From the NCBI GenBank assembly GCA_001972305.1, contig BDDD01000118.1:456060-520059 (forward strand): a stretch of 64,000 nt of DNA, read 5' to 3'. The notes beneath the pieces are model-generated. The model saw nothing but the letters and a program-made list of their open reading frames with translations, was not told the DNA's origin and ran no database searches. The stretch comes from Cephalotus follicularis (taxonomy: Eukaryota; Streptophyta; Magnoliopsida; Oxalidales; Cephalotaceae). Below, one piece after another: positions 1-64,000 of this stretch; positions within the stretch are counted from its first letter, which is position 1, and each line of letters begins with the position of its first letter. Position numbers and translations under genes: made by a program.

Positions 1-137
1 CGTACATTGTTTAGTTTTGGAATGTAATTGTATATGAGGCCAGGATTAACTGTTCTAGTCATCCATATGGAGGCCAAGTTCATTACATTCAAAATTGAGA
101 CCTTAACAGGACTTATATCAGAAATTTTACCCAAAAC

Positions 138-249
138 AATCGGCTGCCTTCAAGAATAGCCGACTGCTTTGGTTGAGTAGTCGACTACTTTGCCTTGGCA
201 GTCGACTGGATAGGTTGAGTAGTCGACTGCCATGGGGAGCAGTCGACTG
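138..249. repeat. TCGA palindrome array in G1 LTR
   Basis: Six sites with core TCGA or one-base variants start at 140, 160, 181, 202, 223 and 243, so the spacing is 20, 21, 21, 21 and 20 bp. The best sites read CAGTCGACTG, a perfect 10-bp palindrome. The linkers differ from each other, so this is not a plain tandem repeat. The same array is in the right LTR at 6670-6776. Confidence 0.9.
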
Positions 250-1267
250 CCTCTGCCCAGAAAATGCAGGCAGTAGCAAGTCATGCAATTCAAGTTCAAT
301 TTTCAATCAATTTCAACACATGTAAACATGCAGAAAATAGACATACACAATATGCATACTATATCTTCCATAACATATCATTACCCCTACCTTAAATTGT
401 TATCCCAAGATCAATTGGAGTTGATCTTTCTCTTTGTGTTCCAAGTCCATTTCACCAATAATCTTTCAATTCCAGCAAGATCAATCTATGCATGTTTGTT
501 TATGAACACATGCATCAGTACCAGTAAGTTTCAATAACTCTAATCAGTGGTTAATCATTAATCCATTTAAGTCTTAACTTTCCTTTTCCAATTTCCCTTT
601 TTGAATTCTATGTCAAGTATCAATCAATCTCGGATTCATTGATCTTAAGTGTGTTGACAGAATATGCATTTACATTTAGGAAACCAGTAAGCATATTCAT
701 GACATTAACAATAACCATAATCCATTCTAGAGGTTATAGTCACCAATTCCACTTGATCCAATTACTACTTTCCATTTCAATTCTAGAATTTGTTATCTTT
801 AATTATGTTAACAGAAGGTATTCAACATTCTCCTAGTTATATTATCATACCATGGCAGTGAGCTCGAGTTTAGAAACTTATCAAGAGTCTAAAGCTTCCA
901 AGTCCTCCTTTGAGCTCTCTAAATCATCCAATGCAAGCTTTCAATAATTCTTAGCAACTCTCACTTCACTCAGTGTTTTTTAACACTCATCTCACCATTC
1001 AACAGATGATATAAGGTCAAAAGACTTTGAATTCGTAAGATTCCTTTTCTAAGTCACATGCACTCATCTTTCTCTCTTTTCTTTCCATCACATGCATCCC
1101 TCTCTTCACCTTTCTCTCATTATTTTTCATTTTGTAGGTTGTAGGTCTGCAGAGAACATGCAAGAATTCCGTTTTGCATGTTATGGCAGGTGGTGACATG
1201 CATGTGCCACCTAACACACCTGTCCTCCTTGTCTCTGCACATGCCAGAAGTCTGTCCGGCACTAATC

Positions 1268-1346
1268 CAGTCGACTGGCTGTACTGGGCAGTCAACTACC
1301 TTCAACACGTATCATGCAGTCGACCGTTGCCCTGTGACAGTCGGCT
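1268..1346. repeat. Second TCGA palindrome cluster in G1 3' LTR
   Basis: Sites start at 1271, 1292, 1320 and 1341 (spacing 21, 28, 21). They include a perfect CCAGTCGACTGG. They lie in the segment missing from the right LTR, near the 5' end of the LTR in element sense, where a retrotransposon U3 region would be. Confidence 0.8.
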
Positions 1347-1521
1347 GTGTGGGCTGGTTTAGGGCTTCTTAATTTTTGATACTTCACCAATTGCACATCC
1401 ATTCATCCCAAGCATTTACCAATCATAGAAATTAATATAATTGGACAATTAACTCAATTAAAATGTATATTTTATTTCAAATTTGGATCCATATACATTA
1501 ATTGAATTTGCGGTTATTACA

Positions 1522-1534
1522 TTCCCCCCTCCTT
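1522..1534 (-). other. Polypurine tract of G1
   Basis: On the minus strand this reads AAGGAGGGGGGAA and is followed directly by the LTR start TGTAATAA. A purine run immediately upstream of the 3' LTR is the primer for plus-strand DNA synthesis in LTR retrotransposons. Confidence 0.92.
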
Positions 1535-1566
1535 ACAGAAAATTCGTCCTCGAATTTAGCCTTTCA

Positions 1567-2870
1567 TCACATTCCGAACAAGTGGGGAAATGTCTCCCTC
1601 ATTTTGTCCTCACGCTCCCACGTAGCTTCCTCCGCTCCGTGAAAATGCCAAAGCACTTTTACCATAGGGATGGTCTTGTTCCTTAGAACCTTTTCCATTC
1701 TATCTACAATCCTTGTTGGCCTTTCTTCATATGTTTATCTCGGACTAATGAATCCAGGGTCGTAGCTCAAAATGTGAGATGGGTCGGGTACGTATTTCCG
1801 TAACATGGAAACATGAAATACGTTATGCACGTCCGACAAGCTAGGCGGTAGCACAATCTGGTATGCTACCTCCCCCACTTTCCCCAGTATCTCATAAGGT
1901 CCAATATACCTTGGAGCCAACTTCCCTTTAAGGCCAAAACGGTGTATCCCTTTCGAAGGCGAGATCTTCAAGAAAACATGATCTCCCTTCTCGAATTCCA
2001 GTTTCCTTCTCTTGTTGTCGGCGTAACTCTTCTGCCGACTTTGTGCAGCTAGCAGTTTCTTCTTGATCATCTCCACTTTATCAGTGGTCTCTTGTACCAA
2101 GTCTGGTCCAAGCACTTGTCTCTCACCTAATTTGTCCCAGCAAATAGGTGATCTGCATTTTCTCCCATACAAGGCTTCGTACGGAGCCATTCCAATGCTG
2201 GTGTGAAAACTGTTATTGTAAGAGAATTCAATCAATGCTAGATGATCCTGCCAACTCCTAGCAAAATCAATCATACAAGCCCGTAACATATCCTTTAGAG
2301 TCTGGATAGTACGCTCGGACTGTCCATCAGTCTGTGGGTGAAATGCAGTGCTAAAGTTCAAGGTTGTTCCCATTGCTGTTTGGAACTTCTTCCAGAACCT
2401 TAAAGTAAATCTAGCATCACGGTGGCAGACAATACTGACCGGCACCCCATGCAATCTCACTATCTCCCGAATATACAATCGAGCAAGCTTCTCAATAGAA
2501 TATGTCATGTTCATCGGAAGAAAGTGTGCAGACTTAGTGAGTCTGTCCACAACAGCCCACACAGCTTCATGTTGATTTCGTGACCTTGGCAATCCCGATA
2601 CGAAGTCCATGGTCACGTGTTCCCATTTCCATTCAACCACTGGTAGTGACTGTAGCAGTCCCGCAGGTTTCTGATGTTCAGCCTTCACTCTCTGACAGGT
2701 CAAACATCTTGCTACATATTCAGCAAATTCCCGTTTCATACCACTCCACTAGTAATTCTTCTTCAGGTCGTGCCACATCTTGGAACTTCCTAGGTGGACA
2801 TTGTATCTGGACTTATGAGCTTGTTGCAGTGGCTCATTCTTGATGCTCTCATCATCCGGAACACATATCC
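1567..2870 (-). pseudogene. G1 pol 3' part: integrase and chromodomain
   Basis: The minus-strand frame opens with the integrase zinc-binding region (CLTCQRVK at the end of it), then the core with aspartates in TMDFVSGLP and HRDARFT and glutamate in GQSERTIQ, then the C-terminal GPY-type region (RYIGPYEIL, VFHVSMLRKYVP). An in-frame TAA at 1735-1737 is followed, in the same frame to the stop at 1567, by a chromodomain-like stretch with VLRNKT, VKVLW and EEATWE. A second stop, TAG in place of the Trp of a YWW motif, lies at about 2749. The chromodomain places the element in the chromoviruses, whose integrases are directed to chromatin; the very long LTRs suggest the Tekay/Del branch. It is not functional as read. 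Confidence 0.93.
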
Positions 2871-3860
2871 TTCCTCAGAACCTTGTTCCTTCCGTAGTGT
2901 CTGCAGTACAATCCTCAAATGCTGCATGTGTTCCTTAGTGCTCTTTGAATAGATCAGGATGTCATCTAAAAATATGACGACAAACTGGTCCAGGTAAGGT
3001 TGGAACACTTTGTTCATTAAACACATAAAGGCTGCAGGAGCATTAGTCAAACCAAATGGCAGTATTAGAAATTCGTAATTCCCATATCTGGTTCGAAATG
3101 CTGTTTTCGCCACATCACCTTCTCTAATCCTCAACTGCTGGTAACCTGTTCTCAGGTCAAGTTCTGAGTATACACTTGAGCCTTGCAATTGGTCGAACAA
3201 CTCCTCAATATGTGGCAGAAGATATTTGTTCTTCACCGTCACCTGATTCAGCAGCCTGTAATCAATGCATAGCCGCATCGATCCATCCTTCTTCTTCACA
3301 AACAAAACCGGTGCTCCCCACGGTGATACTCTCGGTCTGGTAAATCCTTTGTCAAGATAATCTTGCAGTTGAACTTTCAACTCCTTTAGCTCAGCAGGAG
3401 CCATTCTGTATGGTGCTCTGGATATAGGAGCAGTTCCAGGCAATAACTCAATACTGAACTCGATATCTCTCTCCGGTGGCAACGAAGTGAGTTCATCTGG
3501 AAACACATCAGGAAATTCACATACAACAGACACTTGTTCAATACTAGGCGTACCTTTCGTATGATCAATCACATACGCCAAATAGCCTTCGCATCCTTGC
3601 TTGAGATATTTCTGTGCTCGAATATATGAAATGATTGGAGCAGTAATATTCTTCTCCCTGATGAACTTGCACTCAGTCTCATCTTGTAGATAAAAGGTCA
3701 TCATCTTGTTGTAGCAATCAACACAAGCATGATGAGCATACAACCAATCCATCCCCAAGATTACATCAAAATCTTGGATAGGTAACACTATCAAGTCAGC
3801 AGATAATTCAATCCCAGCTATCACGATTTCACAGTCTTTCATAACAGTATCAGATAGAAG
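2871..3860 (-). pseudogene. G1 reverse transcriptase, RNase H missing
   Basis: The frame from 3842 runs from the end of the protease region ([10 protein letters not shown]) through a full set of Ty3/gypsy RT blocks: [40 protein letters not shown], the catalytic [10 protein letters not shown] and the [15 protein letters not shown] segment. The usual next region, thumb end plus RNase H of several hundred residues, is absent. Within a few codons the sequence enters the integrase N-terminus in another frame, near 2880. This is a large internal deletion that also shifts the frame, so the polyprotein could not complete reverse transcription unaided. Confidence 0.92.
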
Positions 3861-5069
3861 TCAAGTACCCGCAGGAGTACTTACTTCCAAAACATATGAT
3901 AGTCTAGAAGTAGTGCCATGCAGATTGCGAGCAAATTCAGATGCAATGAATGAATGCGTCGCACCAGGGTCAATCAACACATGAGCTAATATGCCAGATA
4001 TGTAAATAGTACCTCCCACAACAGTAGAAGATTCTGGCACATCATCTTTAGATAATGTATAGACCCTACCTTTCATAATCCCCTTTCCGGTGTCTCTCCG
4101 CGGTTGAGCTGCCGCAACACTACCACTAGCACTAGCACTCCCTTGTTGGCCGCGTACTTGTGCCCTAATCATTGGGCAATTACTCAGCATGTGATCTTGT
4201 GAACCACACTTCAGGCACTTTCCCGTCTTCTTCCAGCATTCAGACTCATCATGATTCGGACGACCACAAAAGGTACATCCACCAGCATTCTGTTGACTGC
4301 TTCGGTTAGGAGTCCTTGATCGTGTGCGTCGAGAACCTCCTTGACCCCTGTTGTCAGATCTGGTTGACTTAGCAGGATTATTACTTCCCTGCCCTTGTGA
4401 CTATACGGCCTTCGGTTGATTTGTACGAGTCCGTTCTGCCCTTCTCTCATTTGCGTCAGCTTCCAGAATCATTGCTCTCTCAGCAACATCAACAAAAGTG
4501 GTCAGCTGCAACATCAACAATTTAGACCTGATGTCTGGTCGAAGGCCTTTCAAGAACCTCCGAATCATCTGTGAGTCACCCTCCACAAGATAAGGTGTGT
4601 TTCTCGCCAGCTCCATGAATCTAGTCTGGTATTGAGTTACAGTCATATCTCCTTGACGTAACTCCATCAGTTCAGTCTCCCATCGATCACGCTAAATCTG
4701 TGGTACATAAGTATCAAGAAACTCAGACTGGAATCTGTCCCAAGTCCTGTCAAGTCCACGGGCTTCCCATTTCGTTTCGGTCCTTTCCCACCAGTAAGTC
4801 GCCTCACCCCATAGGCGGTACACAGCAAAACTGAGTTTCTGAACATCGATACACTCCAGAGCAGCAAATATCTTCTCCAGGTCTTTAATCCAACGTTCGG
4901 CCGCAGTAGCATTCAGTTCACCATTGAAAGTAGGAGGATTCTGTCTCATGAACCGCTCTAGATCTCGGCCAAATCCACCGGCATGGCAAGCGTCAGGTGC
5001 TCGCTGATGTGTACGATTATCCTCGTACATTTGCCGAATCTGTTCCATGTTGGCCGCATTCACCTGCAT
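3861..5069 (-). pseudogene. G1 gag, zinc knuckle and aspartic protease
   Basis: The gag N-terminal half is at 4692-5069 (NPPTFNGELNATAAERWIKD, WWERTETKW) and the second half at 4401-4667. Both share one frame with the protease region and are separated by in-frame TAG stops at 4692 and about 4400. Around 4150-4265 there are two Cys-His knuckles (FCGRPNHDESEC and CLKCGSQDHMLSNC). The protease motif is LIDPGATHS at about 3970, an accepted DPG variant in plant gypsy elements. A TGA at 3861-3863 separates protease from RT. Gag forms the particle and the protease cleaves the polyprotein. The stops fit C-to-T decay (for example CAG to TAG). Confidence 0.9.
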
Positions 5070-5324
5070 CTACTGCTGAAAGAGATAAGCCATGCGGTCA
5101 AAGTGACTCCTCTCGTCATACGCTGGGGGAACATTAAATCCTTCATTCATTGCCGGGTCATTTTCAGGTACCGGCGGTGCATTGACACCTTCATAGGCTC
5201 TACGCCTTCCCCTTCGTCCTCTTCGGAGATCCATTCAGTTTCCTATATGGAATGACAAAAATCATTAGGAAACAATTCACTTAATTTCTGAGAAACTTAT
5301 CCCAGCTTAGCATATATGGAATAT

Positions 5325-5336
5325 GCTCTGATACCA
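5325..5336 (-). other. Primer-binding site of G1 (tRNA-iMet)
   Basis: On the minus strand this reads TGGTATCAGAGC, complementary to the 3' end of plant initiator Met-tRNA. It lies three bases downstream of the LTR end (TGACA, at 5340 on the plus strand). It fixes the element's orientation and 5' LTR. Confidence 0.95.
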
Positions 5337-5339
5337 TGT

Positions 5340-7324
5340 TGTCACACTCCGTTTTCCCAATCACGTAAGACAAGCATATGTGGTGATATCAGAATAAGCA
5401 AAAATAATATTCCAGCACAATTCATAAATAAATTTGCGGAAGCATTCGATAAGCCGGAATATAATTACAAGCCGTCCGCACACATCCCATACTACGTGCG
5501 GTTACAATCTAACCATATCCTTAAACAAAAGGAAAAACAACATAACAAGGGATGTGATCCGTTCGATACAATATAATACATCATAAAGGAAATAACAACC
5601 TTAAATTGACAATAGAAGCTCTCCAAGCTTCAGCGGCAATCTCCACACGTCTTCGCTTAATCTGGAATTGTAGGGGTTAGCCATTGTCCTCACTTGGATA
5701 AGTAGGAAGATAATGCATGCTAAGAAATATATGAATGGAACATGTATGACAGTTTATATCAAAATAACATTTAAATGAGCCAATATATGAGCAATCATGC
5801 CAAGTGGCCATAAACAATACATATGCAAGAATACCGCACAAGGGTACAATCAATTCATCCATCAATTGGGTGTCACATGTCGCTAACTCCTAGCACCAAC
5901 TGTGCACCACCTATCTATCACCCTACGCTCCGAGAATGATAGATTAGGTAACATTTACTACTGGCGTTAGCGGGTAGTTTAACAATCAATCTCTGCGTTG
6001 CAGAACAGTTTGGGTGATACTCTGGCCAACTCCTGGCACCCAGAATCACATCCGTAGTCAGTGACATCCTCCATCACTCAACCACGGCAATAACATAGAC
6101 AAACAATACAAGCATTTCAATAATAATATTACATATATCCGTAATATGCAATATAAAAGTTGTTTACTTTAGAAACATATAACAATTCATTCATCGTACA
6201 TCTCATTAGAGGGAAACGATATCAATTCAATAGTGGTTTCCAGTTTGGGAACCAAAACAGTAAGTACCTCTCATATATGAGGACAATCAGTAGTTCATTT
6301 GGCAATAATCATTCTTTTGAAAATGATAGTTGATATCATGATTTGGGTACATAGCCCATATTTGTTTTCAATTGTTGAATACAATTGGTAGTGGTGTTAA
6401 ATGACACCAAAACAGTTTATACTAATATGACAGTAGCATATTCAGTAACAATATCACAATTCAGTAGTAATGTAAGGGTTCACAATAATAGCATTTCATA
6501 GTCATTCATATGCAACTCTCACAAGGAGTGCGTACATTGTTTAGTTTTGGAATGTAATTGTATATGAGGCCAGGATTAACTGTTCTAGTCATCCATATGG
6601 AGGCCAAGTTCATTACATTCAAAATTGAGACCTTAACAGGACTTATATCAGAAATTTTACCCAGAACAATCGGCTGCCTTCAAGAATAGCCGACTGCTTT
6701 GGTTGAGTAGTCGACTGCTTTGCCTTGGCAGTCGACTGGATAGGTTGAGTAGTCGACTGACATGGGGAGCAGTCGACTGCCTCTGCCCAGAAAATACAGG
6801 CAGTAGCAAGTCATGCAATTCAAGTTCAATTTCCAATCAATTTCAACACATGTAAACATGCAGAAAATAGACATACACAATATGCATACTATATCTTCCA
6901 TAACATATCATTACCCCTACCTTAAATTGTTATCCCAAGATCAATTGGAGTTGATCTTTCTCTTTGTGTACCAAGTCCTTTTCACCAATAATCTTTCAAT
7001 TCCAGCAAGATCAATCTATGCATGTTAATTTATGAACACATGCATCAATACAAGTAAGTTTCAATAACTCTAATCAGTGGTTAATCATTAATCCATTTAA
7101 GTCTTAACTTTCCTTTTCCAATTTCCCTTTTTGAATTCTATGTCAAGTATTGTGGGCTGGTTTAGGGCTTCTTAATTTTTGATACTTCACCAATTGCACA
7201 TCCATTCATCCCAAGCATTTACCAATCATAGAAATTAATATAATTGGATAATTAACTCAATTAAAATGTATATTTTATTTCAAATTTGGATCCATATACA
7301 TTAATTGAATTTGCGGTTATTACA
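5340..7324 (-). repeat. 5' LTR of chromovirus G1
   Basis: The LTR has TG...CA ends on the plus strand (TGTCACACTCC at 5340, TTATTACA ending 7324) and is followed inward by the PBS. Its length of 1985 bp is 727 bp shorter than the other LTR would be: after 7150 the sequence jumps to the equivalent of 1348. As the 5' LTR it would drive transcription, and the lost part lies toward its U3 end in element sense, so the promoter may be gone. The target duplication cannot be checked because the left flank is outside the window. Confidence 0.93.
6668..6779. repeat. TCGA palindrome array in G1 5' LTR
   Basis: Sites start at 6670, 6690, 6711, 6732, 6753 and 6773 (spacing 20, 21, 21, 21, 20), the same phasing as in the 3' LTR, with a few base changes between the copies. 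Confidence 0.88.
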
Positions 7325-9448
7325 TAAACATTTAATATTAATCAAATCATCTATATCTACAACATATACATTTCCATGTCTATGTCCTATAAATTTTATT
7401 TGATCATTGTTTATATCTATGACTTTACATGAGTCTTTTTCAAATACAACTCTACAATTCTTGTCACATAATTGGCTTATGCTCAAGAGAATGTGCTTAA
7501 GTCCATCAACAAATAAAACATTATGAATGGAAGTTTTATTGTTACCTATGGAGCCAACACCTTTAATCTTCCCTTTTGCGTTGTCTCCAAATGTTACTTC
7601 TCCTCCTTCCTTTGATTCGTACTTGACAAAGAGACTCTTGTCACCTGTCATATGCTTGGAGCATCCACTATCCAAGTACCATTGTGTCTTCTTGGATAAT
7701 GCCTTCAACCACACCTACAAACACAAATTTCAAATTTTCGTTTGAGGTACCCAACAAACCTTGGGTCCTTTGGGGTTAGTCAAAATGGTTCCTTTGGGAA
7801 CCCAACTCCTTTTTATTTTAGAGAAGTTCAAGTCATTCAATACATTCTCTTTATAAAAGCATGAGGTAGAAGTATGACCATTATTACCACAATTATTGCA
7901 AGAAACAACTACTCTTCTTTTATGCATATTATTTCTTCTATAAATGCAAGATGAAAATGCATGACCATACTTACCACAATGTGTACACACGACATTCATT
8001 CTTTTCTTACTTATGGCATTTTTCTTATGATAGCATTGTGAGGATGTGTGTCAATGTTTGCCACAAAAATTACATGAATTAATCAAATTCTTCCTAAACA
8101 TGTCATTCTTTTTATGGAAGCAAGTAAAAGATGTATGTCCATTTTTACCACAATAGGCACATACGGTTTTTACAATTTTCTTTTTAAGTTTAGCCTTTTC
8201 AACCTTTTCCTTTTCTATTTTCTCCTTCCTTTCAAAAAATGTTTGATAAAGCTTAACATTGTTCATTTCCTTATATCCTAGTCCGGCTTTATCAAAGACA
8301 CATCTTTGCATCCCAAGGAGATTTTCAAGCTTCTCACTACTATTAGAAAACTTTGAGAAAGTTTTCTTTAAAGCTTCTATTTCCTCCTTAAGATTTTTAT
8401 TCTCCTTTACTAAATATGCTACTTCATTTTCTAGGAGATCAACTTCAATTTCATTTGAGTTTTCTTCTTTGGCCAAGTTAATTGATTTTAGTTCATCATT
8501 TTCATTTACTAATGACTTAACCTTTTTCTTTAATGATGCAATCATAGAACTATATTTCTCTACTATTAAAACAAGTTCATCATATGTTACCTCGTCGCTT
8601 TCTTCTTCTTCTTCTTCTTCCTTCAAAGCCATCAAGGCTATTTGAGCTACTTCTTCATTCGAGTCTTCATCCGAGCTAGACTCATCACTATCATCCCACG
8701 TTGCAATCATGACCTTCTTCTTCTTCTTCAATAGGTCCTTCTTCTTGAGGTGTGGGCAATCGCTTTTGTAGTGCCCCGGTTTGTTGCACTCGAAGCATAT
8801 GATTTCTTCAAGCTTGCTTGACTCTCCTTTTTGGTGGATTCTCTTATTTGGCTTTCCATAAAACTTCTTCTTGCTAGCAAGGAATTTTTTGAACTTTCTT
8901 GTTATAAAGGCCAGCTCTTCATCATCATCATCGTCATCCTCAGAATCTTCGGTTTGGGATGATTTTAAGGGAACTATCTTCTTCTTCTTCTCCTCCTTTT
9001 CTTCATCATCATCCTTCTTTTGCATTGATAGTTAATGAGTCATTAATGACCCAAGAAGATCTTCTAATGGAAGGACATTGAGATTCTTCGCCTCTTCAAT
9101 CGCGGTGACCTTCGGCATCCATGATCTTGGCAAGCACCTAAGAATTTTTCTTACCATTTCACTATTAGAATACGTCTTATCTAAAGCTTGTAATGCATTA
9201 ATAATGTTTGTAAATCTAGAGAACGTGGATTTTATATCTTTGTTCTCATTCATGGTAAACATTTCGTATTCATGGACTAACATGCTAATTTTGGCTTCCT
9301 TAACTTGATTAGTCCCTTCATAGGTGACCTCAAGTCTATCCCACATTTCCTTGGAGGAAACGCAAGATGAAATTCTATTGAAGTCATTAGAATTTATGGC
9401 ACAAATAATGATATGCTTAGCCTTAGCATTTATTTGAACTCTAAACAA
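7325..9448 (-). pseudogene. Sirevirus-like gag-pol fragment
   Basis: One minus-strand frame, with stops at 9029, 8051 and 7730, reads in order: the retrotransposon Gag domain (VQINAKAKHIIICAINSN, KEMWDRLEVTYEGTN), an acidic Lys-rich linker, a CCHC knuckle (CFECNKPGHYKSDC), a Glu-rich coiled-coil-like stretch, four further Cys-His knuckles, and the copia protease motif WYLDSGCSKHMTG near 7650-7690 with following residues. Gag starts abruptly without its first roughly 85 residues compared with element C. The pol part stops at 7324, where G1 is inserted; the rest should lie left of the window. It is a minus-strand relative of element C, not a recent copy of it. Confidence 0.9.
7740..8170 (-). 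other. Array of four Cys-His knuckles after the canonical one
   Basis: In the gag-pol frame, four CX2CX4HX4C-type units follow one another: CAYCGKNGHTSFTC (about 8120-8165), CNFCGKH-HTSSQC (about 8040-8080, broken by TGA at 8051), CTHCGKYGHAFSSC (about 7945-7990) and CNNCGNNGHTSTSC (about 7855-7900). A canonical nucleocapsid knuckle lies further upstream at about 8770-8800. Each is followed by a basic patch with the pattern F/YHKKN or similar, suggesting internal duplication. Such knuckles bind nucleic acid during genome packaging. Confidence 0.82.
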
Positions 9449-10525
9449 TGAACAAGAATATCAAGCAATAGCAATTTAAACAGCAATTCAAAGAGAGAGA
9501 GTTTCTGAGATTGCAAACACTATTTTAGAGTGGTTCGACGTAACTCTTGCCTACGTCCACTTTTTCCAAGGATTTCCTTGAGTTTCCACTAGTCTCCGAA
9601 TACAATTCAGGGTGCTATTCGGTACACCTTTATGATTGAACTCAATCACTTACAATTCTCTTGGGTTCACTCCCCAATTTCTTCTAGGGTTCACTCCCCT
9701 ATTACAATCAAAATGAATAGAGTAATGTTTTGATCTAAACCTCTCATAAGGTTGGATTTTACAAGATAAATTCGCTCAATGTAATTCACAACAAAGATAG
9801 GCTAAGATATGAAATGAGAGCTTTTGAAATGAACTTTGAATTTGAGTGCTTGTTGTATGATTTCTTTGAATTCTTTTGTAATTTGAATTCTCTTGTGTTG
9901 CTCCTCTTATTTCTCTTCAAAACTCCTTTGTATATATGTGTTTTTGCCTCAGAGATCCGTTGGGTATTGTCTTCAAAGTTGTTGCATCAAAGACGGCTCA
10001 TTAAAGCTCTGTCAGAATTCTTTTCAGCGTGCAAGGCGTCGACTGTCTCCTTCAAAGCGCCGACGCTTATGTGACCGTTAGGTACTTCATTTTGAAATTG
10101 TCAGCTCAAAGCGCAGGCGTTCTGAGCGTTGGAGTCGATCGGCACCTCAAAGCGCTGACGCTTAAGTTTGGGCGTCGACGCTTGGGCCAAATTGAATTCC
10201 AATTGAGCGCACTGGTTTACTCAGCAGACGCTTTGTCTCAAGGCGCTGACGCTTTGTGTCAAAGCGCAGAAGCTTGAATCTTGGGCGTCGACGGTTTGAG
10301 TATTTGTTATTCTTCTCAAAGTGCTTCACCGGTAAACGCTTTGTTCATTGTCTCGACTGTCTCTCAAAGCGCTGACGCTTTATTCCTGAGCGTCGACGGT
10401 TTGCCCTGTTTCTGCAGTTTTCTTGTGCTATTTTGTGCATTCCATGGTTTTCTTGCACATCAAGAAACTTTGTTAAACACAAATATGTTATCATCAAAAC
10501 TAGGATTGAGACATAAATGTCAACA
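9449..10525 (-). repeat. 5' LTR of the Sirevirus-like fragment
   Basis: The right end at 10525 matches, in reverse complement, the start of element C's LTR (TGTTGAC, then TCTCAATCCTAGTTTTGATG). The left part contains the reverse complement of the GTGGACGTAGGC segment that element C's LTR has near its 3' end. The LTR abuts a gag lacking its N-terminus, so the primer-binding site, leader and first gag codons were deleted. The boundary at 9449 is inferred from the TG and is less certain than the right one. Confidence 0.8.
10037..10398. repeat. TCGA palindrome array, CGCTGACGC dialect
   Basis: Cores start at 10039, 10060, 10135, 10155, 10175, 10225, 10246, 10267, 10288, 10353, 10372 and 10393. 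The run 10225-10288 has three consecutive steps of exactly 21 bp. Arms are AAAGCG/CGCTTT, often with CTGA or CCGA as a degenerate centre. Confidence 0.85.
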
Positions 10526-11639
10526 GTATTGAACAATTCATTTTAATTAAATGATCATACCTTGATAACTAACAGCAGCTAGGTCGATACGGAGTGCGAC
10601 TATGATGACAGATCGTATGAGTAGTCATACTAGGTCTATACGGAGTGCGGCAGCGGCGGCAAATCGTATGAGTAGACATGCTAGGTCTATACGGAGTGTG
10701 TTCGGCGTGACAAACCTTATGAGTAGACTCCATTGATTGCATTAAACACCATTTATTCAGCAACTTTCAACTTCACCGACAAGATGTTTGTGGATTTTAA
10801 TCAGACAGACAAAGTGTGTGTGAAGGCAGAAAATTGAAGAATAAATAAAATATTCAAGTGCCTAAAACCTATTCAGCATAAATAATTGCCCATAAATAAA
10901 TTGATCAAAGTCGACAATTTTAATTTTGTTTCTTTTCTTTGAATTGCGGCGCATGTGCTAGACTTGTATGCATGCATAATTTATTAGTTGGTAAGGTGTG
11001 GGCTGCTGGCGTTGAATTGCTTGGCGTAAGAGATGGCAACACGTGGGCTGCTGTATGTTGGCATGTTGCATGGTTTGCATCATGTCATCAGTGGCGTGTT
11101 AATTGAAGAATGCTGGGCGTGTTGACTTCAGGACTCGTGGCGCATGTTGATTTGTTTGCAGGATGGGCTTATGTATTGCATGGCGATGATGGATGATGTG
11201 CATGGGCTTGTTGGTGCGCACATGGATGCGTGTTGCATGGGCTGAATATGGCGTGAATGGCTGCTTGCTGAAGAATGCATGCAATTTGCATTGATGTAAT
11301 AGTAATGGCATAATGGTAATATGTCATGTAATCCAAATGTGTCTTTTAACTATATCTCTTCACTTGGATCTCGGAATATGTCGACCCAAGAATTAAAAGT
11401 GCACCAAATAATTTTATGAACGCAATGAGTCCATATGTTTCGGTAACTTCCAAATGTTTCATAATTACCATTATGCCATTATCTCTAATTTTGACTCCAA
11501 AATTAGCTTCTTAGCTCCATTTATTTATCTTTCACTGAATTAAACCAAAAACCTGAAAATACAACAAAACATACCCGAGTAATCTGATCCAAGCATAAAA
11601 ATATAACAAATAGATCATTAAAAATAAGTCATTTTTGTA
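10526..11639. other. Unassigned stretch between two LTRs
   Basis: No coding region or known element end was recognised. It holds the 51-bp triplicate at 10579-10731, then about 350 bp rich in GGCGTG, TGCATGG and TGTTG words (10980-11300) and AT-rich sequence to 11640. It could be the remains of an older LTR or intergenic DNA. Confidence 0.6.
10579..10731. repeat. Three tandem copies of a 51-bp unit
   Basis: Units start at 10579, 10630 and 10681. Each opens with CTAGGTCNATACGGAGTG and has CNTATGAGTAG near its end, while the middle differs (CGACTATGATGAC, CGGCAGCGGCGGC, TGTTCGGCGTGAC). The unit length is a multiple of three, so a minus-strand frame stays open across the array, but nothing else suggests coding. 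Confidence 0.9.
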
Positions 11640-13240
11640 CTAAACAGCAATAAGAGAAGGAGACAAGGATATTATACCAGCGGGTGAAGGCTCCTTCTTT
11701 CTCTACCGCTACACGCTTGGGAAGACACCTAACTCGTTGCTTCCAAACTCCTCGGTACAGAATCTACTCCAACAAGGAAGATCAAAAGCAAAGTTCTCTC
11801 ACTCTCTCTTTAAGCTTGAGAAGAGTAAATTCACATTAACAAGACTTAGCCAAAATCAATCCACCCTAGTCAAGAACTTGCTTGGTGTATTACAGTGAAG
11901 GGAACACTATCTGCAGAGAGAAATTCGAACTACTCTTGCCCAGCAAAAATATCAACTCAACTCATTCTAACAAAAAATCTGCATATTTTTCTTATCACTT
12001 GCCTCCTTCTTCTCTCTCCCACTCTCCCATTCACTTAGGATCATGGTCCTCACTCCTAGGGAGTCTATGGTCATGATCCCCACGTTCCTATAACATGCAA
12101 GAATGGGAGATAAATACTGGAAATGAGAGAGAAAACGTGCCCACGAAGTGAGTTCGGGCATAGGTTGCACGTCCTGCTCAAAGACGTCGATGCTTTCCAA
12201 AAGACATCGACGCTTATGTAATGTGGCACTAAAAACATCGGTGCTTTCTAAAAGACATCGACGTGTTTACAAGTGTTAAGCGTTGACACTTCCCAGAAGG
12301 CGTTGACGTTAAAAACACAATAACGCTCGACGCCTTTCCCAGAAGGCATCGACGCTTTTCCTGGCAGGTGAGGTAATTTGAGTCTAACTCCTTTAGTGAT
12401 CTCAAGTACCCTTCGAATATTGATTAAGTAAGATCAAACAAATATGTTTCCACAAAATGCAAAATCCACATAACCGATATTTGACACAAAGACTTAATAT
12501 GTCCAACATATAAAAGATCTAATTATTATTGGGCAGGGACCCTATAAAATCTTGGTTAAAACCAGAGGTGTTCATAAATTACGCACTCACTTATATTCGT
12601 ATAGATTCGATCATACCCAAAGACCACCCGATTTCCAGCCCTGCGTAAGGACTGGGTAAGGTGGAGATCAAAGCATAACCGTCTCCATACAATATAGAGC
12701 AATCGCTCAGGTCTAAGGATCAGACGAGTTTGAGAACTCGCTAAGTGATCATCACTTATACAGGACCGCAACAAGTAGGAGTCACTACTGACACGAGAAT
12801 AGCGACTATCCAAATAGTGTCTCCTATGCGGGTCCAGTTCAGTGTACACGCTCCCAGTGCACACCCCGTATTTTCTCTAGTGTCCAACAGATATGGTAGT
12901 GAGAGAATCCATCCTCCAATTCCTTGAGCAGGCAACATACGCGCAAGTCTATCTGGTTCACTAATGCCCACAAAGTGAACCTATGACTTGGAACTAATTT
13001 GACATAAGGAATAAGGTAACCAATCTCACAGCCTCCATGCTAGGTATCCAACCTTATGTTGGGGCATCACAAGTGTAAGCAGGTAAATAATAAACTACTT
13101 CAATTAAGTGATAAAACACAAGTGATATTGCCATAACAAATTAGCACACATCATATATACAAGGAATAAGATTGTTTCATGCATGATAAGATATAATATG
13201 ACAACCCATCTAATGGCTTGTCGGGTCACTATATCTAACA
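11640..13240 (-). repeat. Partial LTR of copia family A
   Basis: From about 11696 it matches the A LTRs at 20668 and 46759 (the AAGGCTCCTTC segment, the CATGATCC segment, the GGGCAGGGACCCTATAAAATC segment) and it ends in CTAACA at 13240 like them. The first few hundred bases of a complete A LTR are not recognisable, and the left limit is approximate. The next base begins a different LTR. Confidence 0.8.
12185..12355. repeat. TCGA palindrome array in A LTR (copy 1)
   Basis: Cores start at 12187, 12207, 12238, 12258, 12283, 12303, 12327 and 12349. They form four pairs with internal spacing 20, 20, 20 and 22 bp. Within pairs the linker is typically TTTCCCAGAAGG or TTTCCAAAAG. Confidence 0.87.
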
Positions 13241-13241
13241 T

Positions 13242-14785
13242 TGATGTCAAGCATTTCCAGTCGACTTGGAAAAAACCCGTGAGCGGCGACGCTTGGAAGT
13301 GAAGCGCCGACGATTTGGTCTGTAGACCAACTGCCCAAATCTAGTTTTTTGTCTTTTAGTGGGTAAATTAATATAAATAATGTACACGTGTCAACCTAGG
13401 GAGTAAGGAGATCAGATATTTTATGTTGGAATGATTAGGAAATGCCAAGTGTCACCATTTGATTAGTGGAATTAGAGCACATGGGCAACTAAGGGGAGTG
13501 ACTCACAAGAGAGAGAAGCTTACTCCCCAAGCAATCCATTTCAACCTATATATTTGTGTAATCTCAGCTGAAAGGAGAGTGTTTTCTACTGATATTGAAG
13601 AGGAGATTTCAGCAAGAGAAAGAAAGAAGGAATGAATTACATCAAAGTAAGGAAAATCTAATACCCATTTCTACCAAAGTTTCCTTTGTTATTTTCTAAG
13701 ATTATGCAGTAGATTGTTTTATTCATATCTTGCTCATTTCTTGATGAAATTTTGAATGGTTTAATGTTTTGGAAATTTCAAGATGTTTTCTTTAACTGTT
13801 ATGATTTGTACGTCCTGAAATTATATCGAATTATTGATGAAAAACTATGTTTTATTTTACTGCTCCTGTACTGCTAGTATATGGAACCAGTGACTTTAAA
13901 AATTCATAGCAGTTTCGTTTCTCTGTCAAATCTTATGAACTTTAGCTTTATGTAATCTTTGAGATTTATAATTTAACTTCAGTGTTTTATGTTTTTGCTG
14001 AATATGATCATTTATATATGAAATACTAATTTTAGAAATGTTATGCAATGCTGTTTTATGAACGTTTGAGTTAAACACTCAAAGTGATGAGAAATGCTTT
14101 ATGAATTGTGAAAGGAAATGAAATGAAATGAACCACTTTTGGATTGAGATCGAAAGAGGAATGATAATGGAGCGTAGAGTGCTCACGGTAATGCATGTGA
14201 TGTAAGGATAGTAATCGGAGAGTGCATAATGCCCCGGTGAAGCGGAGTTGAAAGGGTTCATTATGTTTTATAACCCCTAAGTTTTATGAAATGTTCTAAT
14301 TATGTGTTATGATCAGAAAATGAGATATGATAAAGTATGTTTGCTATAAAAACCTTATCGGGCTACTTAAGCTCATTCCTTGCAATGTTTTGCTTTCAGG
14401 AAATGATTCAATGAAGAATGCAAGCTTTAGAAGGAGCTCAAAAGAAGAAGTTTTGAGAAAGAAAATGTGTTATGCAATAGTTTTTGCATAAACTGCTTTT
14501 GAAATGTAATAAGATCATGTTTTTCTGCTGTGTAATATTTTGTGACAATTGACGTTGAAATGTAAAAGTATATGAATGTTATGCGTTATGACATCCTTAT
14601 ATGAGATGATGATGTTAGAAGCTTGGTTTAAAGGTGATAAACTATGTTGAAAATTATGAGAATTTAATAGCATATGTTAGCATTATGTAAGAGTGCTAAA
14701 TGTGTGATGGTTCACACCCACGTAACGCACCGACTCCTTGAAGTTCACTTTGAGCATTTAGTGGACTCGGATCAAGGGTGTTACA
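13242..14785 (+). repeat. LTR of gypsy-like family G2
   Basis: The 3' end (ACTCGGATCAAGGGTGTTACA, ending 14785) matches the reverse complement of 63273 onward, and more matches follow inside (GCATAATGCCCCGGTGAAGC near 14225 against 63830). A TATA-like CTATATATTT at 13546 supports plus orientation. The start TGATGTCAAG at 13242 directly follows another LTR end, and no target duplication links the two flanks, so this end may be truncated. A weak TCGA cluster sits near the start (13261, 13286, 13307). Confidence 0.72.
13546..13555 (+). promoter_or_regulatory. TATA-like box in G2 LTR
   Basis: CTATATATTT lies about 300 bp into the LTR and is followed by a stretch without other TATA runs, consistent with an LTR promoter. 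Position alone supports this. Confidence 0.4.
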
Positions 14786-15317
14786 GTTGTGGTCTGACTA
14801 TACGTGGCTGCGCTGGTGTTTTGGTCTGGCGTTGTGGTCTGGTGTTTGTGGTCTGGCATTATGCGGCGTTGTGGTCTGGCATTTTGCAGGGGCTTTTGTT
14901 TTGGTACAACTTCTCTGGCTAAATGAAGTCTGGTGCGACTTCTCTGCTATCTATGGCCTGTGAGGCTATTCTTCCATTCTCTGCTCTGATGGTTCTCTCG
15001 TCATATACATATATATCTTCTCAGTGCTTTTGAGATATGGAGTAGATAGTTTCTCCTTCTCCAATCTTGTGATCGTTGGGGGTGTTAAAGGAAGTCTGCA
15101 TATGCTGATATTTATATGGCGCTTGAAGTGAAAGCAGCCTTGCATTATGTTGTAGTGGGCTTTTGAGAAATGGAATTTCTGTATTTTTATGAGCTATGTA
15201 AATACCATGTATGTAAAGAATTTCATACTAGTGGAACCTCATAGATGATTGAGGAAGTGGACGTAGGCACTTTCTATGCCGAACCACTATAGAATGGTTG
15301 TTTCTCATTCTATCTTT
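14786..15317 (+). repeat. LTR remnant, copia type
   Basis: The 3' part (near 15250-15295) holds GTGGACGTAGGCA followed by GCCGAACCACTATAGAATGG, the segment also seen near the 3' end of element C's LTRs and common in plant copia LTRs. The 5' part repeats the word GGTCTGG irregularly (14823, 14836, 14850, 14873). No ends or target duplication are identifiable. Confidence 0.5.
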
Positions 15318-15756
15318 CTTTTATCTTTGTATGGTGTGAATGCATGGTTATGTCCAAGTTTACTTTAGGCCTGGTCTTGGAACTCTGTCGCTGAGGCAAG
15401 GGATAGGTAGGACCTTGGCGCGAGGCGCCGGTCCGCTGCAGCAGGTTGGACGGGGAAAAAGACAAAATATATATATATATAACAAATTTGTGCCATGGGT
15501 TATGGCCAAAATTATCCCAAATTAACGGCTCGTTTGGGATAGGTAAGGGTGTTTCGAATCAAGTCTTTTATCTTTGTATGGTGTGAATGCATGACTATGT
15601 CCAAGTTTACTTTAGGCCTGGTCTTGGACCTCTGCCGCTGAGGCAGGGGATAGGCAGGACCTTGGCGCGATATATATATATATAACAAATTCATGCCATG
15701 GGTTATGGCCAAAGTTATCCCAAATTAATGGCTCGTTCGGGATAAGTAAGGGTGTA
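15318..15756. repeat. Imperfect direct duplication of about 190-250 bp
   Basis: Unit 1 (15318-15564) and unit 2 (15565-15756) both begin CTTTTATCTTTGTATGGTG, share the TTTACTTTAGGCCTGG segment, a TA-dinucleotide tract, CCATGGGTTATGGCC and CCCAAATTAA. Unit 2 lacks about 45 bp around the GCGCCGG segment. Unit 2 abuts broken copia A reverse transcriptase, so the duplication accompanied or followed that rearrangement. Its nature is unknown. Confidence 0.85.
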
Positions 15757-16673
15757 TAGGTGGTTTCTCCCAAATGTTTCATGGAAAAGTTCTTTATCAG
15801 CCATATGTTTGCAGACTGCAACATCCTTACATCATTCCCAATGAGTAGGATTTCATCTACATATAGCACTAAGAAAGTGATACTCGGTCCCTCTTGCCTC
15901 CGATAAACACATTGCTCATCTACATTTTTAATAAAGTCAAACGCTTTGATAGTTTCATCAAAACGTAGATTCCAGCTACGTGATGCCTGCTTTAGTCCAT
16001 AGATGGACCGTTCGAGCTTACACACCATGTGCGGATGCTCGGCAGATGTAAACCCCTCGGGTTGGGACATATAGATGTCCTCTTTAAGACGACCATTTAA
16101 GAATGTCGTCTTGACATCCATTTGCCATATCTCATAATCCTAATGAGCGGCGATCACAAGCAAAATCCGAATGGATTTGAGCATGGCTACAGGTGAGAAA
16201 TTCTTAGTATAGTCGACACCATGTCGCTATCTATACCCTTTTGCCACTAATCAAGCTTTGTATGTCTCGATCTTTCCATCTGCATTTATCTTCTCCTTGA
16301 AGTTCCATTTGTAGCCAATAGGCACTATGCCTTTGGGTGTTTCAACCAAATTCTAAACCTGGTTGGAGTACATGGAATCCATTTTGGATTTCATGGCTCC
16401 TAGCCATGCTTCAGATTCAGTGCCCTGCACTGCCTCCTGATAGCTTGTAGGCTCATCGTCTTGTACGATGTTAACCTCATCAGTTTCATCAATGAGGAAA
16501 CCATACCTCTCTGGTGCTAATGGGATCCTGCCAGATCTCCTCAAAGGAGCTTTGCCTAACTGAGAAATATTCTCAGATTGAGATCCAATCTCAACTGTGT
16601 CTGTTGAAGGTCCAACCCCCAACTCCTCCATATCCTGTGTGGTTTCTACTTGTGGCAACTCCTTGAGTTCCAC
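15757..16673 (-). pseudogene. Copia A (copy 1) reverse transcriptase fragment
   Basis: The frame 16121 downward has [33 protein letters not shown] and the catalytic block [11 protein letters not shown], where the second catalytic aspartate of the usual YVDD is glutamate. Upstream, 16353-16673 gives the linker before RT (RRSGRIPLAPERYGFLID). Stops and frame changes separate these from each other. RT stops at 15757 where unrelated sequence begins, so the end of RT, RNase H and the 3' LTR are missing here. Confidence 0.92.
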
Positions 16674-17765
16674 CTAACTCCCACTGTTTCCTTCAAGAAG
16701 GTATTCCTTCTCTAGGAACACAGCATTTCGCGAAACAAATATTCTTTGTTCGCTAGGATGGTAGAAGTAGTATCCTTTAGTTTCATTTGGACACCCCACA
16801 AACCTGCACCGGTCTGACCGTGCATCCAGCTTATCTGTGTCAAGCCTCTTGACATAAACCGAATAGCCCCAAACCTTTAAATGGTTCAGGCTGGGTTTTC
16901 TCCCTGACCATACCTGGTATGGAGTGGAGGGTACAAATTTTGAAGGAATCTGATTCAAGATGTATGCTGTTGTTTCTAGGGCATAACCCCAGATATAGGT
17001 GGGAAGGTCAGTAAAATATATCATAGATCGAACCATGTCCAACAAGGTCTCATTCGTCCTTTCGGACACACCATTATGCTGTGGCGTTCAAGGAGGTGTC
17101 CACTGAGATAGAATTTCGTTATCTCTAAGATAACCTAGGAATTCAGCTGAGAGGTACTCGCCACCTCGGTTCGACCGAAGTATTTTAATTAACTTACCTG
17201 TTTGCTTTTCTACTTCAAGTCTAAACTCCTTAAATTTCTCAAAGGATTCTAACTTGTGTCTCATCAGATACACATAACCATACCTAGATAAATCATTAGT
17301 GAAGGTTATGAAGTAGATATAACCTCCTAGAGCACTTACCAACATAGAACCACATACGTCGGTATGGACTAATCCCAGTAAGTCCATAGCCCTTTCTCCT
17401 TGACCAGAGAAGGGGGATTTGGTCATCTTTCCCAATAAGCAGGATTCACATGTTGGATAGGACTCCAAGTCCTGGATATCTAGAAGATCATCCTTAACCA
17501 ACTGTGAAAGTCTAGCATCACTAAGATGACCAAGTCTACAATACCAAGTATAGGATTTATTTATCTCAGTTTCTCTTGGTCTTTTCTTATTACTTTGCTC
17601 TATGGATAGGACTTTAGATTGCACAGTATTTAAAACAAATAATCCATTATCGATAAAACTATTACCGACACAAATATTGTTAGAAAATATGAAACATCTA
17701 ATGTCTTGAAATTTGAGCTCTAAGCCCAACTTACATAAGTACGAAACATTTATAATATTTTTCAC
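16674..17765 (-). pseudogene. Copia A (copy 1) integrase
   Basis: The frame 17765-17088 has the zinc-binding segment (RLGHLSDARLSQLV then CESCLLGK) and the core with HTDVCG and ILRSNRGGEYLS, the second catalytic aspartate replaced by Asn (most relatives have RSDRGGEY). The core continues at 16674-17069 (NETLLDMVRSM, YILNQIPSKFVP, RKPSLNHLKVWGY). A frameshift lies near 17075-17090. Integrase would insert the cDNA; this copy cannot. Confidence 0.92.
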
Positions 17766-17998
17766 AACATTTGAAATAAAATAACATGATCAAGTCTTAA
17801 TACATAACCATCATTTAAAATAACATCATAAATTCCAACAGCTTCGGCGATGATCCAAGATCCATCTCCAAGCCGCAAGTCCAAATCTCCAGCTCCAAGC
17901 TTTCTAACTTTTCTTAGTCCCTAGAATGAATTGCAAAGGTTAGATCGACATCCAGTATCCAATACCCATGAAGAACTACTATTCAAAGTTAGATTAAG

Positions 17999-18801
17999 TT
18001 AAATCATGAACATACCTGATGTACTCGCACCATGCTGGTTATTAGCAGAAACTCCAACAACAGTAACACGATAATCCTTCTTCCAGTGTCCAGTCTTGCC
18101 ATACGGAAAACAGGTACCCTCAGCCAACAACGTCTTCAAACGATTCTTAGCAATATCCTCATCAGCTCCAAGCTTGCCCTCCTGGGGTGGGATCTTTGAC
18201 TTCTTCGAGTCAAGATTAGCCTCTGTCATCCTCAACATAGAAACTAACTCAGAAAGAGTCACTTCTATCTCGATCAATTGAAAATACTCCACAAATTGTG
18301 AGAATGATCGAGGGAGGGGCGTAAGGATAAGATCTATATACAGATCATGATCCATGACAAAACCTAATTGAGCAAGTTGCTCAATCATGTCTATCATCTA
18401 CAGTCCATGATCATGGACCGAAGCTCCCTCTGGCATCTACGCCTTGAAGAGTTTGTGTGAGAGATTGAGCCTTCGAGTCCTAGACCCATCCCCATACATC
18501 TCCTCGAGATGGAGTAGTATAGAGGATAAGGTTTCCATCTTCTCATACTTGCATTGTAGCTCCAGTGTCATCCCTAAAAGGATATACACCGAGCCTGCTC
18601 GTCGTCCTCTAGCCACATGGCCATACGGCCACACTCATCAGGCGTAGGATCATCACCTAGTGATGGAGGCCCCCATTTCAACACATACTCCAATTTATTG
18701 GCCATTAGGATGAATTTGAGGATACGCTGCCAATCGATGAAGTTTGGGCCTTTTAATTTATTTGTCTCTAGAATGTGGGACATTGCATATTGAAAAGCCA
18801 T
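17999..18801 (-). pseudogene. Copia A (copy 1) gag
   Basis: The N-terminal segment at 18574-18801 (AMSHILETNKLKGPNFIDWQ) and the segment at 17999-18397 (RSFSQFVEYF and a single knuckle-like GKTGHWKKDYRV in which the last Cys is Tyr) belong to the same protein broken by stops and frame changes. The homologous copy at 43998-44999 has the same order. Confidence 0.88.
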
Positions 18802-19794
18802 TTTCTAGAAACCTAGATAAGGAAACAATAAAGATAAGTCAGCATTTATTTCAGTTTTAATATATCACAACCATAACACTTGGTCTTTAGTGCTTATGGT
18901 TCCTCCCACTATTCTAATCGTATCCCATACCCCCATATGGAACTCGAGAAGTCCAACTTCCTAGTAGGGATTGGAATCCATCGCAATCATATTATGGCCT
19001 CAGCTAGGGCATGACAAACCATAATATATCCAATGGGTAGACTGTCTTGCCAATTTGCATCCAATGCAAGATCCAATCATAAAATTCGGCCTTAGATTCA
19101 ATATGGCCTCACCTAGGGCATGACAAGCCATTAGAATCACGATAAGTCAAACACCCACAATTTTCATTGGAATGCACTAGTTTTAACACCCACACTTAGG
19201 TGTGTCCAAGTGCTAAAACATAGACACCATTTGCGGTGCCCAACGCCGACGTTGACAGAGTGTCCCACAGGTTATCAGCCTCAACTAGCGCATGACAAAC
19301 TAATAACCCAGGTACACCACTCAACGAAAATTGTGGAAAGCCACGGGGAACCACTCCATGGGTTCCTATGTTCAGACTTATTATTTAGTTGAGGGAATTT
19401 GCGGTCTCAAATTTTAATTACCAAGCCTTTAATTGATTCATTGGTTTCATTACCCAATACCAATTAATTACGGCTTTGCATGCATGACATCTATTTGGAC
19501 TATCCATCTTATGCACCTTGGACTTATTTCTAAAATAAATCAATGGAATGGCAAGGACTTCACTAGTGGTAATGACTTGAGCCCAAAGTCACTACTTGGT
19601 CTTCCTAGGAGCTATGATTTAATCTAGCTATTACATTTATTACCATGCATACATGGACTTTCAATAGTCTTGTACTTCTTTCTCCTCTCCTTCATCTTTC
19701 CTTACAAAGTCTTCTTTACAAAAGTAACTTTTACATTTAAAAGAAAATTACATACAAAAGAAGGAGAACATTACATAAGAGGAAAAATAAAAAA

Positions 19795-19822
19795 TGGTGC
19801 ACGCAGGAACAATATTACAGAC
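19795..19822 (-). promoter_or_regulatory. Conserved leader block with GTGCAC palindrome
   Basis: This block (TGGTGCACGCAGG, a short gap, TTACAGAC) recurs at 23549-23578, 35560-35590 and 45975-46003 in the leaders of copia A and B, where the surrounding sequence is more diverged. A self-complementary GTGCAC in a retroelement leader could serve RNA dimerisation or packaging; that is inference. Confidence 0.55.
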
Positions 19823-20102
19823 TAATAAATATAAGATAAATATAATCATCCACAAAAAGAAAACCAAAACTAGGTCTCGTCCTTATAGGCCTTACATTGT
19901 GCATAAGAGTATTTAAAATACATATCTAATATAACTTCAAAACAATACACCAATACCTTTTATAATGACCAATTATAAAATTCAATATCAAAGGTTGTTT
20001 ATAGGTCAAACTCCCACTATATCAAGCAATGATTAATAATCCTTTAAGTGGCTTAATCAAAAAATTCCAAATTTTAATAATAGCATGATTTCTTGTTTTA
20101 GG

Positions 20103-20387
20103 CGTTGACACTTTCCAAAGGCGTCGACACTAAACGCATAAGCGTAGATAGTTTCCTAGAACCCGTCGATGCTCAACGTTTCAAATACTGCATGGATAAG
20201 TGTCTACAATTTGCCACAAACGCGTCGACGGTTTCCAAAGGCGTCGACGCATAGGCACTAAGCGTCAACGGTTTATAATAAACCGTCAATGCTTAACACA
20301 GCCAACATCGCTAAAAATTCAATTCCATTAGAATGAACGTCGACGCTTTTCATAAGCGTCGACCCTTATACCTGCTATTTGTCGACA
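20103..20387. repeat. TCGA palindrome array in A leader (copy 1)
   Basis: Cores start at 20105, 20124, 20145, 20166, 20203, 20225, 20244, 20265, 20286, 20340, 20359 and 20382; nine of eleven intervals are 19-23 bp. Best sites read GCGTCGACGC. The array lies in the leader, outside the LTR, so it is not explained by LTR duplication. Confidence 0.87.
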
Positions 20388-20654
20388 CCATGCCAGAAAC
20401 ATCAATTTTTCAGAGATTGGACATAGGTTATCTTATTATCCGCATTCATGCAAACATTAGGATACCTTAAACTGCACTATACAGGTTTCTAAAACATGTC
20501 CAAATCAAATGCACTATGCAATCCATTTACATTTCAACCAAATCATACTATAGCACTATAGGATGAGTTTAACCATACAAACATTCCATTATATTAAACC
20601 TTCAAACAGTCATTATCTTAGGCATTAAAAACTCAACTATGTATGTTGTGGTAG

Positions 20655-20666
20655 TCTCTGATACCA
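20655..20666 (-). other. Primer-binding site of copia A (copy 1)
   Basis: On the minus strand this begins TGGTATCAGAGA, matching initiator Met-tRNA except the last base, one base downstream of the LTR end. Confidence 0.93.
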
Positions 20667-20667
20667 C

Positions 20668-22807
20668 TGTTGGAAATGGTGAAACATTCCCAAGGGTCGA
20701 ATCGGCAAAATTTTATAACATGGCAGCGGAAAAACAAAACATTCAACACAACAAACTAGTCGAATTTAGTACCACATATCACAAGGAAGACCATAACATA
20801 TGCATAGTTGAATTGGTATCACCTATACATGCACCGGTGATACACAAACATGGCAACCAAGAGAGAGAAGGAGTTTACCGTTCGGTGTAGGCTCCTTCAT
20901 CTTTGCCGCTTCAAGCTTGCGAGACTCCCTCTTTGTTGCCCTCGAATATGTAGTCCTACTGCTCCGAGCAACAACGACTCCAGACCAGCAAGGAATAATG
21001 CAAAGACTGTTTTTTCTCTCTCTCTCTCAATGCTTACAAAGAGAAGATTGGAATTGACAAGAATTGTCAATCACAATCCACCCTAGGTTAGCTTAAAGCT
21101 TGGTACAAAAATCAGTAAAAAGGGATAACACACTAAGTATTTTCTCAATATGCCCAGCAACTTATAGAACCGAAGTTCCCCCCACGGTTCCTCCGTTCTT
21201 TTTCTGGTTTTATGCCAGCCTCCCATTCTCTCTCTCTCACGTTGCATGTCCACCACTAAGTGGTGATCATGCTCCTTCCTCTAAGGAATGCACAAAGCAT
21301 GATCCCATGCACAGACAGGAGAAAAACACTGGAGTGGGAGAGAAAATTGAGCGCAAGTTGCACGCCCACATCAAGCACCCACGTTGCCGTTATAAGCGTC
21401 GACGTTTTTCAGTAAGCACTGATGCTTAGACGGCTAAGCGTCGACGCCATTCCACATGGTATTGACGCTTAGAAGTGGCTTAATGATCGACGCAATTCCA
21501 AAAGGTGTCGACACTTTGAAGGCTGATAGGCATATATAGTCTAACTCATTTTAGTGATACCACATATCATTCGAATATTGATTAAGTAAGATCAAGCAAA
21601 TGTGTTTCCACAAATTGTAAAATCCACACAACCGATATTTGATTTTATAAATTTTACCAAGACTTAATATGTCCAACATATTTATAAACTAATCATCATC
21701 GGGCAGGGACCCTATAAAATTTCGGTTATAATCGGTGGTGTTCATAAATTATCGAAATGCCCCTAGGGTTCGATTATGCCATTCTAAATAGTCCTAGACC
21801 TATTTAAATGCTCCCGGACTAATATCCAATATTATCCATATGAAAAACTAATCTAATTAATTTTCTGATAATTTCTTTCACACCGCCGTAACATGAGACT
21901 TTCTAAGTTATCGGTTCGCGTGTACTATAATCCATTGTCATACTTAGCCGCCGACTGAGGTCCAGGGTAAGGATACGTGTCAACCCTAGATAATACCTCA
22001 ATGCATAAAATATCAGATTATTACTAGGACATTTGGTAGACTCTCCAAAAATCTAATTTCCAGTCCACTTCAACCTTGGCCAAGGATTTCATAAGTCCAT
22101 AGTATAATCAGACCATGATAGAGCCGATCACCTTCGCTCAGGTGTGATAATTCCATATTGTGCACTCGCTTACATTCGTATAGATTCAATCATACCCAAA
22201 GACCACCCGATTACCAGCCCTGCGTAAGAACTGGGTAAGGTGGAGATCAAAGTATAACCGTCTCCGTACAATGTAGAGCAGTCGCTCGGGTCTAAGGATC
22301 AGAAGAGTTCAAAAACTCGCTAAGTGACTAACACTTATACACAACTGCAACAAGTAGGAGTCACTACTAACACGAGAATAGTGCTAGCGAAATGGTGTCT
22401 CCTACGCAGGTCCTATTCAGTGTACACGCTCCCAGCGCGCACCCCATATTTGCCCTAGTGTCCCAACAAAGATGGTAGTGAGAGAATCCATCCTCCAATT
22501 CCAAAAGCAGGCAATATACGCGCAAGTCTATCCGGTTCACTAATGCCCACAGAGTGAACCTATGACTTGGAACTAATTTGACATAAGGAATAACGTAGCC
22601 AATCTCATTGCCTCCATGCTTGGCATCCAACCTTTTGTTAGGGCATCACAAGTGTAAGTAGGAAATACAAACCTACTTCAATTATGTGATAAAACACAAG
22701 TGTAAACAAACTAGCATGTGTCATATATTAGGAATAAGATTGTTTATATATACATGGAAAGATACAACACGAAAATCCAATGGCTTGTCGAGTCATTCTA
22801 CCTAACA
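20668..22807 (-). repeat. 5' LTR of copia A (copy 1), complete
   Basis: The LTR is 2140 bp, from TGTTGGAAATGG at 20668 to CCTAACA ending 22807. It is confirmed by the primer-binding site at one side and by matches to the A LTRs ending at 13240, 40940 and 52443. The next bases on the right are copia B leader, so element A probably inserted into B. The matching left flank was not found. Confidence 0.92.
21397..21515. repeat. TCGA palindrome array in A LTR (copy 2)
   Basis: Three pairs of cores: 21399/21419, 21441/21462 and 21487/21508, with internal spacing 20, 21 and 21 bp. Pair members are separated by linkers such as CATTCCACATGG and CAATTCCAAAAGG. Confidence 0.87.
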
Positions 22808-23855
22808 CATACAATCCACAGCTGTGGCTGTGCCAATAGTATGACCCCGGTATAAGTCCGAACCCACAACCCTCAAAGAAATGAACCCGTTTTGATCCCC
22901 ACCCGCCGAGTGCGTGTCAAAGTGCCAAAACATGGTTATTTCCTTCCAGTGCATCTCACACTGAAATTGAACAAAAATGGTCATACAGAGGACCTCTGCC
23001 GAGTGTAGTGCTATCCCAAGTATGTCCACACCATTCAACGGAAGTCATGGAAGGCCAACAATGGGACAACCTTTTATCCCACCGCTTATGGACTTATTAT
23101 TTAACAAGTTGGAGGAATTTGGTCTCATCAAATTTTATATTTTACCAAAGCCGTTTTAGATAATTTTCATTATCTTCCAATCCATTTGGACGGCTTAGCA
23201 TGCTTGACGTGTTTGGATTGTTTGCAAAAAAGAAAACATCCATCTCATGAAACCTATGTCCCACTTAGAAATAAATATGGTCTGGCAGGGACTAAATCTA
23301 TAAGTGATCACACGAGCCAATGTGATCACTCGATCTCCTAAGTGAATTATTTAAAACTACTTTCTTACAAAATGCTCCATGCATACATGGCCTTCACTTG
23401 GTCTTGTAACTTCCTTGATCTTCCTCTACAAGCTCCTTTGTAATTATTCTCTTCTTTGTTTACAAAATGAAATTTCTCATACATTTAAAAAAGAAAGAAT
23501 AGAATACAAATTGGAGGGAGAGAGAGAATAATACAAATAAGGAATCAATGGTGCACGCAGGCAACCTTATTACAGACCAAATAAAGCACAAGTTAATAAA
23601 GCATATTTAATCATCCACAAAAGAAATCAAAAGCTAGGTCCAGTCCCATAACCACCCATCATGCATAAGACATTTAAAATCTACATCCACTATAGACTTT
23701 AAATAAACACAAGCAATTTCAATTTCCGATGTCCAATCGAAATAATTCCAAAAAGTCCGCTGACATTCCAGTAAACCTCCCACTAGATTATTTAAAATCT
23801 AGTTTCCCGAAAAAGGGATTTTATTTTATAAAACCAACCAAGGGAAGGGAATTAA

Positions 23856-26602
23856 TGTAACACCCCAGAATGGGTTGGGAGCACTTACAGGTCATAATAC
23901 AAAAGTTATCAAAATATAAACTTAACTTTATTCAAATGACGTGGTGGTCTGAACAAAAATCAGAATTACATAATCCAAAAAAATTCCAAATACCAAAGCA
24001 CAAGCTTCCAAAAACATAGGTTCCAAATCAAAATATTGTTTTTCCAAAATAATTTTTTCACACATGACCACAGGCTTCTAGACTCAAGAGGATCGAACAT
24101 CTAATAATCCTCCAACATAAGGTGACACCTCTCATCACATATCCCCCTGGTGCTCCTGATAACCTGCCGCATGGAAAACAAAAACGCGGCTGAGCAAACC
24201 TCAGTACGGATAAGGAAAATAAAATAGTAACGATAATTTAAAAGATATAAAATACATTAACTTTTAAACATCATGTATCTCATGCAAAACGAGACAAAAA
24301 TATATTTGCATAAAGTAAAACAAAATATTTGTTTAAAACAGTTATAAAACACCAAGATTTCCAATAACATAAATTCATAGCTTTATCCGATTTCAAAATT
24401 TCATAACAGAGATTCGATGTACATACACATATAAATAAATGCAAAGGGTTTGCAACACCCATGTGCACTGATAGAAGGACGTGTACGGCATTACACAATC
24501 AATCCCCGAAATCCAAATCCGATAACAATTTTCCTAGGGTCGACCCATACGCCTATATTCTGAAGTGGGACCCAAATCATATTCACAGGTTATCAAAAAT
24601 ATAGAGAGACGTCGTAGACTAATCACAAAGCTACGGATAGTGTCATGTCCCCGTGCAAGGCCTACGATATGTCTATGGTACTCCCATATGTGGATATATC
24701 TCTGTATGTCATTATTCCAAAAATATAGTTTTATTCTAAAAACTATTCAAAACATAAACAATTTTTCCGAATATTTTCCGAACATATCCAAAATCATCAT
24801 TATAGAATATCAATATACTTTCTTAATTGAAAATCATACTTGTTTAATCCTATAATAATAAAATATACATTTTATTCACCAAAATTAATTTAATAAAATC
24901 AGAGATATTCAATACAATAAAACTGAATTTATTTAATTAAACCGAAAGAGATATCCAAAAAATCCATACTAATACAGAATCAAATTCATTTCAATAAAAA
25001 CCGAAGGAGAATCCAAAAATGAGAAGATCCATACATATATCATAAAAAACAAAACGTAAATTTTCTAATAAAACCCGAAGATAGCCAAGAATGAGAAAAT
25101 TCGTACCTTATGCGATCGCAGAAATAACTTTATGAATTTCTAAACTGCACCTCGGTAGCAAAATTATCTATAAGATATAAAATCGTTCATATAAGGATTT
25201 AAAATAAACTACGGACATTAAATCAAAAATATAATGGTGTTTAAAATAGACCCCGATTCATCAGGAGAACAGACAGATAAGGAAATTTGAAAGTAGAAAT
25301 TTTTTGGACTCACCAGCTGACTGTAACAGAACTCCAGCCGACTGTTCAAAGCCTGGTAGGTGACTATTCAAGAAGGACTGCAGCCAGCCAACTGGGACAG
25401 GGGTCCAGTCGACTGTGCAAGGCACAGGAGCCAACTGATCAAGAAGGCAGCCGAATACACAATGCATAATAGCCGACTATTCAGAAAAGCAGCCGACTGT
25501 ACTGGCAACAAGACACAAATATCCAACGATCCTATGCAGTTTTCAGTCAAAAATCTGGATATCGCACTACCAGAAAACCACAACCATTTAAATAAGACTC
25601 TATGGGGTATTAAAACAGTAAGAGAACACCAAAACTAAGAGAGATATACAGACAATGGCTGTGCTTAAAGAGAGGGATAAATTATAATCCACTGCATAAT
25701 TTTATAACTAGCTCACTGTCAAAATACCAACTACCAGTTATCAAAACCAGTTAACAACCAATACACGATGCCTAAAGACTTGCTAACCGACTCAGAAACA
25801 ATAACAAAGCATAGTGTGACAGGAATCAAAAAGGAAGAAAAAGCAAAAGTTTTGACAACCAGCATAATCATATACTCTGATTCATAACAATGCAAAACGA
25901 ACATCAAGCTAAACTATATTGGACAAACCTGGATGAGTTGATAACGAGACTGTGGAAAGAATACATGAATTTCCAAACTTGCAGCGGCTGTTCGAGAGGA
26001 AACATGAAGGAGAGATACAAGGTTTTAACAGCCTGCCTAACTTGTGCATATCAAAGTAAAACAACACATAAACCGGACAATTAGAGTGCAAACCTGATGA
26101 GATGAAGAAAACAGTACAGAGAGTGCAAGAATTCCCAAAGCTTGCAGGTCAGTGGCGTCCTAGGCGAGAGAAAAAGAAGATAGATGGCATAAAGAGTGAC
26201 TAACAACATACTTAAACAGAAAGGGGAGACAATTTCATGAGGGATAAGGGAAAGAGGGAGAGATTTTTTTTGGAAAGTAGATAGAAAGAGGGAGAGAATT
26301 GGGTGGGATAGAGGGAAGGGAGGAGAGACATACGGGATAGGGAGATATGGGAGAGAAGGAGAGAGAGAGAGAAGAATTGAATTAAAGATTTTGTTTTAAA
26401 AGTTCAAATAAAAAAACTAATTTGTAATAAAATAAATAAATCTTACTGATGCATATGCACATACTAACAGCTGCACAAAGCCAAGGCTGGTATTAGTCAG
26501 CCCAAAACACATAACCCAAAATAATTAAAAAAAATAGGAAGACTACTTAACAAAACATATTAAAAGCCCAAATATTTACACACGGACAAACGGGATATTA
26601 CA
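23856..26602 (-). mobile_element. Solo LTR G3 (gypsy-like), 2747 bp
   Basis: TGTAACACCCC at 23856 to GATATTACA ending 26602, flanked by the 5-bp duplication ATTAA (23851-23855 and 26603-26607). The intact target is in this window: 35860-35872 reads GGAATTAAACTAG without the insert. It holds no internal domain, so it is a solo LTR left by recombination. Minus orientation is inferred from the GGGGTGTTACA end shared with G2. Confidence 0.95.
25315..25500. repeat. TCGA/CCGA palindrome array in solo LTR G3
   Basis: Cores start at 25317, 25338, 25360, 25388, 25409, 25431, 25451, 25473 and 25493; seven of eight intervals are 20-22 bp. Most sites have the degenerate form CAGCCGACTG, with one perfect CAGTCGACTG at 25407. 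Confidence 0.87.
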
Positions 26603-26686
26603 ATTAAACTAGAATTTTAGCTACTTTAATTATTCCAAAATAGTCACCAAAACCAAAATTAAAGTCCAATTGAAATTAAACAGATC

Positions 26687-26698
26687 GCTCGGATACCA
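26687..26698 (-). other. Primer-binding site of copia B (copy 1)
   Basis: On the minus strand this reads TGGTATCCGAGC, one mismatch to the initiator Met-tRNA complement. It sits on the left side of the LTR that starts at 26701. Confidence 0.88.
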
Positions 26699-27963
26699 CT
26701 TGTTGAAAACCCGGGAGGGCTCTCGGTCGATTTTGGGTCTAGGACGTAAGTGTGTATAATTCTAATTTTTCGAAAGCACCAAGACAGAAAGTCAATGTTG
26801 ACACTTACATCTTAGTACCAAAATAAAAGGCCAAGGATCTCTATTTAATTAACAATCAAACTAAAACATAAACGAGCATGCACATAAAGATAAACCGAAC
26901 ACACGTCGGTAAACATAAAAGCATAAGGTAAGCGACCATACCAACGTTGGAGGCTCCACCACTTAGCCGCTACGTGCTTGAAGTAGACTCATCCCGTCAC
27001 CAGACCACTGCCAGATTCTAGCCAACCTGTCAAAACGCCGACCCTGACACCAACGGACTCCAGATGCACAGATCTATCCATATTCGGCGGAGACACGGTG
27101 AGAAGCACAATGCAATGACGCAGCCGACAGCGATCGTGACTCACTGAGTTGGACTCAGCGAGTTCCGATTCAACATCACCACGGACCGGCCGGGCCATAT
27201 CCAAATCCCAAGAAGGCGATCAACACAGTGGAGGGGGAGACTCGCTGTGACTCACCATGGAATGTTCTCCTTTTAATTTGATAAAAATGTCTCTCACATT
27301 TTTAATAAAATTAAAACATGATCCCGCTAAAAAACTCTTTATATATCAAGATGATAATTAGTTGAATGAGAAACAACCCTTAATATCAAAATAATATATA
27401 CTAGTTAAAAACTAGATTTACCACCAAGCGAGCATGTGTGCAACATGCGTCACTTTTCCAATAATTGGGCGGGACCCAAAAGCCCAGTGGAATTCCGGTA
27501 CGATGATAAATTTTCCAGAACGTCCTGAAGTTCTGGTACGACTATCCAGCCAATAGTCCAGGTGTGATCTATAATCACCCCTGAATCCGTGAGCAAAAAG
27601 TATCACGTCTATCATTCGTTAACCGATTTCCCAGTGCTTTATCACTGTCATCGATTTGTGTGCCACGTATCCTTCATCATCTCGGCTCTGACCGCGGACT
27701 AGGGTTTGGATTAATGTCACCCCTAGGTAAAACCGTGATAATTATAATTCTATTAACGCACTGAGACTGTAATACCCGCCATTTTAAATTCGATGTATAT
27801 TGTGCCATCAATGAATAAAGTATATATTGAATTGAGAATTACTGCTTAATTGTCTTTTATTGAGCTAAGTGTTGATATTGAATTAGAATGAAAGCTTAAT
27901 TGTATGGCATTGAGCTACAGGGAGAAGTTATTGTAAGGGGACTTAAAGGAGGATTTGCCAAAC

Positions 27964-28066
27964 AACTGACTATTCGTAGAACAATCGACTAGGCAATTTG
28001 AATTGGTAATAGCTGACTATTAGAGTAAACAGTCGACTGGATGGCTAATGAATGAAACAGTCAACT
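27964..28066. repeat. TCGA palindrome array near the start of G1 solo LTR
   Basis: Cores start at 27966, 27985, 28013, 28033 and 28061 (spacing 19, 28, 20, 28), all of the CAGTCGACTG dialect or variants of it. Confidence 0.8.
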
Positions 28067-28832
28067 GGTTGAGCTCAGACAGGAGCGTGATACATGTTGC
28101 TTCAAAAAGAGTGCTGGTGTGATTCATCTAGGCAAGTGTTCTGCTGTAGTGAATGGAATAGAAACGTGTCAAGCAATATGAGACTAAGTGACAGCTGCTA
28201 TCTACAAGACAACCTCGTGGCTTGAAACGTGTAAGTGGAAGAAATGAGTAAAACAGAAGATTAAGAGAGTTAGAGAGCTAGTGAGAGAGAAGAGAAAAGG
28301 CTGAGAATTCGAGTTACTCGATTTGAGCAAATTACTGAGGTGAATTAGGTATAAATCAGATAGTGTTTCAGTGAGAAATTGATACGGAAACAACTTAAAG
28401 GATAGAAATCGATCAGAATTGAGTGGATTGCATGCTAAGGAGTGAAGTGTTCAAAGTGGAAGTAGAAGCTGGAATCACTGGTAAGCTTCTATAATTGAAA
28501 TGGTTTGTTATTATGGTTGATCGGGCATATATATATATATACTGATCTTAGTGCTACAATTGATGACTAAACACAAAATGAATAGATTCTTGGAATTAAA
28601 GAAGATATTTGAATTGAAAAGTGTGTTGGAACTTAGAGAGAAGAATCAAACCAATTGATTCTGGGATAAGCGATTGAGGTGGGGGTTTATGATATGATTT
28701 TCAACATATAGTATTTACTTCATGTTGTGATGAGTTATACATGACTGCATGTTGTTATTGAATGGATTGAAGTGTGAATTGAACATGCTATGTTTTATTG
28801 TTTTCGCTGTGAGCTGATATTCTGGGGAAAAC

Positions 28833-29127
28833 GGCCGATTGTTCATGATAACAGTCGACTACTCAATAGGAACAGTCGACTGTTAATGGAGACAGTCTAC
28901 TACTCGACTGAAACAGCTGACTGATCAAGTGAAATAGCTGAATGTTTAAGTGAAATGTCGCCACTTAGTTGACGCTTAACAGTAAGCTGGTGAAGCTTAA
29001 CAGTAAGCTGGTGACGCTTAAGTGCAAATTGTCGACGCTTAAGTGGAAATGCCTCGACGCTTAATGAAGGAACCGTCGATGCTTAATGCATGAATTGTTG
29101 AATGCTTAAGGAGTATTTTATCGACGC
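28833..29127. repeat. Long TCGA palindrome array with a dialect switch
   Basis: Cores start at 28835, 28855, 28876, 28897, 28917, 28938, 28958, then 28990, 29011, 29032, 29054, 29076, 29098 and 29121; twelve of thirteen intervals are 20-23 bp. Up to about 28938 the sites follow CAGTCGACTG; from about 28969 they follow GTCGACGCTTAA. Confidence 0.9.
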
Positions 29128-31004
29128 TCAAGTGTACTGATTGGTTAATCACATAGAATTCACTAGTTTCAATGGGATGATTTCCACAATCAACCCCTGC
29201 TTGGTGAGATCGAAATATAGGAATCGGGCGACTACGCAATTACTGTTTGGTTGCATATATTGTTAAACTGTTTGAATGGTTAGTGTTATTGAACTGACTT
29301 GTCCTAAGTGAGAGTTTCTAAAATGTTACTGTAATGAATTGTTTCTTGTTTTCTTAAATGAAAACTCAGTGCTTATCAAATGATTGAAAGTTATTATTAT
29401 ACATTTTTGAAAATGTATTGTTCAAGTATTTATAACTATAAACTACTTGAAACATTGAATTGAATTGATTGTTTGTTACAAATCATGGAGTGTAATGTTA
29501 CCGAATGCTAATCATAGAGTGTACGCATCCCTTGAATTGAATCGATCGTTGGTTACAAATCATAGAGTGTAATGTAACCGGGTTACAAATCATAGAGTGT
29601 AATGTAACTGGATGTCAATCATAGAGTGTACGCATCCCTGGATTGTATTGAGTGGTCCTTTGTGACATGATTGATGGAGTGATTGATTGAAGCCACTTGG
29701 CATGATTGCGTATATAAATTGGCATATATATATATATATACATATATATATGTTGTTTCGAATTATAAACTGTCATGCAAAAATTGTATCTTTATATTCA
29801 TTGTCATGCATGATTCCTACTTAGCCGAGTGAGGACAAAGGCTAACCCCTACAATTTCATATTGAAGTGAATGATTGCACGAGCTGCTGAAGCGGTACTT
29901 GGAGAGCTTCTATTTGAATAAGGTTGTTCATTGTAAGGTTAAATGTAATGTAATAATCATACCTCGTCATGTCATTTTAACATTTTCAACATGTAAAACA
30001 TAACCTTCTTATTGTGATGAGTAAGCATGTAGTATGGGCTACATGCTAATATTTTAAATGATCCAGTATGATAAATGCTTCCGCGAGTGTTAAAGAGTTT
30101 TGGATTATTGTTAAATGCTGGATTATTAACTGATAACCACATATATGTGGTTAATGGAAAATGGGGTGTGACAAAGACTATGAAAGATATCCCAGGAAAC
30201 ATATCGTTCCCAATCCCCCAGTGCCCGACTGGGACTTTAAGTCTTCAATGGTCACAGATGTTATAGAGCCTATAACCCTCAATACGGGTGTGACGATCCC
30301 ATCTTGCGAACTCGCCCATACATCTCAATGCAGCTCCCACAAGGCCCAAAGACAACCCTTTTCCCAGCACGTGGCTAGTGTTGGGGAAGGCAGAAATCAA
30401 AGCCAAGCAGTTACTACACAACGTATGCCAACCACTCAGGTCAAACGATACAACGTAAATCACGTATGATCAACTAGTCCTCTTTGACTAAGCACTACCG
30501 TGACAATAGGAACTCTATCGACAGAGGTGTTGACTCTCCAAATAGATAACCTATGGTGGTTCGATTCAGTGTCATGCCTCTGAACACACCCCCGCATCAA
30601 CTTTAGGCTTAAGCCCAAATGGCAATGAGATCATCCATCCCCCTTTACCATTCAGAACAAGCATAACACAGCAAGTCTTTGCGGTTCATCAATTGCCCTA
30701 AAAGAAGGAACCTATGACTTGGAACTTTTGTCACAAGGGAGTAAGGATCTCATTCTCATAACCTCTCAGGCACAAGATCCAACCCTTTATGGACAGGGCG
30801 CTATATGTGTATTCAGTTGACATGGTGATCAACTGATCCGTAGAGACAGTATGGGATAATAAATATAGCAAATTGCAAATCTTTATTAAATATGCACAAT
30901 AGAACACGAATGAAACTAAGAATGTACGTTTCAAGAGTGTGTCATATGTAAAGTACATATGCCTGCAGCCTCCTCGTGGCTTGCAGGGACACCCTAATCT
31001 AACA

Positions 31005-31018
31005 ATCTCCCACTTGGC
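31005..31018 (-). other. Polypurine tract of copia B
   Basis: On the minus strand this reads GCCAAGTGGGAGAT and ends directly at the LTR start TGTTAGATTAGG. The same position in copia A (40941-40954) reads GTCAAGTGGGAGAT. Confidence 0.9.
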
Positions 31019-33480
31019 CCTCCAGCCACGAAGACCTTCAGCCTAAGCATATCGCACTCTAGCACTGCTCATGGCCTTGGTCAGTGGGTCTGTAAGTTCG
31101 CTTCCCACGCAACACTCTCTATGGTGACATCTACTCTTATGATGTCTCCTATATTTCCTCAATCACATATCTTTCAAAACGTTACATCTATGATCTCCAC
31201 GATCAAATGATACCGTTGTTGTATATGTTTGGGTAGTAATGAGAGCCGGGTTCCAGGGTTTTGCGAAGCCCCATCGTCGTCCTTATCGTGCACAACTGGA
31301 AAACGATGGGTGGAACCACATAAAGTTCCATAATGAACTTCTACAGCCAAACCAGCTACCATAATTGATATCACAGATTGCAACATACTTTCATTCTCTG
31401 GTGGAGTTTGCAGTCCTCGATTGCCACAAACTCCTCCCACACAAACAGCACTTCCATTTAGGACCAACAGATATCCTTAAATGGATTTGTGATCATCCGG
31501 ATCACAATTGAAACTAGAATTAAGCTAACTCTTACGTCTCAATTCACTATCTTATCCATGTGTCAAGAAATAATCCTTAGTCTTTCACATACATTATGTC
31601 CTCTTGACAATGTCCCAATGTAACATCACAGGGATTGGGCTGAAATCAACTAGCCAAACCCTTAGGCATATCGACATCAGGCCTAGTACGAAGTATGCCA
31701 TACATGATGGAGCCTATTGTCAAAGCATAAGGTTTCCAATTCATGCGTGTCCTCTCCTCATAAGTCTTAGAAGACATCCTCTTGGAAAGGTGAATTCCTT
31801 GGCTAATTGGCAGTAAGCCATATGTGGAATTCATTTCCATAGTATTTCAGCTACCCATTGATGTACTGGCTTTGGGAATGCCAAAACAACCTACTTGATC
31901 TATCTCTTATAGATCTTCATTCTCAAAATGTAGGAAGCCCTTCCCAAATCCTTTACGGAGAAGTTCTTGCTTAACTGTAGTTCACATACCTACAACATCC
32001 TCTATGTGTAGTACGTTGTCTACATACAGTGCCAAGAAAGTGATTTCAGGGTTATCCTCTTTCCGGTAGACATTAGGCTTATCCATATCTTTGATGAAAT
32101 CAAAATGGATATTTCAGCAACAGGATGCTTGCTTAAAGTCATAGACCTTCGGTGCCTGCACCTCTCGTGCGAATGCTCCTCGGATGTAAACCCCTCAGGT
32201 TTGGGACATAAATATGTCCTCTTCAAGATAGTCACTCTTGCAAGACTGTCTTAACATCCATTTTCCATAGCTCATTATCAAAATGAGCAGCAATAGCAAG
32301 CACAATCCGAATGGACTAAAGCATTGCAACTGGTGAGAAAGTTTTGGTATAATCGACCTCTTGTCTTAGTCTATACCCTTTCACGACCAATTGCGCTTTA
32401 AAGGTATTAACCTTTTCCATTAACGCCAATCTTCATCCTGAAAATTTACTAGCATCCAATAGGATTTTATCTGTTTGGGTGCCAAGTACCTCACTTGGTA
32501 GGCGTATATGGAGTCCTTTTCGGATTTCATGGTCTCTTCCCATGTCTTGGAATCAGTGCTCTTCACTGCTTCCTAGTAGCTGACAGGCTTGTCATCATCG
32601 CTGACATTAGGTGTATAAGTGCCTTCAATGAGAAAACCTTATTTCTCATGCGCTATCAAAAACCTTGCCTGATCTCCTTACTAGAGGAGTGCCTTACAGA
32701 GACTCTATCTCAGATTGGGATCCTGTCCCAATTATGTCTTTAGAGGAATAAACCTCTAATTCTTTATCGTCCTGTGGGTTTCTACTTGGTGGAAACTCTA
32801 TTTGTTCCACCTAACTCCCACTGCTTCCTGCAATCAGGTATTCCTCTCTAAGAATTTTGCAGTGCGCGAAACAAAACCATAATTGTTTGCGGGAATGGTA
32901 GATGTAATATCCTAAGCACTTCTTAAAATATTCCACAAACCGGCAAAGTCTCAATCGTGCCTCCAGCTTAGAAGGTTTCCACCTTCTTATATAACTGGAC
33001 AGCCTTTAACCCTCAAACGGTTTAGGCTGGGTTTCCTCCATTGGCATATCTTGCTAGATATGGAGGGGACGAATTTCAAAGGAATCCGGATTAGGATATG
33101 CTCTGCCAACTGCAGTGCATTAGCTAGAAAAAGATTGGAAGATAGATAAAAGACATTATGGACTGGACCAGATTCATCAAAGTCCAATTCCTCCATTTGC
33201 ATTGACCAACAACGGTTCACTACTGTCGGTGTGGACTTAACCTAATATGTCCCACTATCCTTTCTCCACATATAGAGAAGGGAGATTTAGTCATCAGACC
33301 AATCAAACATGGTGCACACGATGGAATGGACCACATGTCCTGGATGTCCAATAGACCATCCTTAACCATTGTGTTTTTCTAGCATCTCTAGGATGACCTA
33401 GTCAACAATGCAATAAGAATGAAGGATTGATATCCTTTCTCTCATAGTCTTTTATTAATTTGTTCCTTGAATTGTTAATG
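31019..33480 (-). pseudogene. Copia B pol, heavily decayed
   Basis: Fragments in order on the minus strand: pre-integrase and integrase (around 32987-33400, with ILIRIPLKFVPSIS and RKPSLNRLRVKG), the linker before RT (near 32600-32830), RT N-terminal half (around 32020-32300), the RT active-site block reading YVDN instead of YVDD (near 32010-32030), the RT end (TYEERTRMNWKPYALTIGSI at 31646-31840) and the RNase H end (KHIQQRYHLI at 31174-31467). Stops and frame changes separate all of them. The order matches copia A, of which B is a relative. Confidence 0.85.
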
Positions 33481-34560
33481 TAATGTTATGGTAATTGTAT
33501 AAGACGTAGATCTCTTATGTCCACGTGCCTCTTGCGCTAACTAGAACATTGAAATGTATAAGACTAAGAATTTATACCAAAAAATTTGAGCTTCCAGCTC
33601 ATCTTATACATATATCATGTAGAAACAAAGTTCCTTACAATGTTCTTTATATACAGAGATCAAATCTTTATTACAAAACCATTTACAAAAAATTACAATT
33701 CATAAACGCCAACTACATAGGTGTGAATCCTTGATGCATCACCATGGCGCTAGTCCGTAACTTTACCAGCTCTATCAGCTGTCTAGCGTCTCTCAGATAC
33801 CTGCAAAGAGTTACAAATGTTAGTCTCACAATCTGAGCCAACTACTCAAATTGAACTTACATTGTAAACTAGATAAAACATGAAAGTACCTAACCACAAG
33901 GTATTTTCTGCTTTGGACTATAGGAACATATTACAATCTCTTCCAGTTGGCTTAGCTTCCCACAATGGATGTAGGCAAACTCCATATAAAACTTTTTGAT
34001 CCTATCTAGAATGGAATCCCATTGCACTAACTGCCTCTTACTTGGATTTTCACCCTTGGAACTTAGATTCAGTTGATCAATCTCCCCTTGAGATTATTCA
34101 AGTAGGAAATCGAGGCATCACTGATGATCTCGACCCATCCTTGTCAAAATCTACCTTTACAGTCCTCGACTGGGTGCCATACAACTCCTCAAGTTCTGTA
34201 AGCATGACACACAAGGCCTGTGAGTGCATAACCCGATCATGCGGAATTGTGGCAACATGCCAACAATTGATAGGGTACGAGCTCGATAATAGTCGTTCCA
34301 CCATTTAGCCCCTATGGCCTTCTGATGGTCAGATACAGCGTTCACTAGCTCAGGGTTATCTCAGTCATAACATGAGCAACTCTCATGCTCGTGAGAATGT
34401 TACGCTAAACGCGTTTCCATTAAGTGAAATACAGATATTCAAGTTTCTGAGTGTTAAACGTGTTTGAAATTTGTTTGTGTTGTTTGCCAATTTGAGTATA
34501 TCATCAAGTATGTAAAGACTAGAAACCTATATGAGGAAAAAAAAGGATTGTTAACATATC
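33481..34560 (-). pseudogene. Copia B gag region, barely recognisable
   Basis: By position between pol and leader this should be gag. Only short pieces resemble the copia A gag (the segment near 34098-34345 aligns with the A gag section around 18300-18640, including the repeated CATGATC words). No knuckle was found. I treat it as a decayed gag, mainly by position. Confidence 0.55.
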
Positions 34561-35945
34561 ATTCCATTTATGTTATTACCGTAATCTGTGGTCTTTTGTA
34601 ATTATGGCTCCTCCCACTATTTTAATCGTATCCCACACCTCCATGTGGAATTCGAGAAGCCTCTTGCTTCCTAGTGGGGATCAGAATCTATCTCTATCTA
34701 TTATGGCCTCAGTCGAGTGCATGACACAATATCAAGATAGTTAGACACGAGTGCCCATTTACATTAGGGCCTCTCGCCCAAAATGTACGATCCGATGCTA
34801 ATTTTGGCCTCTCGGCCCATACAATCAACAGCTGTGGTTGTGCCAATAGTATGACCACAGTATAAGTCAGAACCCACAACCCTCAACAAAATGAACCCAT
34901 TTTGATCCCCACCTACCAAGTGCGTGTAAGAGTGCCAAACCATGGTTATTTCCTTCCAGTGCACCTCACACAAAAATTGAACAGAAATTGTCATACGGAG
35001 GACCTCTGCCGAGTGCAGTGCTATCCCAAATATGTCCACACCATTCAACGAAAGTCATGGAAGGCCAATGACGGGATAGCCTTTTGTCCCACCGCTTATG
35101 GACTTATTATTTAACAAGTTGGAGGAATTTGGTCTCATCAAATTTTATATTTTATCAAAGCCGTTTTAGATCATTGTAATTATCTTCCAATCCATCTGGA
35201 CGGCTTAGCATTCGTGAAATTTTTGGATTGTTTGCAAAAAAGAAAACATCCATCTCATGCAACCTATTTCCCACTTAGAAATAAATATGGTCTGGCCAGG
35301 GACTAAATCTATAAGTGATCACACTAGCCAATGTGATCACTCGATCTCCTAGGTGAACTATTTTAAACTACTTTATTACAAAATGCTCCATGCATACATG
35401 GCCTTCACTTGGCCTTGTAACTTCCTTGATCTTCCTCTACAAGCTCCCTTGTAATTCTTCTCTTCTTTGTTTACAAAATGAAATTTATCATACATTCAAA
35501 AAAGAAAGAATAGAATACAAATTGGAGGGAAAGAGAGAATAATACAAATAAGGAATCAATGGTGCATGCAGGCAACCTTATTACAGACCAAATAAAGCAC
35601 AAGTTAATAAAGCATATTAAATCATCCACAAAAGAAATCAAAAGCTAGGTCCAGGCCCATAACCAGCCATCATGCATAAGACATTTAAAATCTACATCCA
35701 CTATAGACTTTAAATAAACACAAGCAATTTCAATTTCCGATGTCCAATAGAAATAATTCCAAAAAGTCTTCCGACATTCTAGTAAACCTCCCACTAGATT
35801 ATTTAAAACCTAGTTTCCCGAAAAAGGGATTTTATTTTATAAAACCAACCAAGGAAAGGGAATTAAACTAGAATTTCAGCTACTTTATTTATTCCAAAAT
35901 GGCCACCACAACCGAAATTAAAGTCCAATTGAAATTAAACTGATC
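34561..35945 (-). other. Copia B leader, copy 2 (uninterrupted)
   Basis: This is untranslated sequence between the gag region and the primer-binding site. From 34818 it aligns to 22808-26686 and provides the empty target site for solo LTR G3 at 35860-35872. The leader block is at 35560-35590, where the GTGCAC palindrome has become GTGCAT. Confidence 0.88.
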
Positions 35946-35957
35946 GCTCTGATACCA
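35946..35957 (-). other. Primer-binding site of copia B (copy 2)
   Basis: On the minus strand this reads TGGTATCAGAGC, a full match to the initiator Met-tRNA complement, two bases from the LTR end. Confidence 0.93.
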
Positions 35958-35959
35958 CT

Positions 35960-38019
35960 TGTTGGAAGCCCGGGAGGGCTCCCGGTCGATTTTGGGTCTA
36001 GGAAATAAGTGTGTATAATTTTAATTTTTCAAAAGTACCAAGACAGCAAGTCAAGGTTGACACTTACATATTAGTACCAAAATAAAATTCCAAGATCTCT
36101 GTTTAGTTAACAATCGAACTAAAACATAAACGAGCATGCACATAAAGATAAACCGAACACACGTCGATAAACATAAAAGCATAAGGGAAGCAACCATACC
36201 AACGTTTGAGGCTCCACCACTTTGCCGTTACGCTCTTGCAGCAGACTCATCTCCTCACCGAACCAATGCCGGATTCTGGCCAACCTGTCAGAACGCTGAC
36301 CATGACACCAACGGACTCCAGATGCGCCGATCTATCCATATTCGGCGGAAACACGGCGAGAAGCGCCCTGGAACGCCCTGACGCAGTCGGCAGCGACCGT
36401 GACTCGCTGAGTTGGACTCAACGAGTTCCAATTCAACGTCGCCACAGACCGGCCGGGCCATATCCGAATCCCAAGAAGCTGATCAACACCGTGGAGGGGG
36501 AGACTCGATGTGACTCACCATGGAATGGGCGGTCCCAACGAATCGGTCGACTTGCCCGACTAAACCAGGGTCGGCAACTTCAGCCCCGTACCATAGAAGC
36601 CCTGATCTCAGCATCTACACCCAATACCCGTCGTGACTCAGCCCGGAATGCCAAGTCACAGCAACCGAAGCATCGACTCGGCAGAGTCGACTCAACAAAC
36701 GCAAACCAGCCAAAAAATGATCGGAAAACACAAAACAAAGATCAAAAGGGATAGAGCCATTGATTGGCTCCACCCATGGTGATCGAGGGCGGCAGAAAGA
36801 GACGTCGGGAGCAAGAACGGCAGAAAACAGCAGCTGCCGTGAGGGAGAGAAAGAATGAGAAAACAGGAGAGAGAGGGAAGGAGGAGTAACAAGGAAGGAC
36901 GAACGCCACCAAACCGGCCACCGGCATGAAGAGCCGATCTTCTTCGCCTGCCGTAAAGCGCCCCTGCGCAGTGCTCACGTGTAGCGCTCTCTCTCTCCGC
37001 TTTTGGCGCACGAGCCCGTCGTAAAAAGAAATTTTTTTTGGCTTAGTTAAAATGTTTTTCAAAAAACTTTCTCCTTATATCATTTAAAATCTCTTTCAAT
37101 CTTTATGACTTTCTCTCCTTTTAATTTGATAAAAATGTCTCTCACATTTTTAATAAAATTAAAACATGCTTCCACTAAAAAACTCTTTACATATCAAGAT
37201 GACAATTAGTGGAATGAGAAACAAACCACTAATGTCAAAATAATATATACTAGTTAAAAACAAGATTTACCACCAATCGAGCATGTGTGCAGCATGCGTC
37301 ACTTTTCCAATAATCGGGCGGGACCCGGAAGCCCAGTGGAATTCCGATACGATGATAAATTTCTCAGAATGTCCCGAAGTTCTTGTACGACTATCCAATC
37401 AATAGCCTTGGTGTCATCTATAATCACCCCCGAATCCGTGGACCAAAAAGTACCATGTCTATCATTCGTTAACCGGTTCCCCGGTGCTTTATCACTGTCA
37501 TTGGTTTGTGTACCGCGTATCCTTCGTCAATTCAACTCCGACCGCGGACTAGAGTTTGGATTAATGTCACCCCCAGGTAAAACCGCGATAACTATAATTC
37601 TATGAACGCACTAAGACTATGGGAGATATCCTAAGAAACCTATCGTTCCCAATCCCCCAATGCACGGCCGGGACTTTATGTCTTCAATGGTCACAGATGT
37701 TATAGAGCCTATAACCCTGAACACGGGTGTGATGATCCCATCTTGCAAACTCGCCCATACATCTCAATGCAGCTCAAACAAGGCCCAAAGACAACCCTTT
37801 TGCCAGCACGTGGCTAGTGCTAGGAAGGCAGAAATCAAAGCCAAGCAGTTACTATACAACGTATGCCAACCGCTCGGTCTAACGATAGAACGTAAATCAC
37901 GTATGATCAACTAGTCCTTTTTGAGTTAGCACTACCTCGATAATAGGAACTCTATTGACAGAGGTGTTGACTCTCCACATAGATAACCTATAGTGGGTCG
38001 GTTCAGTGTCGTGCCTCTG
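35960..38019 (-). repeat. 5' LTR of copia B, truncated
   Basis: It starts TGTTGGAAGCCCGGG next to the primer-binding site and aligns with the LTR at 26701 as far as GTGCCTCTG (38019), where it breaks off; the last roughly 425 bp seen in the other copy (30585-31004) are missing. It contains the uninterrupted target for the G1 solo LTR and a GC-rich 585-bp segment (36528-37112) absent from the other copy. The open frames inside it are not coding. Confidence 0.9.
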
Positions 38020-38204
38020 CATGTGATGACCTGTCCCTCAGGATAGCCACTTCGAACGAATCCCCCGGCAGGAAGGAGGAATTTCCCATCTCCTCTAAGC
38101 CAAAACAGCGCCAAAACAACGCCAAAACACATGGCAGGGAAGAAAGAAAGAAGGAAATGGCATAGCTGTAAATAACCCATACATTTAAAACCATTCCAAA
38201 ACAC

Positions 38205-38307
38205 ACCGTTTAACTAAAGGGACACAACAACACTGCCAAACGCACCGTTCCACTAAAGGAACATAATAGCCACTGCCCAAACGCACCGTTCCACTAAAGG
38301 AACGTGC
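38205..38307. repeat. About 40-bp tandem repeat, 2.6 copies
   Basis: ACCGTT followed by ACTAAAGG starts at 38205, 38244 and 38285, with CACTGCC and AAACGC between copies. Confidence 0.85.
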
Positions 38308-38509
38308 CAGGGGAGGGAGCCGGGGCAGGGAATGCAACACTACGTCTCGCCAGGGGTCCCGGGAAGGGGATGCAAACACCACACAACATAACACGACATA
38401 ACACAAGCCAGGCCTGCACCTCATCCTAAGACATGCCTTCCCCGGACGAGCCGTCCTCGGGCATGTCCTCATGGGATGACTGACCACGGACATGTCCTTT
38501 CCGGGCATC

Positions 38510-38600
38510 CCTCCCCTGGCATGCCTCCCCAGGCATGACCTCCCTGGGCATGACCTCCCCGGGCATGTCATCCCCAGGCATGTCCTCCTCGGACAACACG
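38510..38600. repeat. 15-bp tandem repeat, CATG-centred
   Basis: CATG recurs at 38520, 38534, 38549, 38564 and 38579 in the pattern GGGCATGACCTCCCC. Related TCCTCGGAC units continue to about 38640. Being a multiple of three, it keeps a minus-strand frame open. Confidence 0.85.
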
Positions 38601-39489
38601 TTCTCCTCGGACCTCTCCTCGGACAACATGTTCTCCTCGGACAGAGCCCGACGACCTAAGCCAGACCACAACATAGGCAATCCCAGCACTAACCCTAAGG
38701 TCAGGACACGAGCCCCACAGGTTGACCACCGCCCGGGGGAGTTCCCCTGACCTGCCCGACCTCGGGTAACCTTCTCGATAAACAACAGAAGATCGTAACA
38801 TAACGTTTCAAATAAAAACACAAAAATCATATCATTAAACACAATAAATCATCTCAAAAATACATCATATCATCATTTCAAAAGAACATATATCTTGTTC
38901 ACAAAACATCATCCCCTGTCCACGAGCGAGGGACCCATACAAAAGAATAACATATCCTCCCCGGGGCGGGGACCGTACAACAAAAGAATAAAACCCATAT
39001 GCCCCCATGAATGCATGCAAGGACGAGCCCGTGAAGCTAGCAGCTCTGCACATCCCCCGCAGACTACCTTGTTAACCCACAACACTGCCCTGGCAGCCAC
39101 AACAGCTTCCTCTGCAAAAAAACTGGGAGGGGATTAGTCCAAATGACTAGTGAGCAAGAACAAGCATTCTCCAGAGCATCCACAACCACTGGACACACAA
39201 GGAAAAGAAATATATAAAAACAAGCCCCACTGGGCAAAACAGAACAAGTCAGGGGATAAACAAAGGAACACAAACTAAGCAATATCTCAAGGCACCACTC
39301 CTCAGAGTCTGCCAAAGGAGAAGAGAGTCAACATCAATAAGCAGAGGATTCCAACAAGAGATAGCATCACAAGTAAAACAACTGTGCCCAAGATAAACAA
39401 GAGAAGAGGAACAACACCACAATATCCCATGGTCAGCCGCCATACCAGGAAAAACATACACATCCACCGCCATACCAGGCAAAACAAAC

Positions 39490-39720
39490 ACATCTATCCA
39501 GGCCTCACCTGCTAGAATCTATCCGGACCTCCTCCGCTAGTATCTATCAGGGCCTTGCCCACTATCCACCACTGTATTCGTGGTCTGCTGCCATACCGGG
39601 CCAAACAATACACACACACCACCTATCCAGGCCTCGCCTGCTAGAATCTATTCGGACCTCGTCCGCTAGTATCTATCCGGGCTTCGCCCGCTAATATCTA
39701 TCCTAGCCTTGCCCGCTAAC
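39490..39720. repeat. About 25-bp tandem repeat around CTATCCGGGCC
   Basis: Units of the type GCTAGTATCTATCCGGGC recur irregularly, for example near 39493, 39519, 39544, 39628, 39653, 39679 and 39704. A further small repeat (CATCCCATCCGCACATCCCA) lies at 39908-39965. Confidence 0.8.
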
Positions 39721-40320
39721 CCCAGCCAAATGGAAAGGAACGGAGAACTCCCCTGTACTCACACGCAGCATACCATCATAGACAATAGTACACTGCAGAT
39801 CCAGGTATGGAACCCGGGGGCAGTTCCCCAAAGCATCCCATCATAGACAATGAGAATACTTAGGAGAGTTGATTCTCGGACATACCCTCTACCACCGACC
39901 GAACCCATACATCCCATCCGCACATCCCAGTGCATCCCATCCGCACATCCCAGTGCATCCCACATATCAGGTGAACCAAGAACAAAAAGAGAGATCATCT
40001 GACACAAACAACAACCCTCAGAGGAACAACATACATTCAACCCAAGAACCACCCGAGCTCTCAAGCTCTACCAAGAACAAGATAACAACAAAAACAAGGG
40101 TAACAGGGATCTAAATCCCACAGAAAATGTTAAACCAGAGGATACCAACAGGCACACGAGATATCAAGCGAAAGAAAGAAGAGAATATACCACTTACAAA
40201 TCGCCTCAAGCTACCGTCGACCAACCCCAAGATGCTCAGTCACAGCAACAGGTTCCTCGTCTGCAAACTAACACATATCAGATCAAGAAGAAGACATAAC
40301 ACATGCTTGAACAGAAAACA

Positions 40321-40940
40321 CAACCAGCCGATTGCCAGCCCTGCGCAAGGACTGGGTAAGGTGGAGATCAAAGCATAGCCGTTTCCATACAATATAGAGC
40401 AGTTACTCAGGTCTAAGGATCAGACAAGTTTGTGAACTCGCTAAGTGATCAACACTTATACATAACCACATCAAGTAGGAGTCACTACTGACACGAGAAT
40501 AGTGACTATCCAAATAATGTCTCCTACGCGGGTCCAGTTCAGTGTACGCGCTCCCAACGCGCACCCCGTATTTGCCCTAGTGTCCACCACTTATGGTATT
40601 GAGAGAATCCATCCTCCAATTCCATGAGCAGGCAACATACGCGCAAGTCTATCTGGTTCACTAATGCCCACAAAGTGAACCTATGACTTGGAACTAATTC
40701 GACATAAGGAATAAGGTAACCAATCTCACAGTCTCCATGCTAGGCATCCAACCTTAGGTCAGGGCATCACAAGTGTAATCAGGTAAATAATAAACTACTT
40801 CAATTAAGTGATAAAACACAAGTGATATAGCCATTACAAATTAGCACATATCATATATATAAGGAATAAGATTGTTTCATACAAGATATGATATAAAACT
40901 ATAGCCAATCCAATGGCTTGTCGGGTCTCTACATCTAACA
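40321..40940 (-). repeat. 3' LTR of copia A (copy 2), truncated
   Basis: It aligns with the last 620 bp of the A LTRs (ACTGGGTAAGGTGGAGATC, the GTGAACCTATGACTTGG segment) and ends ACATCTAACA at 40940, directly before the polypurine tract. Its left part is replaced by block G5. Confidence 0.9.
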
Positions 40941-40954
40941 ATCTCCCACTTGAC
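40941..40954 (-). other. Polypurine tract of copia A (copy 2)
   Basis: On the minus strand this reads GTCAAGTGGGAGAT immediately before the 3' LTR. Confidence 0.9.
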
Positions 40955-41094
40955 CCTCAAGTCATGAACTCCTATGGCCTAGACCCATCATCCCACGATG
41001 ATGCTCCAAAGCCTTGGTGCTCATTGCCTTGGTCAGTGGATCTGCAGTTTTCTCCTCTGAGGAGACCCTCTCAAGCTGTATATCTCCCCTACAA

Positions 41095-42619
41095 ATAATC
41101 TCTCAGATTAAATGATAGAGCTGCTCGATGTGTTTGGATCGCTTGTGAGACCGCGGTTCCTTGGCTTGTGCTACAGCCCCATTATTATCATAGTATATAA
41201 CAACTGGACTAATAATAGAAGGAACAACTCCTAGTTCAGTAATGAACTTGCGCATCCATACACCCTCGGCATCTGAGGCTGCTATGTACTCGGCTTCTGT
41301 GGTAAAATCTACAATAGTCCCTTACTTTGAACTGCGCCAGCTCACAGCTCCTCCATTAAGTACAAAGACATAACCAGAGACAGATTTGTGATCATCCGGA
41401 TCACTATCAAAACTGGAGTCTGGAAAGCCCTCCAATTTCAGCTCACTATCCTTTCCATAGATCAAGAACATATACAGAGTCCCCCTAAGTTACTTCAGGA
41501 TTCCCTTGACCACCTTCCAGTGCTTCTCACCAAGATCAGACTGAAAATGACTTGCCATACCCGGGGCAAGTGCGACATCAGGTGTAGTACATAACATGGC
41601 ATACATGATCGACCCTACTATAGAAGCATAAGGTATCCAACTCATGCGTACTCTCTCTTCATATGTTTGAGGAGACATCTTTCAAGAAAGATGAATTCCC
41701 TCGCCTATTGGCAATAGGCCTCTCTTGGAATTCTCCATGCTAAACCTCTTCAACAAGTTTCTGATGTACTGGCTTTGGGAAAGCCCAAGCAATCTATTGG
41801 ATCTATCCCTGAAGATCCTAATACCCAGTATATAGGTGGCTTCTCCCAAATCCTTCATGGAAAAATTCTTAGTTAGCCATATCTTTACAGACTGCAACAT
41901 CCCTACATCATTCCCAATGAGTAGGATGTCATCTACATATAGCACTAAGAAAGTGATATAGGTCCCTCTTGCTTTCGATAAACACAGAGCTCATCTACAT
42001 TTTTAACGAAGTCAAAATCTTTGACTGCTTCATCAAAACGCAAATTTCAGCTATGACATGCTTGCTTTAGTCCATAGATGGATCGTTCAAGCTTGCACAC
42101 CATGTGCGGGTGCTCGGAAGATGTAAACCCCTTGGGTTGGGACATATAAATATCCTCTTCAAGACACCCATTTAAGAATGTCGTCTTGACATCCATTTGC
42201 CATATCTCATAATCATAATGAGCGGCAATGGCAAGCAAAATCCTAATGGATTTAAGCATGGTGACAGGTGAGAAAGTTTCAGTATAGTCGACTCCATGTC
42301 GTTGCCTATACCCCTTCGCCACTAATCGAGCTTTAAAAGTCTCGATTTTTCCATTTGCATTCATCTTCTTCTTGAAGATCCATTTGCAGCCAATAGGCAC
42401 TATGCCTTCGGTTGCTTCAACCAAATTCCAAACTTGGTTGGAGTACGTGGAATCCATTTCGGATTTCATGGCTCCTAGCCATACTTCAAATTCAGTGCCT
42501 TGCACTGCCTCTAGATAGCTGACAGGCTCGTCATCTTCAATGACGTTTATCTCATCAGTACCATCAATTAGGAAACCATACCTCTCAGGTGCTAATGGGA
42601 TTCTGCCTGATCTCCTCAA
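41095..42619 (-). pseudogene. Copia A (copy 2) RT and RNase H
   Basis: Reading on the minus strand: [50 protein letters not shown] and [16 protein letters not shown] (42047-42619), then MLYVDDILLIGND with an intact catalytic YVDD (41682-41945), TYEERVRMSWIPYASIVGSI (41490-41678), and the RNase H region with the equivalent of TTEAEYIAA near 41280-41300 and SKHIEQLYHLI near 41110-41145. Small indels split the frame between these pieces. It is the best preserved A polymerase here. Confidence 0.93.
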
Positions 42620-42802
42620 AGGAGCTCTGCCTAACTAAGAACCATTCTCAGCCTGAGATCCAATCTCAGTTGTGTTTGTTGATGGTCTAACCTCCAACTC
42701 CTCCATCTCTTGTGTGGTTTCTACCTGTGGCAACTCCTTGAGTTCCACCTTACTCCCATTGTTTCCTTCAAGAAGGTATTCCTTCTCTAGGAACACAACA
42801 TT

Positions 42803-43877
42803 TCATGAAACAAATATATTTTGTTCACTAGGGTGGTAGAAGTAGTATCCTTTAGTTTCCTTAGGATACCCCACAAACATGCAGCGGTCCAACCACGCTT
42901 CCAACTTATCTGCGTCAAGCCTCTTAACATCAGCCGGATAGCCCCAAACCTTCAAATGGCTCAGGCTGGGTTTTCTCCCTGACCATACCTGGTATGGAGT
43001 AGAAGATACATATTTTGAAGGAATCCGATTCAAGATATAAGCAGCTGTATCTAGGGCATAACCCCATAGATAGGTAGGAAGGTCAGTAAAAGACATCATC
43101 GATCGAACCATGTCTAACAAAGTCCGATTCTTCCTTTCGGACACACCATTATGCTGTGGTGTTATAGGAGGAGTCCATTGAGATAGAATTCCATTATCTC
43201 TAAGATAACCTAGGAATTCAGCTGACAAGTATTCGCCACCTCGGTCCGACCGAAGTATTTTAATTTATTTACCTGTCTGTTTTTCTACTTCAAGTCTGAA
43301 CTCCTTAAATTTATCAAAGGATTATGACTTGTGTTTCATCAGATACACATAACCATACCTAGATAAATCATCAGTGAAGGTTATGAAGTAGATGTAACCT
43401 CCTCTAGCACTGACTGACATAAAACCACAAACGTCAGTATGAACGAAGCCCAGTAAGTCCATAGCCCTTTCTCCTTGACCAGATTAGGGTGATTTAATCC
43501 TCTTTCCCAATAAACAGGATTCACAAGTTGGATAGGACTCTAAGTCCTGGATATCAAGGAGATCATCCTTAACCAACTGTGATAGCCTAGCATCACTAAG
43601 ATGACCAAGTCTACAATGCCAAGTATAGGTTTTATTCATCTCAGTTTCTCTGTCTTTTCTTATTATTACTTTGCTCAATGGACAAGATATTTGACTGTGA
43701 AGTATTTAAGACATATAATCCATTGTTGATAACACCATTACCAACACAAACATTGTTCGAATATATATAACATCCAATGTCTTGGAATTTAAGCTCCAAG
43801 CCCAAACCACATAAGTGAGAAACACTTATAATATTCCTTACAATATTCATCACATAATAACATGGATCCAAAGTCAA
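42803..43877 (-). pseudogene. Copia A (copy 2) integrase
   Basis: The zinc-binding segment (CRLGHLSDARLSQLV, CESCLLGK) is at 43484-43678, and the core end with SAEFLGYLRDN, PQHNGVSERKNRTLLDMV and GRKPSLSHLKVWGY at 42803-43228. The glutamate of the DDE triad is present in VSERKN. Stops lie between 43230 and 43480. The upstream region 43641-43877 reads as the segment before the zinc-binding domain. Confidence 0.92.
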
Positions 43878-43997
43878 AACATAACTATTACATAAAACAA
43901 CATCACAAATTCCAACAGCTTGAGCAATGATCCTAGATCCATCGCCAAGCCTTAAGTCGAAGTCTCCTGCTCCAAGCTTTCTAACTTTTCTTAGTCC

Positions 43998-44999
43998 CTA
44001 TAATGAATTGCAAAGGTTAGTTCCATATCCAGTAACTAATACCCATGAAGAACTACTATTCAAAGCTAGATTAAGTTCAATCATGAACGTACCTGATGTA
44101 CTCGCACCATGCGGGTTATCAGCAGAGACTGCAGCAACAGAAACACGATAATCCTTTTTCCAGTGCCCTGTCTTATAGCACTGGAAACAAGCACCTTCAG
44201 CATCTAACTTCTTCATCCGATCTTTGGCAGCATTCCCACTAGCTGCAAGCTTCCCCTTCTTCTTCTTTTGCTTCTTCTTACCCTTGCATTTTGTGTTGAC
44301 AGGCATGAGCACGCCCTTCCCTTTAGAGGAAGACGAGGCACTGCCCTTTCCTTGGGCAGACCTAGAAGAAGAAAGAAGTAGGGAGTGGGTCTTTGACTTC
44401 CCAGAGTCAAAATTGGCCTCAGCCGTTCTCAACATAGCTATCAGCTCAGATAGAGTCACCTTTATTTTGTTCATGTGAAAGTTCACCAAAAACTATGAGA
44501 ACGACTTAGGAAGGGAAGTCAAAATAAGATCCACTTACAAATCATGGTCCATGACAAACCCTAATTGAGCCACCTGCTCAATCATGTCTATCATCTTCAA
44601 TCCATGCTCATGGACTGAAGCTCCCTCTTACATCTGAGCCTTAAAGAGTTTGAGTGATAGATTGAACCTTTGAGTCCTAGACTCAGCTCCATACATCCCC
44701 TACAGGTGGAGAAGTATAGCAGACAAGGTCTCAATCTTCTCATTTTGATGTTGAAGCTCGGGTGTCATCCCAAGAAGGGCAAGACATCTAGCATGCTCGT
44801 CATCCTCTAGCGATTTGGCTAGTTGCTCACTCTCTTCGGGAGTTGGATCTTCACCAAGTGAAGGAGGCCCCCTAGTCATCACATAGGCCATTTTATTTGC
44901 CGTAAGGATGATCTTGAGGTTACGGTGCCAATCGTTAAAGTTGGGCCATTCAAGTTTGTTTGTCTCAAGTATACGGGACATTGCATTTGATAAAGCCAT
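43998..44999 (-). pseudogene. Copia A (copy 2) gag
   Basis: The N-terminus MALSNAMSRILETNKLEWPN is at 44999, and the C-terminal part at 43998-44489 has a Lys-rich stretch (KCKGKKKQKKKKGK) before a knuckle reading CFQCYKTGHWKKDYRV, where the final Cys is Tyr, as in copy 1. The shared Cys-to-Tyr suggests it predates the two copies. The middle is broken by stops. Confidence 0.9.
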
Positions 45000-46745
45000 A
45001 CTAGCAACCTAGATAAGGAAATATAAGCATTAGTTAGCATTTATTCCAATTTTAATATATGACAACCATAACACTTGGTCTTTAGTGTTTATGGTTCCTC
45101 CCACTATTCTAATCATATCCCATACCCCCATATGGAACTCGAGAAGTCCAACTTCCTAGTGGGGATTGGAATCCATCGCAATCATATTATAGCCTCAGCT
45201 AGGGCATGACAAACTATAATATATCCAATGGATAGGCTTTCTTGCCAATTTTTATCTAATACAAGATCCAATCATAGCATTCAGCCTCAGATTCAATATG
45301 GCCTCAATTAGGGCATGACAAACCATCAGAATCTTGATAAGTCAAGTACCCATAATTTTCATTGGAATGCACTAGTTTTAACACCCACACGTAGGCGTGT
45401 CCAAGTGCTAAAACATACCCACCCTTTGCGGTGCCCAACACCGACGTTGACATAATATCCCCAAGTTATCAGCCTCAGCTAGGGCATGACAAACCAACAA
45501 CTCAGGAACACTACTCAACGAAAATTGTGGAAGGCCACGGGGAACCACTCCATGGGTTCCTACGTTAAGACTTATTATTAAGGTGAGGGAATTTACAGTC
45601 TCAAAATTTTAATTACCGAGCCATTAATTAATTCATTGGTTGTATTAGCCAATTCTAATTAATTACGGCTTAGCGTGTAACACGTGTATCTTATGCACCT
45701 TGGACATATTTATAAAATATGTCAATGTTGGCTAGGACATTAATAGTAGTGACTTGAGCCCAAAGACACTACTTGGTCTTACTAGGTGTTAAGATATTAA
45801 ATTTAATCTATTACATCAAATACCATGCATACATGCCATTCGAAGGTCTTGTACTCTCATTTCCTCCATCTCTCCTTGCAAGATCTTCATTTACAAAACA
45901 GTACTTTACATTTTGAAAATAAAAAGTACATTCAAAATTTACAAAGAGAAACTACAAAAGAAAGGAAAAATAAATGGTGCACGCAGGCACCTTATTACAG
46001 ACCATTAAATGTAATAAATAAATAAATAACCATCCACACTAAGAAAACCATAATCTAGGTCTGTGTCCATTTCGGGACATCGATTGTGAATAAGACTTAA
46101 ATTATATCCAATATAATTAAAACACAGAATAACAAAATACCATAAATAATAACCAATAAACAAAAATTTAATTTAAGGATTGTTAATAATGGTTAAACTC
46201 CCACTAAATCAAGCAATGATTTTGATTTTCTAAGTACCATAATGTATACAATCCAATTTTATTAAAAACAAAAAAAAAAATTATCTAAAGCGTCAACGCT
46301 TTCTCAGAAGGCGTCGACGCTTACCTCTAAGGCGCAAAAACACAAAAATCAAATAAGCGTCAATGCTATACCAAGGCGTTGATGCAAAAACCATCCCAAC
46401 AAGACAAGCGTCAACACTTAAGCCAAAAGCGTCGACGCTTAAGTCCCCTGGACAGTTTCTGCAATTCAAAAATTGCAGAAAATTTCGGTTTGAACATTAG
46501 GCATATACCACACCTGTCATTACCAGATAAATTACTACCTTAAACTACACCATGTAGGTTTCCAAAACATGTTCAAACACCATTTTAACATAATCTCCAA
46601 GATTGAACAAGAATGAAATCCAATTTCATACATAATTCATTAAGGCACTTTGAATATCAAGTTTAACCCAAAAACACATCCTTTAATTAAACCTTTAATA
46701 AGTACATCATTCATAGCAAAAATTCAACCAATGATGATGTGGGAG
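45000..46745 (-). other. Copia A (copy 2) 5' leader
   Basis: This is untranslated sequence homologous to 18802-20654, with the leader block at 45975-46003 and a palindrome array near its far end. No coding sequence was found. Confidence 0.85.
46291..46438. repeat. TCGA palindrome array in A leader (copy 2)
   Basis: Pairs of cores at 46293/46314, 46360/46379 and 46411/46432 (internal spacing 21, 19, 21). The first pair has the linker TTTCTCAGAAGG. Confidence 0.87.
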
Positions 46746-46757
46746 GCTCTGATACCA
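46746..46757 (-). other. Primer-binding site of copia A (copy 2)
   Basis: On the minus strand this reads TGGTATCAGAGC, one base from the LTR. Confidence 0.93.
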
Positions 46758-47521
46758 CTGATGGATATGGATTAACCATTTCCTATGCCATAAATGGACT
46801 AAGGTATGTAGGGTGTAGAACAAAACTTAAACATACTAAAGGCAGTGGAAGAACACCCAACAACAGCTAAAAACCAGTCTATTATGGCATAACCACAAGC
46901 CGCATGGATCACCACATCAACACACTAATTGAAAAGATGTCACCATTGCATCCAATGGTGACATACAAGCAAGGTAATAAAAAAGGGAGACAAAGGGATA
47001 TACCAACGGTGATGGCTCCTTCATCTATGCCGCTAATAGCTTGCGAAGACTCCTTCTTTATTGCCCTCCAATGCATGCTGCTACTGCACCCAACAACAAC
47101 AACACCAGACCAACAAGAAGATGTAAACACACAAAACTCTCTTTCTCTTTCAAAACTTATATGAGGAAAATTGAGTTTGCTTAATGCAATCAAAATCAAT
47201 CTACCCTAGATAAGCCTCTTGCTTGGTGTTTGTTAAGGAAAAGACTCTAAGTGCAGAGAGAACTCTATGTCTCATTTTTCCCAACAAAATTACCACACAT
47301 AAACCAGAAACTTTTTTTGTAATAAAAGCTTCTCACTAGCCCACTCTCCCTCTCTCCCACTCTCCCACAAACACGGAATCATGGTCCTCACTCCCAGGGA
47401 GTCTGTAGCCATGATCCCCGCGTTTCCATAACGTGCAATGATGGGAGAGAACTGCTGGAGATGAGAGAGAAAACGTGCCCAAGAAGTGAGTTCATGCACA
47501 GGCTGCACAACCCGTGCTATG

Positions 47522-47696
47522 CGTTGACGCTTTCAATAATAGCGTCAACGCTTATGCATTACATGGAACTAAAACGTCGACATCTTTCTAAAAGTCATCA
47601 ACGCCTATGCATGCCTTAAGCATCGACGCTTCCCAGAAGGCATCGACGCTTTGTCCAAAGGTATGCGTCGACGCTTTCCCAGAAGGCGTCGACGCT
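47522..47696. repeat. TCGA palindrome array in A LTR (copy 4)
   Basis: Cores start at 47524, 47545, 47577, 47598, 47623, 47643, 47668 and 47689, forming four pairs with spacing 21, 21, 20 and 21. The last pair is the cleanest: two GCGTCGACGC sites joined by TTTCCCAGAAG. Confidence 0.9.
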
Positions 47697-48122
47697 TTGA
47701 CTAGTATATAAAGCAATTTGAGTATAAGTCCAACTTATTTAATCCCTTCTAATATTGATTAAGTAAGATCAAACAAATATGTTTCCACAAAATGTAAAAT
47801 CCACATAACCGATATTTTACACCAAGACTTAATATGTCCAACATATTAAAGAACTAATCATTATTGGGCAGGGACCCTATAAAATCTTGGTTAAAATCAG
47901 AGGTGTTTATAAATTTCCAAAATACCCCTAGGGTCCGGTTTAGCCATTCTAAATGGTCCTTGACCAATTTGAATGCTCTCGGAATAATATCTAATATTAT
48001 CCATATGAAAATTTAATCTAATTAATTTTCTCATAATATTATTACATACCTCTTTAACCCTAGATTTTCTAAGTCGTCGGTTCACGTGTACTATAATCCC
48101 TTGTCATGCATTGTAATTCCCT

Positions 48123-48124
<2 letters not shown>

Positions 48125-48175
<51 letters not shown>
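48125..48175. repeat. (AT)25 dinucleotide tract
   Basis: An uninterrupted alternating AT run of 51 bases lies 13 bp inside the LTR edge. Such tracts are unstable in copy number and can extrude as cruciforms. Confidence 0.95.
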
Positions 48176-48178
<3 letters not shown>

Positions 48179-48185
48179 GGCAACA

Positions 48186-48213
48186 GGCGCATAACACAAG
48201 TGTGTTATGCGCC
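48186..48213. repeat. Perfect 12-bp inverted repeat, 4-nt loop
   Basis: Arms GGCGCATAACAC (48186-48197) and GTGTTATGCGCC (48202-48213) around AAGT. It lies 11 bp after the AT tract. Confidence 0.93.
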
Positions 48214-49403
48214 GGGCTCATCACTTGCGCTAAGAAGAACAGAAGACAGAGTGTGGGAGAGAAAGCGAGAGAGAGCGGGAGAGATGGCGCTGGAGAGAAG
48301 GACCGGCACCGGGCGAAGCGAAGACGGCCGGAGGACGTGCGGTGATCGCCTCAACCGACGGTAACTCTCTCTTCCTCCTTTCTCTTTCCTTCTTCTTTGC
48401 CAGACCGCCTCTGTCACGCACTGCTGTGCGTTTCGCCACCGGTTAGCATTATGGATGGTGCTGGTCTTCGTCTAGAAGGCTAGCTTTTCCCGTTTTGACC
48501 ACTGTTGAGGCGCCATTCGACCAAAAACGGCCGGATTCGAACTGACGAGTTGACTCAGTGGAGCCAACTCACTGCCGCCTTTCACCACGCGTTTGGCACC
48601 GAGTCTCGGCGAGTTAAGGGCATGGATGTGCTGATATGATGGTTGTGATGCGTTTTACGGTGGTAGCCAGAGTTGTGGTTGACTGTCGAGTCAACTCAGT
48701 GAGTTGGACTCACTGCCGACTGTGACTGGGCGTTTCGGCGCCGATTCACGGTGAGTTACGGGTGGAGACACCTTAAGCCGGCTGTTTGTGACACTTTTGT
48801 GAAGTGGCCAGAATTGTGGATGTTCGACGAGTCAACTCAATGAGTTGACTCACTGTCGGCTGTGACTGCGTGATTCACGGTGAGTCACAGTGAGCCTCCA
48901 ATGGTTTTGAACATATCGTCCGATGTGGAACCTATTTTTGGGTTTCGCCGGAGCTGAATGAGTTGGCTGGAAACTGGCCGAAGCTCCGATGACGGCTGTT
49001 CTTGGTTTCCATGCGTAGAGTGTAACGGAAATGTGTTGTGCATGCACGATAAAGGAAACGATCAAGGATAAACGAAACGATCACGGATAGAGGATTTCTG
49101 AGCTTTACGAGCTCTGTTGCTACGAGGTAGGTTATACTATTGCTTGCATTACATTCATGCATTCTAAATAATTATATGGATTGATGTGTATGAATTGTAC
49201 TTGTATGGATGCATGATTGTATATATATATAATTGCATATGGCATATGATATAAGGGTTCGATATTGAATTAAGAGGATATGAGTTCTTGCCTTCTCTTA
49301 ATTCACGGGCTATGGGATAAACCTTAAAAAGGTCTTTGAACTGTTTTGGACATAGTTCCATTGGTTTACGAACTCTATCACCAACCACATTTTCTATCAA
49401 AAT

Positions 49404-49613
49404 CGTCAACGCTTTATGCTTTCAAAACTAAACCTGTCGACGCTTTCATGTCTTAAACTGAGTAGTCGATGTTTTATACTTATGATTTCTAAAACTGTCG
49501 ACGCTCTTATGAGTTAAACCAAATAGTCGACGCCTTATGCTTTAAAACAAACCGTTGACACTTTATACTTGTGCTTTTTAAAACTGTTGAAGCCCAGGGC
49601 TAAGCATCGACGC
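49404..49613. repeat. TCGA palindrome array in G4, about 30-bp spacing
   Basis: Cores start at 49406, 49437, 49466, 49498, 49527, 49555, 49587 and 49607 (spacing 31, 29, 32, 29, 28, 32, 20). Sites read GTCGACGCTTT or AGTCGACGCC. Confidence 0.85.
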
Positions 49614-49844
49614 TTAATGCCCTATTCAGCCCAAACACACCGTTTTACATGGTTTTCCATCAAAAATGGTTTTATCTTCAACCGGATTCCATAGAAAGCC
49701 TCCCTAAGGCTTTGTAACCTATGGAAATCCTTATGTATCACGTTTGATTTCTAAATCGATGTTCAAGTGAATTTTTAAGGAAAGTACTCAATAAAAGAGT
49801 TTTACGCAAATGGTTTCTAAATGGTTTTCAAAATGGTTAGGATA

Positions 49845-49975
49845 GTTCCATTGGGATATCGAGACACGGATATCTTATTTGGACTTCCTTTCCATTGTTT
49901 TATGGATTTCAGAATGGTCAGGTACTTCCATTGGGACATCTGGGCGCGGATACTCCCATTTGGACTCCCTTTCCA
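49845..49975. repeat. Two copies of a roughly 65-bp unit in G4
   Basis: TTCCATTGGGA, then a GCGGATA-like segment, ATTTGGACT and CCTTTCCAT occur at 49845-49895 and again at 49925-49975. A third partial copy begins near 49355. Confidence 0.75.
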
Positions 49976-50280
49976 TATATTATAACTTCGATAGGGACCA
50001 ACCAAATGATATATGAAAAATTGATTAGAAAATGGATTATGGACACAAAAATGGCCATTAAATATGAAACAAAATGACTCATGATTACAGAAATGACATT
50101 ATATGTTTTGACGGATGTGGATCCCATGAGATCCTTTACAAAATGGTCCCTATTATTTAAAACACACATGATTTTGGGTCACAACTACGGGATGGATTAT
50201 TGATTGTATTGTATGAGACTAACGAGATAACCCATTCCTGACTTTCATTTACATCGTGAATGTCATGAATGTTAGACCAC

Positions 50281-50500
50281 AGTTTATACCACATTGTGAT
50301 CGCGGACCATACAAAAGAGCTTACCTCACCTTGTGGTTGACTATTCTGTACCCGGCTTACCTCACATTGTGATCGCGGACCATACAAAAGAGTTTACCTC
50401 ACATTGTGATTGCGAACCATTAGGTACAAGACTTATCTCACATCGTGGTGCAGGCCATATAAAAGAGTTTACCCCACGTTGTTAGAGGACCAATATGAAT
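50281..50500. repeat. Degenerate tandem repeat in G4
   Basis: TTACCTCACATTGTGATCGC and ACCATACAAAAGAG recur about every 50-100 bp with variation (near 50285, 50325, 50355, 50390, 50430, 50465). Confidence 0.8.
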
Positions 50501-52443
50501 TATGATACGACACCGTGGTCAGTGTTATCTCATTCCTCACACCTCCACGACACCAAAAGTGCGTCGAGGGTGGGATGAACCCTATGGACCGGTTGTCCCT
50601 ATTATTGATATGGATTGTTATATGGATTGTCTGCAGACCTATGGCCTTTTATGTGATTAGGACTAGCCCGATATACCACTGCTTAGGGACAGTTGGTATA
50701 CTGACGACGTCCGTAATTGTCATTTATGCACACGACATGCCAGACATACATTGATATACTGTTACACGCATATCACTATTATACTGTTGCATGCATAGCA
50801 TAGTATACCTACACGACATTATGTCGCTGACCCATTTCCCCTGTATACGGAATGGGTCAAGCTCAGGCACAGGTGATGGACTGCAGTGAGGTAAGCTGAA
50901 AAGGACAGGTTTTCTATAACAGCTTTTGGTAGCCTATTGTATATGGAGTTGCTTGTAATTGGGTTTGCTTATATGAGTTGAATATAAGAGTTGTATAAAA
51001 GGGGACTCATGTTTATGATTAAAATGTATTGAGATATAAGGCTTGTTAAGTATAAGGATTGTGAAACGGAACCCTGTGTATTTGAGACAAATATAAAGAT
51101 GTTATAGTTATGTTTTATTCAGCAATCGACCTGCCGACATGTGGCAGTGCTTATGATATGTGTATTTATGTATTAAACAGGGACAAGCCCATCATTTGAG
51201 GCATTAGAATGATATGATACTGGTTTAGTTGTGATGGCTGAGGGCTGAGCCCATATATATACATAAACTGTTGATTCCTCCTTCGAGAGTGTTGAGATAT
51301 ATAAAATGTGTTTTCCTTTACAGGGGGTTTCGTCCTATAAACGAATACTTCATGCCGAAATTTTGGGGGATTTTAAGAGTTAGTTTTTATTTGATTTGAT
51401 TATTCCGCTGATGTTATATAATGATTCTTCCGCTTATATGACTTTGATTTAAAGTTTTAAATTTGTAGCACTTTTTGGAGTATGAATTATATGATTGAAT
51501 GACTGAAGAGAATGAATATCACGCGTCAGATAGTGGGGGTTTACCCTCGCGGTTCAGGGCGCGACATGCTTGGCCCCGATTGACGTCTAGGATAAGGATA
51601 CGTGTCAACCCTAGATAATACCTCAATGGCTAAAATATCTGATCATTTCTAGGACTTTTGGTAAACTCTCCAAAAATCTAATTTCCAGTCTACCTCAACT
51701 TTGGCCAAAGGTTTCATAAGTCCAAAGTATAATCAGATCATAATCGAGTCAATCACCTTCGCTTAGGTGTGACAATCTTATATTGCGCACTCATTTATAT
51801 TCGTATAGATTCAATCATACCCAAAGACCACCCGATTGCCAGCCCTGCACAAGGACTGGGTAAGGTGGAGATCAAAGCATAACCATCTCCATACAATACA
51901 GAGCAGTTACGAAGGTCTAAGGATCAGACGAGTTTGTGAACTCGCTAAGTGATCAACACTTATACACAACCGCAACAAGTAGGAGTCACTACTGACACGA
52001 GAATAGCGACTATCCAAATAGTGTCTGCTACGCAGGGCCAGTTCAGTGTACACGCTCCCAGCGCTCACCCAGTATTTGCCCTAGTGTCCAACACTTATGG
52101 TAGTGAGAGAATCCATCCTCCAATTCCATGAGCAGGCAACATACGCGCAAGTCTATCCGGTTCACTAATTACCACGAAGTGAACCTATGACTTGGAACTA
52201 ATTCGACATAAGGAATAAGGTAACCAATCTCACAGCCTCCATGCTAGGCATCCAACCTTATGTTAGGGCATCACAAGTGTAAGCACATAAATAATAAACT
52301 ACTTCAATTAAGTTATAAAACAAAAGTGATATAGCCATAACAAATTAGTACATATCATATATATAAGGAATAAGATTGTTTCATACAAGATAAGATATAA
52401 AACGACAACCAATCCAATGGCTTGTTGGTCACTACATCTAACA

Positions 52444-53297
52444 GGTCCCTCTTGCTTTCGATAAACACATGGCTCATCTACATTTTTAATGAAGTCAAAA
52501 ACGTTGACTGCTTCATCAAAACGTATATTCCAGCTACGTGATGCTTGCGTCAGTCCATAAATGGACCGTTCGAGCTTGCACACCATGTGCGGATGCTCAG
52601 CAGATGTAAACCCCTCGGGTTGGGACATGTAGATGTCCTCTTCAAGACGCCCATTTAAGAATATCGTCTTGACATCTGTTTGCCTTATCTCATTATCATA
52701 ATGAGCGGCTATCGTAAGCAAAATTTGAATTATTTTGAGCATGGCAACCGGTGAGAATGTCTCAGTATAATCGATACCATGTCACTGTCTATAGCCATTT
52801 GCCACTAATCGAGCATTGTATGTCTCGAACTTTCTATCTGCGTTCATCTTCTTCTTGAAAATCCATTTGCAGCCAATAGGCACTATGCCTTCGGGTGCTT
52901 CAACCAAATCCCAAACCTGGTTGGAGTATATGGAATCCATTTTGGATTTCGTGGGTCCTAGCCATGCCCTAGATTCAGTGCCCTGCACTGCTTCTTGATA
53001 GCTGGTAGGCTCGTCGTCTTCAACAAACGTTGACCTCATCAGCACCATCAATGAGGAAACCATACCTCTTAGGTGCTAATGGGATCCGGCCTGATCCCCT
53101 CAAAGGAGCTTTGCCTAACTGAGATCCATTCTCAACTTGAGATCCAATCTCAACTGTGTATGTTGAAGGTCCAAACCCTAACTCATCCATTTCCTGTATG
53201 GTTTCTACCTGTGGCAACTCCTTGAGTTCCACCTGACTCCCACTGTTTCCTTCAAGAAGGTATTCCTTCTCTAGGAACACAGCATTTCTCGAAACTA
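52444..53297 (-). pseudogene. Copia A (copy 3) pol fragment, left of element C
   Basis: It reads from the linker before RT (LRGSGRIPLAPKRYGFLIDG) into RT ([44 protein letters not shown]) and stops at 52444, just before the YVDD block, where the A LTR begins. Element C interrupts it at 53298-53302. The same gene continues at 62841. Confidence 0.92.
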
Positions 53298-53424
53298 ATT
53301 TCTGTTGACGATTTAGTCTCAATCCTAGTTTTGATGATAACATATTTGTATTTAACAAGTTTACTTGATGTGCAAGATGTTACAAAGTTGTACAAAAGGC
53401 AAAAACTCATCTGCGGGGCAAAGA

Positions 53425-53953
53425 CATCGACCTTCCAGAAATGACATCGACGTCCGTACAAAAAGACATCGATCCCTTCCAAGAAGACATCGACGTCTTT
53501 AGTGCCAGAAGTTACAGGTCAAATTTTAATGAAGCCATCGATCCCTTCAAGCAAAGACATCGACGTCTGTACACAAGACATCAATCCCTATCAAGAAGAC
53601 ATCGACGTCTTGAGGTGCCAAAGTTACAGGACAATTTCGATTGATGACATCGATGCTTGTTCATGAAGACATTGACATCCATGCAAAGAAGTCGATCCCT
53701 TTCCATAGACATCGAAGCCTTTCTAGATCTATCTGCATTTCCCAGAAAAGACATCGACCCCTACAGAAGAAGTCGATGTGATGCTCAAAGATTCAAATGC
53801 CTGGAGATTTCCTAGAAATGACATCGACGCCTTTAAAAATACATCGACGTCTTTTTAAATGGTTTGACCCCGGAAACATGGAACGGCTAGCTGGCGCACT
53901 TACAATGACTAGTAACAGTCAAAGACATCGACGCCTTTCCAAAGACATCGACG
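53425..53953. repeat. TCGA palindrome array in element C 5' LTR
   Basis: Eighteen cores start at 53427, 53447, 53469, 53490, 53538, 53560, 53581, 53602, 53650, 53672, 53692, 53712, 53754, 53773, 53824, 53844, 53928 and 53948. Short steps are 19-22 bp; three larger ones (42, 84 and roughly 48) are close to multiples of 21. The typical site is AAGACATCGACGTCTT, a 16-bp palindrome with one mismatched pair. The array lies upstream of the TATA box, in U3. Confidence 0.92.
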
Positions 53954-54050
53954 TCTTTATATCAGCAGAGACAAAATTCAAAGTTGCACTAACACATTTT
54001 AAAATCAAAAGCTTCCATGATTTATGCAACGGCTACAAATCTTTTCTGCC

Positions 54051-54058
54051 TATAAAAG
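54051..54058 (+). promoter_or_regulatory. TATA box of element C LTR
   Basis: TATAAAAG lies about 100 bp after the last palindrome of the array and is repeated in the 3' LTR at 62298. Transcription would start about 30 bp downstream. Confidence 0.75.
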
Positions 54059-54589
54059 GAAGACTCAAACCTCAGAAGAAAAAACACTGAACTACATCAA
54101 TTCAACAAGAATTACACAACATCAAGAGAGATATCATATTCAAGCATTCTATTGCAAAAAAGCTCAAAGTGCTCTATAGTGTTCTAAAAGACTTCTAAGC
54201 TTTATCTTTTGAGTTTTTCTGAGTGTTTCACATTGTGATCTGTATTAGCCATATCAAACCTATTTGAGAGGTTATCTTGTAAACACTTTCACAATTACTT
54301 GTAAAAGAGGAGAATCCTCTAAGGTCTTGAGGTCAAGGTCTTGTGATTGAGGTCAATCACGAAATTGTAAGGTGTAACGAATTTCTGCCCTAATCAATTC
54401 GAGATAGTGGAAACTCAAGGAGCTCCCTTGGGAAAAGTGGACGTAGGCAAGAGTTAGCGAAGCACTCTAAATTCGGAGAAGTTTTTCTTTCCTTGACTCT
54501 TTACTTTTAAAGTTTTTAATTTCCCGATATTTACATCAATATTCAATTCACCCCCCCTCTTGTATATTGCAAGAGTGTTTATTTTCAAT

Positions 54590-54600
54590 TGGTATCAGAG
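54590..54600 (+). other. Primer-binding site of element C
   Basis: TGGTATCAGAG, two bases after the LTR end, complementary to initiator Met-tRNA. Confidence 0.95.
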
Positions 54601-54645
54601 AGGTTAATCTTATTTCTTAATTGTTAGAGATTACAAAGATCCTTC

Positions 54646-55719
54646 ATGGAATTGAATATGTCAAACAAGGAAAGTATGTCAATCTCAAAACCTCCATTTT
54701 TCGATGGAAACAACTATAGCCATTGGAAGGAAAAGATGACAATATTTATTCAAGCTCTTGACTTCAACCTATGGGACATCATCATTGACGGCCCGAAACT
54801 TCCTCACATCATCTCGCAAGAAGGTATCAAAACCCTCAAACCGAGAAGCTCATATACGGATGATGATAGAAAGAAGGTACAATTAAATGCTAAAGCTAAA
54901 CATGTTATTATATGTGCTTTAAATTCAAATGAATTCAATAGAGTATCATCATGTGCTACCACAAAAGAGATGTGGGATAGATTAGAGGTTACATATGAAG
55001 GAACCAATCAAGTCAAGGATGCTAAAATAAATATGCTTGTAAGAGAATACGAAATGTTCTCTATGAAGGAAAATGAAAACATTTCCGGTATGTTTGTTAG
55101 ATTTACAAATATTATTAATTCTTTACAATCTTTGAATAAATGCTACACTAATACTGAGATGGTAAGAAAGATACTTAGGTGTCTACCGAAAAGTTGGATG
55201 CCTAAAGTTACGGCTATAGAGGAAGCAAAAGACCTCAACACCTTGCCACTCGAAGAACTTCTTGGATCACTCATGACACATGAAATGACCATCAAAAACC
55301 ATGAGGATGATGAAGAACAAGATAAAAAGAAAAAGAAAGTCATTGCATTTAAGTCTTCCACAACGGACTCAAGTGAAGAAGAAAGTGACGATGAAATGGC
55401 TTTGATCACAAGAAGATTCAAGAAATACCTAGTACTTGAGAAATTTAGTTTAGAAAATACTTCTCTTAAAAAGACCATTAAAGCTCTTAATAGAGAAAAT
55501 GTTAGTTTAAAACAAGAAATAGAATGTCTATCTAATAAGTCATTAGATGATAAGACTATTTCTTTAGAAAGGGAAAATGAGACTCTAAAAGTTGAAATTG
55601 ATGCTCTTAAAAAGACTTTCTCAAAATTTTCAAATAGTAGTGAAAAACTTGATAAGCTCTTAGGTCTTCAAAGATGTGTTTTTAACAAGGCTGGCCTAGG
55701 TTATGATGAGATGAATTAA
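54646..55719 (+). CDS. Element C Gag without its CCHC knuckle
   Basis: An open frame of 357 residues. The N-terminal motif PPFFDGNNYSHWKEKM and the Gag domain (NAKAKHVIICALNSNEF, EMWDRLEVTYEGTNQV, WMPKVTAIEEAKDL) span about residues 18-210. A Lys/Asp-rich linker follows, then a predicted coiled coil (about 270-335) ending FSKFSNSSEKLDKLLG. Compared with the related fragment at 8051-9448, about 130 residues are missing after RRFKKYL, including the canonical CCHC knuckle and an acidic stretch, with no frame change. The protein should still form particles, but its genome-binding ability is doubtful. The start ATG at 54646 is the first after the primer-binding site. Confidence 0.88.
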   Translation: MELNMSNKESMSISKPPFFDGNNYSHWKEKMTIFIQALDFNLWDIIIDGPKLPHIISQEGIKTLKPRSSYTDDDRKKVQLNAKAKHVIICALNSNEFNRVSSCATTKEMWDRLEVTYEGTNQVKDAKINMLVREYEMFSMKENENISGMFVRFTNIINSLQSLNKCYTNTEMVRKILRCLPKSWMPKVTAIEEAKDLNTLPLEELLGSLMTHEMTIKNHEDDEEQDKKKKKVIAFKSSTTDSSEEESDDEMALITRRFKKYLVLEKFSLENTSLKKTIKALNRENVSLKQEIECLSNKSLDDKTISLERENETLKVEIDALKKTFSKFSNSSEKLDKLLGLQRCVFNKAGLGYDEMN

Positions 55720-55982
55720 ACATTTTCAAAAATATCTTGAAAAGAAGGATAATCAAAAGATCTCATCTAGCATAACTTGTAATTATTGCAAAAGATATGG
55801 CACACTACACACACCTTCTATCACAAAAGAAATGACATGCACAAGAGAAATTTGTTATTGAAAAATAAATTGTTAAAATTAAGAACTATATGGGTTCCTA
55901 AAGGAACATTTTTTACTAACCCCCCCGGACCCAAAGCAACTTGGGTACCAAAGTCTTCAACATAAATTCTCATGTTTTATAG
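55720..55982 (+). other. Gag-pol junction remnant with decayed knuckles
   Basis: After the gag stop the sequence still resembles the knuckle array of the 7325-9448 fragment (a CNYCKRYG piece near 55785) but has small indels. The pol frame that follows is shifted relative to gag. The NPPGPKATWVP-like segment corresponds to the linker before the protease. Confidence 0.7.
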
Positions 55983-58900
55983 GTGTCACCAAAGAGAAAT
56001 CGTTGGTACCTCGATAGTGGATGCTCCAAGCATATGACGGGTAATAAACGACTATTTATAACTTGGAAACCAAAAGACGGAGGAAACGTAACCTTTGGAG
56101 ACAATACAAAAGGACAAATTGTTGGAACCGGCTCCATAGGTAACAACGACATTTCCATTTCTAATGTATTGCATGTTAAAGGACTCAAACACAATCTCTT
56201 GAGCATAAGTCAATTATGTGACAAGAATTGTAGAGTTATTTTCGAAAATACTTCATGTAGAGTTGTAGACAACAACAATAATGTTACTAAGTTTATTGGA
56301 CAAAGAGAAGGCAATGTTTATGTTATAAATTTAAATGATCTTCAAAATCAAAATGTAAAATGCCTTGTCTCTTTAAATGAAGATAGTTGGATGTGGCATA
56401 GAAGGCTTAGACATGTGAGTATGAGAACCATTGCAAAAATTTTGAAACATGACTTAGTAAAAGGTCTTCCAAAATTGAGTTTTCAAAAAGATAAATTGTG
56501 TGATGCTTGCCAACAAGGAAAGCAAATAAGAGCAACTTTCAAACCTACCAACTTTGTCGCAACTTCTAGGCCACTCGAACTACTCCATATGGATCTTTTT
56601 GGACCAATAAACATAAGAAGCTTAGGAGGTAAATCTTATGCCTATGTTATTGTTGATGACTACACTAGGTACACATGGGTTTATTTCCTAGCACATAAAA
56701 GTGAAACTTTTACATTCTTTGCCAATTTTTGTAAAATAGTTCAAAAAGAAAAAGGACTTTCAATTTTGAAAATTAGAAGTGACCATGGCAAAGAATTCGA
56801 AAATAATATTTTTGATGATTATTGCATTAAAAATGGTTTTAAACATGAATTTTCAACTCCTAAGACTCCTCAACAAAATGGAGTTGTTGAAAGGAGAAAT
56901 AGAACATTAGAAGAAATGACAAGAACAATGCTTTGCGAAAATGATTTACCAAAGTATTTTTGGGCCGAAGCCACAAGCACCGCATGTTATATTTTGAATA
57001 CAACATCAATAAGGCCTATTCTCAAAAAGGCTCCATACGAGTTATGGAAGGAGAGAAAGCCTAACATTAGTTACTTTCGTGCCTTCGGATGCAAATGCTT
57101 CATTCACAACAATGGAAAAGATCAACTTCGTAAGTTCGACTCGAAAGCGGATGAAGGTATATTTCTTGGCTACTCCCTCTCTAGTAGAGCTTATAGATGT
57201 TTCAATAAACGTACACTACTAGTAGAAGAATCTATGCATGTTGTCTTTGATGAGTTACATGATTCAAGTTCACATATGCATGATAGTATAGAATTTCATG
57301 AACCTTCGGAGGACATAGATGTAGAACCTAAGGATAGCTACCAAAAAGAACTTATAGATAAGACCTACAAGGTAGTTAGAGACCACCCTCATGAAGCCAT
57401 CATTGGTAACATTCAACAAGGCATTAGGACTAGATCTAGTGCAAACACTTGTAACTATGTTGCATTCCTTTCACACTTAGAACCCAAGAACTTTGTGGAA
57501 GCCGAAAAAGATGAAAATTGGATTGTAGCTATGAAAGAAGAGCTAAACCAATTTGAAAGAAACAAAGTTTGGTGTTTAATACCTAGACCAAAGGACCATT
57601 CGGTTATAGGAACTAAATGGGTTTTTAGAAACAAAATGGATAATCAAGGGATCATCATTTGAAACAAGGCTAGACTAGTTTCCCAAGGATACTCACAAGA
57701 AGAAGGTATAGACTATGATGAGACATATGCACTGGTTGCTAGACTAGAATCCATTCGTTTATTACTTGCATTTGCTTGCTTTAATAATTTCAAGTTATAT
57801 CAAATGGATGTGAAAAGTGCCTTTTTAAATGGTTTTATAAAAGAAGAAGTTTATGTTCAACAACCTCAAGGTTTTGAGGACCCTCACTTTCCAAATCATG
57901 TTTTCAAACTAAACAAAGCTTTATATGGACTCAAACAAGTCCCTCGTGCTTGGTATGAGAGATTGACAAAGTTTTTAATTGAAAACGATTTTAAACGAGG
58001 AAATGTTGATATTACTCTATTTACAAAATCTAAAGGTGATGATTTACTTATTGTTCAAATATATGTTGATGATATTATCTTTGGATCTACTAATGACTCT
58101 CTATGCAAGTAATTTTCAAATACCATGAAATCTGAATTTGAAATGAGTCTAATAGGAGAGCTCAACTTCTTTCTCAGACTACAAGTCACACAAAACAAAT
58201 ATGGAATCTTCATCAACCAAACAAAATACATAAAGGATATTCTCAAAAAGTTTGGAATGGAGAAACCCAAAACAAGCAAGACTCCTATGAGCACCTCTAC
58301 AAAGCTTGACAGAGATGAACAAGGTAAAAATGTCGATCAAAAGCTTTATAGAAGTATGATAGGATCTTTATTGTACTTGACTGCAAGTAGACCCGATATT
58401 TTGTTTAGTGTGTGCTTGTGTGCCCGTTTTCAAGCTAATCCAAAAGAATCCCATTTGTTTGCTGTGAAACGTATTTTTAAATATCTTGTATACACACCTA
58501 CATTAGGCTTATGGTATTCCCGAGATTCTAGTTTTGATTTACATTCTTACTCGGATGCCGACTTTGGTGGTTATAAAGTTGACTGCAAAAGCACTAGTGG
58601 CTCATGCCAATACCTAGGGAGCATGCTTATCTCTTGGTTTAGTAAAAAGCAAAATTCAGTTGCTTTATCTACCACCGAAGCTGAATATATTGCTGTAGGT
58701 AGTTGTTGTGCACAAGTCTTATGGCAAAAGCAACAATTGGTTGATTATGGTATATGTGTAAAGGATGTCTCCATTAAATGTGATAATACTAGTAGCATTT
58801 GACTAGCTAAGAACCCAGTTCATCATTCTAGGAAAAAGGACATTGATATTAGATATCACTTCTTAAGAGAACATGTAGAAAATGGTGACATTGTTTTAGA

Positions 58901-59006
58901 GTGTATTCCCACCGAAAAACAAGTGGCGGATATTTTCACAAAACCCTTAGATGAAAATTCTTTTTCTAAGTTTAGAAGAGAATTAGGTTTATGTGAGCTT
59001 GAATGA
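55983..59006 (+). pseudogene. Element C pol: protease, integrase, RT, RNase H
   Basis: One frame from 55983 to the TGA at 59004, broken by three in-frame stops: TGA 57660-57662, TAA 58110-58112 and TGA 58800-58802. In order: protease motif WYLDSGCSKHMTG; integrase zinc-binding region (WHRRLRHVSM, CDACQQGK); integrase core with LHMDLFGP, IRSDHGKEF and VVERRNRTLEEM, all three catalytic acids present; RT with KWVFRNKMDNQG, MDVKSAFLNGFIKEEVY, LNKALYGLKQ and IYVDDIIFGSTND; RNase H with YSDADFGG and STTEAEYIA. The region between 55983 and an upstream start is frame-shifted. Only point lesions separate it from coding capacity, so it is the youngest pol here. Confidence 0.94.
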
Positions 59007-59132
59007 TGTTTATTTGTTTGAATAATGTTTATTTGTTTGAATGATTGATTGCATATTTGATGTGATGATTGTTTCTTAGTTATTGTTCTGTTTTTTTTTT
59101 TTGCTTGTTTTTGTGTTCTGTTTTTACAAAAA

Positions 59133-59362
59133 CGTCGACTCCTTTTCTGGAAAATTCTATGTTTTATGAAAACACGTCGATCTCTTTCACAAAACATCGA
59201 TTTCTTTGTGTTTCCCTGAAACACGTCGACTTCTTTATAAACACGTCGATGCTTTTCAAAACGCACCGTTTTCTGGCTCTTTTTTAAAGAACGCATCGAC
59301 GTCTTTGGAATCACGTCGACGTCTTTAACCCAGAAATCGACTTCTTCATAAAAACGTCGATC
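59133..59362. repeat. TCGA palindrome array between pol and the extra ORF
   Basis: Cores start at 59135, 59177, 59197, 59227, 59247, 59297, 59317, 59337 and 59357; intervals are 42, 20, 30, 20, 50, 20, 20 and 20. Sites read ACGTCGACTTCTTT or CATCGACGTCTTT. This array is internal to the element, outside both LTRs, and ends about 160-210 bp before the extra ORF. Confidence 0.9.
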
Positions 59363-59519
59363 TCATGCTCATATCACACTTTAACCCTATTCAGAGTTTT
59401 TCAGAAATTTTCTACTCTCTCTATTTTTCTTCAAAAATCGTTCTATTTGTTCGAAAACAATCTTCTGAATCCTTCCTCAACATCAAAAACTGTTTTCATT
59501 TCCTCCAATCAAACTGTTT

Positions 59520-60887
59520 TTGTCTTTCTCAATGTCTTTCTATTGTGCTCACCAAGTGTTTGATAATATGGTTAGGTCAAAACAAGTTGCCCATAAAAAG
59601 GTTGCATCATCTTCTCAGCCTAAGAAATCTGCTAAAAGGCAGAGGCTTGACATTAGGGAACCTTCCCCTGATCCTGCTCTACAATCGGACTCCGAATCCG
59701 AAGAGCAAATTCCACTCCGAAATGTTGTTTTTGTGGACAAACGTGTTATGGGAGGCAGAAACATTGATCTTGCCTTCTGTTCTAGTGAGTTTTCTTTCGT
59801 TTCTTGGCTTGAGGACTTACACCTTCTTCCCCTTGTACAAATCCAGGACCCTTTTTATATAAAATTGGTCAAGGAGTTCTATACAAATCTTAGGATTGTA
59901 TCCAGCCCTAATGAGGAGTTTGCTCTCTCCTCTACTGTCAAAGGGCAGCGTATCTATCTAGATGCTAGGATTCTAGCCTCTATCCTCCACATTCCACACA
60001 CCGGCTTATACATTTTTTAGCATAAAAAATGGCCGGAGGTTGAGGGTTTTCACCCTAATCAAATTTTGTATATTCTATACCCAAATGATCCAAACATACA
60101 TCCTAATATGGCACTGACCACAAACAGATTGTCAGTTGACCATAGGCTACTCCACCATCTCATTGTGCACCAATTTCTTCCCACCGGTGGTGGGTATGCC
60201 AAGCTATCCCGGATGCAAGCATTCCTCATGTGGTGCATCCTCTCCAAAATCGAATTTTGTTTTCCCCTTCTCATACTCAAAACTATGGTGAGAGCATTCA
60301 CTCAAAAGAAGTCCGTTCTACCATTCGGATCCATCCTCACCAAAGTCTTTCTCCAAAACCAAATTCGACTTGAAGGAGAAATTGCAACGAAATTGAAGAA
60401 GGAGGACACTTATAACAAGAGCACTATGAATAGGATGGGTTGGAAAAAGCAAGGAGGCATTTGGACTTATTGCCCCAAAGTTGATCAAGGGCCAAGGATT
60501 GAAAGAATTGAAGAACAAGAGGAGAACCCTCCATGGGAAGCTCAAGAAGAAGCTGCACCGGCTCAGGCTCAAGCTCAAGGCTCCTCATCCACCACTGATT
60601 ATGATAGGATTATGGAATTTATGCGCTCTAGATTCGATTCTATGCAAGCTTCACTTGAAGAAAAATTTGAGCAAGTCAACTCGCGGCTCACTAGCTTGGA
60701 AAAAGATCATGTGACGATTTGGTCCGACTTTGATAACATCGATGACACCATCTACTATGACCTAAAATTCGTAAGGAGGCATCTCAAAAGGATGGAACGA
60801 AAACTCGCGGCTTCCAAGACTATTGATGCTTGCGAAGAGACTTCGGGCGATGACTCCGATTCTGATGCCCCTCATGCTGCTTCCTGA
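59520..60887 (+). pseudogene. Element C extra ORF, plant-transposon-protein-like
   Basis: One frame from ATG 59520 (or the better placed ATG 59568) to 60887, broken once by TAG at 60018-60020. From the second ATG it is about 439 codons. It has a basic patch near residues 18-26 (PKKSAKRQR) resembling a nuclear localisation signal, then a central domain (WLEDLHLLPLV, ILASILHIPHTG, further on KLSRMQAFLMWCIL) that I recall as resembling the family annotated putative plant transposon protein, then a Gln/Ala-rich linker and a likely coiled coil (about 350-415, FDSMQASLEEKFEQVNSRLT). There is no signal peptide or transmembrane segment. Function is unknown; the position is that of the extra ORF of Sireviruses. 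Confidence 0.8.
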
Positions 60888-61536
60888 TTGCTTGTTGCTG
60901 CTGTTATTTATTAGTTGCTGTTTTGTGTCTTTGGTTGTAATGAACCTAGATGTTATGTTGTAAGGACAATGTTTTTGTTAATGAAATTATGTGTTGATTG
61001 TGTTTATGAAATTGTGTTTATATTTTTTTATGATATAGTTTTATGTATTGTGTTTATGTTATGATATGGTTTTTTATGAATGCGTTTGGTTAATAATAAT
61101 ATGTTTTCTCAATTATATTCATTGTTGATATTTTGATATTTTGTGCATTAATACTTATGTTCATATTTTCTTACCCTTGCTTTTATTAAGGGGGAGCTAA
61201 TGATTTCTACCTTTTTGATGCTATACAAAAAAGGGGGAGAAGAGGCTCAAAATGTTAGAGTTTGACTCAAAATGTTATGGGAGAAATAGGCTCAGCATAT
61301 GACAACTTAATAGCATTGCTACCTTTTTTTTTAAAAGGGGAGAAAGGGCTCAACAAGTTAGATTTTATAACTAATGGGGAGAAAGAGCTCTCAAAAGCAA
61401 AACTCATAGCTTATTGATATTGCACACTCAAAATGAACATTGCTTACTTTATAAGATATCTCTATTTGTATCACTTATGTTTTAATTGGTATTAATTATG
61501 TTTATGCCTTTTTTGAGCAAATTTTTGTCATCATCA
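60888..61536 (+). other. Element C 3' untranslated region with repeated polypurine tracts
   Basis: AT-rich and non-coding. Besides the tract next to the LTR it holds four more: AAGGGGGAGC (61188), AAAAAAGGGGGAGA (61227), AAAAGGGGAGAAAGGG (61333) and ATGGGGAGAAAGAG (61374). Several are followed by GGCTC or AGCTC within 15 bp, indicating duplication. Confidence 0.85.
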
Positions 61537-61549
61537 AAAAGGGGGAGAT
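61537..61549 (+). other. Polypurine tract of element C
   Basis: AAAAGGGGGAGAT-type run immediately before the 3' LTR start TGTTGACG. Confidence 0.93.
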
Positions 61550-62835
61550 TGTTGACGATTTAGTCTCAATCCTAGTTTTGATGATAACATATTTGCATTT
61601 AACAAGTTTACTTGATGTGCAAGATGTTACAAAGTTGTACAAAAGGCAAAAACTCATCTGCAGGGCAAAGACATCGACCTTCCAGAAATGACATCGATGT
61701 TCGTACAAAAAGACATCGATCCCTTCCAAGAAGACATCGACGTCTTTAGTGCCAGAAGTTACAGGTCAAATTTTAATGAAGACATCGATCCCTTCAAGCA
61801 AAGACATCGACGTCCGTACGAAAGACATCGATCCCTATCAAGAAGACATCGACGTCTTGAGGTGCCAAAGTTACAAGACAATTTCGAGTGATGACATCGA
61901 TGCTTGTTCATGAAGACATCGACGTCCATGTAAAGAAGTCGATCCCTTTCCATAGACATCGACGCCTTTCTAGATCTATCTGCATTTCCCAGAAAAGACA
62001 CCGACCCCTACAGAAGAAGTCGATGTGATGCTCAAAGATTCAAATGCCTGGAGATTTCCAAGAAATGACATTGACGCCTTTAAAAAGACATCAACGTCTT
62101 TTTAAATGGTTTGACCCGAAAAACATGGAACGGCTAGTTGGCGCACTTACAACGACTAGTAACAGTCAAAGACATCGACGCCTTTCCAAAGACATCGACG
62201 TCTTTATATCAGCAGAGACAAAATTCAAAGTTGCACTAACACATTTTAAAATCAAAAGCTTCCATGCTCTATGCAACGGCTACAAATCTTTTCTGCCTAT
62301 AAAAGGAAGACTCAAACCTCAGAAGAAAAGACAATGAACTACATCAATTCAACAAGAATTACACAACATCAAGAGAGATATCATATTCAAGCATTCTATT
62401 GCCAAAAAGCTCAAAGTGCTCTATAGTGTTCTAAAAGACTTCTAAGCTTTATCTTTTGAGTTTTTCTGAGTGTTTCACATTGTGATCTGTATTAGCCATA
62501 TAAAACCTATTTGAGAGGTTATCTTGTAAACACTTTCACAATTACTTGTAGAAGAGGAGAATCCTCTAAGGTCTTGAGGTCAAGGTCTTGTGATTGAGGT
62601 CAATCACGAAATTGTAAGGTGTAACGAATTGCTGCCCTAATCAATTCGAGATAGTGGAAACTCAAGGAGCTCCCTTGGGAAAAGTGGACGTAGGCAAGAG
62701 TTAGCCGAACCACTCTAAATTCAGAGAAGTTTTTCTTTCCTTGACTCTTTACTTTTAAAGTTTTTAATTTCCCGATATTTACATCAATATTCAATTCACC
62801 CCCCCTCTTGTATATTGCAAGAGTGTTTATTTTCA
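61550..62835 (+). repeat. 3' LTR of element C
   Basis: 1286 bp, about 97% identical by eye to the 5' LTR. The TCGA array repeats with the same spacing (61674, 61694, 61716, 61737 and so on). Many of the differences fall on CpG within the array, for example CGACGTCC against CGATGTTC. Confidence 0.96.
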
Positions 62836-62840
62836 ATTTC

Positions 62841-63272
62841 CTTTGTTCGCTAGGATGGTAGAAGTAGTATCCTTTAGTTTCTTTCGGATACCCCACAAAC
62901 CTGCACCGGTCCGACTGTGCATCTAGCTTATCCGCGTCAAGCCTCTTGACATAAGCTGGACAGACCCAAACCTTCAGATGGCTTAGGCTAGGTTTCCTCC
63001 CAGACCATACCTAGTATGGAGTGGAGGGCACAGATTTTGAAGGAATTTGATTCAAGATGTAGGCAGCTGTTTCTAGGGCATATACCCAGAGATAGGTAGG
63101 AAGGTCAGTAAAAGCCATCGTGGAACGAACCATGTCTAACAGGGTCCGATTCCTCCTTTCGGATACACTATTATGTTGTGGTGTTCCAGGAGGTATCCAC
63201 TGAGATAGAATTCCGTTATGTTTAAGATAACCTAGGAATTCAGCTGACAGATACTCACCACCACGGTCCGAC
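62841..63272 (-). pseudogene. Copia A (copy 3) integrase fragment, right of element C
   Basis: The integrase core end reads SAEFLGYLKHNGILSQW, DMVRSTMAFTDLPTYLW and YILNQIPSKSVPSTPY, then RFVGYPKETKGYYFYHPSEQ next to element C. It continues directly into the fragment ending at 53297. At 63272 it is cut by the G2 LTR, after CCGAC. Confidence 0.92.
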
Positions 63273-64000
63273 TGTAACACCCTCGATCCGAGTTCACTAT
63301 ATGCTCAAAGCGAGCTACGAGGATTCGGTGCGTTACATGGGGTGTAAACCTTAATCCATATAATAATCTTAGTAATTGCAAACATTTATCCAACTTTGCA
63401 TAATCTCATATATAACTTACAACTTTCAATTCTCAACTTTAAAAAAATCATACACTCTTTGAAAACTATGCACCGTAATATACAATTCTAGTGCCATTAC
63501 ATTTATACATCATCTATCATATTACAATTAAGCAGCAGAAAAGTAAACTTATTACATCATAAAAATAGTTATTTCATAACATAATTTCTTCAAAATTTCT
63601 TTTACGAACTTCCTCTAAAGCTCGAAATTTCTTCATTCATCCATTCCCTGGAAAATTTTATTTAAAAAACAAAACATTGAAAGGAATGAGCTTAAATAGC
63701 CAAGTAAGGTTTTCAAGATAAACATTTCATCACATTCATTCTTTTCTGTTCATATCTCATGAAATAGAACATTTCATAAATACTGAAGGGTTATATAAAC
63801 TTAAAGAACCCAATTGAAACTTTGCTTCACCGGGGCATTGTGCACTCCCCGATTACTATCCTTACATCACATGCATGTCTAAGATCACTCCCCGCTCATA
63901 ACATTAATCCCTCTTGGATTGTAATCCAAGAGTTGTTCATCTCAATTTGTTACCTTTTCTCATCTCGTAAATCATTTCTCAATAATTTGAGTGATTAGCT
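63273..64000 (-). repeat. G2 LTR, cut by window end
   Basis: It begins TGTAACACCCTCGATCC and matches the reverse complement of the 3' part of 13242-14785 (for example CCGGGGCATTGTGCACTCC against its counterpart near 14225). The 5-bp sequence next to it is CCGAC; the other flank lies outside the window. Confidence 0.88.

What the first reader, a model, noticed from the sequence alone, without database searches (positions are those of the whole stretch)
138..62210. TCGA-centred palindromes spaced about 21 bp in seven different LTR groups
Clusters of short self-complementary sites with core TCGA occur in the LTRs of G1, G2, G3, G4, copia A, the LTR at 9449-10525 and element C, and in untranslated internal regions of copia A (20103-20387, 46291-46438) and element C (59133-59362). 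I placed about 150 sites by hand; 79 of 113 neighbouring intervals are 19-23 bp, and several longer ones are near 42 or 84. Linkers are not conserved, so simple tandem duplication does not explain the phasing. Unrelated gypsy and copia families sharing one spaced motif implies convergence on a common host or element factor, exchange of a module, or both. About 21 bp is two helical turns, and also the length of one plant small-RNA class. A parallel is the VANC anti-silencing protein of Arabidopsis VANDAL elements, which recognises short motifs clustered in non-coding DNA.
Basis: partly seen in the sequence, partly recalled or inferred. Interest (0 to 1): 0.88.

Follow-up and report, generated by a model that had tools for sequence, protein, structure and literature searches.

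The report
Phased TCGA palindrome arrays in retrotransposons
Several only distantly related plant retrotransposons in this window carry runs of a short mirror-image DNA site, often one every 21 letters or so, in control regions, which looks like a docking array for a paired DNA-binding protein and extends a pattern already known from one retrotransposon genus.

Summary
With duplicate LTR copies masked, 25 TCGA pairs lie 20-22 bp apart (300 dinucleotide shuffles: mean 1.26, maximum 5); TCGA ranks first of 256 tetramers. The signal is in LTRs, copia A leaders and the stretch before C's envelope-like ORFs, not in 16.6 kb of ORF blocks or 17.1 kb of other sequence. The unit is about 18 bp, AAAGnCGTCGACGnCTTT-like; arms are alike (0.60-0.66), linkers much less (0.26-0.40). 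A matrix trained on other lineages finds 90 sites, 47 of 79 intervals being 19-23 bp.

Corrections: the LTRs form three lineages (gypsy G1/E and probably F; Sireviruses C/SirB; copia A). F is spaced 28-32 bp, long-range phase is weak, and the C array includes a 112-bp duplication.

For Sireviruses this is known (PMC2829016). Sharing with another copia and with gypsy LTRs, and the spacing, I did not find in my searches. Best reading: a U3 enhancer array for a dimeric DNA-binding factor. Hairpin/small-RNA models remain open; within-family arm covariation is absent. The genome-wide test did not complete.

The parts
5340..7324 (-). G1 gypsy 5' LTR (array 6711-6776; partial 3' LTR copy at 1-1522 with array 181-246)
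   Evidence: GGTATCAGAGC at 5335 minus, LTR ends TGTAATAACC..GTGTGACA; RVP_2 and RVT_1 on the minus strand at 2790-4400, SH3_Tf2-1 at 1735-2748; intervals 21, 21, 20
9449..10530 (-). SirB: LTR (approximate bounds) of a second Sirevirus-like element, array 10039-10396
   Evidence: LTR ends 76-80% like element C LTR; zf-CCHC ORF 8051-9031; 74% DNA match 8979-9439 to the C gag region; matrix steps of 19-21 bp
12187..12352 (-). copia A LTR array 1
   Evidence: TCGA list; 8 leave-lineage-out sites in 12130-12400
20124..20385 (-). copia A leader array 1, downstream of the PBS (20666 minus) and before the gag/pol ORF fragments
21399..21511 (-). copia A LTR array 2
27768..30173 (+). E: solo LTR of a G1-related gypsy family, sites 28855-28907 and 29032-29124
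   Evidence: TGTAATACCC..GTGTGACA ends beside a paralogous uninterrupted site near 37610; 65% to G1 LTR; intervals 21, 22, 22
46291..46438 (-). copia A leader array 3, downstream of PBS 46757 minus; 2 strict TCGA sites in 46270-46450, 6 matrix sites in 46250-46470
   Evidence: coordinates as given by the finding
47577..47692 (-). copia A LTR array 3; the LTR appears to run from 52443 to about 46759 on the minus strand, interrupted by F
   Evidence: LTR ends read
48112..51566 (+). F: apparent solo LTR nested in the copia A LTR; array 49437-49610 with 28-32 bp spacing
   Evidence: TGTAATTCCC..GCGACA, near-matching 5-bp flanks, uninterrupted paralogue at 21939; spacing
53303..54587 (+). Element C (Sirevirus) 5' LTR; array 53427-53951; last site 103 bp before TATAAAAGG
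   Evidence: 17 TCGA sites; TATA at LTR position 749, last array site 646; ends read
59135..59360 (+). Element C array just before the envelope-position ORFs (59469-60887)
   Evidence: 9 TCGA sites; 5 pairs at 19-23 vs 0.2 expected
61550..62835 (+). Element C 3' LTR (97% to the 5' LTR), array from 61674 on; AGGGGGAG at 61189, 61232, 61540; 5-bp flank repeat ATTTC at 53298-53302 and 62836-62840
   Evidence: flank repeat read

Best explanation
The arrays are cis-regulatory docking arrays. Each about 18-bp imperfect palindrome (roughly AAAGnCGTCGACGnCTTT; CAGTCGACTG-like in G1) would be read as two half-sites by a dimeric DNA-binding protein. Neighbouring sites about 21 bp (two helical turns) apart would lie on the same face and let dimers bind side by side. 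In the Sirevirus LTRs this gives a U3 enhancer whose last site is about 100 bp before a TATA box; the pre-ENV and copia A leader copies would be internal enhancers. Shown: the sites, the spacing, conserved arms, mostly free linkers, presence in three lineages, array-to-TATA distance in two Sireviruses. Inferred: that a protein binds, that it is dimeric and shared, and that it activates transcription.
For: Arms alike (0.60-0.66), linkers 0.26-0.40 in four groups. Spacing near two turns in 6 of 8 region sets. Cross-lineage matrices find the sites. Within groups there is no arm covariation beyond the consensus (0.503 vs 0.499, P 0.41, 71 sites in 8 groups), as expected if each half-site is held to a consensus. 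Pooled over groups the arms do change together (e.g. 0.62 vs 0.39 expected at one offset), so dyad symmetry is kept between families. Last site to TATA 103 bp in C, 106 bp in SirB. PMC2829016 places such boxes shortly before a TATA box.
Against: No binding, expression or methylation data, and no call tested a transcription factor. F is spaced 28-32 bp and phase over longer distances is weak, so two-turn spacing is a tendency. Matrices from the other lineages find gypsy sites only weakly. The between-family arm covariation would also fit RNA pairing. A clear TATA relation was seen only for the Sireviruses; in copia A and the gypsy LTRs it is unclear.
Confidence: 0.55

Rival explanations
1. The palindromes act as RNA: transcribed arrays fold into hairpins between units and are cut into small RNAs, feeding silencing (as proposed for maize Sireviruses).
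For: 12 of 12 array stretches fold better than 60 dinucleotide shuffles each on average (z -1.9 to -6.8) while 3 control stretches give z -0.45 to 0.23. Pooled over families the arms change together. PMC5311732 and PMC10760457 (passages read) report small-RNA hotspots at Sirevirus palindromes, citing Bousios 2016 (not held).
Against: Any set of like palindromes folds this way, so folding does not discriminate. Within groups arm covariation is absent. Folding is weakest in the longest array, the C LTR (z -2.3 and -1.9 in halves; -3.1 whole).
Confidence: 0.2
2. Old minisatellites: a 21-bp unit multiplied by tandem duplication, its remnants still in register, with no present function.
For: Tandem Repeats Finder reports periods of 19-22 at many of these places, and 28 in F, and a 112-bp duplication in the C LTRs.
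Against: Neutral decay should wear arms and linkers alike, but arms keep 0.60-0.66 identity and linkers 0.26-0.40. Similar units in three lineages would need repeated origin or exchange. The comparison is conditioned on TCGA, which favours the centre itself but not the outer arms.
Confidence: 0.1
3. Module exchange: one array was copied between element families by recombination or template switching, so the sharing is by descent.
For: Local alignments between lineages, e.g. copia A LTR1 to C pre-ENV 66% over 148 bp. Of 33 cross-lineage array pairs, 9 scored 22 or more and were tested: 0 of 150 shuffles reached the observed score in 2 pairs, 2-36 of 150 in 7.
Against: The null breaks short linker patterns next to the arms, so the excess is soft; the tested pairs were chosen by score; linkers are mostly unlike.
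Confidence: 0.15

Closest known systems
Palindromic repeated motifs (RM boxes) of Sirevirus LTRs and pre-ENV linkers (Bousios 2010, PMC2829016; section 9 and passages read)
   Same: Palindromic, at least 8 and up to 32 copies per element, mostly in the upper LTR half before a TATA box and clustered before ENV, defining CpG islands; two published boxes have a TCGA core (Vitis CGGTCGACCG, Tnd-1 ACAATCGATTGT). Element C agrees in layout; 10 of 11 arrays here have CpG o/e above 1.1 (G1 0.59; window 0.63).
   Different: The paper calls the boxes Sirevirus-specific and absent from classic copia elements, with a CGG-CCG core in 12 of 13; what I read does not mention spacing. [quoted passage not shown]
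Maize Sirevirus palindromes as small-RNA and secondary-structure hotspots (PMC5311732, PMC10760457, passages read; Bousios 2016 seen only as citation)
   Same: Palindrome clusters in the LTR cis-region that can fold; PMC10760457 also reports one palindrome shared by Copia elements and Helitrons.
   Different: Another motif (CACCGGACNNNGTCCGGTG); no gypsy sharing or spacing in the passages read.
VANC anti-silencing proteins of VANDAL elements (recalled, named by the finding)
   Same: Short motifs clustered in non-coding DNA of mobile elements.
   Different: Needs an element-encoded protein; not looked for systematically here, and the motif here is shared across superfamilies.

Membership tests
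Sirevirus (element C) | Multiple identical 8-bp PPTs clustered before the 3' LTR | tested here: met
   AGGGGGAG at 61189, 61232, 61540. The passages read describe an octamer without printing it, so the letters themselves were not compared with the paper
Sirevirus (element C) | AT/TG PPT-LTR junction and CA/ATTGG/TATCAGAGC PBS junction | tested here: met
   GGGGGAG|AT|TGTTGACG and CA|ATTGG|TATCAGAGA, i.e. 8 of the 9 PBS bases (paper)
Sirevirus (element C) | Palindromic RM boxes in the LTR before a mid-LTR TATA box, more boxes before ENV | tested here: met
   Sites at LTR 125-646, TATA at 749 of about 1285; 9 sites at 59135-59357 before ORFs at 59469-60887. That these ORFs are ENV-like rests on position only
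Sirevirus (element C) | polyC-rich integrase signal near the LTR end | tested here: inconclusive
   A run of seven C about 30 bp before the LTR end is seen in the printed sequence; the published motif letters were not seen
Sirevirus RM box | CGG-CCG core signature | tested here: not met
   Core is CATCGACG/CGTCGACG; Tnd-1 is a published exception
Sirevirus (copia A) | Sirevirus PBS and PPT junctions | tested here: not met
   LTR end CATCA|G|TGGTATCAGAGC and AAGAGGGACC|TGTTAG; RT 50% identical to C over 92 aa
Ty3/gypsy (G1) | RVT_1-type reverse transcriptase after an RVP_2 protease and before integrase parts | tested here: met
   RVP_2, RVT_1 and SH3_Tf2-1 above cut-off, Integrase_H2C2 below it (23.3 vs 25.5), no rve core hit in that ORF. 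E is tied to G1 by LTR similarity only; F only by recalled LTR-end style
VANC-type anti-silencing | Element-encoded protein binding the motif | not tested
   No candidate sought systematically; no binding data

The most novel reading that the evidence does not exclude
One host DNA-binding dimer (or a very small set) recognises CGTCGACG-type palindromes and has been adopted by Sirevirus, another copia and gypsy elements of one plant genome, each building its own two-turn-spaced array in LTR, leader or pre-ENV DNA: a common regulatory language across retrotransposon superfamilies.
Probability: 0.35. Interest if true: 0.75.

Novelty: new variant of a known kind. Interest (0 to 1): 0.55.

Why it matters
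If a single factor reads these arrays in several retrotransposon superfamilies, it would be a concrete handle on how plant retrotransposons are switched on or recognised. It would also widen a feature reported as Sirevirus-specific. The array gives a ready bait for finding the factor.

Tried and rejected
Rejected: chance; a property of ORF blocks or of other sequence in the window (controls); recent 21-bp tandem duplication as the whole cause. Not favoured: RNA-stem maintenance as the main constraint (but); strict 10.5- or 21-bp phase over long distances.

Degenerate cores: of 24 non-TCGA cores among the 90 matrix sites, 9 are TTGA and 9 TCAA, the rest CTGA (3), CCGA, TCGG and TAGA; binomial 3e-5 against their 33% share of one-mismatch tetramers in the window. 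This fits methyl-CpG decay, but the copia A arrays are homologous copies, so sites are not independent. Plain lag counts from TCGA to TTGA or TCAA were only weakly raised (1.27 and 1.86 times background) while CCGA was 4.8 times.

Led nowhere: the host species was not identified (ten best protein matches 52-58% and 53-70%; only the best 120 of several thousand were listed; named ones are mostly flowering plants). Paper searches beyond the Sirevirus set listed no title or abstract start on such arrays in gypsy LTRs (listings only, open-licence library). No call tested a match to a transcription-factor family.
Full report
OBSERVATION. TCGA occurs 238 times in the window; its autocorrelation peaks at 20-22 bp and again near 42. 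With the duplicate LTR copies at 1-1522 and 61550-62838 masked, 214 sites remain (143 expected), 25 pairs of them at lag 20-22, against mean 1.26 and maximum 5 in 300 dinucleotide-preserving shuffles of 250-bp blocks. TCGA is first of 256 tetramers for this excess, followed by tetramers that overlap the same kind of site. By region, pairs at 19-23 bp: G1 LTR 3 (0.01 expected), E 3 (0.08), copia A LTRs 5 (0.19), copia A leaders 3 (0.03), C LTR 8 (0.21), C pre-ENV 5 (0.2); none of 300 shuffles reached these six. F had 1 (0.2) and SirB 0 (0.05). The 17.1 kb of other sequence had 1 (0.49) and 16.6 kb of ORF-bearing blocks 0 (0.55).

HOW THE SITES LOOK. Forty-nine TCGA sites from C and copia A give the consensus AAAGACGTCGACGCCTTT over positions -7 to +10; information falls close to background in a gap of a few bases, then rises a little where the next unit's arms begin. 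Mean pairwise identity is 0.60-0.66 in the arms and 0.26-0.40 in the linkers, over four groups. Group consensuses differ: C LTR AAAGACATCGACGTCTTT, copia A LTR AAAGGCATCGACGCTTTT, G1 GAGTAGTCGACTGC. A matrix trained without the tested lineage finds 90 sites in 11 arrays; 47 of 79 intervals are 19-23 bp and 4 are 40-44. Cross-training works well between Sireviruses and copia A and from gypsy to both, and weakly from those two to gypsy. F keeps 28-32 bp, near three turns. Over longer distances phase is weak.

WHAT CARRIES THEM. G1 is a gypsy element on the minus strand (RVP_2, RVT_1, SH3_Tf2-1; Integrase_H2C2 below cut-off), PBS at 5335. E, 27768-30173, is a solo LTR of a related family (65% over 424 bp). 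F, 48112-51566, looks like a solo LTR nested in a copia A LTR; its gypsy label rests on LTR-end style recalled from general knowledge. SirB and C share LTR ends and gag similarity. C has three AGGGGGAG tracts, AT/TGTTG and CA/ATTGG/TATCAGAG junctions, a mid-LTR TATA box, ORFs in the ENV position and a 5-bp flank repeat; these agree with the Sirevirus layout in PMC2829016. Copia A has an RVT_2 reverse transcriptase, 50% identical to C over 92 aa, and its junctions are not of the Sirevirus type. Hence three lineages, not seven independent groups.

HOW IT MAY WORK. If RNA stems mattered, the two arms of a site should vary together. Within groups they do not: complementarity is 0.503, and 0.499 when right arms are dealt out anew within each group (P 0.41, 71 sites). 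That fits two half-sites each held to a consensus, as for a dimeric DNA-binding protein. The test has limited power for small groups and does not address pairing between neighbouring units. Pooled over groups, arms do covary at some offsets (0.62 vs 0.39 and 0.43 vs 0.28), which I read as family-specific cores that each keep dyad symmetry; that fits a changed protein preference and also RNA pairing. The 12 array stretches tested all fold better than shuffles (z -1.9 to -6.8; 3 controls near 0), so a small-RNA role, as reported around Sirevirus palindromes in maize (passages), stays open. In C and SirB the last array site lies 103 and 106 bp before a TATA box, the place of a U3 enhancer. Ten of 11 arrays have CpG o/e above 1.1, G1 being 0.59, against 0.63 for the window. 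Eighteen of 24 degenerate cores are TTGA or TCAA, products of CpG transition, which suggests methylation in silent copies (inference; limits under tried and rejected).

SHARED BY DESCENT OR CONVERGENCE. Cross-lineage alignments exist. Of 33 cross-lineage array pairs, the 9 scoring 22 or more were tested against core-permuted, linker-shuffled arrays; from 0 to 36 of 150 shuffles reached the observed score. The pairs were selected by score, so this is suggestive only.

KNOWN OR NEW. Palindromic repeat boxes in Sirevirus LTRs and before ENV are published, two with a TCGA core, and were reported as absent from classic copia elements. One maize palindrome shared by Copia and Helitrons is also published. 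I found no report of such arrays in gypsy LTRs or of about 21-bp spacing in the searches made (listings; passages or sections of three papers read). The library holds open-licence papers only and the key 2016 paper could not be read.

LIMITS. One 64-kb window, few copies per family, no host name. The whole-genome search was sent 20 times and never answered, so the spread of the pattern in this genome is unknown.

Noticed in passing
52443-46757 and 22807-20666 (minus): Copia A copies run pol, LTR, PBS, leader, gag-pol in series, as if successive elements share one LTR (possible LTR-LTR recombination products); F sits inside one of these LTRs.
   Followed up: partly
53303-62835: Element C appears inserted into a copia A pol, which continues on the far side from about 62842 to 63272; flank repeat ATTTC.
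   Followed up: partly
G1 LTR 5340-7324 and E 27768-30173: Both share TATAAACTGTCA (LTR positions 1568 and 1996) with similar downstream sequence, a candidate promoter or other conserved block.
   Followed up: no
53421-53658 and 61668-61968: 112-bp tandem duplication inside the C LTR arrays.
   Followed up: partly
22808-23855 and 34818-35866: 94% direct repeat of about 1 kb, perhaps an LTR pair of another element; no TCGA cluster of three or more there in the list.
   Followed up: no
38510-38643, 39492-39718, 50290-50482, 10579-10728: Other minisatellites, with units of 15 and 18/30, 25/50, 37/73 and 51 bp.
   Followed up: no
10039-10396: The SirB array has CTGA or CCGA in place of TCGA at 4 of 10 matrix sites, unlike the TTGA/TCAA pattern elsewhere.
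   Followed up: no
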